Shown here one piece after another: positions 1 through 41,824 of a stretch of 41,824 nucleotides of DNA. The DNA is from a virus. The stretch is taken from positions 1 through 41,824 of IMG/VR virus record IMGVR_UViG_3300033571_003641; one strand, given 5' to 3'. Below the pieces are notes generated by a model. It made no database searches. It saw only the letters and a program-made list of their open reading frames with translations, and was not told the origin of the DNA. Positions within the stretch are counted from its first letter, which is position 1; each line of letters opens with the position of its first letter. A program made the translations under genes and the position numbers.

Positions 1-148
1 CAGAGCGGCAGGAGCCAAGGATCTTAACCTTGCGGCCTTCCAAGCGGTATTGGAACGCCATTTCCTGATACTTTTTAACCAGCCCGCCGCCATCCTCATA
101 TATGGCTACCGGGGCATTGTTTGGTGGGGGTGCAGTAAAATCGCCCAT
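1..148 (-). CDS. N-terminal fragment, ClpP/crotonase-like hypothetical protein (partial)
   Basis: The gene reads leftward off the window, so only the first 49 codons are seen. The start at 148 is set by a GGAGG Shine-Dalgarno inside the recurrent GGAATGGAGG motif. The visible protein has a Pro/Asn-rich N-terminus, then EDGGG, then a helix ending in GRKVKILGSCRS. A Gly-rich turn, an amphipathic helix and a G-x-C-x-S stretch resemble the N-terminal part of ClpP/SppA-fold periplasmic proteins (COG3904-like). That is inference from a short fragment. It is the last gene of the leftward block and has its own promoter at 170-197. Confidence 0.55.
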   Translation of the reverse strand, partial: MGDFTAPPPNNAPVAIYEDGGGLVKKYQEMAFQYRLEGRKVKILGSCRS

Positions 149-169
149 GATTGTCCTCCATTCCCCACC

Positions 170-199
170 AAGATAATTATATCTGACAAAATGTCAAAT
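170..199 (-). promoter_or_regulatory. Leftward promoter with overlapping inverted-repeat operator (site A)
   Basis: On the minus strand, TTGACA (197-192) is followed after 16 bp by TATCTT (175-170). The -35 lies inside an inverted repeat at 181-199, ATCTGACA-AAA-TGTCAAAT. This is the best-formed copy of a motif repeated at several early sites. It sits 22 nt upstream of the gene starting at 148. Confidence 0.6.
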
Positions 200-549
200 T
201 ACTTCTTAGAGCTAGCCCCGCTGGGTTGCGTAGCTGTGACGGTTGCGGCGATTTCGGCCTCCAGCCCTTTTTCCAAGATGTCGTTTATCTTGCCCATAAT
301 CGGATTGTTCGGCTGGTGGGCTGACACTAAAGGGGCATGATCGCCTCCCTCAGCGTAGTCAGACGTCAGGGCAAGCGCCTTTTCAATGATCCGCTCCCTG
401 CGAACCTCATCGTCCGTATAAGGCGCATCAGCGCGGCCATGGGCCTCACGGGACGCCTGAACCGCATTCCGGGCAATAGAGCGGCAGCGGGTTTCCAGAT
501 CAACGCTCGAACCTGTCACAACCGACAGACGGGCAACATCAAGGCTCAT
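199..549 (-). CDS. Hypothetical protein, 116 aa
   Basis: No family was recognised. The protein is charged, with mixed helical segments. Residues 43-70 contain a DDEVRRERI-type acidic/basic helix and the C-terminus is Ala/Thr-rich ending in SSKK. The start has AGGAGA 7 nt upstream, and that Shine-Dalgarno lies inside the preceding small membrane gene, which overlaps it by 11 nt. Its stop codon overlaps operator site A, so transcription continues straight into the next control region. It is probably translated with 712-539 and 1023-709 as one short operon from the promoter at 1053-1080. Confidence 0.7.
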   Translation of the reverse strand: MSLDVARLSVVTGSSVDLETRCRSIARNAVQASREAHGRADAPYTDDEVRRERIIEKALALTSDYAEGGDHAPLVSAHQPNNPIMGKINDILEKGLEAEIAATVTATQPSGASSKK

Positions 550-712
550 TTTCGTTCTCCTTTTGCACTTGAATAATAGTGTTTACTTTCGGGCCAGTGC
601 GCTGCCCAAAAGGATCTCTGCGGATTCTCTGCCTGATTACACGCAACACGCCTGACGCAGACAAAGCCATGAACAGGCCGGTAAGGCCCATCCCGATATA
701 AACCAAGCTCAT
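539..712 (-). CDS. Small single-pass membrane protein, 57 aa
   Basis: ATG at 712-710 overlaps the TGA of the upstream gene in an ATGA arrangement. The frame stays open to TGA at 541-539, overlapping the next gene's start. The product begins MSLVYIGMGLTGLFMAL, a hydrophobic segment of about 20 residues, followed by a strongly basic stretch (RVIRQRIRR) and a polar tail. This predicts an N-out/C-in or signal-anchored membrane peptide. This frame fits better than the overlapping 61-aa frame at 546-731, which lacks a usable ribosome site and cuts into the upstream gene. Function unknown; a small holin-like or superinfection protein is conceivable but not shown. Confidence 0.65.
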   Translation of the reverse strand: MSLVYIGMGLTGLFMALSASGVLRVIRQRIRRDPFGQRTGPKVNTIIQVQKENENEP

Positions 713-1023
713 TCAAACGAATCCAAATCATACGTCAGATCATCTCCTGAACTGACATACGGATCGGCTTCTTCAAACGGGCCGCCATAGACACGGGGAG
801 CCTCTACGGAAAACTCATTCAAGCCGCTGTAGGGGCTAAACCGATTGCCATACGGGCCAAAGCGGTTGCAGGGGCTATCTGGATAGAAGCAGTTATTCCA
901 CTTGGAAAATGGGTTACGAACGCCATCCGGGGCAAACTGGTTGCGGGACAGGCTGCCAATGTAGTCATCGGCTGCCGCAGTCGTAGACGCCAACAGGGCA
1001 ACGGCCAGAATCAATTTACGCAT
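709..1023 (-). CDS. Secreted Asn/Pro/Tyr-rich hypothetical protein, 104 aa
   Basis: The start is placed at 1023 (MRKLILAVALLAS), not at the ATG 12 nt upstream, because GAATGGAGG lies just before it and the upstream ATG is part of that motif. Residues 1-20 form a signal peptide with likely cleavage after TAAA. The mature part carries degenerate NPFS/RFGPYGNRFSPYSG repeats. From memory, short bacterial exported proteins with NPYG-x-YG-SPYSP repeats look like this; their function is unknown. Two cysteines (CFYPDSPC) may form a disulphide. It is the first gene after the 1053-1080 promoter. Confidence 0.75.
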   Translation of the reverse strand: MRKLILAVALLASTTAAADDYIGSLSRNQFAPDGVRNPFSKWNNCFYPDSPCNRFGPYGNRFSPYSGLNEFSVEAPRVYGGPFEEADPYVSSGDDLTYDLDSFE

Positions 1024-1037
1024 GTCATCCTCCATTC

Positions 1038-1082
1038 ATGCTAGTGTTTGCTAGCATACTCATATCTTACAGGATGTCAATT
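1038..1082 (-). promoter_or_regulatory. Leftward promoter with two different operators (site B)
   Basis: Minus strand: TTGACA (1080-1075), 16-bp spacer, TATGCT (1058-1053). The -35 lies in an inverted repeat at 1064-1082 (ATCTTACA-GGA-TGTCAATT). The -10 lies in a second, perfect 7-bp inverted repeat at 1038-1057 (ATGCTAG-N6-CTAGCAT). A near copy of the second repeat sits in the spacer of the 4165-4193 promoter. The -35 abuts the stop codon of the HNH gene at 1081. Confidence 0.65.
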
Positions 1083-1437
1083 ACTCAAATATCCCACGCC
1101 GGGGAGGCAAGGGCATTTTTTCCTTTTTTTCCCGTTTTGGGAAACCACGGGACTGTATCTTTTGTTTTGACGCTTTAACCCCAAGGTGTTTAGCTTCTAC
1201 CCGCTTGGCTTTTGCTATCCGGGCGACGTCATCCTTGGTTTTCTCTGCATGACACGGAATGCAAAGCAGGCGGCTGTTCTCAAAGGTAGGTTCACCCAAA
1301 AGGCCATCGGCACGTATATGATCAATCTGCCACTTAGCGCAGGGCAGGCCACAGTTTTCACAATATACGCGCCCATCTTTGGTGGCAGCTTTGATGCGCT
1401 GCACCATGACGGCTTTGGTAAAGTTACGCCTAGCCAT
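1081..1437 (-). CDS. HNH endonuclease, 118 aa
   Basis: This is a classic HNH/beta-beta-alpha-metal nuclease: C26-x2-C29, the DH pair at 39-40, Asn 54 and C59-x2-C62-H63, with Lys 66. The two CxxC pairs bind structural zinc, and His 40, Asn 54 and His 63 form the active site. The C-terminal 45 residues are strongly basic (KREKKEK) and probably bind DNA. The start overlaps the upstream ribbon-helix-helix frame by 8 nt. It is the last gene of the recombination operon. It could be a homing nuclease or a genome-processing nuclease; it lies among early genes, unlike the other three HNH genes. Confidence 0.9.
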   Translation of the reverse strand: MARRNFTKAVMVQRIKAATKDGRVYCENCGLPCAKWQIDHIRADGLLGEPTFENSRLLCIPCHAEKTKDDVARIAKAKRVEAKHLGVKASKQKIQSRGFPKREKKEKMPLPPRRGIFE

Positions 1438-1633
1438 TGTTCATTTCCAAAGTCGCCAAAATCGCATGTTCGATGATCCACGACTGGGAACGCCCCGTTT
1501 TGCGGGAAAGCTGACGCAGGCGCTTCAGCAGGGTAGCTGTCACGCGCACGTTCAACTGAGCCTTTACAGCTTGCGTTCTGCTCTCTCTGTTGCCTCGCGG
1601 CTTTGCTGTTCGCTGAACCTCATCCTTATCCAT
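1430..1633 (-). CDS. Ribbon-helix-helix (CopG/Arc-type) DNA-binding protein, 67 aa
   Basis: From about residue 26 the sequence reads LNVRVTATLLKRLRQLSRKTGRSQSW, which is a beta strand, helix, G-x-S turn and helix as in CopG/MetJ regulators. The first 25 residues overlap the end of the upstream gene by 70 nt and look unstructured. The true start could therefore be a TTG just downstream of that gene's stop, giving about 43 residues. Such proteins act as dimers or tetramers on operators and often repress their own operon. Confidence 0.6.
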   Translation of the reverse strand: MDKDEVQRTAKPRGNRESRTQAVKAQLNVRVTATLLKRLRQLSRKTGRSQSWIIEHAILATLEMNNG

Positions 1634-1875
1634 TCCAGTTCCACTTTCTTGAGGTTAGCAGACGTTCTGGCGTCAACCATGTCTTTGACAAACTTGTGCC
1701 AGTCGTCAGAAGCCTTAACCTGTAACTCTGCCCGGCTTACCGGCATATCTCCAAGGACGGCCATCATCTGGGACAGCACGGCTGATTTTGTCTCCTCCAA
1801 CAGCCGCGCCGCATGATCCAGTTCAACCCATTCCTTGGCCACCAACCGATAGCGTTCGGATATGGGAGCAGACAT
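1564..1875 (-). CDS. Hypothetical helical phage protein, 103 aa
   Basis: The protein is predicted all-helical, with LDHAARLLEETKSAVLSQMM in the N-terminal half and a charged C-terminus (SREATERAERKL). The start overlaps the upstream stop in a TAATG arrangement, with GGAG 9 nt before it, so translation is coupled to the putative ssDNA-binding gene. It lies in the recombination cassette, which hints at an accessory role there. Nothing in the sequence proves this. Confidence 0.75.
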   Translation of the reverse strand: MSAPISERYRLVAKEWVELDHAARLLEETKSAVLSQMMAVLGDMPVSRAELQVKASDDWHKFVKDMVDARTSANLKKVELEWIRMRFSEQQSREATERAERKL

Positions 1876-2135
1876 TAGAAGTCGTCTCCATAATCCTTAT
1901 GGCCAAGGCCGCCTTCGTTCTGGCTTCCACCTCCACCAGACTTTTCTTTCATTTCACTAATAGCAACGGACATATAGCCTTCGCCGTTTTTTGACTTTTT
2001 TAGCCAGCCGGAGATACGATATTCAACGCCACGGACTTTAATGGTTCCGCTGCGATCCGGGTGGTTGTCTGTTTTCTTGTCTTTGTTAACAAAAACAGCG
2101 CCCGTCATATCCTTCATTTCATATTTATCAGCCAT
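1875..2135 (-). CDS. Probable ssDNA-associated protein of the recombination cassette (DUF736-like), 86 aa
   Basis: The start at 2135 has AGGAGA 6 nt upstream; a longer frame would run 60 nt into the Erf gene. The N-terminal part (KYEMKDMTGAVFVN, then HPDRSGTIKVRG, then YRISGWLKKSKNG) looks like a small OB-like beta barrel. From memory it resembles short DUF736-like phage proteins that often follow Erf or Red-beta type genes. The tail is Gly/Asn-rich and ends in an acidic DYGDDF tip, as in ssDNA-binding proteins that recruit partners through an acidic C-terminus. The SSB-like role is inference. Confidence 0.6.
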   Translation of the reverse strand: MADKYEMKDMTGAVFVNKDKKTDNHPDRSGTIKVRGVEYRISGWLKKSKNGEGYMSVAISEMKEKSGGGGSQNEGGLGHKDYGDDF

Positions 2136-2754
2136 TATTTTCTCCTGTGGCAGAATCGGTGATATATTTCTGGATAGTCTTATATTCACGGACAATAACA
2201 GCCTGATCAGTTAGGTTCAGCTTTGACTTATTGTCCTTATTTGTCATTGTCCATAAAGCCAGATCCTCGCCAGTTTTGCACTTTTGAAGCTCTGAAATCA
2301 TGGATTCCAACAGTTTTGTGGATTCTGCATCCGATTTGCCGGTAGCAATGGTTGTGACTTTATTGGCTGTGTTTCCGTCATCGTCCTCACCGGCAATACC
2401 AACGGCAGCAAACAAAGCCCCTCGCCGGGCATAAGTAAGGGCGGCAAGGCCGTCCTGAGGTTTATACGGCACAGCAATCACGGGATAGTGGCTGGCCAGC
2501 CATTCTCCGCTGCTATGGCCAAGGACAGTTTCCATCATAAGGAGGGTATCAGTAAGATAAGTGCGCTGAAATACGCATATACCCACAGCCGACAAAGCCT
2601 CACGAACTACGTTCAAACCTTCGTCCAACGTCGTGTATGTATTCTTAAAGTGTGAGTTTTTAGCGTTCTTGGTAGGATTTTGAATCGTTTTTTGGGCTTC
2701 GGCAAGAGCGCCAAATATCGCCCCGACAGTTTCGCTTTGAAAGGGACTAGCCAT
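2128..2754 (-). CDS. erf: Erf-family single-strand annealing protein, 208 aa
   Basis: Residues 20-55 (AQKTIQNPTKNAKNSHFKN, then YTTLDEGLNVVREAL) and the hallmark LTYARRGALFAAVGIAGEDD near 106-125 identify the ERF family. These proteins anneal complementary ssDNA during phage recombination and circularisation. The Asp cluster (EDDDGN) follows the core and leads into a variable C-terminal region. AGGAGA lies upstream of the start. It overlaps the exonuclease gene by 8 nt, matching the usual exonuclease-annealase operon. Confidence 0.93.
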   Translation of the reverse strand: MASPFQSETVGAIFGALAEAQKTIQNPTKNAKNSHFKNTYTTLDEGLNVVREALSAVGICVFQRTYLTDTLLMMETVLGHSSGEWLASHYPVIAVPYKPQDGLAALTYARRGALFAAVGIAGEDDDGNTANKVTTIATGKSDAESTKLLESMISELQKCKTGEDLALWTMTNKDNKSKLNLTDQAVIVREYKTIQKYITDSATGENNG

Positions 2755-3391
2755 TCTGCTTCTCCTTTATTTTGGCTTTGATTTGATGGACGTCGTCGTT
2801 AAGTTCTTTGATAAACGTGGTAATCATCTCCCTCATGGTTGAGATAAACATTTCATCCCGCTCTACGCGCTGGACGTAAAGCTGGCCGCCTTCCGGCATA
2901 CGCGGATCGTAACAGACGAAATCACACCATTTGCGGCCCGTGCAATCCAGTTGCATCTGAATCTGCGTAAGCCATTTCTGGGGGATAACATCCGTCAAAA
3001 AAATCTCAAGGTATGTTGCGGTATTGGGGCATTTAATCTCAATAAGCCCGTCATCTCCAACAAGCCCGTCAGGAGAGCAACCAGCGCCCAGAATATCAGG
3101 ATGATCCATAAAACCGACTTCAACGACTGGATCAAATGTTGTGGCTGCATAAGCTGCACGGGCGTTAGGCTCCTGTTCCGTTCCCCATTTCATGGCCTCT
3201 GAGACAAATCCAACAGCCGTAGTTCCGGTGAGGATTTCAAGCACCAGTTCGGCCTTGTAATTTGTCCGGCTAGCGGCAAAACCTGATTTTGTTCTAGCCA
3301 TAAGATCCGCAACGCGGGAGGCAGTTACCTTGCCTCTCCGCGCCGCAAACCATTCGTCTGTCCCTTGGACAATGACGTTTGGATTATTCAT
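2747..3391 (-). CDS. YqaJ/lambda-exonuclease family recombination nuclease, 214 aa
   Basis: The YqaJ fold is clear: an N-terminal TDEWFAARRGKVTASRVADL (11-30), M-KWGTEQEPNAR near 67-78, then the PD-(D/E)XK core with Asp 108 (SPDGLVG), Glu 118 and Lys 120 (IEIKCP), and the Q-x-Q helix at 145-147. The enzyme digests 5' ends of duplex DNA to expose 3' tails for Erf. AGGGA precedes the start. It is coupled to Erf by overlap and to the 80-aa gene upstream. Confidence 0.93.
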   Translation of the reverse strand: MNNPNVIVQGTDEWFAARRGKVTASRVADLMARTKSGFAASRTNYKAELVLEILTGTTAVGFVSEAMKWGTEQEPNARAAYAATTFDPVVEVGFMDHPDILGAGCSPDGLVGDDGLIEIKCPNTATYLEIFLTDVIPQKWLTQIQMQLDCTGRKWCDFVCYDPRMPEGGQLYVQRVERDEMFISTMREMITTFIKELNDDVHQIKAKIKEKQNG

Positions 3392-3626
3392 GGTTGCTTC
3401 CCTTGTTTATTTCAGACTCTACAATTTGCCATGCGTCATTAAACGCAAGCACGGCTATAGACAGATGTTTGGCGTATTTGAGATCGACAAAAATGCCAAC
3501 CTTATCTGTAGCTATAGAAGATGTATTATTGTCGCCAATTTCTAAAGCCAGATGGTTTCCGCTTTTGTAAACGAAAGCCTTCAGAGGGCCGTTAGCAAAA
3601 TACGACACGCTGTTAGATATTTTCAT
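3384..3626 (-). CDS. Hypothetical protein, 80 aa
   Basis: The start is placed at 3626 (MKISNSVSY) because the GAATGGAG motif sits 7 nt upstream; the longer frame starts before that motif. The product is small, mixed alpha/beta and slightly acidic, with no recognised domain. It overlaps the exonuclease by 8 nt, so it may be an accessory to the recombination cassette. Confidence 0.7.
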   Translation of the reverse strand: MKISNSVSYFANGPLKAFVYKSGNHLALEIGDNNTSSIATDKVGIFVDLKYAKHLSIAVLAFNDAWQIVESEINKGSNHE

Positions 3627-3639
3627 CTTAGTTCTCCAT

Positions 3640-3846
3640 TCAAGCTGCAAGACGAATAATGTCCCGTTTGGTTTTAGCGTTCTTTATCCGAATCGCTTCC
3701 TTACCCCTAGCGACTTCCCAAGCGCGAGATATGCACTTGCCCCAAGTCCAGCCAAGGCCAAGCCTCTTTGACATGCGCCATTGCCGGTGAGCATCACGCA
3801 TCACCGCGCGCCTGTCGTATTTAGGTTTAATCGTAATTTTCCTCAT
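3640..3846 (-). CDS. Small basic hypothetical protein, 68 aa
   Basis: The protein is rich in Arg and Lys (YDRRAVMRDAHRQWRMSKR) with a Trp-rich centre (GWTWGKCISRAWEVARGKEA). From memory, this aromatic W-x6-AW-x-A pattern recurs in small phage early proteins of unknown role. The high charge suggests nucleic-acid binding. The start lies inside the end of the upstream gene (20-nt overlap), using GAGG-like codons there for ribosome loading. Confidence 0.65.
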   Translation of the reverse strand: MRKITIKPKYDRRAVMRDAHRQWRMSKRLGLGWTWGKCISRAWEVARGKEAIRIKNAKTKRDIIRLAA

Positions 3847-4141
3847 AGTCCCTATCCTGCGCTTTGTAGTTTACCGAATCGTTAACGGCATCGTAGATTT
3901 TGATGTTGTTCGTCAACGACTGGAACAGCTTTCCGGTAACAACAAAATCCGGCCCTAAATCGCCTTCCCGATCCTCATGCAAGGTAATGGCCTCTATGTC
4001 CCATTCAGGCCCCCAGCCGGGATCGCCACCGTAATTGTAGTCAATCAAGGCGGGAGCGCCCCAATCAGACACGGTGTATTCGATCATGGCCACAAAATCG
4101 CGGCCCATGAAGTTCAAGTAGGTTTCAGTTTCGTATGTCAT
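3827..4141 (-). CDS. Acidic hypothetical protein, first gene of the leftward operon, 104 aa
   Basis: The product is strongly acidic, with many Asp, Glu and Tyr (DYNYGGDPGWGPEWDIE; C-terminus DRDYEENYD). No domain was recognised. GGAATGGAGAT precedes the start. It is the promoter-proximal gene of the leftward operon at 4141-1081. Small acidic proteins in this position are often anti-host or DNA-mimic factors, but that is only a positional analogy. Confidence 0.75.
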   Translation of the reverse strand: MTYETETYLNFMGRDFVAMIEYTVSDWGAPALIDYNYGGDPGWGPEWDIEAITLHEDREGDLGPDFVVTGKLFQSLTNNIKIYDAVNDSVNYKAQDRDYEENYD

Positions 4142-4164
4142 AGCGGATCTCCATTCCGAATACG

Positions 4165-4193
4165 GTTATATGCTATCACTTGCTAGCTTGCAA
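4165..4193 (-). promoter_or_regulatory. Main leftward early promoter
   Basis: On the minus strand, TTGCAA (4193-4188) and TATAAC (4170-4165) are separated by 17 bp, and the first gene starts 24 nt downstream. The spacer contains a near copy of the site B palindrome (4170-4189, ATGCTAT-N5-GCTAGC plus tail). This places a possible operator over the promoter. It is divergent from the repressor-like gene at 4243. Confidence 0.65.
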
Positions 4194-4195
4194 TA

Positions 4196-4205
4196 GGGGG
4201 GGGGG
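4196..4205. repeat. Ten-base poly-G tract between divergent promoters
   Basis: An uninterrupted run of ten G lies between the -35 of the leftward promoter (4188-4193) and the operator copy at 4205-4223. Its position could change spacing between control elements if its length varies. Confidence 0.9.
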
Positions 4206-4223
4206 CTTGACAATTTGTCAGAT
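4205..4223 (+). promoter_or_regulatory. Inverted-repeat operator upstream of the repressor-like gene (site C)
   Basis: GCTTGACA-ATT-TGTCAGAT matches the repeated early operator. TTGACA at 4207-4212 could be a -35, but no good -10 follows at 16 or 17 bp (CGTAAG at 16). The rightward promoter is therefore weak or depends on an activator. The site lies 20 nt before the repressor-like gene, a typical autoregulatory position. Confidence 0.55.
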
Positions 4224-4242
4224 TATTTCGTAAGGGTGGGGC

Positions 4243-4431
4243 ATGACTAGAAAAGCACTCCCCAATCCCAAAACTACCGATAAGATTGAGCAGATTGCCA
4301 AGGAGCTTGGCGCTACCCGTGGCTCAATATACCAGTGGCGTCGTCGCGGGGTTCCTGCGGCGTGGCGTATTAAAATTGTTAGCGCGTCCAATAGCAAAGT
4401 GAAACTGTCTGATTTCCCAGAGGCGTTATGA
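4243..4431 (+). CDS. YdaS/Cro-like helix-turn-helix repressor, 62 aa
   Basis: Residues 11-45 form a compact HTH: KIEQIAKELGATRGSIYQWR followed by RRGVPAAWRIKI. The W-x-R-RGVPA-x(2)-I ending is typical of YdaS/Cro-like phage regulators. GGGTGGGG lies close before the ATG. It sits directly after operator site C and opposite the leftward promoter, the place a lambda Cro-type switch protein occupies. It is the leading candidate to bind the repeated operator family. That link is inference. Confidence 0.8.
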   Translation: MTRKALPNPKTTDKIEQIAKELGATRGSIYQWRRRGVPAAWRIKIVSASNSKVKLSDFPEAL

Positions 4432-4661
4432 GCGACGAACTTCACGATCACGCGGCTAACTACAGTAGCCTGTCTTACACAAAAGCTGACTGGAGGACGA
4501 AAATGCTTCAGTCTCTCCCGGAAGATTTGCCGATGTATCAAGTCAAGCGTTTCGAGTTTTACAAGCAGGCCGGTATTCCTGAACACGTTTACACTGATCT
4601 GGATGCTCAGGTGCTTCACCTTGCTTTACGCGCCCGCTTTCCGGGAATGAACCAGTGGTAA
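4428..4661 (+). CDS. Hypothetical protein, 77 aa
   Basis: It starts in an ATGA overlap with the repressor-like gene, so it is translationally coupled. The sequence is mixed helical with YTKADWRTKMLQSLPEDLP and a C-terminal LALRARFPGMNQW. No domain was recognised. Its stop region overlaps the start of the VRR-NUC gene. Confidence 0.7.
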   Translation: MSDELHDHAANYSSLSYTKADWRTKMLQSLPEDLPMYQVKRFEFYKQAGIPEHVYTDLDAQVLHLALRARFPGMNQW

Positions 4662-5053
4662 TTAAGCGCAGACAGGTGGAATCCGGTATTCAGCGCGGTA
4701 TTGTCCAATACATCCGTTCGGTGCTGCCAAGGGCTGTTCTTATGGCGATTCCTAACGGATCTCAGCGCACTGCCTCTGGACGTCCCGCTAACGCTGTTCC
4801 GGGTTTCTTGCCGGGCGCTCCTGATTTGATATTGGCTTTGCCTAACAAGGAGGTGATCTGGATAGAGGTAAAATCACCTATTGGACGCTTAAGTGATAAT
4901 CAGAAACACGTTCACGCCATGCTTGAAACGATAGGACATAAGATCATCTTGGCGCGTTCGATTGACGATATTCGTGAGGCGTTTGCGTATTACGGCATAA
5001 AAACGAAGGATAGCTGGAATGGAGAACCTAGCGATGGCGAAAGACGCGATTAA
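4655..5053 (+). CDS. VRR-NUC domain nuclease, 132 aa
   Basis: The PD-(D/E)XK-type VRR-NUC domain is complete: PNG at 33-35, GAPDLILALP with Asp 57, then VIWIEVKSP with Glu 71 and Lys 73, and LSDNQK with Gln 83. Stand-alone phage VRR-NUC proteins are structure-specific nucleases thought to resolve branched DNA or recombination junctions. The GTG start at 4655 overlaps the upstream stop, with GGGAA before it. The C-terminal end overlaps the GcrA-like gene by 20 nt. Confidence 0.88.
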   Translation: MVIKRRQVESGIQRGIVQYIRSVLPRAVLMAIPNGSQRTASGRPANAVPGFLPGAPDLILALPNKEVIWIEVKSPIGRLSDNQKHVHAMLETIGHKIILARSIDDIREAFAYYGIKTKDSWNGEPSDGERRD

Positions 5054-5627
5054 GTGGCAGCCCGAATGGGTTGAACACGCGAAGAAGATATTGGCTGCCG
5101 GTGGCACGATGGGAGAAGCGGCCAACGGAATCAACCACAAGTTTGGCGTCGGGATCACCCGTAACGCCATGATTGGCAAACTGCACAGGCTCAAGGCTGA
5201 GAACAAATTAAATCTCCCGCCGCCTGAGCAATGGAAGAATAAGTCCATGGAGACTTTTGTTAGCTATTGGCATAGCGGCATATCCAGCACGGACATTGGC
5301 CATTACTTTGGTGTTGAGAGCAGCACAATTCGTGACAAAGCGTATAAATATGGTTTGACGCCTAGAGGCACTGAGACTGGCTGGCGCGCTCTTAAAAAGA
5401 ATGTTCCCAAGACGCCAAAAGTCCAGTCTGACGGTATTAGCAAGCAGACTACGTTTCCAAACCCGGATGCTAAAGCTGTGCTATTTGAAAATTTAACTAG
5501 CCGCATGTGTCGGTTCGTTATAGGTGATAAACCTTTCTATTTTTGTGGTGCCGAAGTCGAACTTGGTTCGCCCATCCCTTACTGCTCTTATTGCAGAAAA
5601 GTGATGTATGTGCCTGCGAAGCGTTAG
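5034..5627 (+). CDS. gcrA: GcrA-like cell-cycle regulator with two HTH segments, 197 aa
   Basis: Residues 8-53 match the GcrA N-terminal HTH (KWQPEWVEHAKKILAAGG, then GVGITRNAMIGKLHRL). Residues 158-192 match its sigma-70-interacting C-terminus (SRMCRFVIGDKPFYFCG, then PYCSYCRKVMY). Between them, at 74-110, lies a second HTH-like repeat (FVSYWHSGISSTDIGHYFG). In Caulobacter, GcrA binds RNA polymerase sigma-70 and stimulates promoters carrying methylated GANTC sites. The start at 5034 follows the GAATGGAG motif; the ATG at 5019 belongs to that motif. It is followed directly by a DnaA-like gene. A role in redirecting host transcription is inference. Confidence 0.88.
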   Translation: MAKDAIKWQPEWVEHAKKILAAGGTMGEAANGINHKFGVGITRNAMIGKLHRLKAENKLNLPPPEQWKNKSMETFVSYWHSGISSTDIGHYFGVESSTIRDKAYKYGLTPRGTETGWRALKKNVPKTPKVQSDGISKQTTFPNPDAKAVLFENLTSRMCRFVIGDKPFYFCGAEVELGSPIPYCSYCRKVMYVPAKR

Positions 5628-5637
5628 GGAGGAGAAA

Positions 5638-6195
5638 TTGGCTACAGAAAAAGAATTAGTGGATTCTAACGATATTATTCATCTGTTAGAAAAACACTAC
5701 GAAACGACTGGGCTTAAGGTTTTGCGTATTGCGGCTTCTGAGTTGCGTCGTTTGTATAAGCTTCTTGATCAGGAAGTTTTGCGTATTGAAAACGGGGAAC
5801 CTGAAAACCTAACGATCCGTATGAGTGTAGTCCTTAAAATGGCGCATCGTTATTTTGGTATGCCGATTGATGACATAACGTCTCACAAGCGTTCGTTGAA
5901 ATACATGGCTCCCCGGCAAGTCTCAATATACGTTGCCCGCAAGCTTACGGATTTATCTACGCCACAAGTTGGTAAATGGTTTGGTGGGCGTGATCACACG
6001 ACAGTTATTCACGCCTGCAAGAAAGTGGATGAGGAGATAGGGAAGGGTAACAAACAGTGGATCAAATACGTCGATGAACTTTCTGCGCTGTGCAAGAAAG
6101 AAGCGGCTATTGAACATGCTCGAATAGAGGAAGCCAAAAGATGTCAGCAGATAACGAACCTGTCCTTGAGGACGCGTCCCGCGTTGACGCCGTAA
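5638..6195 (+). CDS. DnaA domain IV-like DNA-binding protein without ATPase, 185 aa
   Basis: Residues 60-135 match the DnaA C-terminal domain: MAHRYFGMPIDDITSHKRS, MAPRQVSIYVARKLT, and the DnaA signature STPQVGKWFGGRDHTTVIHA (107-126). The AAA+ domains I-III are absent. The protein should bind DnaA boxes but cannot hydrolyse ATP or open an origin alone. The TTG start at 5638 is chosen because GGAGGAG lies 3-9 nt upstream; a more upstream ATG would run into the GcrA-like gene. It may mark the phage origin or compete with host DnaA. Confidence 0.88.
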   Translation: MATEKELVDSNDIIHLLEKHYETTGLKVLRIAASELRRLYKLLDQEVLRIENGEPENLTIRMSVVLKMAHRYFGMPIDDITSHKRSLKYMAPRQVSIYVARKLTDLSTPQVGKWFGGRDHTTVIHACKKVDEEIGKGNKQWIKYVDELSALCKKEAAIEHARIEEAKRCQQITNLSLRTRPALTP

Positions 6196-6464
6196 CGCTT
6201 GAGACTGTGGATAAGTGCATGGGTATTGTGGACGAAGTTTGCCGTGAAAACGGTTTTGATGCTTCAGCCATGATATTCATGTCTGTCCATGTCGCCGCCC
6301 ATCTTATGGCTCGTGGATTGTTCTTTGCCGATGGCGCTGAAGGGCGCGACAGGCTGCGTAACAAGATGATGGATAATGTTGCGGAAATCCTTGATTCGGC
6401 CCGCCAGCATATTGATCAGTCAGAGCGTGAGCTTAACCAGATCCAAATCATCAGGCCGAATTAG
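6141..6464 (+). CDS. Hypothetical helical protein, 107 aa
   Basis: No family was recognised. Helical segments such as VDKCMGIVDEVCRENGFD and NKMMDNVAEILDSARQHI suggest a small four-helix protein. The start lies inside the DnaA-like gene (55-nt overlap), so expression is probably coupled. An exact DnaA box (TGTGGATAA, 6206-6214) falls within its early codons. Confidence 0.7.
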   Translation: MSADNEPVLEDASRVDAVTLETVDKCMGIVDEVCRENGFDASAMIFMSVHVAAHLMARGLFFADGAEGRDRLRNKMMDNVAEILDSARQHIDQSERELNQIQIIRPN

Positions 6465-6479
6465 TAATCCTCAAATGAC

Positions 6480-6516
6480 GACGGCGGCTTGACATGCGCC
6501 AGCCGCCGTCTATTCT
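6480..6516 (+). promoter_or_regulatory. Rightward promoter with overlapping GC hairpin
   Basis: TTGACA (6489-6494), 16-bp spacer, TATTCT (6511-6516). The spacer and -35 lie in a 10-bp perfect inverted repeat (6480-6489 with 6501-6510, loop of 11), which could be an operator or a weak hairpin for upstream transcripts. No T-run follows, so it is not a clear terminator. A second hairpin (GGTT-GGGG/CCCC-AACC, about 6524-6547) follows near the expected transcript 5' end. Confidence 0.55.
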
Positions 6517-6578
6517 GGGAAAGGTTCGGGGCTGCAACCCCTAACCGGATGACACTGGAAAGCTAAAGGAACAAAGCT

Positions 6579-6809
6579 ATGCCATCGGCTAGCAAGATAA
6601 ATACGTCCAAAAACCCCCGGAATCAAGATGCTGCCTACATAGAGGCGGACATCCTTACCAATTTGCGACTAGCTGCTGAGTTTTCTCGCCTAGCCGAAGA
6701 TCACGGCGCTTTGTTTGACGATAACGGTTTCCGCTATTGCGTGGATCGTTTCCTTGAACATGCGCGTCTTGTGTCCACGAATCTCAAGAAACTTAGGGAG
6801 ACTAGCTAA
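6579..6809 (+). CDS. Hypothetical protein, 76 aa
   Basis: The N-terminus is polar and basic (SASKINTSKNPRNQ). A helical body follows: DILTNLRLAAEFSRLAED and CVDRFLEHARLVSTNLKKL. No domain was recognised. AAGGA lies 10 nt before the ATG. It is the only gene between the 6489 promoter and the structured noncoding stretch. Its last codons form a hairpin with that stretch (TTAGGGA 6793-6799 with TCCCTAA 6825-6831). Confidence 0.7.
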   Translation: MPSASKINTSKNPRNQDAAYIEADILTNLRLAAEFSRLAEDHGALFDDNGFRYCVDRFLEHARLVSTNLKKLRETS

Positions 6810-7174
6810 ACCTTGGCTATTGTTTCCCTAACCAGCCACCAGCTTAGGTGAGCCGCCCGGATCATGTATCCGATTGAGCGGGGACAAAACCGGGAATACT
6901 AAAAATGGGGGCTGTCCCGGCCCGGTGGGAAATCTTGCGGAAAGATCCACCATACCTGACGAATGCAGACGATACACAAGTCCACATGGCGTGGCCGGAG
7001 CGGCAAGGGGATGCCGTTAGGGTGAACAGCCCATCCTAGTCAGGGAATACCAGAACCGCTGCCGAACCCGTCCGTGACAGGCCCAAATGGCCTATCCACA
7101 TTCAAGTTAGTCCTTGAGGTGGTATCGGAGCATACGGGAGAGGGAGCTATGCCAAAAATCAGGAGAATGTAAAC
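6810..7174 (+). ncRNA. Structured 365-nt noncoding stretch; candidate RNA or replication origin
   Basis: No frame with a ribosome site was found. The stretch is full of short perfect inverted repeats. Examples are 6853-6881 (CCGC-x-CGGAT/ATCCG-GCGG), 6881-6918 (GGGACA/TGTCCC), 6924-6951 (GGTGG-ATCTT/AAGAT-CCACC), 7001-7016 (CGGCA/TGCCG), 7079-7093 (AGGCC/GGCCT) and 7130-7152 (GCATA/TATGC). It contains one 8-of-9 DnaA box (7092-7100) about 0.9 kb after the DnaA-like gene. It does not match tmRNA, RNase P, tRNA or any riboswitch I can recognise. The strand is assumed from the flanking genes. Confidence 0.4.
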
Positions 7175-7438
7175 ATGGAAGATCACAAATACACCTACCC
7201 GGATTTAGTGAGCGTAGAGGACTGGCTGAATGCTAAGGGCTACACTGGAGAGGCGGGCGCTTGTCATCAGGCCATGAGCCTTATTCGTAAGCAGGAAAAT
7301 CAAAATCAGATATTAAAATCGGCTCTAAAGAAATTGTGCGAGTCCGTGGAATTGGCTCAACAGGCCGGATGTATAAATGGATGGGATTTTGCGATTACTC
7401 TCCCGAAAGCCTACGAAGCTCTAAAGGAAAATAAATGA
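7175..7438 (+). CDS. Hypothetical protein, 87 aa
   Basis: AGGAGAATG precedes the start. The sequence has YPDLVSVEDWLNAKGYTGEA, then a coiled-coil-prone centre (IRKQENQNQILKSALKKL), then a helical tail. No domain was recognised. It overlaps the next gene in an ATGA arrangement, so it belongs to the nuclease-helicase unit. A seven-codon frame (7149-7172) overlaps its ribosome site and might be a leader, but nothing supports that strongly. Confidence 0.7.
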   Translation: MEDHKYTYPDLVSVEDWLNAKGYTGEAGACHQAMSLIRKQENQNQILKSALKKLCESVELAQQAGCINGWDFAITLPKAYEALKENK

Positions 7439-7842
7439 GTAATGATGGCCATAACCCAATGCGCTGGAACTGCGAAACCAAAGGGTGCTTTAACAAACGC
7501 AAGCGCCCCAAGATTGAGGTGTTCCATAAGAACTTCCCCGGCAAGATTAACTTCTCAGACGTTGATGGGATCGTGGAGATATCCGGCAACGCTCTGATGC
7601 TGGAATGGAAAGACAAAGATGTTCCGATCCCGACAGGGCAGGCCATTATGTATGAGCGGTTGAGTAAACATGGGCCAATTACGGTAATGTGCGTAGCTGG
7701 TGATGCTGAGACGATGGAAGTCTATCAATACGGTATATTTCACAAGGGTAAGTTCACTGGTTGGAAGGACGCCGACATGGAGTTGATCCAAGATAAAATT
7801 CGCAAGTGGACACATTACGCCTTGGATCATCCAAGAGTTTAG
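7435..7842 (+). CDS. PD-(D/E)XK nuclease-like protein, 135 aa
   Basis: Residues 10-30 have WNCETKGCFNKRKRPKIEVF with a Cys pair. The core DVDGIVEISGNALMLEWKDK gives Asp 44, Glu 57 and Lys 59, the spacing of a PD-(D/E)XK nuclease, followed by a Gln (69) as in resolvase-like and VRR-NUC relatives. From memory, similar small proteins lie beside phage replication helicases. Nuclease activity is predicted, not shown. It is directly upstream of the SF2 helicase. Confidence 0.65.
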   Translation: MSNDGHNPMRWNCETKGCFNKRKRPKIEVFHKNFPGKINFSDVDGIVEISGNALMLEWKDKDVPIPTGQAIMYERLSKHGPITVMCVAGDAETMEVYQYGIFHKGKFTGWKDADMELIQDKIRKWTHYALDHPRV

Positions 7843-7849
7843 GTATAAA
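7821..7849 (+). promoter_or_regulatory. Promoter before the helicase with a perfect palindrome at the -35
   Basis: TTGGAT (7822-7827), 16-bp spacer, TATAAA (7844-7849). The -35 lies inside a perfect 15-bp palindrome at 7821-7835 (CTTGGAT-C-ATCCAAG), a likely operator. The -10 region also reads TATAAATA, resembling a T4 late box by chance or design. The helicase start is 40 nt downstream. Confidence 0.5.
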
Positions 7850-7889
7850 TATAAAAGATCACTACAACTGCGTTTGAATGGAGAAAGCA

Positions 7890-9449
7890 ATGCAGTTACG
7901 CGATTACCAAGCGGAAGCTATAAATAATCTTAGAGAAGCCATAACTCGCAAAGAAAAGCCTGTTCTGTCTGCGCCCACAGGATCAGGTAAAACGCTTATT
8001 GCGTCTGAAATATTTTCTATGGCTAGGGCCAAAGAAAAGCGTGTTGTGTTTGTCGTTCCGTTTCTGTCGTTGATCAATCAAACATGGAAGGCGTTTGAGC
8101 GCGCCGGTATTGATGGCCGTGAAATGGGAATCATACAGGGGGATCACCAGCTTACGGATTACAGGAAGCCTGTCCAGATTGCCTCTGCTCAGACTTTGGA
8201 GCGTCGTCCAGTTCTTCCTAAGGCTGACATTGTTATTTTTGATGAGTGCCACATCAATCGTAAGATTTATCAGCGTTGGATGAATGAAGCCCCTGATGTG
8301 TATTTCATAGGATTGTCCGCTACGCCTTGGGCTGTTGGCATGGATAACCTGTGGACACAGATGATCATTGTGTCGACGTTGAGTGAGCTTATTCAGAAGG
8401 GGCATTTGTCGCCGTTTAAGTATTTTGCCCCGGCCCAACCTGATCTGTCTAAGGTTCGTGTTCGACTTGGCGACTATGTCGAATCAGATCTTGAGAAGGT
8501 TATGGGTAGCTCTGATCTCATTGCTGACATCGTGAATACATGGCGTGAAAAGGCTGAAAGCCGTCCTACATTTTGCTTTTGCGTAAACCGCCGCCACGCC
8601 CAAGAAGTTCAGGCGCAGTTCTTATTGGCTGGTGTCCCGGCTGGATATGTTGACGCCAATACGCCTGTGGATGAGCGTGAGGCTCTGGTTGAGCAGCTTC
8701 GCCGTGGTGATCTGAGCGTCATCTGCAATATCGGAACGATGACGACTGGCGTTGATGCGCCTTTCGTGTCGTGCATCATTCTGGCTAGGCCCACCAAATC
8801 TGAGATGCTTTATATCCAGATCATTGGCCGTGGGTTACGGACTGATGCGGCCTCTGGGAAATCGGATTGCTTGATTCTGGATCACTCAAGCACAGCCCTG
8901 AACCTTGGCCGCCCGGATGAGATTTATTACGAGACGTTTCGATCCGGCAAAGAGGCCAAGGCCGGGGACAAAAGGAAAAAGGATAAAGAGGAGAAAAAGC
9001 CGAAGCTTTGCCCTCATTGTAAATTTGTCCTGCTCCCCAAGGAAAACGACTGCCCTTCCTGCGGCTTTGTATTCCCGCCGCCTGTCAGTGATGTTGAGGT
9101 TGGCGCTGGGGAGTTGACTGAACTTGGCCACGCTGGCGTTAGGGGTAAGGCTAAGAAGGATGAGAAGCAGTCTTTTTATTCTGGGCTGCTCTGGATTGCC
9201 AATGACAGGGGCTACAGTAAGGGCTGGGCGGCCCACAAATACAAAGCCAAGTTTGGTGTGTGGCCCCGGCTTCTTGACGAAACGCCTGCCTTCCCTGATG
9301 CTTTAGTCTTTAATTATGTGAAGTTCAGCAACATCGCTTGGGCCAAGTCCAAGAATAACCCGAATAATTCGGCTAAACAGACGCTGTCTACCGAATCAAT
9401 CCGTAACCGGATACGCAATCAATTCTCCCATGGGAGGGATCATGGCTAG
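7890..9449 (+). CDS. SF2 DEAD/DEAH-box helicase with zinc ribbon, 519 aa
   Basis: RecA-like domain 1 has the Q-like LRDYQ motif (3-7), Walker A SAPTGSGKT (27-35), DECH (118-121) and SATP (143-146). Domain 2 contains NRRHAQEVQ, GTMTTGVDAP and the motif VI region QIIGRGLRTD. A zinc ribbon (CPHC-x10-CPSC) follows near 374-391, then a C-terminal module for DNA or partner binding. This is the phage DEAD-like replication helicase type that unwinds DNA. The start at 7890 follows GAATGGAG; the ATG at 7878 is part of that motif. It may partner the PD-(D/E)XK protein upstream. Confidence 0.93.
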   Translation: MQLRDYQAEAINNLREAITRKEKPVLSAPTGSGKTLIASEIFSMARAKEKRVVFVVPFLSLINQTWKAFERAGIDGREMGIIQGDHQLTDYRKPVQIASAQTLERRPVLPKADIVIFDECHINRKIYQRWMNEAPDVYFIGLSATPWAVGMDNLWTQMIIVSTLSELIQKGHLSPFKYFAPAQPDLSKVRVRLGDYVESDLEKVMGSSDLIADIVNTWREKAESRPTFCFCVNRRHAQEVQAQFLLAGVPAGYVDANTPVDEREALVEQLRRGDLSVICNIGTMTTGVDAPFVSCIILARPTKSEMLYIQIIGRGLRTDAASGKSDCLILDHSSTALNLGRPDEIYYETFRSGKEAKAGDKRKKDKEEKKPKLCPHCKFVLLPKENDCPSCGFVFPPPVSDVEVGAGELTELGHAGVRGKAKKDEKQSFYSGLLWIANDRGYSKGWAAHKYKAKFGVWPRLLDETPAFPDALVFNYVKFSNIAWAKSKNNPNNSAKQTLSTESIRNRIRNQFSHGRDHG

Positions 9450-9972
9450 GGCTGGCAGGAAGCGTAAAGAAGGTGATCGTTATCCCGGTGGCCAGATCCG
9501 CCCGGCAGAGGAAGGGCCGTCGCCGTCCGCCATAAAGCGCCTTCGCAACGCTGCGATACTTGGCATGGCTGATCCTCAGTGGGGTAGCGTGGCTGGGCTT
9601 TGCTACCTTCAAAGGATGATTGACGATATTGAGTATGAAGCCGCTAAGAGGTTTGGGGATCTCCATGCCCAATACATCGGGGTAATTGGCGGCCCCCGTC
9701 AGCCCAAGACATCTACCGGGGAGCGCCCTACGCGGGCTACTGAGGTGGACGTTGATACGGAACAGGGTGATCGGGAGGCCAAACGCCACATCGCCGTTAT
9801 GACGCGCTATAACGACGCACATACGGCATTGCTTATGGTTAGCCCTGTCACTGAAGCTGATCTGATTCGGTTTTGCGCTATGCCGGGCGAATCACCGAAT
9901 GGATATGAGGGCATGGTTCGTGTCCGCACTGGCCTTCGTGCGTTGGCTACCCTGTGGAAGATCACGAAATAA
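9442..9972 (+). CDS. Hypothetical protein with basic N-terminus, 176 aa
   Basis: The start at 9442 has GGGAGGG 4 nt upstream and overlaps the helicase end by 8 nt. The product opens MARAGRKRKEGDRYPGGQI, a basic segment I associate with uncharacterised alphaproteobacterial phage and prophage proteins. A helical, charged body follows with DREAKRHIAVMTRYNDAHTA near the middle. No catalytic motif was found. It ends immediately before a terminator for the opposite strand. Confidence 0.75.
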   Translation: MARAGRKRKEGDRYPGGQIRPAEEGPSPSAIKRLRNAAILGMADPQWGSVAGLCYLQRMIDDIEYEAAKRFGDLHAQYIGVIGGPRQPKTSTGERPTRATEVDVDTEQGDREAKRHIAVMTRYNDAHTALLMVSPVTEADLIRFCAMPGESPNGYEGMVRVRTGLRALATLWKITK

Positions 9973-9995
9973 AAAAAGCCCCGCCGAAGCGGGGC
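9971..9995 (-). terminator. Leftward intrinsic terminator with UUCG tetraloop
   Basis: Read on the minus strand, GCCCCGC-TTCG-GCGGGGC is followed by seven T (9977-9971). This gives a 7-bp GC stem closed by a C(UUCG)G loop with a U-tract. It would stop transcripts from the leftward genes at 10783-10182. It has no U-tract in the rightward direction. Confidence 0.85.
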
Positions 9996-10045
9996 AATAC
10001 CAAGGGAGGAAAATCAATCCTCTCACAATATTTAAATTCAGTCAA

Positions 10046-10074
10046 ATTTGACTAAGTGTCAGACAGATTATAGT
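10046..10074 (+). promoter_or_regulatory. Rightward promoter with operator (site D) for the candidate small RNA
   Basis: TTGACT (10048-10053), 15-bp spacer, TATAGT (10069-10074). The -35 and spacer overlap an inverted repeat at 10046-10064 (ATTTGACT-AAG-TGTCAGAC), a copy of the early operator family. No gene starts within the next 100 nt on this strand; an intrinsic terminator follows instead. Confidence 0.5.
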
Positions 10075-10079
10075 TAGGA

Positions 10080-10182
10080 AACAGAACCCATCTGGTTCTC
10101 CTTTCTAACTTATTCGCCGGTTCCCTATCCCGGCGATATGCCCCGCCAGCGTCATCTCCATTCCGCTGGTGGGGCCTTTTTT
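10080..10182 (+). ncRNA. Candidate small RNA with Shine-Dalgarno-complementary loop
   Basis: The stretch starts about 6 nt after TATAGT and ends in a T-run. It folds into three hairpins: 10083-10099 (AGAACC/GGTTCT), 10114-10136 (TCGCCGG/CCGGCGA, 9-nt loop) and the terminator 10140-10175. No open frame with a ribosome site was found on this strand. The terminator loop TCATCTCCATTC and the linker TCTCCTTTC are complementary to Shine-Dalgarno sequences. The loop matches the GAATGGAGAT motif that precedes many phage genes. This suggests an antisense regulator of phage (or host) translation. Confidence 0.5.
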
Positions 10183-10183
10183 T
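10140..10183 (+). terminator. Rightward intrinsic terminator
   Basis: A 12-bp stem (10140-10151 with 10164-10175, one G-U pair) encloses the 12-nt loop TCATCTCCATTC and is followed by seven T (10177-10183). It ends rightward transcription of the 4243-9972 block and of the candidate small RNA. Its tail overlaps the stop codon of the convergent leftward gene. Confidence 0.85.
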
Positions 10184-10385
10184 ATTTACGATACTTCTCG
10201 TATGTTGCCTTGGCCTTAGCAAAGTGGCCATTGGTTTCTGATTCGATTTCAGCTTCCGCAAACGGCTGTAAGGCTTCCATCAGTTCGTCGGCCTTCAACT
10301 GAAGCTTGGCTATTTGCCAGCGCAATTCTGGATCTTCTGATTTACGGCTACGAAGTGTGGTGGCGTCAAAGATCGTGCGTTTCAT
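10182..10385 (-). CDS. Hypothetical helical protein, 67 aa
   Basis: The sequence is helical and charged: ELRWQIAKLQLKADELMEAL then ESETNGHFAKAKATYEKYRK, with short coiled-coil potential. It overlaps the upstream gene by 20 nt and is the last gene of a three-gene leftward unit. No domain was recognised. Confidence 0.65.
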   Translation of the reverse strand: MKRTIFDATTLRSRKSEDPELRWQIAKLQLKADELMEALQPFAEAEIESETNGHFAKAKATYEKYRK

Positions 10386-10599
10386 ATTTCGATAACCTTT
10401 GAGCCAGTTCTTCGTTTTTGCGTTTCAGCCGATCAAGCTTGCGATCCAAAGTGCCGATCTTTTCGTATTGCTGCTGGAGGCCCATGGCGGCCCCCAACAT
10501 GATTGCCTGCGCCAATTCCAGCTTTTGTTCCTGATCCACCCGGAACGTCTCAAGCTGTCTGATTAGGGGCAGGATTTCGATCTTAGGCTTGCCCGGCAT
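10366..10599 (-). CDS. Coiled-coil hypothetical protein, 77 aa
   Basis: The start is placed at 10599 (MPGKPKIEILPL), which lies at the end of the upstream gene; upstream ATGs give improbable overlaps. Residues 45-77 form a likely coiled coil (YEKIGTLDRKLDRLKRKNEE). It could be a small oligomeric adaptor. No catalytic features were found. Confidence 0.65.
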   Translation of the reverse strand: MPGKPKIEILPLIRQLETFRVDQEQKLELAQAIMLGAAMGLQQQYEKIGTLDRKLDRLKRKNEELAQRLSKYETHDL

Positions 10600-10783
10600 T
10601 GTCGCCGTCCATGTCGTCATCAGACAAACTATCAAATTTTTTTGTAGCTTTTTCCCATCCTTTTGGATCGCCCACCTTTGCGATTGTGGCGGCCAGTGAT
10701 GCCATTGCCAGAGATAAGGTGTCGATTGATTCGTTCATTTCAGATATTTTATCAAGAAGGGCATCAAACTGATTATCGTTCAT
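10583..10783 (-). CDS. Acidic hypothetical protein, 66 aa
   Basis: GAATGGAG lies 8 nt before the start. The N-terminal 35 residues look like an amphipathic helix or coiled coil (FDALLDKISEMNESIDTLSL). The C-terminus is acidic (SLSDDDMDGD). It is the first gene of the leftward unit, preceded by about 115 nt of GC-rich noncoding DNA. A weak leftward promoter (TTGACA 10914-10909) lies in an operator half-site cluster. Confidence 0.65.
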   Translation of the reverse strand: MNDNQFDALLDKISEMNESIDTLSLAMASLAATIAKVGDPKGWEKATKKFDSLSDDDMDGDNAGQA

Positions 10784-10897
10784 TTTCTGTCTCCATTCTG
10801 GTGTCTCCCCGGCGCTACGCTACCCGCGCTGTCGGCATTCCGGCTGTTGGCCCGCGCGAACCGTGGCCTTCTCAGGGAGTGAGGCACAATCACTTTT

Positions 10898-10950
10898 TTC
10901 TGAAATTTTGTCAAATTACCTGTTGCATCTTATCTGACAATATGTATGAT
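10898..10950 (+). promoter_or_regulatory. Rightward promoter with tandem operators (site E)
   Basis: TTGCAT (10923-10928), 16-bp spacer, TATGAT (10945-10950). An operator copy at 10932-10950 (ATCTGACA-ATA-TGTATGAT) covers the spacer, and its right half-site is also the -10. A second, weaker copy lies at 10898-10916 (TTCTGAAA-TTT-TGTCAAAT), centred 34 bp upstream. On the minus strand its TTGACA could serve a weak promoter for the 10783 gene. Confidence 0.65.
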
Positions 10951-10976
10951 TACTGTATCAACTGATGGAGATTGAT

Positions 10977-11318
10977 ATGAGCAACGTCAAGAACGCCCCC
11001 GAAGGTCGCTACTTTACCGAACATGGATATAGCGAAAGCTATCCGTGGATCGTTAAGAAGGTTAGCCCGTCTGGCAAAACCATCACGCTGGCGCGGGTTG
11101 AGACAAAAAACGATCCGGATTGGAAACCCAATATTTTGCCGGGCGGTTTTTGCGGCCATTGCGATAACCAGCACGCGCAAACGTGGATTTTTGATAGCAT
11201 CTGCCCGATGTGGACAAAAACAATCCGTTTAAACAAATGGGGGCAGTGGGCTCATAAGGGCGTTCGCTTCACGGAATCCCCAAACGGCCCGTATTATTTC
11301 TATGATTACAATTTTTAG
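10977..11318 (+). CDS. Hypothetical protein with Cys/His-rich centre, 113 aa
   Basis: The start at 10977 has GATGGAG 6 nt upstream. The sequence is beta-rich: SYPWIVKKVSPSGKTITLAR, then GGFCGHCDNQHAQTW, then KGVRFTESPNGPYYFYDYNF. The CGHC-x3-H stretch may bind a metal. It is alone between promoter E and a terminator, so it is a single-gene unit under the early operator. Function unknown. Confidence 0.75.
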   Translation: MSNVKNAPEGRYFTEHGYSESYPWIVKKVSPSGKTITLARVETKNDPDWKPNILPGGFCGHCDNQHAQTWIFDSICPMWTKTIRLNKWGQWAHKGVRFTESPNGPYYFYDYNF

Positions 11319-11324
11319 GAATCT

Positions 11325-11343
11325 GGGGCTTTGGCCCCTTTTT
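11325..11343 (+). terminator. Short intrinsic terminator
   Basis: GGGGC (11325-11329), TTTG loop, GCCCC (11334-11338), then TTTTT. The 5-bp GC stem with a U-tract lies just after the 11318 stop and just before promoter F, separating two single units. Confidence 0.6.
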
Positions 11344-11348
11344 CTTGC

Positions 11349-11376
11349 TTGACTGTTATCTTACAATCTGTATAAT
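11349..11376 (+). promoter_or_regulatory. Rightward promoter with operator (site F)
   Basis: TTGACT (11349-11354), 16-bp spacer, TATAAT (11371-11376), the strongest promoter match in the early region. The operator copy at 11358-11376 (ATCTTACA-ATC-TGTATAAT) covers the spacer and the -10, the same layout as site E. The next gene starts 29 nt downstream with GAATGGAG. Confidence 0.75.
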
Positions 11377-11405
11377 CAAATCATCAAAGTGAATGGAGAA
11401 TCACG

Positions 11406-11672
11406 ATGAAATCTGAACTTGCTGATCGTTACGCCGCCCTGAAAATTGAACTGGAAGCGGCTCAGGCTGCTCTGGATGCGGTTAAGGCTGAAATCATCGC
11501 TACTGGCTGCGATATTCTGGAAGGCGATGACTTCCGGGTTAACGTGGGCCTTCAGGAGCGCACGACTATATCGGCCAAAGAAGCTGAGAAGGTTCTGCCC
11601 CCGGAACTGTATGGCGTCCTCGCCAAGACGACGATGTTCCCTGCTGTTCGCTATAAAGCCATCAAGGCTTGA
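11406..11672 (+). CDS. Hypothetical phage protein, 88 aa
   Basis: The N-terminal half is a long helix (RYAALKIELEAAQAALDAVK). The C-terminal half is beta-rich with LEGDDFRVNVGLQERTTISA. From memory this two-part layout recurs in short phage proteins of unknown role. GAATGGAG lies 7 nt before the start. It is the first gene of the rightward unit from promoter F. Confidence 0.75.
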   Translation: MKSELADRYAALKIELEAAQAALDAVKAEIIATGCDILEGDDFRVNVGLQERTTISAKEAEKVLPPELYGVLAKTTMFPAVRYKAIKA

Positions 11673-11673
11673 T

Positions 11674-11862
11674 ATGACTGCCGCTTGGAGACGTAAGGAA
11701 CCTCGCCACTTTGATCGCCATTCCCAACTGACAAAGGCTGAGGCAGCAATGTATCAGCTTGTGATACAGGGGATGGCGATTGAAGATATTTGCAAGGCCC
11801 TGAGCATCACCCGTGAGACGGCCAAAAACCGTATGCAGATCATCAGGGAGAAAACTAGGTGA
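11674..11862 (+). CDS. LuxR/GerE-type helix-turn-helix protein, 62 aa
   Basis: After a basic N-terminus, residues 18-60 read LTKAEAAMYQLVIQGMAIED, then ICKALSITRETAKNRM. This is the LuxR-type HTH pattern (LT-x-x-E, V-x-G-x5-I, V/ETAK-N-x(2)-I). The start at 11674 follows the upstream stop by one nucleotide with only weak AAGG before it, so it is coupled. It is a stand-alone DNA-binding domain, probably a regulator of phage or host promoters. Confidence 0.75.
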   Translation: MTAAWRRKEPRHFDRHSQLTKAEAAMYQLVIQGMAIEDICKALSITRETAKNRMQIIREKTR

Positions 11863-12155
11863 GAAGTTCCCCCATCCCGTTCGCCATGCTTGGGCTTGGC
11901 ATTATCATAGGCGCTGGACTGACTCTTGCGGCGTCACCTACCCCCGTATGGAATGTGAAGTGTCAAACTTACGGCGTGTCGCATAAGGTAGCTACGGCCT
12001 ATGTCCTGAAGCCTCCTCCGGCTGAGGTGGTTTACAAGGCTTGCCCGCAAGTAACAGAAAAGGCCGAACCTGTTAGCGAGCCGGAAATAACTAAAGCGGA
12101 CGAAAGCAAGCCGCGCCGCCATCGGCGTCATAGAGTGAGGAGGTATTGGCGATGA
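11859..12155 (+). CDS. Membrane-anchored protein with basic tail, 98 aa
   Basis: The GTG start overlaps the upstream TGA. Residues 6-25 form a transmembrane or signal-anchor helix (IPFAMLGLGIIIGAGLTLAA). A periplasmic segment with two Cys (KCQTYG, YKACPQ) follows, and the C-terminus is very basic (RRHRRHRVRR). A membrane anchor with a cationic end could suit a lysis or spanin-like role, but there is no lipobox and no partner gene. Function is open. Confidence 0.65.
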   Translation: MRSSPIPFAMLGLGIIIGAGLTLAASPTPVWNVKCQTYGVSHKVATAYVLKPPPAEVVYKACPQVTEKAEPVSEPEITKADESKPRRHRRHRVRRYWR

Positions 12156-12466
12156 CTGACTACGCCAAAATAATCGACAATCTCCGAAATGAACCAAATT
12201 ATCAAAACTTGTGGATTTATGAAGCCGCCGACGAATTAGAGGCGCAGGCGCGACGGATTGCGGATTTAAGCAAAGAAGCTGACATGATGCACAGCGAGTA
12301 TAAAACAGCCGCCGCCCGCATCGCGGAACTTGAAGCGGCGCTGAAACCGTTTGCGGACTTAGCTGACGAATGGGGAGTTACCGAAGGCGACGAGCGTTTC
12401 AGCATACAAGCGTATGTATTTCCTGACGAACTCCGCGCCGCCCGCGCCGCTTTGGAGGAAAAGTGA
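12152..12466 (+). CDS. Helical protein, first of a tandem paralogue pair, 104 aa
   Basis: GGAGG lies before the start at 12152. Residues 3-35 (DYAKIIDNLRNEPNYQNLW, then EAADELEAQARRIADL) are closely matched by the next gene, showing tandem duplication. The centre is coiled coil (AARIAELEAALKPFADLADE). This copy carries an extra stretch of about 25 residues that the next gene lacks. Function unknown. Confidence 0.7.
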   Translation: MTDYAKIIDNLRNEPNYQNLWIYEAADELEAQARRIADLSKEADMMHSEYKTAAARIAELEAALKPFADLADEWGVTEGDERFSIQAYVFPDELRAARAALEEK

Positions 12467-12699
12467 TGAGTAACTACAAAAAAATTATCGACAACCTTCG
12501 CGATGAGCCGAACTATCAAAACTTGATGATAGTTGAAGCTGCTGATGCGATTGAAGCACAGGCCGCCCGCATCGCGGAGCTTGAAGCGGCGCTGAAAGCT
12601 GCGTTGAGGTACATTGAGAACACCGAAGACGAATTAGGTATCGAATTAGACTGCCGTTTCGCCGCCCGCGCCGCTTTGGAGAAGGATAATGCCAAGTAG
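12466..12699 (+). CDS. Helical protein, second of a tandem paralogue pair, 77 aa
   Basis: The start at 12466 shares one nucleotide with the upstream stop, with GAGGAAA before it. NYKKIIDNLRDEPNYQNLM and EAADAIEAQAARIAELEAAL mirror the upstream gene. The C-terminal ends (AARAALE) are also shared. The pair may form hetero- or homo-oligomers through the coiled coil. Nothing points to a biochemical role. Confidence 0.7.
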   Translation: MSNYKKIIDNLRDEPNYQNLMIVEAADAIEAQAARIAELEAALKAALRYIENTEDELGIELDCRFAARAALEKDNAK

Positions 12700-12925
12700 C
12701 CCTGAAAAGAAAAAAGAACAGCGTAAGCTTAGGCATGAAAGGGTAAAGGCCAAGATGGCTGCTGATCCTGAATATGCTGCCAAATATCGTGATTCTGTCA
12801 AAGCGGCCCAAAAGCGGTATGAGGCTAAAAAGAAGCTTCAACGGTTCTCCCGCGAGTCATCTGGCATTGTTGGCTCTGGTAAACCCGGCAGGATTGTTGC
12901 ACTTTGCGGGTGGATGAACTGGTAA
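12689..12925 (+). CDS. Small basic hypothetical protein, 78 aa
   Basis: The N-terminal half is Lys/Arg-rich and helical (EKKKEQRKLRHERVKAKMAA, YRDSVKAAQKRYEAKK), typical of nucleic-acid binding. From memory such segments also head HNH endonucleases, but no HNH core follows; the tail is Gly/Ser-rich ending in CGWMNW. It overlaps the upstream gene by 11 nt, with GGAGAAGG before its ATG. It may be a remnant of a homing nuclease N-terminus. Confidence 0.6.
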   Translation: MPSSPEKKKEQRKLRHERVKAKMAADPEYAAKYRDSVKAAQKRYEAKKKLQRFSRESSGIVGSGKPGRIVALCGWMNW

Positions 12926-12946
12926 TTTGCCTTGAGGATTGATTAA

Positions 12947-13210
12947 ATGTCTGATATAAAAAGCATTCTTGCGGAGCGCGGCAAAACTCACGGCGATTAC
13001 GCTCGCCATGCTGGGACAACCCAGTGCCTAAAGTCTGTTATGCGGAATACCCGCAACTGGGGAGATTTAACCCCCTCGCAAACCGAATGCCTTGAGATGA
13101 TCGCCCACAAAATAGGCCGGATACTCAGTGGTGATCCAAACCATACAGATCACTGGGACGATATCTCTGGTTACGCTACGCTGGTAGCTGAACAGCTTAG
13201 GAAGCGGTAA
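12947..13210 (+). CDS. DUF6378-like phage protein, 87 aa
   Basis: The sequence matches a conserved phage family: ILAERGKTHGDYARHA, then LTPSQTECLEMIAHKIGRIL, then SGDPNHTDHWDDISGYATLV. The conserved His and acidic residues (THGDY, DHWDD) could bind a metal, and the fold recalls small MazG-like or nucleotide-handling helical proteins. Activity has not been assigned as far as I know. GAGG precedes the start. It closes the small-gene block before the packaging genes. Confidence 0.8.
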   Translation: MSDIKSILAERGKTHGDYARHAGTTQCLKSVMRNTRNWGDLTPSQTECLEMIAHKIGRILSGDPNHTDHWDDISGYATLVAEQLRKR

Positions 13211-13238
13211 TCCAATAGCTAAAGCTTAACCACAATCG

Positions 13239-13266
13239 TTGACATACCATTCAAATGAGGTATTCA
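13239..13266 (+). promoter_or_regulatory. Candidate promoter for the packaging block
   Basis: TTGACA (13239-13244), 16-bp spacer, TATTCA (13261-13266). Transcription would start near 13273, only about 2 nt before the ATG at 13275, so the terminase mRNA may be nearly leaderless. GAGG lies too far upstream (14 nt) to be a strong ribosome site. Confidence 0.45.
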
Positions 13267-13274
13267 ATTACCAC

Positions 13275-13655
13275 ATGCCTAAAGGTGTTAAGGGAAATAA
13301 CCACAATCCAAATGGAAGGCCGGTAGGAATCCGCCAGCCCCAGACGACTGTTGGTTACAAGACTATTGCCGATATCCGGGCCTACTGTAAGCAATGGACG
13401 TTCGATGCGGTTGATGTGACTGTTAAAATCCTGAAGGATGAGGGAGCCACTCCTGCTGCTAGGCTGGTTGCCGCCCAGATGCTTCTGGATCGTGGTTGGG
13501 GTAAATCAGCCCAGATCATTGAAGGGACGATCAACCACTATGATCGGATGAGCGACGATGAACTTATCAAACTTGTCGAGGGAACAGTTGTTGCAACTGG
13601 CCCCAATAGCGGCAGAGTTGAGTTTGAGGAAGTCGAGGAGGAACTGCCAGAGTGA
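13275..13655 (+). CDS. terS: Probable terminase small subunit (DUF5681-type N-terminus), 126 aa
   Basis: It begins MPKGVKGNNHNPNGRPVG, matching the K-G-x-S-GNPNGRP motif of DUF5681 proteins, which often lie beside large terminases. A helical middle (FDAVDVTVKILKDEGATPAA, then RLVAAQMLLDRGWGK) and an acidic C-terminus (FEEVEEELPE) follow. It lies directly upstream of the large subunit, overlapping it by 98 nt. Small subunits recognise the packaging site and regulate the motor. The ATG start is preferred over an in-frame TTG at 13239, which forms the promoter -35. Confidence 0.72.
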   Translation: MPKGVKGNNHNPNGRPVGIRQPQTTVGYKTIADIRAYCKQWTFDAVDVTVKILKDEGATPAARLVAAQMLLDRGWGKSAQIIEGTINHYDRMSDDELIKLVEGTVVATGPNSGRVEFEEVEEELPE

Positions 13656-15267
13656 TCTGGCTACCTTCGTCCATGAAGCTTGGAAAGTCGTAGAGCCGGG
13701 AAACCCTCTGATCTGGGGATGGCACATGCAGGCCATCTGCGATCATTTGGAGGCTGTGGCCAATGGGGAGATCAACCGGCTTTTGATCAACGTCCCTCCG
13801 GGTTTCTCCAAGTCCCTGCTGACGTCTGTGTTCTTTCCTAGCTTCGTTTGGGCCAATGATCCGCATATGCGGTTCCTGTGCGCCTCGCATAGCCAGAACC
13901 TAGCCATCCGCGACAGCACCAAGATGCGGCGTCTGATCCAGTCCGAATGGTATCAGGAGCGCTGGGGCAAGGAAGTCGTCCTGACGGGCGATCAGAACGC
14001 CAAAACTAAGTTCGAGAACACAAAGGCAGGGTTTCGTGAGGCAGTCGCCGCTGGAAGCATTACGGGTAGCCGTGGCGATATTGTCATTATCGACGATCCT
14101 CATTCTGTTGAGTCTGCGTCGTCTGAGGCGATGCGGGCGACGACTGCGGAATGGTTCCTTGAGGCGGTTCCTACCCGTCTGAATAACCCGGCTGAATCAG
14201 CCATCATCGTGATCATGCAGCGTCTCCATGAGGAGGACGTTTCCGGTATTATCATTGATAAACAACTGGGTTATGAGCATTTGATGCTCCCCATGAAGTT
14301 TGAGCCTGATCGTAAGTGCGTCACCTCGATTGGCTTTGAAGATCCTCGTGAGGATGATGGAGAGCTTCTGTTCCCTGAGCGCTTCCCGCTTGAGGTGGTT
14401 GAGCGCGATGAACGGGTTATGGGGCCTTACGCGGCAGCCGGGCAATTCCAGCAGCGTCCGACAGTCAGGGGCGGTGCGATCATTCGCAGGCAGGACTGGA
14501 TGCTCTGGGATCAGGCTGAGGCGAATGCCCATGGCGTCAAGGATGGTGCTTCTTACCCGGCAATGGATACGATTATAGCCAGTCTGGACACTGCCTATAC
14601 TGAGAAGCAGGAGAACGACGCCAGCTACCTGACGATCTGGGGCGTCTGGCAGCGCAGCGCTGCGGCGGCCTTTGCCCATGTCAACCGGGACGGAACGCGC
14701 TTTGAGCATGTTGAGGAGCGGGACACTGTGCCTGCCGTCATGCTCATGTATGCCAAGGAGATGCGCCTAGCTATCCATGGCGAGAACCTTGAGCCTGAGC
14801 CGGGTGAGACTGAAACAGCCTTCCGCATCCGCCAGCGCAACGCTTGGGGCCTGTGCGAGTGGGTGACGCACCATTGCAACCAGTTCAAGGTGGACAAACT
14901 CCTGATAGAAGCCAAGGCCAATGGTATTACGGTTGGGCAGGAACTGAAGCGCCTGAACCGGGTGAACCGCTGGAGCGTTGAGCTTGTTAATCCGGGTGCC
15001 TTGGACAAGGTTGCCCGCGCCTATGGTATCCAATCGACATTCACCAACGGACAGGTTTATGCTCCTGATAGGGACTGGGCTGAGAAAATAATCGCACAAT
15101 GTGAAGCTTTTCCTAAAGGAAAGTTCGACGACGGAGTCGATAGCACCACCCAAGCCCTGCGTTATCTCAGAGAACGTGGCTTGTTAGACAGGCAAGAGGA
15201 CATCGCCGCCCGCGCTGCGTGGGAAGCTGGCCAGCCTATTAAGAAAAAAATACTTTACGACGTATAG
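13558..15267 (+). CDS. terL: Terminase large subunit, 569 aa
   Basis: The ATPase domain has a Walker A-like NVPPGFSKS (78-86) and Walker B DIVIIDDPH (174-182), then a coupling region near VIMQRLHEEDVSG. The RNase H-like nuclease has Asp near 344 (SLDTAYT), an acidic LLIEAKANG near 448-456 and DDGVD near 524. The enzyme cuts concatemeric DNA and pumps it through the portal. The start overlaps the small-subunit gene by 98 nt. If the true start were later, about 30 residues of an uninformative N-terminus would be lost. Confidence 0.95.
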   Translation: MNLSNLSREQLLQLAPIAAELSLRKSRRNCQSDLATFVHEAWKVVEPGNPLIWGWHMQAICDHLEAVANGEINRLLINVPPGFSKSLLTSVFFPSFVWANDPHMRFLCASHSQNLAIRDSTKMRRLIQSEWYQERWGKEVVLTGDQNAKTKFENTKAGFREAVAAGSITGSRGDIVIIDDPHSVESASSEAMRATTAEWFLEAVPTRLNNPAESAIIVIMQRLHEEDVSGIIIDKQLGYEHLMLPMKFEPDRKCVTSIGFEDPREDDGELLFPERFPLEVVERDERVMGPYAAAGQFQQRPTVRGGAIIRRQDWMLWDQAEANAHGVKDGASYPAMDTIIASLDTAYTEKQENDASYLTIWGVWQRSAAAAFAHVNRDGTRFEHVEERDTVPAVMLMYAKEMRLAIHGENLEPEPGETETAFRIRQRNAWGLCEWVTHHCNQFKVDKLLIEAKANGITVGQELKRLNRVNRWSVELVNPGALDKVARAYGIQSTFTNGQVYAPDRDWAEKIIAQCEAFPKGKFDDGVDSTTQALRYLRERGLLDRQEDIAARAAWEAGQPIKKKILYDV

Positions 15268-15279
15268 TAGATACTATAC
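15262..15279 (+). repeat. Perfect hairpin at the junction before a homing endonuclease gene
   Basis: GTATAGT-AGAT-ACTATAC overlaps the terminase stop codon and is flanked by copies of TACGAC (15256-15261 and 15284-15289). It lies 10 nt before the HNH-AP2 gene, which has no recognisable Shine-Dalgarno. It may be an insertion scar or a control element for that gene. Confidence 0.6.
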
Positions 15280-15289
15280 AGTCTACGAC

Positions 15290-15811
15290 ATGAAATACGC
15301 ATACAATCTTACTTATGAGCGCGCCCATCAGCTTCTTGAATACAATCAGGAGACTGGTGATCTGGTTTGGAAGAAGCGCGGTGTCCAGCCGTTTGATTGG
15401 GGAACTGCCGGGAAAGTGGCTGGATTTGTTGATGAGAAGGCGGCTGGGCGCAAGTGCGTTCGCATAGACAAGAAGCTGTATTTGGCCCACCGGGTTATCT
15501 GGCTTATGGTTACGGGATCGTGGCCTTCCATGGACATTGATCACAAGAATGGTAATGCCGGAGACAATCGCTTTGATAACCTTCGGTTGGCAACTGTCGC
15601 CGAGAACAATCGGAACACAGGCGTTTCAAAAAACAGCACGACTGGGTTTAAAGGCGTTCATTTTTACAAGGCAGGCCAGAAGTATCAGGCCCACATCACC
15701 GTTAACCGTAAGCGGATTCATTTAGGCTATTATGCGACAGCGGAAGAAGCCCACGCCGCTTATTGTAAGGCTGCTGCTGATCTGCATGGCGATTTCAGTC
15801 GCGTTGCATAA
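15290..15811 (+). CDS. HNH homing endonuclease with AP2 DNA-binding domain, 173 aa
   Basis: The HNH_3-type core shows H67 (LAHRVIW), the IDHKNGNAGDNRFDNLRLAT block with D84-H85 and Asn 97, then NNRNTG. Residues 117-170 form an AP2-type DNA-binding domain (GFKGVHFYKAGQKYQAHITV, GYYATAEEAHAAY). Such free-standing genes cut cognate DNA lacking the insertion and spread by repair. It sits between terminase and a small hypothetical gene, with a hairpin at its left edge. Confidence 0.93.
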   Translation: MKYAYNLTYERAHQLLEYNQETGDLVWKKRGVQPFDWGTAGKVAGFVDEKAAGRKCVRIDKKLYLAHRVIWLMVTGSWPSMDIDHKNGNAGDNRFDNLRLATVAENNRNTGVSKNSTTGFKGVHFYKAGQKYQAHITVNRKRIHLGYYATAEEAHAAYCKAAADLHGDFSRVA

Positions 15812-15927
15812 GCGTAGGAGATAGCATTCGTGGCGAATGTGCGGGGACGTTGGGGGCTAACGGCCTTTGAGCCAACTGCACATCGTAACTCAACCCTCAT
15901 GGGCCACGACGGTTATTAAGGAACAAA

Positions 15928-16284
15928 ATGACGGATAATAACCGACTTACCGACTTCCCCGCCCTTGTCGAACTGGCCAACAGGCTGGAGGGCAAGGATC
16001 GAAAGACATGCGAACTGGCGTTATACACGCTGAAGAAGCAGGATGAGCGGCTGGCCAAGCGGGACGCCCGCATTGCTGAGCTTGAGGCATTTCGCCGGGA
16101 CGCTCTGAAGGAAGTGACTGAACTGGCTAGAGAGTGCGGCGGCCTTAGGGCTGTGATTCTGCCGTTTGCTGGAGTGGCCGATAGCATCCCTGCCCATCTT
16201 GATGATGACTATATGTGGCCTGATTGCTTTCCTGCTGGCGACATTCGCGCTGCTGATGCAGCTATAAAAACCCACCCGAAGTGA
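15928..16284 (+). CDS. Hypothetical protein with coiled coil, 118 aa
   Basis: Residues 10-65 are helical, with a coiled coil (KKQDERLAKRDARIAELEAF). The C-terminal half has LRAVILPFAGVADSIPAHLD and a Trp/Pro-rich acidic tail. The RIAELEA stretch recalls the 12152/12466 pair. AAGGAAC precedes the start. The 116 nt before it hold no gene. Confidence 0.7.
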   Translation: MTDNNRLTDFPALVELANRLEGKDRKTCELALYTLKKQDERLAKRDARIAELEAFRRDALKEVTELARECGGLRAVILPFAGVADSIPAHLDDDYMWPDCFPAGDIRAADAAIKTHPK

Positions 16285-16317
16285 TACTTTTGGGTAGGTA
16301 AAGTATGGGAGATAGGG

Positions 16318-17664
16318 ATGGAATTGGCCAATGGCCGGGTAGTTCTCCACGCTGGAGACTGCTTGGAGGTTCTGGCGTCATTGCCGGAGAACAGCATTGA
16401 CGCGGTGGTGACTGATCCGCCTTACGAACTTGGCTTCATGGGCAAGTCATGGGACGCCAGCGGAATTGCTTTCTGCCCTGATACTTGGCGTCTGCTTTGG
16501 CGAGTTTTGAAGCCGGGCGGCCATTTGGTAGCGTTTGGCGCTCCTAAGAATTATCATCGGCTTGCTTGCGCGATTGAAGATGCGGACTTTGAGATACGCG
16601 ACAGCTTGATGTGGGTTTTCGGGACTGGGTTTCCGAAATCTATGGATGTCAGCAAGGCGATTGATAAGGCTGCTGGCGCAGAGCGCGATGTTCTGGGCGT
16701 ATCCGGTAAAAGCGGGGCGGCCCGTTCATGTATGGCGGGTGACTTTGCCGGCGGTGAATACTATGAAACAGCCCCGGCAACAGACGAAGCCAAACAATGG
16801 GACGGCTGGGGCACAGCTCTAAAGCCTGCGTATGAGCCAATCGTCCTCGCCCGCAAGCCGTTAAGCGAAAAGACAGTCGCGGCGAATGTTTTGCGATGGG
16901 GAACCGGCGCGTTGAATATTGATGCGACGCGGATTGCTCATAACGAGCCAATCAAAACCATGAAGGCGCAAGATGCTGGTAACTTGGTTTATGGGCAAGC
17001 TGGACGCAGGGCAGAAACGACTGAGTTAAAGGAAGCGGGCCGATGGCCTGCCAATCTCTGCCACGATGGAAGCCAGCAAGTTCTAGACTTGTTTCCGCAA
17101 TCCACTGGCAACAAGGGCATACACGGCACAATGGGCGGCGGTCGTTCAGGCGGTATTAAAGGCGCTGCGAAGCAGCGTGAATACGATTTTGCCGGTTATG
17201 GTGACGAAGGTTCCGCAGCCCGTTTCTTCTTTTCGGCAAAATTAAATGACGAAGAACGTGGCGCGGTGTTTGGTTCAGAATATGAAAATGCCGCAAACGA
17301 ACTGGAGAAAATTGCCAGAGAGTGGGATGAACAAGATAAGGAGCGCCTAGCTTATGCGCGTTGGTTTGCCTCAAAGCTAAGGGCAAAGGCTCAGCCGATT
17401 GAGAACGATGAAACGCCTCGCTTTCATTACAGCGCCAAGGCCAGCAAAGCAGACAGAGCAGGCTCAAAGCATCCGACAGTCAAGCCGGTAAGCCTGATGC
17501 AATGGCTTGTCCGCATGGTTACGCCGCCTAACGGAAAGGTGCTTGATCCCTTCGCGGGTTCTGGCACAACTGGCATGGCTGCGGTTAATGAGGGATTTGA
17601 GGCTGTTCTGATTGAGCGTGAACTTGAGTATCAATCGGATATAAGGAACCGGCTCCATGGCTAA
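16318..17664 (+). CDS. Beta-class adenine/N4-cytosine DNA methyltransferase, 448 aa
   Basis: Catalytic motif IV DPPY is at 33-36, before the AdoMet-binding motif I FAGSGTT near 412-418. This order defines the beta class that also contains CcrM. Motif X-like HPTVKPVSLMQWL lies just before motif I. The large middle (about 100-380) is the target-recognition region and differs from CcrM, so specificity cannot be read. No restriction partner lies nearby, so it is a solitary methylase. It may protect phage DNA or alter host epigenetic control. Confidence 0.93.
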   Translation: MELANGRVVLHAGDCLEVLASLPENSIDAVVTDPPYELGFMGKSWDASGIAFCPDTWRLLWRVLKPGGHLVAFGAPKNYHRLACAIEDADFEIRDSLMWVFGTGFPKSMDVSKAIDKAAGAERDVLGVSGKSGAARSCMAGDFAGGEYYETAPATDEAKQWDGWGTALKPAYEPIVLARKPLSEKTVAANVLRWGTGALNIDATRIAHNEPIKTMKAQDAGNLVYGQAGRRAETTELKEAGRWPANLCHDGSQQVLDLFPQSTGNKGIHGTMGGGRSGGIKGAAKQREYDFAGYGDEGSAARFFFSAKLNDEERGAVFGSEYENAANELEKIAREWDEQDKERLAYARWFASKLRAKAQPIENDETPRFHYSAKASKADRAGSKHPTVKPVSLMQWLVRMVTPPNGKVLDPFAGSGTTGMAAVNEGFEAVLIERELEYQSDIRNRLHG

Positions 17665-17893
17665 GCGCGGCGGAATATATCACTACGTCAATGACGTAGA
17701 CGCGGCTCAGTGGGAGGCCCATGGCTGGGTTCGCGCTGAGGACTTCCTTATGCCAAAGCGGGCGGATCATGTTGTCTACCGCTGGGCTGGCCCCGGCCCT
17801 GTGTCGATCCCCTATCTGGATGCTGAGCGGAACAAGCAGCTTGCGGATCTTGATTGTATCTGGCCCGATCCGGTTGGCGGCGACGGGGATTGA
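17657..17893 (+). CDS. Hypothetical protein, 78 aa
   Basis: The start overlaps the methyltransferase end by 8 nt. The product has GGIYHYVNDVDAAQWEAHGW, then LMPKRADHVVYRWAGPGPVS, and an acidic tail (PDPVGGDGD). No domain was recognised. It lies just before the tRNA-like gene. Confidence 0.65.
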   Translation: MAKRGGIYHYVNDVDAAQWEAHGWVRAEDFLMPKRADHVVYRWAGPGPVSIPYLDAERNKQLADLDCIWPDPVGGDGD

Positions 17894-17911
17894 TAATATA
17901 AGCTAGCTGAT

Positions 17912-18012
17912 GGGAAGGTGGCGAAACGGTAGTCGCGGCCAAGACGTTGGCTGATCTCTGCCAAATACTAGATAGGCATGTCGTGCAGGTTCGAATCCTG
18001 CCCTTCCCACCA
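17912..18012 (+). tRNA. Class II tRNA-like gene (Leu-like) with aberrant anticodon arm
   Basis: It has a perfect 7-bp acceptor stem (GGGAAGG/CCTTCCC), discriminator A and encoded CCA. The D-arm (GCGA/TCGC with GGTAG loop) and the T-arm (GCAGG-TTCGAAT-CCTGC) are canonical, and a long variable region follows. The D-arm and A73 resemble tRNA-Leu. The anticodon hairpin GCCAA-GACG-TTGGC has only a 4-nt loop with a 5-bp stem (or 6 nt with a 4-bp stem). No anticodon can be assigned. The total of 101 nt is long for class II. Confidence 0.75.
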
Positions 18013-18104
18013 TATTGCCAAACGCCGCTCATTCCTTGCTAATTTCCCGAAAATCAATTAAAAAAATATACATCCCATACTTTGTCTGCGCCCCGGAGGC
18101 TGCC

Positions 18105-18323
18105 TTGTTTACAATGGCTGAAGCTGAAGCCAAGCATGAGCAGTTGAAGCAGGAAATGCGCCGCATCCGCCGGGCTATCCGGACGAATGAGGACGTAGAG
18201 GGTTTGGAAGAAGCTCTGAGGATGGTTCGGGCGCAGGCTACTGCCTTGGCCAAGGCTCTTGAGCGCCAGCGGGAACTGACGGCTTACCTGATGATGTGCG
18301 ACTGTTTTGGCGGCCCGCAATGA
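18105..18323 (+). CDS. Hypothetical helical protein, 72 aa
   Basis: The TTG start at 18105 is chosen because GGAGG lies 5 nt upstream; the in-frame ATG at 18114 is the alternative (69 aa). The product is one long charged helix (KHEQLKQEMRRIRRAIRT, LEEALRMVRAQATALAKALE) with a Cys/Gly tail. It overlaps the next gene in an ATGA arrangement. A head-completion or adaptor role is possible from its place before the portal. Confidence 0.65.
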   Translation: MFTMAEAEAKHEQLKQEMRRIRRAIRTNEDVEGLEEALRMVRAQATALAKALERQRELTAYLMMCDCFGGPQ

Positions 18324-18523
18324 GCAGGCCCGTCCCGCTCAAGCCGATGTTCCCGCCTCCTGCTGATGGACAGGTTATCTGGCTGACGGTTCGTCTTAGC
18401 CCTAGTCCCGTAAACCTTTATCGCGTTCAGTCGATTTATCAGGACGGCCTTTATTATGCCGTTCAGGAACCAGCCGCCGGGCCTATCCCCGGAACTTATG
18501 TGGGCTGGATCGAAAGCAACTAG
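18320..18523 (+). CDS. Small hypothetical protein, 67 aa
   Basis: The start at 18320 is the ATGA overlap with the upstream stop. The sequence is beta-rich and Pro-rich (PMFPPPADGQVIWLTVRLSP, then AGPIPGTYVGWIESN), like a small SH3-type barrel. No family was recognised. It ends 8 nt before the portal gene. Confidence 0.65.
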   Translation: MSRPVPLKPMFPPPADGQVIWLTVRLSPSPVNLYRVQSIYQDGLYYAVQEPAAGPIPGTYVGWIESN

Positions 18524-18531
18524 GATTTCCC

Positions 18532-20757
18532 ATGGATCATCATAACCTTCGACAGTCCGGCCCCGGCCAAGCCTCTTTGCCGGATGAGGAAGCTGTGAAC
18601 CTTGGCGGCCTTGAAGAAGCGGTTAAGGACGCCAGCATTCTTCAGGTTGAACTGTCTGACGGTTCGGTGAGCATTAATTTCGCTCCCCATGTTAAAGCCG
18701 GTGCAGGCGACGACACTGAGCATGAGGAGAATCTTGCCCTGCACGTTGATCAGGGTGAGCTTGCCAATGTCGCGGATAATTTGTTGCGGCATATCCGTGA
18801 GGACATCACCCGTCAGGAGCAGCGCCTTCAGGACGTTGTGAAGGGCATAGATCTGCTTGGCATTAAGCTGGAGGAACCGCGTGGCGAACCGAACGATGAG
18901 GGTATTTCGGTTGTGCGTCATCCGCTGCTCCTCGAAGCCGTCCTTAGGTTTCAGGCAAACGCGCGTGGCGAAATGCTTCCAGCCGATGGCCCTGTCAAAG
19001 TTGCGAATGATGGGGATCAGACGGTTGAGCTAGACGCCGTCGCCAATGCTCTTGAGCAGGACATGAACCACTATCTGACGGTGGGCGCTCCTGAGTATTA
19101 CCCCGACACGGATCGTATGTTCTTTACGCTAGGCCATGGCGGCGAAGCGTATAAGAAAGTTTACTTCCACCCGATCAAGCGCCGTCCGGTTTCTGAGACG
19201 GTGGATCGCAAGGATCTGATCCTGTCTGATGGCGCGGTGAGCCTTGAGGCTTGTTCGCGTATCACCCATCGTTCCAAAATGCGCCCGTCTGAGATTAAGC
19301 GGATGCAGCTTGCTGGCGTTTGGCGTGAGGCCCCGCTTGGGCCGCCTGCCATGTCTACGATGGCGACGAACACGGTTGATGTCGCGCTTCAGAATATTTC
19401 TGGCTTTGATCCCAAATCGACGGTTGAGCCTGAGGAAGTCGATAGAGAGATTTACGAGTGCTATTGCGAGATTGATCTGCGCGGCTATGAGCATATGGAG
19501 GACGGCGAGGCTACTGGGTTGGCGCTTCCCTACCGTGTGACGATTGACAAGGATTCTAAACAAATCCTTGAGATCCGCCGCTGGTGGGAGGAAGGCGATG
19601 ATACCTACACCCGCAAAGAAGTTTTCGTGGAATACGTTTTTGTCCCAGCATTTCCCGGTGTTAACTTGGGTTTGCTGCATATCTTGGGAAATGCCACTCG
19701 CGCTCTTACTGCTGCTTGGCGTATTGCTCTGGACAATGGAATGCTGGCTAACTTCCCCGGCGGCATCATGGCGCGCAGCACGGGTAAGCAGCAGACGACA
19801 TCCATCAGAGTAGGGCCGGGCCAAGTTGCGCCGATGGACAATGATGGCATTCCGCTCAAGGACGCCTTCATGCCTCTGCCCTACCGCGATGTGACGGGCG
19901 GCTTTGTTCAGATCATCCAGAACGTGGAGCAGACTTCTCAGCGTCTGGGCGGAACGGCTGAGACAGCGGTTGGTGAAGGCCGTAGCGATGCTCCGGTTGG
20001 AACGACGATTGCCCTGATTGATCAGGCCACGAAGGTTCTGAGCGCTGTTCACAAGCGTATGCACACTGCCCAGCAGAAAGAGTTTGCTCTGCTGAAGGAA
20101 TTGTTCAGGAAAGATCCTGAAGCTCTGTGGCGTTCTAACCGGAATCCGGCTTTTGAGCGTGACGTCGCCCGTCTTGAGGCGGCGCTTGAGAACAAGGACA
20201 TTGTCCCGAAGGCTGATCCCAACACGGCTAGCCAGACGCTTCGCATCCAGAAGGCCATCGCCATTTACCAGATGGCCAAAGAAAACCCGGCGATGTTTAA
20301 CCAGAAAGAGGTTTACACCCGGATCATGGGCATGGTTGGCATTGAGGACGCTGAAAGCCTGTTCAACAATTCGCCCGGCGGCCCGCCCCCGATTGATCCG
20401 ATCAAGCAGATGGAAGCCAACGCCAAACTGGCTGGCGTTCAGGCCAAGGTTGCTGAGATGGGCAGCCGTCAGCAGATTGCCGCTAGCCAAGAGCAGACGA
20501 AGATTGCCATGGCTCAAGCCAAAATGGCTGAGACGCGGGTGCGTGAGAAGGAAGTCGCCATTGATGCGGCTAATCACGCTGCGGATCGTCGTTCCAAGGA
20601 AGCTCTGGCCCAAGCCGATTTGCAGCAGTCCATGCTGGTTCACAGTGATAAGCTGTTGAAGGATCGTGCGGCCATGCAGGCTGATGATCAATATCGCCAG
20701 CAGGAAGCTGAGTTTAAGCGCCAACAGGCGATGCAAAAACCCTTCGGGAGTGAGTGA
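18532..20757 (+). CDS. Portal (head-tail connector) protein, 741 aa
   Basis: Its size and its place after the terminase suggest a portal. The body has DITRQEQRLQDVVKGIDLLG, SVVRHPLLLEAVLRF, then EYYPDTDRMFFTLGHGG and FHPIKRRPVSETVD. A wing/stem region with GRSDAPVGTTIALIDQATK leads into a long helical barrel. The last 130 residues are Ala/Gln/Lys-rich coiled coil (IAASQEQTKIAMAQAKMAET). Twelve copies would form the DNA channel and dock the terminase. The N-terminus is acidic and Gly-rich. It overlaps the following endonuclease start by one nucleotide. Confidence 0.82.
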   Translation: MDHHNLRQSGPGQASLPDEEAVNLGGLEEAVKDASILQVELSDGSVSINFAPHVKAGAGDDTEHEENLALHVDQGELANVADNLLRHIREDITRQEQRLQDVVKGIDLLGIKLEEPRGEPNDEGISVVRHPLLLEAVLRFQANARGEMLPADGPVKVANDGDQTVELDAVANALEQDMNHYLTVGAPEYYPDTDRMFFTLGHGGEAYKKVYFHPIKRRPVSETVDRKDLILSDGAVSLEACSRITHRSKMRPSEIKRMQLAGVWREAPLGPPAMSTMATNTVDVALQNISGFDPKSTVEPEEVDREIYECYCEIDLRGYEHMEDGEATGLALPYRVTIDKDSKQILEIRRWWEEGDDTYTRKEVFVEYVFVPAFPGVNLGLLHILGNATRALTAAWRIALDNGMLANFPGGIMARSTGKQQTTSIRVGPGQVAPMDNDGIPLKDAFMPLPYRDVTGGFVQIIQNVEQTSQRLGGTAETAVGEGRSDAPVGTTIALIDQATKVLSAVHKRMHTAQQKEFALLKELFRKDPEALWRSNRNPAFERDVARLEAALENKDIVPKADPNTASQTLRIQKAIAIYQMAKENPAMFNQKEVYTRIMGMVGIEDAESLFNNSPGGPPPIDPIKQMEANAKLAGVQAKVAEMGSRQQIAASQEQTKIAMAQAKMAETRVREKEVAIDAANHAADRRSKEALAQADLQQSMLVHSDKLLKDRAAMQADDQYRQQEAEFKRQQAMQKPFGSE

Positions 20758-21179
20758 TGCTTTGCACCCGTTGCAAGGTGGATAAGCCGGAAACGTCAGA
20801 GTTCTTTCCGCTCCACAATCGCAAGAAAAACGGGTTGGATAGCTGGTGCCGGGAATGTCGTAGCTCCTACCGTAGTGGCACAAGGCGCGGCAAATATCGA
20901 AGCATGATAAGCGATGATGCTTTATCCGGCATTATCAAAAGCACATACGAATGCACGATATGTGGTGATGAGACTGATCTAGTCGTCGATCATTGCCACA
21001 AGACGAATAAAGTTCGCGGGATGCTTTGCAATAGGTGCAATCAGGGCCTTGGCCTTTTCCGCGATGATCCAGAATTGCTTGAGTTTGCAAGAATATACTT
21101 GCTTTCCGCAAAGGATGAGCAAGAGGCTGAAATTTATATCAATAGAGATATATCCTCTGAGGACTGCCTAAATGGCTAA
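20757..21179 (+). CDS. Recombination endonuclease VII-type HNH nuclease, 140 aa
   Basis: Zinc sites are C3-x2-C6 with C31-x2-C34, and C66-x2-C69 with C91-x2-C94. The catalytic block is LVVDHCHKTNKVRGMLCNRC, with Asp 78, His 79 and His 81, and Asn 95. This is the endonuclease VII His-Me fold. It could resolve branched DNA, but its position squeezed between portal and the next virion gene, overlapping both, fits a homing nuclease. ATG at 20757 is preferred over the GTG at 20754, with GGGAG upstream. Confidence 0.9.
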   Translation: MLCTRCKVDKPETSEFFPLHNRKKNGLDSWCRECRSSYRSGTRRGKYRSMISDDALSGIIKSTYECTICGDETDLVVDHCHKTNKVRGMLCNRCNQGLGLFRDDPELLEFARIYLLSAKDEQEAEIYINRDISSEDCLNG

Positions 21180-24100
21180 AACCCCCGTATGGCAAAGAAA
21201 AGCTGGCCAGAATCCGAACGGCGGATTGAACGAAGCTGGCCGCCGTTCTTTGAAGGCAGAGGGGCATGATATTAAACGCCCTCAACCAGAGGGTGGCCCT
21301 CGTAAAAAGTCTTTCTGTGCGCGTATGGAAGGTGCCAAGAAAAAGCTGACGTCTGCTGAAACGGCCAATGATCCCGACAGCCGGATCAACAAGTCTTTGC
21401 GGGCTTGGAACTGCGCTGATGGCGGGGCGGTTGATCCGTATGCCGCTGTGCAAGAAGCGGCTAAAGGCGGTGAGGTTTGGGATAAGCCCCGCCCCAAGAA
21501 GCTGGGCAAGCCTGAGCCGCTGAGCAGCAAGGAAAGGGCCAGCGCCAAAGCTGCGGCCAAGGCTGCTGGACGTCCGTATCCGAACCTGATCGACAATATG
21601 CGGGCTGCTAGGGCGGATGGTGGCGAGGCTGATCCGTATGAATCGGTTCAGCAGGCTGCCAATACCGATGGCGGCATGGGCCGGTTTAGCGATGAGGATA
21701 TTAATCGCGCGGCCCATGGCGCTACGCCTGCCGTTCCTCCGCTGACTGTCATGGAGAACGCGGCTCCGGCTGCGCCTGTGTCTGATGCGATGAGAAGCGC
21801 TTACAACGCTGCGGTTCCCCCGACTGCCAGACTTTTGGCTGAGAGCGCGATTGGCGTTCATACGCCTATCACCGAACGGGATTTTTCGCCGTCTGACATC
21901 CAAAACATGAAGGATCGTCTGGCTGAACAGCAGCAGTTTAATGCTGTTAGGGAAAGAAATCTTCAGGACATTCAGTATTTAATGACTCCTGAAAAATACC
22001 GTCATCATCAGGCGATGACTGATCAGCCTATTGGCGGAACTGAAGATTATCGTTTGATGATGGCCCAGAATGCTGAGAAGCTTAAGTCTTTTCAGGATAC
22101 CCGTGGCCAGACAGCGGTTCCGTATGGCAATACGTTTGGCAGAGATGATCAGTCTAATCAGCCGCTTAGCGTTTATACGCCAGAGCAAGGTAACTTCCTG
22201 ACATCTCTGCAAAGATCATATACTGATCCGGGCTATCGCACGGGCATGACGCTTGGCCGTTTTAACGTCTACGACACGCCGCAAGGCCGTGTGGCTGTGG
22301 ATAACTATGACTTCCGGGGCCGCAAGCAAACTCCATCCGAAATGCTGCATGAGTTCCAGACGCAGCCGACAGTGACTGCGATTCGCGGGGCTATTCCGAC
22401 TGTTTTTCCGAATATTGAGCGTCCGGTTGCGATTAACTTGGATCGTCCCGGCAACTATACCTACACCGGAAAGCCGATTGTCACGCCCGGTTCGCACTTA
22501 GATCCTGAGCAGACGGCCACTCCCAGCCGCGACATCAGAGAAGATTACCAAACAAAAACGCCGGGGCTTCATCAGTTCTCCCAGTCTGCTGCTGAGAGCC
22601 GGACGCCTAACATAACAACTGTGCTTCCGCCCCGCCGTCCGACGTCATTTGCTGATGGTGGCCCAGTTGATGATCGGGCGCATGAGTTCGTTCAAGAGCA
22701 GCTAAAGTCTGGGGAGCCGCAAGCCCCGCAGTATGTGGCGGAGAATGACTTTCCCGCCCGCGCTGCGCGTGGTGTTGAGGCTGTGGATACGGCTGCTTCC
22801 CGTGTGAATAACATGCTGGCGAATTTCGCTGGCCAGCCTGCCATGCGTTCCCCGGAAGGCCGTTCATCGTCTGAGATTGTCCAGTCTGCCATGCCGGTTG
22901 ATCCGTATCAGGCGGTTCAACAAGCAGCGCGCCAATGGCATGAGGGTGATCGTCTGGGCGCTGCTGAGACGATGGCTGCTGGTATGCCGATGCAGGGAGC
23001 CATCCGTTCTTATCATGGCTCTCCAAAACAATTTGAGCGCTTTGACACCGGCAAAATTGGCACGGGTATTGGTGCTCAAGCATATGGCCATGGATTGTAT
23101 TTTAGTGACAATCCAAATGTAGCCCGTGGATATCGGACTGCGGATGAGCCCGTAAGAATTGGTGGCCGTCCAGCCTCTGAAGTTTACTGGAATCTTGACA
23201 CGAAGGCCGCCCAAGTCCCGATTTCAGAAGCATCAAAATACTATGATCGGATGAGCGTCCTTGAGCATTTGCTTGACAAGGGTGATGCTCTTGCAGTGAG
23301 AGACGCGGCCTCACGGCATATGTTTGAGCCGGGTGCCTTTGAATGGTTTAAGAATGAAATTGAGCCAAATCTTAAAACTCCGGGCGGGTTATATGAAGTT
23401 GGGATTCATGCTGATCCCAAAAAGTTTATTGGCCTTTATGATCCGGTAGCTTTGAACGATCCGCTGCGTGAAAGAATTGCCTCATTGGCTGAAAGGGCCA
23501 TGAAACTGGATGAGGGTGATCCTTTGTTCAGAAAAGGCCAAGAAGCTATGCGCGCTGTTCGCAAACAAACAGCAACTGGATCTGATTTGACAAACGCTTT
23601 GGATGAATTGATTGGCTATCAGAGAAACCCCTTAAGGGATTTTATTAATCTGCCACAAGAACTTAGAGCCCCCGAAGCCGTTTCTAAATATTTGGAAAAT
23701 GAGGGATATGCTGGATACACATATCCCCATGGAACGGATGCGCCCGGCCCAGAGTTATTAAACCGCGTTGTTTTTAATCCATCCATAATTGATATTAAAC
23801 GCCGCTATGCTGACGGCGGTGAAGTTATCGGTGATAAAGTCGAAGGTGATGTCCAGTTCCTAGAGGATGATCCCTACGCCAAGGTTCAGGAAGCCGCCAA
23901 GCTTCCCATGATGGCTCAGAACGACTTCGCCATGCGTATGCCGCAGCCTGAAGTCCGCTACGACACTGGCCCGCAACCGGGTGAAGCTACCCTTAAAGGG
24001 TATGAGCCGACGATTCGTGAGCGCATTTATCAGGGAATTGCTGGCACTGAGGAGCGTTCTAGCCCGGAACGCGCCCAGTTTGCCCGTGGCATGTCCCAGA

Positions 24101-26064
24101 TGGCTGAGTTTGCCCCTGTGCTGGGCAATGTGATGGCCGGGCAGGAAGCGCAACGCCGTGGCGACACCAAGGGCATGTTGATGGCCGCTCTGCCTGTGCC
24201 GGGTATGGCGACTGAGGCCCGCATGGCTGAAGCTGTTATGTCTCCCGCAGAGCAAGCTGCGCGTGAAGCCTATCAGCGCGTTCTGAATGCCCAGGGATTG
24301 TATAGCCACGCTGCTGAGGCTGCCGCTAATCTACCGCAGGCCAAGGGCTCATATGAGCAGATGATGGCTATGCTCCAGAAGGCTGGCGTCAAGCCGGAGG
24401 AAATGCGCTGGAGCGGTGTTGAGCAGTTTGCTGGACAGCCCGTCACCCGTGAGCAGTTGGCCACGCATTTTCAAGAGAATCTGCCGAAGATTGAAGAAAC
24501 TGTCCTTGGCGGCGCGCGGGACGCTGGAATTAACAAAATCTTCTCAGTCCAGCCTGTTGGGCAAAGTGAGTTCCAAATTGTAAATGAAGCAGGCCGTCCG
24601 ATAACTAGATATGGTTCAAGAGAAATGGCCGAAGAAACGGCTAACAGGTTTAATGCGGAAGGATTACCATCGCATCTTATTCAGCATGGGACGTTGGAAA
24701 CGCCTCCCAAGTTTAGCCAATACACCATCCCCGGTGGTGAGAACTACCGGGAGGTGCTTCTTGGTTTGGGGCGAAAAGAAAATCCTGCTGTAGAATCTGG
24801 CCCATCTCCCGCAACATTATTGTTTCAGCGTGACATGATGGAAAAATACGGCGGCGATAGTTTCCCGTCAGTTTATAATAAACTCTCCCCATCTGAAGTT
24901 GACAGATACGACATGTATGTGAGGGAGGACAGGAATGCGGCCAAAACTGCATCAATGATGCAGGATCGGCAGAATAATTATCAATCCTCCCATTGGGATC
25001 AGCCCAACATCCTTGGCCATCTCCGCCTTTCTGATCGCACAGGCCCGCAAGGCGAAAAGATCCTTCACCTTGAGGAACTGCAAAGCGACTGGGGGCAGGA
25101 AGGGCGTAAGAGAGGGTTCAACACCAGAAAAGGTTTGAACGAACAAGAGCAAAAAGAATTTGAGGATTTGGTAACTATTCCCATGCGGGAAAGAACTAAT
25201 GAACAAATGAACAGGTTTAATGAGCTTGTTAATCAAAAGAGTGAGAATGCTTTTCCTAGCATTCCCGCCGCCCCCTACGTTGCCTCCCCAGAAGGCAAGC
25301 ACACATCAAGCTGGGTTGATCTTGGCCTGAAACGCGCTCTCCGCGAAGCTGCTGAGAAGGGCTACGACAAGCTGGTATGGACGCCGGGCGCTGAACAGGC
25401 TGCGCGGTATGATCTGAGTAAGCATGTCGATAGCCTTGCGTGGTCGCCGGATACCAATGAGCTTATGGGCTTCAAGAATGATCATGTTCAGTTCGTTAAG
25501 ACTGTCCCAAAGGACAAGCTTGATGAATTTATCGGCAAGGATGCGGCTTCAAAGATAGTCGAAACAGATCCTTACACGATCAACAACGTGGGATGGCACC
25601 GTCTTGAAGGGCAGGATTTGAAGGTTGGCGGCAAGGGCATGGAAGGTTTTTACGACAAAATCCTTCCGGCTCAGTTGCAAAAGATCGTCAAAAAACTTGA
25701 TCCTAACGCAAAAATTGGCACTGATTACTTAAAGACAGGCGATGAGTGGCCGTTTTCTGCGCGTATAGCTAGTGATGGTGAGAATTATTGGCTTTCAGGA
25801 CACAGTCCTTACGCCGAAGGTGAACAAAGACTTTCGCCAAACTTTAAGTCTTTCACTGAAGCCGACGATCAAAGGCAACGCCTTTACGAAGGTTATCATA
25901 AACCTGTTCACTCCATAACAATCACGCCCAAAATGCGTGAGGCCATCCTTAAAGGATTGCCTGCCTACGCTCATGGCGGCGAAGTTGTAAACAATCCCGA
26001 TCCGTATGATAATGTGCGGAAAGCGGCAAAGATTTCTCCCCGCGCGCGGCGGGCTTCTCATTAG
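21172..26064 (+). CDS. Giant polyvalent virion-associated protein with ADP-ribosyltransferase-like domain, 1630 aa
   Basis: Residues 8-80 match a DUF6321-type head (NPNGGLNEAGRRSLKAEGHD, KKSFCARMEGAKKK). A domain at about 612-880 starts YHGSPKQFERFDTGKIGTGI and has AYGHGLYFSDNPNVARGY, as in ADP-ribosyltransferases of polyvalent proteins. A further domain near 1240-1560 has SSHWDQPNILGHLRLSDRTG and EELQSDWGQEG, known from large phage polyvalent proteins. DPY-x(2)-V-(Q/R)-x-AA motifs recur near residues 87, 152, 577, 900 and 1610, often after (A/H)(D/H)GG. The position between portal and capsid suggests a capsid-internal protein ejected into the host. It could modify host targets at infection. 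Confidence 0.82.
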   Translation: MAKTPVWQRKAGQNPNGGLNEAGRRSLKAEGHDIKRPQPEGGPRKKSFCARMEGAKKKLTSAETANDPDSRINKSLRAWNCADGGAVDPYAAVQEAAKGGEVWDKPRPKKLGKPEPLSSKERASAKAAAKAAGRPYPNLIDNMRAARADGGEADPYESVQQAANTDGGMGRFSDEDINRAAHGATPAVPPLTVMENAAPAAPVSDAMRSAYNAAVPPTARLLAESAIGVHTPITERDFSPSDIQNMKDRLAEQQQFNAVRERNLQDIQYLMTPEKYRHHQAMTDQPIGGTEDYRLMMAQNAEKLKSFQDTRGQTAVPYGNTFGRDDQSNQPLSVYTPEQGNFLTSLQRSYTDPGYRTGMTLGRFNVYDTPQGRVAVDNYDFRGRKQTPSEMLHEFQTQPTVTAIRGAIPTVFPNIERPVAINLDRPGNYTYTGKPIVTPGSHLDPEQTATPSRDIREDYQTKTPGLHQFSQSAAESRTPNITTVLPPRRPTSFADGGPVDDRAHEFVQEQLKSGEPQAPQYVAENDFPARAARGVEAVDTAASRVNNMLANFAGQPAMRSPEGRSSSEIVQSAMPVDPYQAVQQAARQWHEGDRLGAAETMAAGMPMQGAIRSYHGSPKQFERFDTGKIGTGIGAQAYGHGLYFSDNPNVARGYRTADEPVRIGGRPASEVYWNLDTKAAQVPISEASKYYDRMSVLEHLLDKGDALAVRDAASRHMFEPGAFEWFKNEIEPNLKTPGGLYEVGIHADPKKFIGLYDPVALNDPLRERIASLAERAMKLDEGDPLFRKGQEAMRAVRKQTATGSDLTNALDELIGYQRNPLRDFINLPQELRAPEAVSKYLENEGYAGYTYPHGTDAPGPELLNRVVFNPSIIDIKRRYADGGEVIGDKVEGDVQFLEDDPYAKVQEAAKLPMMAQNDFAMRMPQPEVRYDTGPQPGEATLKGYEPTIRERIYQGIAGTEERSSPERAQFARGMSQMAEFAPVLGNVMAGQEAQRRGDTKGMLMAALPVPGMATEARMAEAVMSPAEQAAREAYQRVLNAQGLYSHAAEAAANLPQAKGSYEQMMAMLQKAGVKPEEMRWSGVEQFAGQPVTREQLATHFQENLPKIEETVLGGARDAGINKIFSVQPVGQSEFQIVNEAGRPITRYGSREMAEETANRFNAEGLPSHLIQHGTLETPPKFSQYTIPGGENYREVLLGLGRKENPAVESGPSPATLLFQRDMMEKYGGDSFPSVYNKLSPSEVDRYDMYVREDRNAAKTASMMQDRQNNYQSSHWDQPNILGHLRLSDRTGPQGEKILHLEELQSDWGQEGRKRGFNTRKGLNEQEQKEFEDLVTIPMRERTNEQMNRFNELVNQKSENAFPSIPAAPYVASPEGKHTSSWVDLGLKRALREAAEKGYDKLVWTPGAEQAARYDLSKHVDSLAWSPDTNELMGFKNDHVQFVKTVPKDKLDEFIGKDAASKIVETDPYTINNVGWHRLEGQDLKVGGKGMEGFYDKILPAQLQKIVKKLDPNAKIGTDYLKTGDEWPFSARIASDGENYWLSGHSPYAEGEQRLSPNFKSFTEADDQRQRLYEGYHKPVHSITITPKMREAILKGLPAYAHGGEVVNNPDPYDNVRKAAKISPRARRASH

Positions 26065-26105
26065 ACGCGCTGTCTGTAAACTAAACACCTTGCAAGGGTA
26101 TTAAA

Positions 26106-27212
26106 ATGGCACATCCCCACTCTAAAGAGGCCAAAGAAGGCCACGCCAAAAAGCTGGCGGGCTACGGCGGCAAATCCAAATCATTTGACGATAAAAGCTC
26201 TTGGGACGGCCTGAAGGGCCTGAACAATGATGAGCAGGCTGGCCTGAAGATCATTGATAAAGAGCCGACGCTTTCGGAAGAAACTGCTCCCCGCATCATG
26301 CGTAAGCGTGGTGGCGTTGTGAAGGGCAAGATGGCTGTGAAGCGTCTGGATAAAGCGTCTCGTGGTAAGAAGGGCCGTAAGGGCTATGCGACTGACGGCA
26401 GCGTGGATAAGCTCCCCAGCCCGGAAGAAGGCATGAAAGCTGCGGCCCGCGAAAGCGGCATGAGCTATGAGGAAACCCCGAAAGAGGGTGGAATCACGGG
26501 TGCTGAGGAAGCCGCGTCGTCCGCTGGCCGTCAGGAAGATCGTCGCGGTGGCCGCGTTCGCAAGGCTTCCGGTGGCAAGATGTCCCATATTGAGTGGGAG
26601 CATTCCAAAAAAGATCTTAATCAGGATCGCAAGCTGGCTAAGAAGCATGGCATGTCTTTGGAGAAGTGGGAGAAATCCGCTCTTGATAAAAAGCATGACA
26701 AGCAGCAGTCCACTGAGGGCCTGAAGCGCGGCGGTGAAGTCCGCACCAAGAGCTATACGCCTGAGAACAACGTCACCAAGTCGGCCCGCGTTGGCCGCGC
26801 CTCTGGCGGCGCTGCTGGTAAGGGCAAGACGACGGTGAACATCATTGTTGGCGCTGGCAAAGGACAGGATGGCGCTATGCCGCTTCCTCCGGCTCCGGGC
26901 GCTCCGGCTATGCGTCAGCCGATGCAGGCTCCGCCGATGATGCCGCCGCAGGGTATGCCTATGGGTATGCCGATGGCCCCTGCTATGGCTGCTGGCCCCG
27001 CTCCTATGCCCCCGGCCCCCCCGATGGGTGGCGCTCCGGGCATGGGTATGCCTCCGGGCGGTATGCCGCTGGGCCGCAAGCGTGGTGGCCGCATCCGCGA
27101 TACGTCGGATCTGACTGCTGGCGCGGGTTCGGGTGAAGGCCGTCTGGAAAAGATTGAACTTCAGGAAGCCAAGGGCTACCCGCCGAAGGGTGCGCGCAAG
27201 GGTTTCAAGTAG
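26106..27212 (+). CDS. Basic low-complexity virion-associated protein, 368 aa
   Basis: The N-terminal 250 residues are Lys/Arg/Gly-rich with repeated GG-V turns (MRKRGGVVKGK, RRGGRVRKASGGK, KRGGEVRTK). Residues about 258-325 are Pro/Met/Gly low-complexity (PMGMPMAPAMAAGPAPMPP). The C-terminus is basic (GARKGFK). The composition and late position suggest a DNA-associated internal virion protein. The GG-V turns echo the ADGG motifs of the upstream giant protein. AAGGG precedes the start. Confidence 0.7.
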   Translation: MAHPHSKEAKEGHAKKLAGYGGKSKSFDDKSSWDGLKGLNNDEQAGLKIIDKEPTLSEETAPRIMRKRGGVVKGKMAVKRLDKASRGKKGRKGYATDGSVDKLPSPEEGMKAAARESGMSYEETPKEGGITGAEEAASSAGRQEDRRGGRVRKASGGKMSHIEWEHSKKDLNQDRKLAKKHGMSLEKWEKSALDKKHDKQQSTEGLKRGGEVRTKSYTPENNVTKSARVGRASGGAAGKGKTTVNIIVGAGKGQDGAMPLPPAPGAPAMRQPMQAPPMMPPQGMPMGMPMAPAMAAGPAPMPPAPPMGGAPGMGMPPGGMPLGRKRGGRIRDTSDLTAGAGSGEGRLEKIELQEAKGYPPKGARKGFK

Positions 27213-27217
27213 GCGGA

Positions 27218-27421
27218 ATGGCGCAGGGCGAAACGCCGCCGGGAGGTTTTCCCACGGGATATGCGGGGATGACACCGGCGGCGCAGGATTATGCTGCTAA
27301 AACAGCAATTCCAGCCCGGCCAAATCCCATTGCAGGAAGAATGGCAGAGCAAGCTGCGATGTCTAATCGTGCAGGGATAGGCACTGTTCCGCCCAGAAAC
27401 AAAGGTGGAAGAACCAAGTGA
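27218..27421 (+). CDS. Small hypothetical protein, 67 aa
   Basis: Pro/Gly/Ala-rich and probably unfolded (TPPGGFPTGYAGMTPAAQDY), with a basic end (RNKGGRTK). It starts 6 nt after the upstream stop and overlaps the next gene through GTGA. It resembles a detached tail of the upstream low-complexity protein. Function unknown. Confidence 0.6.
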   Translation: MAQGETPPGGFPTGYAGMTPAAQDYAAKTAIPARPNPIAGRMAEQAAMSNRAGIGTVPPRNKGGRTK

Positions 27422-27624
27422 ACTTGGATCTGAGACTGTATCAGGAATTAGAAATTGCCTTGTCGGAGATGGCAGAGAAGCTAGGCGCTGAACTGATCAC
27501 CGGCAAGGCACAGAGCTTTGACGACTACCGCTATCGCGTTGGACGTTTGAAGGGCCTTCAAGACGCTCTTGAGGTTGCACAGGAAGCCCAGAAAAGGGTT
27601 CTGGGTGGAGAAAGGAAAAACTGA
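27418..27624 (+). CDS. Hypothetical helical protein, 68 aa
   Basis: The GTG start overlaps the upstream TGA. The sequence is two helices: LYQELEIALSEMAEKLGAEL and YRYRVGRLKGLQDALEVAQE. Small helical proteins of this kind sit between portal and capsid genes in several phage types, without a known role. Its stop is one nucleotide before the GroES-like start. Confidence 0.65.
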   Translation: MNLDLRLYQELEIALSEMAEKLGAELITGKAQSFDDYRYRVGRLKGLQDALEVAQEAQKRVLGGERKN

Positions 27625-27625
27625 C

Positions 27626-28042
27626 ATGCCGTCAGTTGCTATGTTGCATGAAGTTGATCCGCGCGAGGCGCTTCTTGCAAAAGTTGGTTCCCTCGCTGGG
27701 ATCGAGATGTTTGGTAGCGATCTTTTAATTGCTATCTACAAGCGTCCGACTAAGACAAAGTCGGGAATTATCCTCACAGACAAGCACTTAGAGGAAGATC
27801 TGCATCAGGGTAAGGTTGGTTTAGTCCTTAAAATGGGGCCGACTGCTTATCTTGATGACGAAGGAAAGTCGTTCCGCGACATTAAAGAGGGTGATTGGGT
27901 GGTTTTCCGCCCCTCTGATGGCTGGCGCGTCACGCTGAACACGCTTCGCGGCACTTATTCCAAGGACGATACGGTTGATTGTCGCATTTTAAGCGATATC
28001 TCCGTCCGTTCGCGCTTGGAAGATCCTGATTCCATCTACTAA
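27626..28042 (+). CDS. GroES-like (Cpn10-fold) co-chaperonin, 138 aa
   Basis: The Cpn10 pattern is visible: LLIAIYKRPTKTKSGIILTD (33-52) with mobile-loop-like KSGIILTD, then GKVGLVLKMGPTAY, then FRDIKEGDWVVFRPSDGWRV, then the closing CRILSDISVR. In T4, Gp31 replaces host GroES to fold the capsid protein. The place before the putative scaffold and capsid genes fits such a role. The start at 27626 follows AAGGAAAA. The N-terminal 25 residues precede the barrel. Confidence 0.8.
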   Translation: MPSVAMLHEVDPREALLAKVGSLAGIEMFGSDLLIAIYKRPTKTKSGIILTDKHLEEDLHQGKVGLVLKMGPTAYLDDEGKSFRDIKEGDWVVFRPSDGWRVTLNTLRGTYSKDDTVDCRILSDISVRSRLEDPDSIY

Positions 28043-28052
28043 GGGCTTGAAA

Positions 28053-29033
28053 ATGGACGATATTGAAGAAAAACCCGGTGAATCTGTAGAGATTCCGGCT
28101 GAGGAAGCGGCGCAATCGGTTGAAGTCAGCTTAAATGACGAACCGAAAGCTGAAAAACGCTCTGAACGTCAGGCTGCACCGCCTTCTGTGAACGATGATG
28201 TTGATGATCGTGAGCAGCAGCTTATCGAAATTAAGCGCCAGTATGAGGAGCAGAAGCGTCGTGCGGAAGCTGAACGCCATGCCCGTCAACAGGCTGAACA
28301 ATATGCCTATGAGCAGACTCAAAAGGCGCAATACGCCCAGTATGACGCGGAAGGCAATCGGCTTCAGACGTATATCAATGCGATTGAAGCGACTGAGCAA
28401 GCGGCGTCTAACGCAGAGCGCGCGTATGCTGACGCTATGGCGTCTGGCGACTATGCTGCGGCTGGCCGGGCGCAAAGGGCGATGGCTTCGGCTGAGGCCC
28501 ACCTGTTGCGGCTTCAAAATGAGAAAGCTCAGGCTGAACAATACATAGAATCGTTAAGGACAGAAGGCCGCGTTCAGGCCCCGCCGCGTCAGACTTTTGA
28601 TCCGGCACCCCAGAACCAAGATCCGCTTGAGCAGATGGCTTCACGCCTGACGCCCAAGAGTGCTGCTTGGCTTCGGGCGCACCCTGAAGCGGCTGGACAG
28701 GTTGAAAAACTGACTGCGGCCCATGCGTCTGCGGTTCAGTTTGAAGGCTTGACGCCGGAGACGCCGGAGTATTTCCGGTATGTCGAAGAAAAACTTGGCC
28801 TTACTCCGCCTCAAAAGGCTCCTGCCAAAAAAATCATGGCTTCGGCTCCGGTTCAGTCGTCATCCAGCATGTCGTCATCGCGCTCCGGCAGCAACGGCAG
28901 CACCATGATCCTTTCGCCTGCTGAAGTTGAGCAGGCTGTCCTGAACGAACCTGACTTGCCACGCGACAAGGCTCTTGAAGTCTACGCCCGCAACAAGGCG
29001 GCGCTTATCCGCGAAGGCAAACTGTCAGCTTAA
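28053..29033 (+). CDS. Putative capsid scaffolding protein, 326 aa
   Basis: It is acidic at the N-terminus (DDIEEKPGESVEIPAEEA). A long charged coiled coil at about 50-180 follows (QQLIEIKRQYEEQKRRAEAE, then Ala/Gln-rich heptads), then a Ser-rich linker (SSSSMSSSRSGSNGS). The helical end is basic (YARNKAALIREGKL). This acidic-coiled-basic layout, with position upstream of the capsid, is typical of scaffold proteins, which shape the procapsid and then leave. The start at 28053 has AAGGG before it; an in-frame TTG at 28047 is less likely. Confidence 0.7.
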   Translation: MDDIEEKPGESVEIPAEEAAQSVEVSLNDEPKAEKRSERQAAPPSVNDDVDDREQQLIEIKRQYEEQKRRAEAERHARQQAEQYAYEQTQKAQYAQYDAEGNRLQTYINAIEATEQAASNAERAYADAMASGDYAAAGRAQRAMASAEAHLLRLQNEKAQAEQYIESLRTEGRVQAPPRQTFDPAPQNQDPLEQMASRLTPKSAAWLRAHPEAAGQVEKLTAAHASAVQFEGLTPETPEYFRYVEEKLGLTPPQKAPAKKIMASAPVQSSSSMSSSRSGSNGSTMILSPAEVEQAVLNEPDLPRDKALEVYARNKAALIREGKLSA

Positions 29034-29044
29034 GGAATTAAACA

Positions 29045-29584
29045 ATGTCAGATGTTGAAACCAAGATTGATGGCCGTAGCCGGGAAGCCCGCATGGCCAA
29101 ATCCGGTGGTGCGGTTGGTAAAGAGTCGTCCATGGACTCGAAGGCCCGCGCTGAAGCCCGTATTCGTCAGATCCGCGAGTCTGTTCCTGATGGTGGCGCT
29201 GCCCGTGACAAGTTTTATGCGCCCCCGCCGCCGGATGGCTGGGATTACCAGTGGAAAATGCGGACGGTTATGGGTGAGGAGTTCCATTCCTATCAGGTGG
29301 AACTGCTCCGCAATGGCTGGGAGCCTGTTCCGTTGAGCCGTCATCCTGAGCTTATGCCGCAGGGCTGGCAGGGAGAGACGATTGAGGTTGAGGGCCTTGT
29401 CCTTATGGAGCGCCCGAAGGTTTTCACTGATGAGGCCCGTGCTGAAGAAGCCCGTTCCGCTCGTGAGGCGGTGATGGTTAAGGAAGCCCAGTTACGCGAT
29501 GGCCGTGGCTCCGATCTTGGCAAGCGCGAGGTTCACCGTTTCAGCAAATCCCGTAGCCCGATAGCAATACCGGACAACGAATAG
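29045..29584 (+). CDS. Hypothetical virion-associated protein, 179 aa
   Basis: The sequence has a basic N-terminus, then APPPPDGWDYQWKMRTVMGE, then VELLRNGWEPVPLSRHPELM, and a helical charged C-terminus. From memory, this W-x-Y-x-WK ... GWEPV pattern is conserved in uncharacterised proteins beside capsid genes of environmental phages. It may be a head-associated factor. It is the last gene before the capsid promoter. Confidence 0.7.
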   Translation: MSDVETKIDGRSREARMAKSGGAVGKESSMDSKARAEARIRQIRESVPDGGAARDKFYAPPPPDGWDYQWKMRTVMGEEFHSYQVELLRNGWEPVPLSRHPELMPQGWQGETIEVEGLVLMERPKVFTDEARAEEARSAREAVMVKEAQLRDGRGSDLGKREVHRFSKSRSPIAIPDNE

Positions 29585-29590
29585 GGTTTG

Positions 29591-29632
29591 TTGACAGAAA
29601 TCCAAAGATTTCATAAAATTGACTTTGGATTT
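29591..29632 (+). promoter_or_regulatory. Strong promoter for the capsid genes with inverted repeat
   Basis: TTGACA (29591-29596), 17-bp spacer, TAAAAT (29614-29619), the closest sigma-70 consensus in the late region. A perfect 10-bp inverted repeat (AAATCCAAAG 29598-29607, CTTTGGATTT 29623-29632) straddles the -10. It could bind a regulator. Its core resembles the palindrome at 7821-7835. Confidence 0.75.
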
Positions 29633-29792
29633 TACCCTTTCCCGTTTGCTAGCGGGGAATGAATAGGAGCGGGCCGGTAAAACTGGCCCGTCACCTTTAT
29701 GAGCCGCCCCGCGCTGGGGTGGATTAACAACTCCCGATCAACGGCTAAAAACGCTTTTTAGCTTACGGTCACTCCAATAAAAGGAGAGAGCC
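29633..29792 (+). other. Structured 5' leader of the capsid transcript
   Basis: No gene lies here. Three hairpins can form: GGGCC-GG/CT-GGCCC around TAAAA, CC-CCCC/GGGG-GG around GCGCT, and GCTAAAAA-CGC-TTTTTAGC. The capsid-proximal AGGAGAG follows the last one. The leader may protect or regulate the abundant capsid mRNA. Confidence 0.55.
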
Positions 29793-30413
29793 GTGGCGAA
29801 TACTTTTGCGCCCTTCGGCTTCCGCCCGATTTCGACGTCCAATGGGCCGATTAATTGGCGGATTTCTACGCGCCGTGTCGCTTCGTCGGCTGGCGCTATT
29901 TACCGTGGCGACGCCGTCGTTCCGGTTACTGGCACTGCTAATGGCTACATCATTCAGGCTACCGCTGGTTCGGTTCCGCTGGCTGGTGTGTTCTGGGGCT
30001 GTCAGTATCTGTCCACCTCGCAGAAGCGCGTTATCTGGAGCCAGTATTGGCCGGGTAGCGATGCGACGGGCGACGTCATCGCTTATGTGATTGACGATCC
30101 GAATGCGCGTTTCATCGTGCAGACGTCGGGCGCTTCGTTCCAGATCACTGGCACGAACACCACGTTCACCTCGTCTCCGGTTGGCCAGCTTGCTCAGCTT
30201 AACGTCGGCGCGGGTTCCACGACGACGCAGCAGAGTGGCATGTATCTGGACACGGTTGGCACGACTGCCACCTATCCGTTCCAGATCGTCGATATGGTTA
30301 TTGATCCTCCGGGTTCGAACGGTTCCGACGCTACGTCGAACTATAACTATGTCGTCGTTGGCTTCAACAACGAGATGCTGCGCTCTAACGGCGCTGTCAC
30401 CGGCATCAGCTAA
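29793..30413 (+). CDS. Putative capsid decoration/structural protein, 206 aa
   Basis: The GTG start has AGGAGAG 5 nt upstream. It begins ANTFAPFGFRPISTSNGPIN, as in small beta-rich head proteins found immediately before capsid genes. The rest is Thr/Ser/Gly-rich beta structure (YRGDAVVPVTGTANGYIIQA). No enzyme motif. It probably decorates or stabilises the head. It is co-transcribed with the major capsid gene. Confidence 0.7.
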   Translation: MANTFAPFGFRPISTSNGPINWRISTRRVASSAGAIYRGDAVVPVTGTANGYIIQATAGSVPLAGVFWGCQYLSTSQKRVIWSQYWPGSDATGDVIAYVIDDPNARFIVQTSGASFQITGTNTTFTSSPVGQLAQLNVGAGSTTTQQSGMYLDTVGTTATYPFQIVDMVIDPPGSNGSDATSNYNYVVVGFNNEMLRSNGAVTGIS

Positions 30414-30426
30414 GGAGTAGATACCA

Positions 30427-31341
30427 ATGGCTGTTAATCTTAGCGCCATCCGCGATCTGCTCCTTCCGGGGCTTCGCGGTGTTGAGGGCAAATACCCTCA
30501 GATCCCGTCGCAGTGGGATAAAGTGTTCGAAAAGGCCAAGTCAAACATGGCCCTCGAACGCACCGCTGAAATGCGTTACCTTGGCCTTGCCGCGATCAAG
30601 ACTGAAGGTGGCGCGGTTAGCTTTGATAACAACGCGAGTGAGCGTTACGTCTATAACCAAGAGCATTACGAAATTGGTTTGGGCTATGCGATCACCCGTA
30701 AGGCTATCGACGATAACCTTTACAAGACTCAGTTTACGCCGACGAACCTTGGCCTGATCGAATCTTTCGGCCAGACGAAGGAAATTTACGGCGCGAACAT
30801 CCTCAACACGGCGACGACGTATAATGCGTCCGTTGGTGGTGACGGCGTGTCGCTCTGTTCGACTGCCCATCCGATTGACGGTGCGACGATTGCGAACCGT
30901 CCGCTCGTGGATGCGGATCTGAACGAAGCTTCGTTGCTTAATGCAATGATCTCCATTCGTCAGAACTTCAAGGACATCGCTGGCTTGAAGATCTTCGCGC
31001 GTGGCCGTAAGCTTATCGTTCCGCCGTCGCTGGAGCCGGTTGCTATTCGTCTTACCAAGACTGAACTGCGCCCCGGCACTGCGAACAACGATGTCAACGC
31101 GATCCTGACAACCGCTGGCGGCCTGCCGGAAGGTTACATGGTGAACGACTTCTTGACGTCGAACTACGCTTGGTTCCTACTGACGAACATCAAGGGCCTT
31201 GTGTATATGGAACGCGTTCCCTACGAAATGGATATGCAAGTCGATTTCACGACTGACAATCTGTTGGTTAAGGGCTACGAGCGTTACTCGTTCGGATATT
31301 ACAACTGGCGCGCCCTTTATGGCAGCTTCCCCACGTCGTAA
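30427..31341 (+). CDS. Major capsid protein, 304 aa
   Basis: The length, position and pattern fit an HK97-fold capsid protein of the Mu gpT-like kind. It has NMALERTAEMRYLGLAAIKT near 37, then HYEIGLGYAITRKAIDDN, LCSTAHPIDGATIANRP, and KLIVPPSLEPVAIRLTKTEL near the central domain. The C-terminus has DMQVDFTTDNLLVKGYERYS. AAGGAG precedes the start. It follows the strong promoter at 29591, fitting high expression. Confidence 0.9.
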   Translation: MAVNLSAIRDLLLPGLRGVEGKYPQIPSQWDKVFEKAKSNMALERTAEMRYLGLAAIKTEGGAVSFDNNASERYVYNQEHYEIGLGYAITRKAIDDNLYKTQFTPTNLGLIESFGQTKEIYGANILNTATTYNASVGGDGVSLCSTAHPIDGATIANRPLVDADLNEASLLNAMISIRQNFKDIAGLKIFARGRKLIVPPSLEPVAIRLTKTELRPGTANNDVNAILTTAGGLPEGYMVNDFLTSNYAWFLLTNIKGLVYMERVPYEMDMQVDFTTDNLLVKGYERYSFGYYNWRALYGSFPTS

Positions 31342-31344
31342 TAT

Positions 31345-31395
31345 TTGAAATAATTTCTCTCCCAGTATAGTATAACAATACTTTACTGGGAGAGG
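31345..31395 (+). promoter_or_regulatory. Hairpin hiding the ribosome site of a homing endonuclease, with an internal promoter
   Basis: CTCTCCCAGTA (31357-31367) pairs perfectly with TACTGGGAGAG (31384-31394). An inner AGTAT/ATACT pair and an AACA loop lie inside. The 3' arm contains the Shine-Dalgarno GGGAGAGG of the following gene. TTGAAA (31345-31350), 15-bp spacer, TATAGT (31366-31371) could start a transcript near 31378 that lacks the 5' arm. Confidence 0.65.
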
Positions 31396-31399
31396 TAAC

Positions 31400-31864
31400 A
31401 TGAAGCTATCTGATGAGGAGCGTAGGAAGCGGAACACGGAAAGAACGCGAAAATATCGCGCAGCTAACCGTGAAAAGGTTCGGGAAATTCAGCGTCGAAG
31501 CAATGCAAAGCGCCGAGCAAATCCTGAAACTGCCGAAGTAATACGCAATTATCAGTCGCGGTATCGTGAGGCTAACGCGGAAACGCTACGCCACAAGGAA
31601 CGTGAGAGAAAGTTTGGAATAAGTTCCGAAACTTATGCTCAAATGCTTCAGGAACAGAATGGGGTATGTGCGATTTGCGGCAATCCTGAAACAGCTACAA
31701 GGCTTGGAGTTGTTAAGGCGCTTTCCGTAGATCACGATCATAAAACAGGACGCATACGCGGACTTCTCTGTTCTGATTGCAATACTGGTATCGGAAAGTT
31801 CAAGGATGATGTTAAAGTCCTCCAAAGCGCAATCCGGTATCTAAGCAGCCAGCAATCGACATGA
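31400..31864 (+). CDS. Endonuclease VII-type homing nuclease, 154 aa
   Basis: The N-terminal 70 residues are a very basic helix rich in Arg (RRKRNTERTRKYRAANREK) for DNA contact. The endonuclease VII core has C90-x2-C93, then LSVDHDHKTGRIRGLLCSDC with Asp 111, His 112 and His 114, C124-x2-C127 and Asn 128. It sits between the capsid and a beta-helix gene, an insertion point typical of homing nucleases. Its ribosome site is sequestered by the hairpin at 31357-31394. Confidence 0.9.
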   Translation: MKLSDEERRKRNTERTRKYRAANREKVREIQRRSNAKRRANPETAEVIRNYQSRYREANAETLRHKERERKFGISSETYAQMLQEQNGVCAICGNPETATRLGVVKALSVDHDHKTGRIRGLLCSDCNTGIGKFKDDVKVLQSAIRYLSSQQST

Positions 31865-31896
31865 TTTCTGGTTTACTCTTATAAAGGAAAGCCAAC

Positions 31897-32928
31897 ATGG
31901 CTCTTACTAACTTCCCGAATGGCGTCACCTCTTTTGGTGTTCCCGTTATCGGCGGCATCAACGGTATTCCGCTGACTGGCACTTGGTATTTCGTTAATCC
32001 GGCGACGGGTTCGGATGGCAACGAAGGCACTTCGCCTGAGTCGCCGTTTGCGACGATTTATCAGGCTTACAACAAGTGCGTCTCTGGCAACAATGACGTC
32101 GTCGTTCTGATCGGCAATGGTTCGACAAGCGGCACCGCCCGCATGTCTACGGCTCTTGCTCAGTCGATTGTTTCGTCGGCTACGACAGGCACTGTGACTT
32201 GGGCCAAGAATGCTACGCATCTGATCGGCGTTACGGCTCCGACTGGCGTTTCGAACCGCGCTCGTTTTGCCCCGCCGTCTGGCACCTACACGGCTGCTAC
32301 GTTCGGCAATAACGGCAATATGTTCAATGTTACGGCGTCCGGCTGTATCTTCGCTAACTTCTCAGTGTTTAACGGTTTTTCGACTGGTAACGCTGCTCAG
32401 ATTGCGTGGATTGATGCTGGTGGCCGCAACTACTATAGCGACGTTCAGTTTGGCGGTTTTGGCGACACGGCTTCGGCTCAGGGCGTCAATGCTCGTGCGC
32501 TGAAAGTCACTAGCGGCGAGAACACGTTTGTTAACTGCACGGTTGGCCTTGATACTGTCACCCGCACGGTTGCGAACTCGAATCTTGAGCTTGCTTCGGC
32601 TGCTGCTCGTAACAAGTTCATCAACTGCGACTTCCCGATTATGACTTCGTCTGCCAATTCGGTTGCGATTATCGGTTCGGGTGCTGGCGCGATTGATCGC
32701 TGGACGAAGTTCCAGAATTGTTTGTTCTACAATGCGGTTGATTCGACTTCGACGACGATCAGCGCTGTTGCGAACCTCAATGCTGCCGCTGGTGGTAGCC
32801 TTGTGTTCAATAACTGCTCTGCCGTTGGCGCGACGAAGTGGGGCGATGCTGGCGCGCTGGCTAACTCCTATGTCGATAACGCTCCTCCGACTGCGGCCAC
32901 TTCTGGCCTTGCTGTCAACCCGTCGTAA
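31897..32928 (+). CDS. Right-handed beta-helix structural protein, 343 aa
   Basis: It opens with PNGVTSFGVPVIGGINGIPL, then a pectate-lyase-like entry WYFVNPATGSDGNEGTSPES, used by parallel beta-helix proteins. Rungs follow with regular aromatic and Asn ladders (CIFANFSVFNGFS, NTFVNCTVGLDT, NKFINCDFPIMTS, TKFQNCLFYNAVD). It is probably a head spike or fibre-like decoration, given its place beside the capsid gene. No catalytic Asp/Arg set typical of active lyases can be read. AAGGAAAG precedes the start. Confidence 0.8.
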   Translation: MALTNFPNGVTSFGVPVIGGINGIPLTGTWYFVNPATGSDGNEGTSPESPFATIYQAYNKCVSGNNDVVVLIGNGSTSGTARMSTALAQSIVSSATTGTVTWAKNATHLIGVTAPTGVSNRARFAPPSGTYTAATFGNNGNMFNVTASGCIFANFSVFNGFSTGNAAQIAWIDAGGRNYYSDVQFGGFGDTASAQGVNARALKVTSGENTFVNCTVGLDTVTRTVANSNLELASAAARNKFINCDFPIMTSSANSVAIIGSGAGAIDRWTKFQNCLFYNAVDSTSTTISAVANLNAAAGGSLVFNNCSAVGATKWGDAGALANSYVDNAPPTAATSGLAVNPS

Positions 32929-32943
32929 TGAAAGGGCTTTGTT

Positions 32944-33237
32944 ATGAAAGCTGCTAAAAGCAAAATGGAAAGCCCTAAGAAGGGCGTGGTTGTTGGCGAT
33001 AAGACGCCCAGCATGACGTATGCTGGTGGCGATTCGAACGTCGTCAAAGAAGCCAAGGCTCGTAAGAGCGGCGGCATGTGCAAGAAAGAAGGCGGTAAGG
33101 CCATGGGCAAAAAGGCCCCGGCCCGTCTTGATCGTCCGGCTCGCAAGGCTGGCGGCAAGGTTGGCGCGAATGAGCGTCCGCTTTCGACGGCTGCCCACAC
33201 TTCGGATCGTCCCGGCGGCGACGTTCAGGAAGCGTAA
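32944..33237 (+). CDS. Basic Gly/Lys-rich small protein, 97 aa
   Basis: Lys-rich and Gly-rich with KEGGKAMGKKAPARLDRPAR and RKAGGKVGAN, ending DRPGGDVQEA. The GG-K/V turns resemble those in the 26106 protein. It is probably unfolded or nucleic-acid binding inside the particle. AAAGGG precedes the start, and a terminator-like hairpin follows its stop. Confidence 0.65.
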   Translation: MKAAKSKMESPKKGVVVGDKTPSMTYAGGDSNVVKEAKARKSGGMCKKEGGKAMGKKAPARLDRPARKAGGKVGANERPLSTAAHTSDRPGGDVQEA

Positions 33238-33245
33238 GAACAGAG

Positions 33246-33272
33246 GGGCCGCCTAGTGCGGCCCTTTCTCTC
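33246..33272 (+). terminator. Probable intrinsic terminator
   Basis: GGGCCGC (33246-33252), CTAGT loop, GCGGCCC (33258-33264), then TTTCTCTCT. The GC stem is strong but the T-tract is interrupted, so it probably attenuates capsid transcription before the neck genes. Confidence 0.6.
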
Positions 33273-33283
33273 TGGAGGTTGTC

Positions 33284-33481
33284 ATGTCTGAGAAGTGGAT
33301 ACAGGGCGCTATCAAACATCCCGGCTCCCTCCGCAAAGCCCTTCATGTTCCTGAAGGCAAGAATATTCCCTCCGGCAAGCTGGAAAAGGCCGCGCACTCG
33401 GAAAACCCTGCGCTGGCGAAGAAGGCCAATCTGGCCAAGACATTGAAGGCCATGCACCGTAAATACGGTGGCGACGTTTAA
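33284..33481 (+). CDS. Small conserved-type phage protein, 65 aa
   Basis: The sequence has KWIQGAIKHPGSLRKALHVP, then GKNIPSGKLEKAAHSENPAL, then KKANLAKTLKAM. From memory, this short basic protein is widespread in phages and has no known role. GGAGG lies 6 nt before the ATG. The length looks complete. Confidence 0.75.
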   Translation: MSEKWIQGAIKHPGSLRKALHVPEGKNIPSGKLEKAAHSENPALAKKANLAKTLKAMHRKYGGDV

Positions 33482-33491
33482 GGATTAAATC

Positions 33492-34148
33492 ATGCAGCCG
33501 ATTTCGGTTACTGTTGGCCCGCTAGATGCGGCTGATGACAATGGCATTGCCCAGAGCCAGACGACTGCCGGTGCGGCTAATTTGACGCTGAACGGCGCTT
33601 TGGTTTCCGGTGGCGTTGCTACGCTAGACTCTCCCCGTCAGGTGATCATCACCAGCGCGGGCAATGATACCGGAATCACCTTTACGGTTTACGGCACGAC
33701 GTTTGGGGGACAGTCGGTTTCTGAGACGGTAACGGGAGCCAGCGGCGCGGCTGTTGCAACCAACACGGATTTTGCCACTGTCACTCGTATCGCTGCTTCT
33801 GGAGCTACAAGCGCTTCTGGCGTTATTGCTGGAACGAATGCCAAGGCTGGTTCCCGCTGGGTTCGTCTGGATAGCTGGGCTTTCCCGCAAACTGCCATTC
33901 AGGTTAACGCCACCGGAACCGTCAACTGGACACTTCAGGTGACGATGGACGATCCTAATAGCCCGACTAATCCGGTTGGAATAGCCAATGTCACTTGGCT
34001 GAACACTAACGATCCTGACGCCGTGTCTGCGATTGGCGATGTGTTTAGCAATTTTGACTGGACGCCGACTTGGACTCGCCTTCTGCTAAACAGCGGAACT
34101 GGATCTGCGACTGCTACGTTTGCTCAGTTTAATGTGGTGTCGAAATGA
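33492..34148 (+). CDS. Putative virion structural protein, 218 aa
   Basis: The protein is nearly all beta with Thr/Ala/Gly-rich strands (VTVGPLDAADDNGIAQSQTT, GGQSVSETVTGASGAAVATN). A C-terminal half contains DPNSPTNPVGIANVTWLNTN. It resembles head or neck proteins built of beta sandwiches. No family name can be given. It is coupled to the next gene through ATGA. Confidence 0.65.
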   Translation: MQPISVTVGPLDAADDNGIAQSQTTAGAANLTLNGALVSGGVATLDSPRQVIITSAGNDTGITFTVYGTTFGGQSVSETVTGASGAAVATNTDFATVTRIAASGATSASGVIAGTNAKAGSRWVRLDSWAFPQTAIQVNATGTVNWTLQVTMDDPNSPTNPVGIANVTWLNTNDPDAVSAIGDVFSNFDWTPTWTRLLLNSGTGSATATFAQFNVVSK

Positions 34149-34462
34149 CTGGCCCGGCTCGTGTCCCTGCTTCGGCGACGTCTATTACGACGCTTCCGTT
34201 TACGAATGTCACTACGACATACACAATCGACAACACGGATTGCGTTGTTAACTGCATAAACAACGGATCGTTTACCGTTACGTTGCCGACTGCTGTTGGG
34301 ATTGAGGGCCAGTATTTCATCATCAAAAATAGTGGAACTGGCGTCATTACTATTGATGCTAACGCCTCAGAGACGATTGATGGACAGTTAAACAAAGTGA
34401 TGGCTGTCCAATATGAGGCTTATACTGTCATTTCTAATGGCGCTAACTGGCTGGTGATCTAA
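34145..34462 (+). CDS. Small virion beta-domain protein, 105 aa
   Basis: The core reads CVVNCINNGSFTVTLPTAVG, FIIKNSGTGVITIDA, SETIDGQLNKVMAV and TVISNGANWLVI. The same arrangement (…TLPAVSG…TIDGNGSETIDG…DGTAWTKI) occurs in the fibre protein at 38994. This suggests a shared trimerisation or adhesion domain found in phage fibres. It overlaps neighbours on both sides by 1-4 nt. Confidence 0.7.
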   Translation: MTGPARVPASATSITTLPFTNVTTTYTIDNTDCVVNCINNGSFTVTLPTAVGIEGQYFIIKNSGTGVITIDANASETIDGQLNKVMAVQYEAYTVISNGANWLVI

Positions 34463-34950
34463 TGTCTTATCATACCCCTCCCGGCCCTCACGCCACATTT
34501 TCCAGCAGCCAAACGCAATCAATAGCTAATGCCGCGAATGCTCAAGCTATTACTTACAATACAACGCTTGATGCTGATGGCATTACCCTAATAGCCAATA
34601 CAAAGATTACGCTCCCGCAAGTTGGTAACTATTGCTTTACGTTTTCTGCTATTGGCCACAATTCTGGTTCAGCAAACGCCAAATGGTTTAATATTTGGGT
34701 TCGCAAAAATGGCAATGATGTAGCCAATACAAGCACCAGAGTCGGAACGACTAAAGACGATCCTGTTACGGTTGTCGCTACATTTGACTTAGAATGCACC
34801 ACTGTTGGTGATTATTTTGAGTTTTGGATGGCCGGAGAGGATACGGGATCTCAAATCTTAGCAACTGCGGCTCAGGTTGCTGTTCCGGGTGTTTCCCCCG
34901 CGCAGCCTGCCTGTCCTTCAATTATTGTAGCGGTTTGGCAGATTAGCTAA
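34462..34950 (+). CDS. Jelly-roll (C1q/TNF-like) virion protein, 162 aa
   Basis: Strands such as ITLIANTKITLPQVGNYCFT, WFNIWVRKNGNDVANTSTR and VGDYFEFWMAGEDTG follow the C1q/TNF-like jelly-roll pattern used in phage fibre tips and host-binding trimers. It starts one nucleotide inside the upstream stop. Its position among neck genes suggests a head fibre or decoration. Confidence 0.65.
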   Translation: MSYHTPPGPHATFSSSQTQSIANAANAQAITYNTTLDADGITLIANTKITLPQVGNYCFTFSAIGHNSGSANAKWFNIWVRKNGNDVANTSTRVGTTKDDPVTVVATFDLECTTVGDYFEFWMAGEDTGSQILATAAQVAVPGVSPAQPACPSIIVAVWQIS

Positions 34951-34959
34951 GGATAGCCG

Positions 34960-35637
34960 ATGTCAACCAGTGGAACATATACCTTCTCACCAAATCTTGG
35001 TGAGTTGGTTATCAATGCCTTTGCCAAGTGCGGCATTCGCAGGACTGATTTAACCAATCAGCATATGTCGGATGCGCGCATGGAAGCCAATCTGATGATG
35101 TCGGATTGGGCTGGAGACGGCATTAATCTTTGGCAAGTCCAAAGCGATTCGTTTACGCTTGTTCAGGCTCAGACTTCATATCCTATCCCCTCTGATCGCG
35201 TTTTTATTCTGGACGTTTATGTAACCCAGAATGGATTTGATCGTCTGATTTTCCCTATATCGCGTTCTGATTACGCTTCTTTTGCTCAAAAGAACCTTCA
35301 AGGTTATCCAACTAGCTTTTGGTTTGATCGTCTTATTGATCCAAACCTCTATATTTGGCCTGTTGCTGATAGCAGCACCAATTATACTTTGACGTATTAT
35401 TATATGCGTCAGGCTATGGATAACGAACTGACAAATGGAACACAGCCTGAAGTTCCTTGGTATTATTTGAATGCCTTCGCGGATGGCCTTGCTGCCCGTC
35501 TTGCTTACATCTACGCACCTGATCGTGTTGCTGTCCTCCAGCCCAAGTATGATAAGTCTTGGTTTAGAGCGCTACAGGTTGGAAGTGAGAACGTGCCGAT
35601 AACCCTAAATGTTGCTATGCGTGGATATTTTCGATGA
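34960..35637 (+). CDS. Head-to-tail adaptor (P22 gp4-like), 225 aa
   Basis: LGELVINAFAKCGIRRTDLT, MSDARMEANLMMSDWAGDGI and NLWQVQSDSFTLVQ give the helical opening of gp4-like or T7 gp11-like adaptors. SYPIPSDRVFILDVYV, LYIWPVADSSTNYTLTYYY and a helical end (YLNAFADGLAARLAYIYAP) follow. Such rings lock packaged DNA below the portal and receive the tail. The match is by pattern only. Confidence 0.68.
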   Translation: MSTSGTYTFSPNLGELVINAFAKCGIRRTDLTNQHMSDARMEANLMMSDWAGDGINLWQVQSDSFTLVQAQTSYPIPSDRVFILDVYVTQNGFDRLIFPISRSDYASFAQKNLQGYPTSFWFDRLIDPNLYIWPVADSSTNYTLTYYYMRQAMDNELTNGTQPEVPWYYLNAFADGLAARLAYIYAPDRVAVLQPKYDKSWFRALQVGSENVPITLNVAMRGYFR

Positions 35638-36152
35638 GCCTTCCTCACGGACGCGCAAGTGTAGATTCTACGAGTCCTCGCGCCTTTGCGATCTGTGATC
35701 GGTGCGGTTTTCTCTACAATCACCGTGATTTGCATTGGCAGTATGATTACCGGGGCCGTTCGCTAGCCAATTTGCGTATTTTGGTGTGCGAAACCTGTGA
35801 AGATATCCCGCAGAATCAGCTTAAGCCGCGTATTATCCCGCCAGATCCGGTGCCGATTACGAATGCGCGCCCTGAACGCTATCAGCAATATGCTGCGGAT
35901 ACCCGTTATACGCAGGGAAATAGCGTAGATTTCTGGACTGGGCTTCCGATTTCTGACGGCGATGTTCGTATTACTCAAAATAATCAGGTTCGTGCGGTTC
36001 AGCAAACCGGAGAGCCATCAGGCGGATTGAATCAGTTGCCGGGAACTAATTTCCAAGTTCCGGGCAATGATTTGCTTGGGCCTACTCAGGGCCTTCCGTA
36101 TGATAACGAAGAAATACCCAAGACTGGGCCTCTTGGCCCTGAGTCTCCTTAA
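35634..36152 (+). CDS. Zinc-ribbon-containing virion-associated protein, 172 aa
   Basis: The N-terminal part has CDRCGFLYNHRDLHWQYDYR and LVCETCEDIPQNQLKPR, with C21-x2-C24 and C52-x2-C55 as a four-Cys zinc site. The rest is Pro/Gln/Gly-rich and probably unstructured. From memory, this module recurs just upstream of fibre genes in environmental podoviruses. It may link the adaptor to the tail. It overlaps the upstream gene by ATGA. Confidence 0.7.
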   Translation: MSLPHGRASVDSTSPRAFAICDRCGFLYNHRDLHWQYDYRGRSLANLRILVCETCEDIPQNQLKPRIIPPDPVPITNARPERYQQYAADTRYTQGNSVDFWTGLPISDGDVRITQNNQVRAVQQTGEPSGGLNQLPGTNFQVPGNDLLGPTQGLPYDNEEIPKTGPLGPESP

Positions 36153-36170
36153 TAACGCAGGATTAAAGCC

Positions 36171-38990
36171 GTGGCGGTAAGACAAATCCCGAACCTTCCT
36201 CCTGTCATTTCGCTTGATCCGTCAGCGGAGTTTGAGGTTGTTCAGGCTGGTGTAAGCTATCGCACGACTGCGGCTGAGATTGCTGGCGTTGTTCCCGGCC
36301 CTACAGGCCCGACAGGAGCCGGGCCAACTGGCCCTACCGGCCCCACGGGAGCCACCGGAAGCGTCGGCCCCACGGGCGCTGCTTCTACAATTCCCGGCCC
36401 CACGGGCAGCGCTGGCCCTCAAGGAGTTACGGGGCCTACGGGGCCTACGGGTAGCCAAGGAAATATTGGGCCTACAGGGGCGTCACTTACAGGCCCTACC
36501 GGCCCGACTGGCGCAACTGGTGCGGCTTCTACGGTTGCTGGGCCTACAGGGCCTACAGGGGCTTCAATTACTGGGCCTACGGGCGCAACTGGCCCCGGCG
36601 GCGCGGCTGGGCCGCCCGGTTTGTCTATTACAGGCCCCACAGGCCCGACTGGCCCTGCTGGAACAGCTTCGGCTGCTGGCCCTCAATTTTCGGTTCAGGT
36701 TAATAACCTTGGAAACATTCAGGGTTATGCCGGTATCATTACTGACGGCGATAAGCAGTTAACGCTTGGCGTTCAGCAGACAAAACAAGGCCAGTTGGTT
36801 TTGTCCAACACGGCTGCGGGCGCTTATGAGACGACGATTGTATCGTCCAACAGTGCTAGCGCGGCATGGACGTTGACGCTCCCGCCTACCGCCGGAACGA
36901 ATAATTATCTTCTAACGACAAATGGATCTGGCGTAACGGCTTGGACTAATCCGACTGCGCTGGGCATTGATCTGGACGTTGGCGGAACCGCCATCACGGG
37001 TGGAACGACTACCCGTGTTCTCTATGACAATGCTGGTGTTCTTGGCGAATATGTCATAACCGGCACGGGCGACGTTGTGATGAGCAACAGCCCGACGTTT
37101 GTTGATGACGCCACGTTTGGCGCACAGCAGACGACGCAGGGCGCTCTTATTCTCGCCAATACGGCTGCTGGGGCTTATTCGACAACGATTAAGTCCTCAA
37201 ATAGCGCCTCTGCGGCTTGGACGTTTACGCTTCCTGTCACGGCTGGAACCAGTGGCTATGTCCTGACTACGGATGGCTCTGGCGTCTCTAGCTGGACAAA
37301 TCCGACAAGCATTGGCGTCACATCGTTTAGCGGAGACACGACTGGTTTAACGCCTTCTACTCCGACTCAGGGTGCCGTCGTTCTTGGTGGCACATTGAAT
37401 GTTGGCCACGGCGGAACGGGCCAGACAACGCTTACCGTTCATGGGCTGCTTATCGGTAATGCCACGAGCGGCATTAATGCGATGTCGGCAGGTTCTGCTG
37501 GCCAGCTTGTGACGTCATCTGGTGCGTCTGCTGATCCGGTTTGGACGACGGCTACTTACCCGTCAACGGCTACGGGAACTGGCAAGCTTCTTCAGGCTGA
37601 TGGAACCAACTGGGTAGCGACAACTGCGACTTATCCCGGCACGGCTATAGGCACGGGAACTATTCTGCGGGCCGATGGCACTAATTGGGTTGCCACCACG
37701 GCCACCTATCCGGCTACGACAACCGCCAATCAGTTACTTTATTCCAGTGCAAACAACACCATAACTGGGTTAACTTCTGCAAACGGTGGCGTTCTTAATA
37801 CCAGCAATTCTGGCGTTCCGTCCATAAGTGCTACGCCTGTTTTGGGCGTTGCTGGAACGACTGCTGGCACAATCGGCTTATCCGGCGTCACCAGCGGCGT
37901 TGTTACGCTCCAGACTGCGGCTACGGCTGGAACATGGAGCCTCACGCTTCCGACAAGCGGTGGAACGTCTGGCTATGTCCTGACGACAAACGGCTCTGGC
38001 GTCACAACTTGGACTAACCCGACTTCCCTTGGCATTGATCTGGATGTCGGAACAACAGCTATTACAGGCGGCACTAATGGCCGCGTTTTGTATGACAATA
38101 GCGGCGTTTTGGGTGAGTATTCATCCGTTCCGGTTAGCTTTGGCGGCACGGGGCAAACGACACTTACTGTCCATGGCGTCCTGATTGGTAATACAACCAG
38201 CGGAATTAATGCGACGACTGCCGGAACCCAGTATCAGGTTCTTCAGTCCGGTGGCGCTAGCGCCGATCCGACTTGGTCTACCGCCACCTATCCTTCTACC
38301 GCAACCGGCACTGGCACAATACTTCGAGCGGACGGAACGAATTGGGCAGCTACAACAGCCACTTACCCAAATACGACGACAATCAACCGGATTCTGTATT
38401 CCAGCGCCAATAATACTATTTCAGAGATAACCACTGGAAACGGTGGACTTCTGAATACGAATAGTTCTGGCGTTCCGTCTATTACGGCCACGCCGACGAT
38501 TGGCGTCCAGTCTACGACTCAGGGCAGCCTTACGTTTGCAAATACGGCTGCCGGTGCTTATCCGGTTAAGGTTCAGTCCTCTAACAGCACATCGGCTGCT
38601 TGGACGCTTACGCTGCCGACAACAGCCGGTTCTAGCGGGCAGGCGCTTATCACTGACGGCTCAGGTAACGCTTCTTGGGGGCCTGCCGGTTCGTCTATTA
38701 CGGACGACACGACGACAAACGCGACTGAATATCCGCTGTTTTCGAATGCCACGACGGGTAGCCCGTCTACTGTCTACGTTTCCAGCACCAAATATACATA
38801 TAATCCCAGCACTGGAACACTGTCTGTATTTGCGGTATCTGCCACGAATGGCATTTACTTAAACGCCATCACGATTAATGACGACTTTACGGTGCCGACA
38901 AATTATAATGGCGGCTCGTTTGGCCCAGTGACGGTGGCTGCTGGTAAGACGGTTACGGTTTCGGCTGGCTCAACTTGGACTGTGGTGTAA
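36171..38990 (+). CDS. Collagen-like tail fibre with repeated modules, 939 aa
   Basis: The GTG start opens a 40-residue head ([20 protein letters not shown]). A collagen stretch follows at about 42-167, mostly G-P-T triplets. Next come beta modules: [74 protein letters not shown] and SSANNTI-type blocks, present in two or more copies. The C-terminus is a short beta domain. The collagen part probably forms a triple-helical shaft and the modules form the distal fibre. It is the largest fibre of the cassette. Confidence 0.88.
36294..36671 (+). repeat. Collagen-like Gly-Pro-Thr triplet repeat
   Basis: About 40 G-x-y triplets, dominated by GPT and interrupted by short STI/STV/SLT/SIT linkers. The DNA is a run of GGCCCTACAGG-like direct repeats with synonymous variation. 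It is prone to slippage and in-frame length change. Confidence 0.85.
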
Positions 38991-38993
38991 GAC

Positions 38994-39866
38994 ATGGGTG
39001 ATTTAGTCCTTAAAGGCGCGACTTCTGGCCAGATTACCCTGACGCCTACGGCTGTTGCTGGCACAAACACGCTTACGCTTCCTGCCGCCACTGGCACTGT
39101 TGCATATGCAAGCTCGACAAATGGGGCTATTACTGCAACGAATATCTTGCAAGGAACCACATCTGTCACAGGAGCCGTTGGCCTTACCAGCACGGCTTTT
39201 GGTGTTTTGCATCAATGCACCGGCACAAGCGCGGACTACACAATAACGCTGCCTGCCGTGTCGGGTAATGCCGGAAAGATTATTGGTTTCCAGATGTCTA
39301 CCGCTCTTACAAAGCTGGTGACGATTGATGGCAATGGATCTGAGACAATAGATGGTTCTTTAACCCGTATTATGTGGGCTGGGGAAACGGCCACGCTGTA
39401 TTGTGATGGAACTGCTTGGACAAAGATTGCTGGCAAAACCATTCCAATGATTGGATCTCTTACAGTTAATGCTACTCAATCTGTTGCAACGGCGACTGAT
39501 ACTAAGAAAACATTAGGTGCCACACAAAGCGTGGACAATGGCGTTCCAAGTATGTCTGACACTGCAAATAGCAAAATTACAGCTAAGCGCCCCGGAAAAT
39601 ACACTTTGTTTGGATCTACTAGAATTTCTAACATTAGCGTTGCTGCTAATATGGAAACGCGAGTTTATTATAATGGCTCAGAATTAACAATCGCCAGCAG
39701 AGTTAATAGTAGTGGTGATTGGCCTGCATGTGCTGTGTCTATAGGCTATACCCTTGCTGTTGGCGATTACATTGAGTTGTATGCGAAGCAATATACTGGC
39801 GTAAATCAGACATACGGTAACGTAGCAGAAAATATTCTTACTGTAACGGAGTTGCCGCAATGGTAA
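38994..39866 (+). CDS. Tail fibre protein with jelly-roll tip, 290 aa
   Basis: It opens MGDLVLKGATSGQITLTPTA then NTLTLPAATGTVAYAS, a common phage fibre head. The middle (TLPAVSGNAGKI, TIDGNGSETIDG, DGTAWTKI) matches the protein at 34145. The C-terminal 120 residues look like a C1q/TNF-type jelly roll (GKYTLFGSTRISNISVAANM, VGDYIELYAKQYTGVN). It probably forms a trimeric receptor-binding tip. It starts 3 nt after the collagen fibre stop. Confidence 0.78.
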   Translation: MGDLVLKGATSGQITLTPTAVAGTNTLTLPAATGTVAYASSTNGAITATNILQGTTSVTGAVGLTSTAFGVLHQCTGTSADYTITLPAVSGNAGKIIGFQMSTALTKLVTIDGNGSETIDGSLTRIMWAGETATLYCDGTAWTKIAGKTIPMIGSLTVNATQSVATATDTKKTLGATQSVDNGVPSMSDTANSKITAKRPGKYTLFGSTRISNISVAANMETRVYYNGSELTIASRVNSSGDWPACAVSIGYTLAVGDYIELYAKQYTGVNQTYGNVAENILTVTELPQW

Positions 39867-40027
39867 GTTTATACGACAAAATAATGAAGATTTATCCGAA
39901 TCTTAATATGTCTGACTTTATGTATTACATACTGTTGCGCGATGACGGCGATAGTGAATACATTTTCAAATGGGATCACCCAGATTACCCTCGCCCGACA
40001 GATGAACAGCTTGCAGGAGCCGAATAA
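39860..40027 (+). CDS. Small XkdW-like tail accessory protein, 55 aa
   Basis: ATG at 39860 overlaps the upstream stop by 7 nt and the frame ends in TAATG at the next start, so both junctions are coupled. The product has SLYDKIMKIYPNLNMSDFMY, YILLRDDGDSEYIFKWDHPD and PRPTDEQL. This resembles XkdW-type proteins that sit beside tail fibre genes, possibly fibre-assembly factors. At 55 codons it is easily missed. Confidence 0.72.
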   Translation: MVSLYDKIMKIYPNLNMSDFMYYILLRDDGDSEYIFKWDHPDYPRPTDEQLAGAE

Positions 40028-40722
40028 TGCCGCTCACACTTAACGGCACGACAGGCGAAATATTCCCATCGTGGACTACTTTGGGGCGGCCATCTCCGGC
40101 TACTGCCGGGCAAACCGGATATAATTCTACATTAAATACGTTGGAGCGGTATAACGGGACTTCTTGGGGGCCAATCGTAACGACTTCCGATACTGGAACC
40201 GTTACGTCTACCATGCTGGCTTCTGATGCGATTACGCGTTCATTGTTGCCCGCTGGCTCTGTTTTGCAAGTTGTCAGCACAACAAAAACAGACACTTTTT
40301 CGTCAACAGCTACAACATTTACTGATATCACAGGGCTTTCTTTATCAATAACTCCGACAAAATCGACAAGTAAAATACTGCTTTTAGCTAGCGTTGTTGG
40401 CGGTAGTTCTGTAGCTAACGTATTAGTTGCAATGAGATTAGTTAGAGGAAGCACGGCAATATGTATTGGCGATGCTGCCGCAAATTATACGCAAGCAACT
40501 GTCGGCGGGTTAAGATCTGCTACGGATGCTAATGCAAGTTGGAATTTCAGCATGAACTTTTTAGACAGTCCGTCAACAACATCATCTACAACATATAAGA
40601 TACAAGGTTACGCGGAATCTGCTAGCACATGGAGAGTAAATACCACAGGTAGCGATACTTCTGGATCTACTTGGAGCTATCGCGGAGCATCTACAATTAC
40701 AGCTATTGAGGTGTCGGCGTGA
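40027..40722 (+). CDS. Tail fibre protein, 231 aa
   Basis: The head PLTLNGTTGEIFPSWTTLGR is typical of short phage fibres. A distal domain begins LLPAGSVLQVVSTTKTDTFS and has TTFTDITGLSLSITPTKSTS and KILLLASVVGGSSVANV, a widespread phage fibre-tip beta domain. The second half is AT-richer than neighbouring structural genes, suggesting exchange. It is flanked by small accessory genes on both sides. Confidence 0.75.
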   Translation: MPLTLNGTTGEIFPSWTTLGRPSPATAGQTGYNSTLNTLERYNGTSWGPIVTTSDTGTVTSTMLASDAITRSLLPAGSVLQVVSTTKTDTFSSTATTFTDITGLSLSITPTKSTSKILLLASVVGGSSVANVLVAMRLVRGSTAICIGDAAANYTQATVGGLRSATDANASWNFSMNFLDSPSTTSSTTYKIQGYAESASTWRVNTTGSDTSGSTWSYRGASTITAIEVSA

Positions 40723-41027
40723 TAAATTATTCTTTAATCCTTGAAATTAATTATAGTGATAAAACATGGAATATGAATGGAGATAGTTATGATGGACTTG
40801 AGTGGTTAGATAGTTCTCCAAAACCATCTCAATCGGACTTAGATTCTTTATGGGATTCAACTAAAAAGTCTGTTTTTAATAGATCTCAGCAAGATGCTCG
40901 TTCAGTTGCATACCGCAATGAAAGCGATCCGTTGTTTTTTAAGTGGCAACGTGGCGAAGCAACTGAACAAGAATGGAAAAATGCTGTGGCCGAAATTCAG
41001 GCCCGTTACCCGTATGAGGGCGAATAA
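40719..41027 (+). CDS. Tail fibre accessory/assembly-like protein, 102 aa
   Basis: The GTG start overlaps the upstream stop. NYSLILEINYSDKTWNMNGD, YDGLEWLDSSPKPSQSDLDS and a C-terminal DPLFFKWQRGEATEQEWKNA with RYPYEGE form a pattern I know from small proteins beside phage fibre genes. It may assist fibre folding. The stop overlaps the next fibre start through TAATG. Confidence 0.7.
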   Translation: MINYSLILEINYSDKTWNMNGDSYDGLEWLDSSPKPSQSDLDSLWDSTKKSVFNRSQQDARSVAYRNESDPLFFKWQRGEATEQEWKNAVAEIQARYPYEGE

Positions 41028-41824
41028 TGGCCGCTACAATCAAAGCCGATACAATCCAGAACGCTGCCAGTGCGACGGCTAATATCACGCTTGATACGGC
41101 GGCCAATGCGACGGTTGGCGGAACGCTGGCGATGACGGGCGGCGGCAGCTTCCTGCGAAATCGCATCATCAATGGCGATATGCGGATAGATCAGCGTAAT
41201 GCTGGCGCTAGTGTTACGCCCACATCGGGGGACTATACGTTAGATAGATGGAACGTCGAAAATTCTCAGGCGTCAAAATACAGTGTTCAGCAAAATGCTG
41301 GTTCAGTCACACCTCCCACTGGCTATGTAAATTACCTTGGCGTAACATCTTTATCGTCTTATTCGCTTTCAGCGACAGACTATTTTTCTATCAAGCAACA
41401 GATTGAAGGATTTAATGTTGCTGATCTCTCGTGGGGAACATCTGGCGCTAAATCTATAGTCTTATCATTCATGGTATATTCGTCATTAACTGGAACTTTT
41501 GGAGGCTGTATAGTAAATAGCGCCGGTTCACGGTTTTATGCTTTCTCTTATAGTGTCGCATCTGCAAATACATGGACAAGTATATCTGTATCAATACCGG
41601 GAGATACTAGCGGCACTTGGCTGAAAGATAATGGAATTGGTATTTCTCTACGATTTAGTCTTGGTACTGGCTCAACATATAGCGCATCCTCTAGCGTATG
41701 GGGGAGCGCCGTATATCTCTCCGTCACAGGCGCAACATCAGTAGTCGGCACCAACGGCGCAACCTTCTACATCACCGGCGTCCAGCTAGAAGTCGGCTCA
41801 GTCGCCACGCCGTTCGAGCGCAGG
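41027..41824 (+). CDS. Tail fibre protein, C-terminally cut by the window (at least 266 aa)
   Basis: ATG at 41027 opens a frame that stays open to the window end. The head (AATIKADTIQNAASATANIT) leads to LRNRIINGDMRIDQRNAGAS, LDRWNVENSQASKYSVQQNA, then SFMVYSSLTGTFGG and ATFYITGVQLEVGSVATPFE. This NGDM-x-IDQRN ... YITGVQLEVG architecture is a widely shared carbohydrate-binding-like phage fibre domain. The end lies just outside the window, since VATPFER usually falls near the C-terminus. Confidence 0.85.
   Translation, partial: MAATIKADTIQNAASATANITLDTAANATVGGTLAMTGGGSFLRNRIINGDMRIDQRNAGASVTPTSGDYTLDRWNVENSQASKYSVQQNAGSVTPPTGYVNYLGVTSLSSYSLSATDYFSIKQQIEGFNVADLSWGTSGAKSIVLSFMVYSSLTGTFGGCIVNSAGSRFYAFSYSVASANTWTSISVSIPGDTSGTWLKDNGIGISLRFSLGTGSTYSASSSVWGSAVYLSVTGATSVVGTNGATFYITGVQLEVGSVATPFERR

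Follow-up and report, generated by a model that had tools for sequence, protein, structure and literature searches.

In this phage, one operon encodes a sigma-70 cofactor of the GcrA type next to a DnaA domain IV protein. Sequence comparison supports conservation of this pair and, in the sister phages as well as in further phages, a position of the two genes near a methylase family with a GANTC-methylating member. In Caulobacter, GcrA, CcrM and DnaA form the cell-cycle circuit. The best explanation overall, to which we assign a probability of roughly 55%, combines GcrA-sigma-70 steering by the phage with DNA binding by the DnaA domain IV protein and GANTC methylation by an enzyme of the sister phages, with functions and host inferred. 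The original prediction, made from this DNA alone, had placed all three types in one phage by nominating the methylase at 16318-17664 as the CcrM type, and had suggested from this a takeover of host replication timing and transcription; the GcrA and DnaA domain IV members of that set stood, and the methylase member did not.

The window (the whole stretch of DNA analysed, G000) is a linear IMG/VR virus record of 41,824 bases in which terminase, portal and head genes are present. It aligns to the sister record G001 (62,289 bases) at 71-94% identity in most blocks; the other sisters are G003 (62,167 bases) and G002, a fragment record. G001 and G003 are circularly permuted relative to the window, with window position 20742 meeting G001 62137 and window position 21173 meeting G001 1. 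On this alignment the window is a fragment representing about two-thirds of a ~62 kb genome, and because it is both cut and permuted relative to the sisters, genes at its left edge are absent from the record. A DNA-level search of the window against named phages gave no match; judged from its gene families, the host is most likely an alphaproteobacterium. The layout consists of a leftward arm with a YqaJ exonuclease and ERF and a rightward arm from 4243, with the following features.

1-3, no strand: left terminus of the record, with base 3 of the window aligned to G001:43141
2128-2754, minus strand: ERF single-strand annealing protein (Pfam ERF, 65.9 bits)
2747-3391, minus strand: YqaJ-type exonuclease of the leftward early operon (Pfam YqaJ, 90.4 bits)
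4243-4431, plus strand: small HTH (YdaS/Cro-like) protein that opens the rightward early operon (Pfam YdaS_toxin, 24.4 bits, under the cut-off of 30; gene order kept in L003 and L005)
4428-4661, plus strand: 77 aa protein, operon member (homologues at the equivalent place in L003 and L005)
4655-5053, plus strand: VRR-NUC domain nuclease overlapping the gcrA start (Pfam PF08774, 37.4 bits, cut-off 23.8)
5034-5627, plus strand: GcrA-type sigma-70 cofactor that combines tandem DNA-binding domains with a C-terminal sigma-interacting domain (SID) (Pfam GcrA, alignment and predicted structure)
5638-6195, plus strand: DnaA domain IV protein with no AAA+ motor (Bac_DnaA_C; aligned to E. coli domain IV)
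6141-6464, plus strand: 107 aa protein, the next operon gene (homologues in the equivalent place in L003 and L005)
7878-9449, plus strand: RadD-like superfamily 2 helicase (PHROG 16)
16318-17664, plus strand: beta-class DNA methyltransferase (PHROG 67)

The product of 5034-5627 had been described as GcrA-like, and an HMM check bore this out, with Pfam GcrA (PF07750) matched in two stretches at 57.5 bits against a cut-off of 26.9. DNA-binding domains lie at residues ~8-55 and ~66-110 and the SID at ~151-195, a departure from the single N-terminal DNA-binding domain that most other aligned phage GcrAs have. When aligned to the C. crescentus GcrA chains, the first DNA-binding domain keeps TRNAxIGKxHRL, and the recognition helix of the second has diverged, with ESSTIRDKAYKY where TRNAVIGKVHR is expected; residues 151-195 align with the C. 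crescentus SID (CRFVIGDKPFYFCG...YCSYCRKVMYVP). The predicted structure (mean pLDDT 78.7, linker <50) comprises two three-helix domains followed by the SID. By Foldseek, the SID matches 5yix_B with an rmsd of 1.9 Å over 50 columns (probability 0.98, E 0.38), and GcrA 7ye1_G is among the best structural neighbours of the protein (probability 0.97, E 0.04). The two halves show weak similarity when compared directly and alone, and the case for a duplication is therefore built on the structure model together with the paired Pfam stretches. Against the cell-cycle GcrA equivalog (NCBIfam NF050816) the protein scores 46.7 bits, far under the cut-off of 280. A tblastn search for GcrA in named phages gave no match, and breadth was therefore taken from profiles; our results suggest a GcrA-like nature for two PHROG families of unassigned function, 16311 and 12262.

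The adjacent gene at 5638-6195 encodes, as proposed, DnaA domain IV (Bac_DnaA_C at 85.4 bits versus a cut-off of 31.5 in the HMM check) without the AAA+ motor of domain III: domain IV alone was matched in its 185 aa. Residues 65-132 align to E. coli domain IV (1j1v), the DnaA-box-binding signature GGRDHTTV is retained, and the score against the NCBIfam DnaA equivalog is 85.9 versus a cut-off of 343.9. The two genes are on the same strand with a gap of 10 bp, in agreement with the claim that they are neighbours in one operon. The pair is kept in G001, G002 and G003. Further phages likewise have GcrA and DnaA domain IV genes as neighbours, for example L187 with a spacing of 42 bp and L191 with one of 75 bp.

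The claim that the methylase at 16318-17664 belongs to the class of CcrM held for the beta-class assignment (N6/N4 DNA methylase at 104.9 bits, cut-off 26.7, with DPPY before the SAM motif) and failed for any kinship with CcrM beyond the shared SAM-binding core. The idea that it is a CcrM counterpart methylating GANTC draws on its beta-class motif order and on CcrM being its best solved-structure match, mainly through the SAM core, and specificity cannot be read from sequence. We nonetheless rejected this reading as highly improbable, because the protein scores 72.8 bits against a CcrM equivalog cut-off of 830, CcrM residues 258-366 (the C-terminal domain after the SAM core) have no counterpart in the protein, which ends at residue 448, relatives are spread across 797 phage records, no homologue is present in G001, and the gene has no GcrA neighbourhood. 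It is an ordinary phage enzyme, a full-length member of PHROG 67 (243.6 bits) that covers 98% of mycobacteriophage enzymes and is 55% identical to the two mycobacteriophage copies aligned. The 797 records are mostly from phages of Mycobacterium, Gordonia and Arthrobacter, with coverage of at least 80% in 366 of them. Relative to PHROG 67 methylases such as Mycobacterium phage Buck gp100, the window copy has an extra ~60 residues near 305-366. A homologue is present in G003, and none was found in the fragment record G002. From these comparisons, the gene is most likely accessory and perhaps anti-restriction.

The likelier methylase partner of the GcrA/DnaA pair in the sister phages is a different enzyme, resembling that of Sinorhizobium phage PhiLM21. 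PhiLM21_p027 has been shown to methylate GANTC and has no sequence similarity to CcrM (PMC5537653). G001 encodes at 41932-42711 (minus strand) an NPPF methylase with 50-54% identity to PhiLM21_p027 over the whole enzyme, and GANTC specificity is predicted for it. This site is ~430 bp past the point in G001 that matches the left end of the window, and no match to the p027-type methylase was found within the window, which ends ~430 bp before it. G002 also has a p027-type methylase, with one TGA in frame; in G003 the gene is absent although the GcrA/DnaA pair is kept.

Relatives of the p027-type methylase are encoded in 388 contigs from viruses and in 309 stretches of cellular genomes, and the titles of the best 80 of those 309 are nearly all Alphaproteobacteria. 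When 42 methylase-bearing viral contigs with a minimum length of 19.5 kb were searched at the Pfam cut-off, 21 had Bac_DnaA_C, 15 had GcrA and eight had both, two of these eight being sisters of the window. We then considered 43 dereplicated viral loci of at least 8 kb, with the window's clade left out. DnaA domain IV was found at 22/43 and GcrA at 15/43 (both at 6/43), often on the same strand and a few kb away, whereas control loci selected by PHROG 67 had 2/43, 0/43 and 0/43, respectively; because G001 had already shown the pattern when the tests were designed, and only DNA-level dereplication was applied, the Fisher p-values for this comparison (1.6e-6 for DnaA domain IV and 1.4e-5 for GcrA) serve as a guide. 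Neither protein was found at 25 YqaJ control loci (0/25 for each). At loci selected for DnaA domain IV, GcrA was present in 7/60 (p 0.007 versus the p027 loci) and the methylase in 3/60. GANTC is depleted to a similar degree in the two sets (observed/expected 0.57 with the methylase versus 0.53 in DnaA domain IV contigs without it; p 0.09), so that depletion is uninformative on the methylase and the DnaA domain IV set provides a rough host-matched control. Common hosts may lie behind part of the GcrA link. Typical arrangements place the methylase between the two genes, as in L042, L050, L066 and L043, where dnaA-IV precedes it by 150-250 bp and gcrA follows 1.3-3.5 kb downstream; in L052 gcrA ends ~10 bp before the methylase. 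L179 was dropped as a trio, its methylase being on a very long branch.

The pair could also be a set of unrelated neighbouring early regulators, a methylation-independent transcription switch and a binder of the phage's own origin, with no link to GANTC. We consider this possible but clearly less probable than the best explanation. It fits the diverged second recognition helix of the tandem GcrA, the presence of the pair in G003 without the p027-type methylase, and the methylase tree, on which GcrA and DnaA domain IV presence do not track one another given the methylase (sign test, p about 1). It also fits the target sites, as GANTC is not enriched in non-coding DNA. The window contains 15 DnaA boxes with at most one mismatch, versus 7.1 for permuted words, and these are unclustered, with no clear excess in the sisters; no conserved DnaA-box cluster that might mark a phage origin was found in the window and sisters. 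The regulatory reading thus has no support from DNA targets so far, and the lack of a DnaA-box cluster and of promoter-like GANTC enrichment counts against a simple circuit. A conserved GANTC near 11398, 8 bp before a start codon, was judged to be a ribosome-site coincidence. Unrelated regulators do not, however, readily account for both genes being far commoner beside p027-type methylases than in control loci, or for the retention of TRNAxIGKxHRL in the first GcrA DNA-binding domain.

Evidence for the best explanation, the sigma-70, DnaA-box and GANTC scheme, comes from the GcrA and DnaA domain IV hits, conservation of the pair in the sisters, the SID fold match, the p027-type methylase of G001 and G002 with the GANTC specificity of PhiLM21_p027, the p027 neighbourhood, the ~13 changes of state that GcrA and DnaA domain IV each show on the methylase tree, and the largely alphaproteobacterial titles of methylase-bearing cellular genomes; the points against it are the lack of a p027-type match in the truncated window, the G003 pair without p027, the DnaA-box and GANTC results above, the missing correlation between GcrA and DnaA domain IV on the tree, the possible effect of common hosts, and weak co-occurrence in cellular genomes (GcrA at 5/70 and DnaA domain IV at 3/70 methylase loci). 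Under this explanation the phage GcrA, through its intact SID, would most likely bind domain 2 of the host main sigma factor and, with its two DNA-binding domains, would steer host RNA polymerase to promoters that the phage wants on, namely its own and perhaps those of host S-phase genes. The DnaA domain IV protein would most likely act in initiation or in transcription regulation by binding DNA that resembles DnaA boxes, with no ATPase of its own, and because polymerase A and DnaB (DNA_pol_A and DnaB_C) were not found in the four phages G000-G003, it would rely on host replication proteins. The p027-type methylase of the sisters is predicted to maintain GANTC methylation during infection, so that GcrA-dependent promoters would stay methylated, and the enzyme at 16318-17664 would be separate, most likely for protection from restriction.

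Both proteins might alternatively be decoys, with a titrating DnaA domain IV blocking host oriC and GcrA sequestering sigma-70, thereby halting host replication and transcription. Lacking the AAA+ motor, the DnaA-like protein could indeed occupy DnaA boxes without initiating, but GcrA retains DNA-binding domains, which would be superfluous in a simple sigma trap, and similar DnaA domain IV genes lie beside replication-type genes in other phages; we regard the decoy explanation as unlikely.

GcrA, a GANTC methylase and a DnaA-like protein are each already known singly in alphaproteobacterial phages. The phiCbK-like Caulobacter phages encode a GcrA homologue, gp222, proposed to push the host into a replicating state (PMC3556154). 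Like the window they bear a Pfam GcrA protein (L034, 88.5 bits), but they are siphophages of ~200 kb that encode a T7-like polymerase, the DNA-binding domain of their GcrA lacks the duplication seen in the window protein, and no DnaA domain IV was found in phiCbK by PF08299. GANTC methylases have been described in sinorhizobial phages (PMC5537653). PhiLM21 resembles the sisters in having both a p027-type methylase and a DnaA-C protein, p033, which in PhiLM21 lie ~3 kb apart; unlike the window phage, it is temperate and has a DnaB helicase, and no GcrA was found in PhiLM21 itself, although GcrA has been reported in some phiLM21-like prophages (PMC12429752). The divergent YqaJ/ERF arm and rightward DnaA domain IV arm of the window are also seen in Bradyrhizobium phages ppBjS10J-1 and ppBeUSDA76-2, but no GcrA was found in either record. 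The window phage has the GcrA and DnaA domain IV families in common with the Caulobacter circuit, whereas its proteins fall far under the NCBIfam equivalog cut-offs and PhiLM21_p027 is not similar to CcrM. Phage GcrA and phage CcrM-like methylases have been named together in one discussion (PMC9437464), and in the limited literature searched we found no report of the recurrent three-gene neighbourhood.

We tentatively raise the wider idea that alphaproteobacterial phages have repeatedly built a miniature methylation-gated S-phase circuit from GcrA, a DnaA without its motor and a GANTC methylase that is no homologue of CcrM; such a circuit would keep host replication genes and phage promoters on at any stage of the cell cycle. 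The trio is a set of small, testable proteins, and its recurring neighbourhood suggests that phages directly control the cell cycle of Alphaproteobacteria.

In otherwise dissimilar phages, the NPPF methylase related to PhiLM21_p027, a GANTC methylase (PMC5537653), was adjoined by a protein of unknown function bearing the motif ..KIFxPAYWPLFKTxELRRFDY.., at the following positions.

Proteins with the KIFxPAYWPLFKTxELRRFDY motif, each beside a p027-type methylase
L042:10726-11415, viral contig
L050:10813-11415, viral contig
G001:41251-41880, ∼62 kb sister phage of the window

GcrA-type proteins (L042:11973-12452; window:5034-5627) matched PHROG families 16311 and 12262, both of which carry the database label of unknown function. 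The sister phage G003 encodes both a GcrA-type sigma cofactor and a sigma-70 region 4 domain protein (L005:18979-19734, a stretch of G003; Pfam, 63.4 bits). G003 also has a C5-cytosine DNA methylase (L005:14163-15497), and none was found at the corresponding place in the window.

Adjoining the terminase, an HNH_3 and AP2 protein is encoded at window:15290-15811, and the DNA match between the window and G001 breaks there, ending at 15263 and resuming at 15944, a pattern that resembles that of a mobile homing endonuclease. ARAGORN called an odd candidate tRNA with a four-base anticodon (ggct) at window:17912-18012, for which Rfam gave no match at the gathering score. In the tail region, window:36171-38990 encodes a long protein bearing collagen-like GPTGPTG repeats.

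In G004, a further phage (stretches L021-L023), the top avoided palindrome was GANTC (42 observed versus 167 expected); a gene for the stand-alone DnaA domain IV protein is present in this phage, and the p027 methylase had no match in it. Within the window (1-41824), CCWGG (1 observed versus 89 expected) and GTAC (2 versus 83) were near-absent, and both were almost missing from G001 and G003 as well. Given this scarcity, the genome looks as if it had been shaped by restriction at both sites.

What the first reader, a model, noticed from the sequence alone, without database searches (positions are those of the whole stretch)
10046..10183. Candidate phage small RNA whose terminator loop is antisense to the phage's own Shine-Dalgarno motif
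A promoter (10048-10074) under the early operator is followed by no gene, three hairpins and an intrinsic terminator. The 12-nt terminator loop TCATCTCCATTC is the exact complement of GAATGGAGATGA. GAATGGAG precedes at least eight genes in this window (148, 1023, 3626, 4141, 5034, 7890, 10783, 11406). The linker between the first two hairpins, TCTCCTTTC, is also anti-Shine-Dalgarno. This fits an operator-controlled sRNA that shuts down early translation. Alternative: the loop is a relic of a leftward gene start, since the minus strand reads GGAG directly abutting an ATG and a 15-codon frame.
Basis: partly seen in the sequence, partly recalled or inferred. Interest (0 to 1): 0.72.

Follow-up and report, generated by a model that had tools for sequence, protein, structure and literature searches.

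The report
Phage small RNA matching its ribosome-binding sites
A bacterial virus appears to make a roughly 100-letter non-coding RNA whose exposed loop pairs with the eight-letter word (GAATGGAG) in front of about eight of its own genes, which would let one RNA turn down their translation together; the pairing is conserved in distant relatives, but nobody has yet shown that the RNA exists.

Summary
A gene-free stretch (about 10080-10183) carries three hairpins; the last is a 12-bp intrinsic terminator with loop TCATCTCCATTC. GAATGGAG occurs 11 times in the window (1.4 expected): eight 6-9 nt before an ATG, once as the loop's complement.

Three related phage contigs keep the RNA: 96% identical in two, about 79% in the third, although four-fold synonymous sites of flanking genes are only 41-57% identical. 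The terminator stem, loop core CTCCATTC and linker GGTTCTCCTTT are invariant. In one relative the upstream flank is replaced, yet the RNA and a TTGACT/TATAAA promoter remain. That rejects the relic reading.

GAAT precedes 32 of 130 GGAG ribosome-binding sites in these four phages and 0 of 117 in four relatives without this RNA. A more distant relative has a different terminator-ended RNA after the same gene, complementary to its own different RBS word (GGAGAGACAAA).

Best reading: a phage-encoded, trans-acting anti-RBS RNA, working like LhrC, NfeR1 or P1 c4, that lowers translation of a set of early genes. Transcription, binding and repression are inferred. Operator control holds in only two of the four phages. 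New variant of a known kind; the notable part is the phage-specific RBS word with its own matching RNA.

The parts
10040..10053 (.). palindrome AGTCAAATTTGACT overlapping the -35 box; operator-like
   Evidence: sequence; GTCAAATTTGAC present at the sRNA only in window and G012, absent in G001 and G002
10048..10076 (+). promoter-like TTGACT-15-TATAGT / 17-TAGTTA with TGTCAGA in the spacer, same class as promoters of genes 148 and 1023
   Evidence: kept in G001 although its upstream flank is unrelated
10080..10183 (+). candidate small RNA of about 100 nt (5' end inferred)
   Evidence: conservation and structure
10083..10099 (+). hairpin 1 AGAACC/GGTTCT
   Evidence: loop sequence varies, hairpin kept in all four single folds
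10094..10104 (+). invariant GGTTCTCCTTT (3' arm of hairpin 1 plus open linker), complementary to AAAGGAGAACC-type RBSs
   Evidence: this stretch ranks 4th of 13,676 30-nt windows for binding to the phage's RBSs
10114..10136 (+). hairpin 2
   Evidence: G-C to G-U difference in G012/G001 keeps the pair on the + strand only
10140..10175 (+). terminator hairpin, 12-bp stem, invariant in four phages
10152..10163 (+). terminator loop TCATCTCCATTC; core CTCCATTC (10156-10163) is the proposed seed
   Evidence: G002 loop is TAGCTCCATTC: flank changed, core kept
10177..10183 (+). U-tract of the intrinsic terminator, overlapping the stop codon of the convergent gene
4149..4156 (-). proposed target RBS, gene 4141-3827 (CGGAATGGAGAT, 12-nt complementarity)
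   Evidence: GAATGGAG site kept in G001, G002, G012
1030..1037 (-). proposed target RBS, gene 1023-709
156..163 (-). proposed target RBS, gene starting at 148
3634..3641 (-). proposed target RBS, gene 3626-3384
5017..5024 (+). proposed target RBS of the GcrA-like gene (start 5034 or 5019); followed by GGAGAACC, which matches the linker
7876..7883 (+). proposed target at the helicase start (RBS for 7890, or start codon at 7878)
10791..10798 (-). proposed target RBS, gene 10783-10583
11391..11398 (+). proposed target RBS, gene 11406-11672

Best explanation
The stretch 10080-10183 encodes a non-coding RNA ending at its own intrinsic terminator. The unpaired CUCCAUUC of the terminator loop, helped by the GGUUCUCCUUU stretch after hairpin 1, base-pairs with GAAUGGAG (and GGAGAAC-type) ribosome-binding sites on several early mRNAs of the same phage and blocks ribosome loading. 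Shown by sequence: the RNA's conservation, its predicted fold, and the matched RBS word. Inferred: transcription, pairing in the cell, repression, timing.
For: GAATGGAG is enriched and sits at RBSs (8 of 33 GGAG-type RBSs in the window against 3 of the other 221 GGAGs, Fisher 4e-6; 32/130 in sRNA-bearing phages against 0/117 in relatives without this RNA). The RNA is conserved at 96/96/79% while four-fold sites of neighbouring genes are 41-57% identical. Loop core and linker are invariant. In G001 the upstream flank is replaced but RNA and promoter are kept. Genes seen in only one of the phages also carry the word (G001 87 aa, G002 251 aa). An unbiased scan ranks the RNA's linker 4th and terminator-loop windows up to 33rd of 13,676 for preferential binding to RBSs. 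Distant relative G013 has another RNA after the same gene, ranked 6th of 11,526, complementary to its own RBS word GGAGAGACAAA. GAAT is not explained by pairing to the 16S tail (established knowledge: that tail pairs with AAGGAGGU-type sequence).
Against: No transcript data. Only four phages hold the RNA, three of them with nearly identical copies. The stems show no change on both sides of a pair, so the structure is not supported by covariation. The promoter has an unusual spacing and is not called by the scan. Two of the eight RBS sites may be start codons. The word could have another role.
Confidence: 0.7

Rival explanations
1. Relic: the loop is left over from a former leftward gene start (GGAG-ATG and a 15-codon frame on the minus strand).
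For: The minus strand does read GAATGGAGATG.
Against: No spacing between GGAG and ATG; indels and a different loop break the frame in relatives; the region is far more conserved than synonymous sites.
Confidence: 0.04
2. Only a transcription terminator and 3' untranslated region of the rightward operon (helicase, 176-aa gene), with no regulatory role; the loop match is coincidence.
For: The hairpin is a good terminator in the right place; convergent genes follow.
Against: A bare terminator does not need an invariant loop core, linker and stem sequence at near-saturated divergence; an exact match of the phage's commonest RBS word in a loop is improbable; in G001 an opposed gene separates it from the operon, so it probably needs its own promoter.
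Confidence: 0.12
3. The functional strand is the minus strand: the 3' untranslated region of the leftward operon carries GAATGGAG and AAAGGAGAACC as a decoy (sponge) for a host or phage anti-RBS RNA.
For: The leftward terminator lies beyond the sRNA (9977-9995), so leftward mRNAs should include this stretch; the minus strand folds about as well.
Against: Terminator U-tract and promoter are on the + strand; the invariant G-U in the stem and the G-C to G-U difference in hairpin 2 keep pairs only on the + strand.
Confidence: 0.08
4. The RNA is real but its main targets are host mRNAs (general anti-Shine-Dalgarno interference), the phage matches being secondary.
For: CUCC motifs pair with any GGAG (inference); host targets could not be searched because the host is unknown.
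Against: The extra GAAT letters in phage RBSs and the invariant AUUC of the loop are unexplained by a generic anti-SD.
Confidence: 0.15

Closest known systems
LhrC sRNAs of Listeria (PMC4132741)
   Different: Bacterial, multicopy, stress-induced; here phage-encoded and aimed at a phage-specific RBS word; no CUCCC motif
NfeR1 / alpha-r14 'cuckoo' RNAs of alphaproteobacteria (PMC10746234)
   Same: three hairpins, anti-Shine-Dalgarno seeds in unpaired regions
   Different: The ultraconserved CCUCCUCCC seed is absent here; those RNAs are chromosomal; no Rfam family reached
c4 RNA of phages P1/P7 and sar RNA of P22 (reviewed in PMC12197685)
   Same: phage RNAs that block translation of a phage gene, c4 by pairing near the RBS through loops
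   Different: One described target (ant); here about eight candidate targets sharing one word
OOP RNA of lambdoid phages (PMC12197685)
   Same: short phage RNA from its own promoter
   Different: Cis-antisense to one gene (cII)

Membership tests
trans-acting base-pairing small RNA | independent transcript with own promoter and intrinsic terminator | tested here: inconclusive
   Terminator clear and promoter-like sequence conserved; transcript not observed and promoter not called by the scan
trans-acting base-pairing small RNA | conserved unpaired seed complementary to translation start regions of several unlinked genes | tested here: met
trans-acting base-pairing small RNA | target expression changes when the RNA is removed; compensatory mutations restore it | not testable with these tools
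   needs an experiment
alpha-r14 / cuckoo RNA family | CCUCCUCCC motif in unpaired regions of three hairpins | tested here: not met
   motif absent from 10080-10183; no Rfam match at gathering score, all weaker matches in the region far below their gathering scores
any Rfam family | covariance-model score above gathering threshold | tested here: not met
[quoted passage not shown]
   CUCCUUU in linker and CUCCAUUC in loop, no CUCCC; functional analogy only

The most novel reading that the evidence does not exclude
Each phage lineage in this group has a private RBS word and a cognate anti-RBS RNA at the same genomic position (GAATGGAG with CUCCAUUC here; GGAGAGACAAA with UUUGUCUCUUC in G013), forming a swappable translational code that coordinates its own early genes and could act on related superinfecting phages as an RNA-based immunity.
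Probability: 0.25. Interest if true: 0.82.

Novelty: new variant of a known kind. Interest (0 to 1): 0.62.

Why it matters
Known phage RNAs that block translation mostly have one target. A single RNA matched to an extended RBS word shared by about eight unrelated early genes would be a post-transcriptional regulon inside a phage, and the word-RNA pairs in different phages would give a direct way to study how such a code co-evolves.

Tried and rejected
No phage record in the GenBank collection is similar at DNA level. Rfam gave nothing. A search of bacterial genomes by protein found no relative; by terminator pattern it found one chance hit in what reads as coding DNA. Viral hits L018-L021, L023-L025 and L061-L067 look like chance matches. 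The covariance model finds only the four known copies with confidence. A pair-count call used a structure that was out of register and was discarded; one search replaces it. Minus-strand ORFs were rejected: the short frame after GGAG-6-ATG within the complement of hairpin 1 is 5 codons in the window and 9-12 in relatives (read by eye). Global shut-off of translation was rejected because only about a quarter of GGAG-type genes bear the word. Host targets could not be searched; a GcrA-like gene only suggests an alphaproteobacterial host.

Full report
Setting. The window is a 41.8-kb viral contig. Helicase, ERF and exonuclease genes mark an early region, and a GcrA-like gene (PF07750) suggests an alphaproteobacterial host (inference). 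A rightward operon ends with the helicase (7878/7890-9449) and a 176-aa gene (9442-9972); a leftward set of small genes runs 10783 to 10182. The finding lies between these convergent units.

Observation. The RNA folds into three hairpins, the last a 12-bp terminator stem with a 12-nt loop. In the partition function the loop and the CCTTTC part of the linker are mostly unpaired. GAATGGAG is strongly over-represented (11 against 1.39). Eight copies lie 6-9 nt before an ATG, two are elsewhere, and one is the complement of the loop. For 5034 and 7890 the word may instead contain the start codon.

Conservation. Three other viral contigs carry the RNA at the same place: G012 (IMGVR 3300046009_002641), G001 (3300017747_001659) and G002 (3300042549_002778). 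Identity is 96, 96 and 79%, while four-fold degenerate sites of the neighbouring genes are 41-57% identical in all three, close to saturation. The terminator stem, CTCCATTC in the loop and GGTTCTCCTTT in the linker are invariant. The 5' part of the loop differs in G002 (TAG for TCAT). In G001 the upstream flank is replaced by an opposed gene, yet promoter-like TTGACT-15-TATAAA and the RNA remain. This rejects the relic reading and points to a self-contained unit. The stems do not show two-sided changes, so pairing is supported by thermodynamics and by one-sided G-C to G-U differences only.

Matched RBS word. Among GGAG-type ribosome-binding sites, GAAT precedes 8/33, 9/31, 8/34 and 7/32 in the four phages, and 0 of 117 in four relatives without this RNA (the phages are related, so the counts are not independent). 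Lineage-specific genes also carry the word. Since GAAT does not pair with the 16S tail (established knowledge), the loop is the simplest explanation. GGAGAAC, matching the linker, is weakly enriched (nominally significant in G001, G002 and G012, not in the window). In a scan that asked which 30-nt stretches bind RBSs better than gene interiors, the linker ranked 4th and the terminator-loop windows up to 33rd of 13,676.

A different pair in a relative. G013 (3300046002_003616; 53% identity in the 176-aa protein) shows no homologous RNA, but directly after that gene lies another terminator-ended structure with a CCUCCC loop and UUUGUCUCUUCAUAGAC. Its commonest RBS word is GGAGAGAC(AAA): the AGAC ending is at 6 of 21 GGAG-type RBSs and at none of the other 242 GGAGs. 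The stretch ranks 6th of 11,526 for RBS binding, and one target pairs over 17 consecutive bases (one G-U) plus flanks, -29 to -31 kcal/mol. The same structure is in G014 (L053). An inverted duplication of that gene start could also produce this, so I treat it as suggestive.

Mechanism. The best reading is a trans-acting anti-RBS RNA that lowers translation of about eight early genes. In the window and in G012 its promoter shares the TTGAC[AT]NNNTGT[CA]AGA element with promoters of two targets, so it could be made together with them and act as a brake; in G001 and G002 that element is missing at the RNA, so this control is not general.

Relation to known systems. It works like LhrC, NfeR1 and c4, but it fails the sequence tests for the first two families and matches no Rfam family. 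It is a new variant of a known kind. Papers searched showed no phage RNA with a shared, phage-specific RBS word as target; the library is incomplete.

Noticed in passing
9977-9995 and 10140-10183: The two convergent operons have crossed terminators: the leftward terminator lies beyond the sRNA gene, so leftward mRNAs would contain the full complement of the RNA and could act as its sponge.
   Followed up: partly
L055 4545-4640 (G013): A different terminator-ended RNA after the same 176-aa gene, complementary to that phage's own RBS word GGAGAGACAAA.
   Followed up: partly
197-, 1080-, 4207+, 10048+: Shared promoter/operator-like element TTGAC[AT]NNNTGT[CA]AGA, all four intergenic; no repressor identified.
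   Followed up: partly
5034-5627: GcrA-like cell-cycle regulator (PF07750) among the proposed targets.
   Followed up: no
17912-18012: ARAGORN reports an odd tRNA with a four-base anticodon (ggct).
   Followed up: no
L002 6120-6440: Relative G001 has an extra leftward gene with its own promoter-like sequence and a GAATGGAG RBS inserted between the 176-aa gene and the sRNA.
   Followed up: partly
L003 5560-6790: Relative G002 has an extra 405-aa gene (reads like a DNA cytosine methylase, not tested) with a GAATGGAG RBS inserted between helicase and the 176-aa gene.
   Followed up: no
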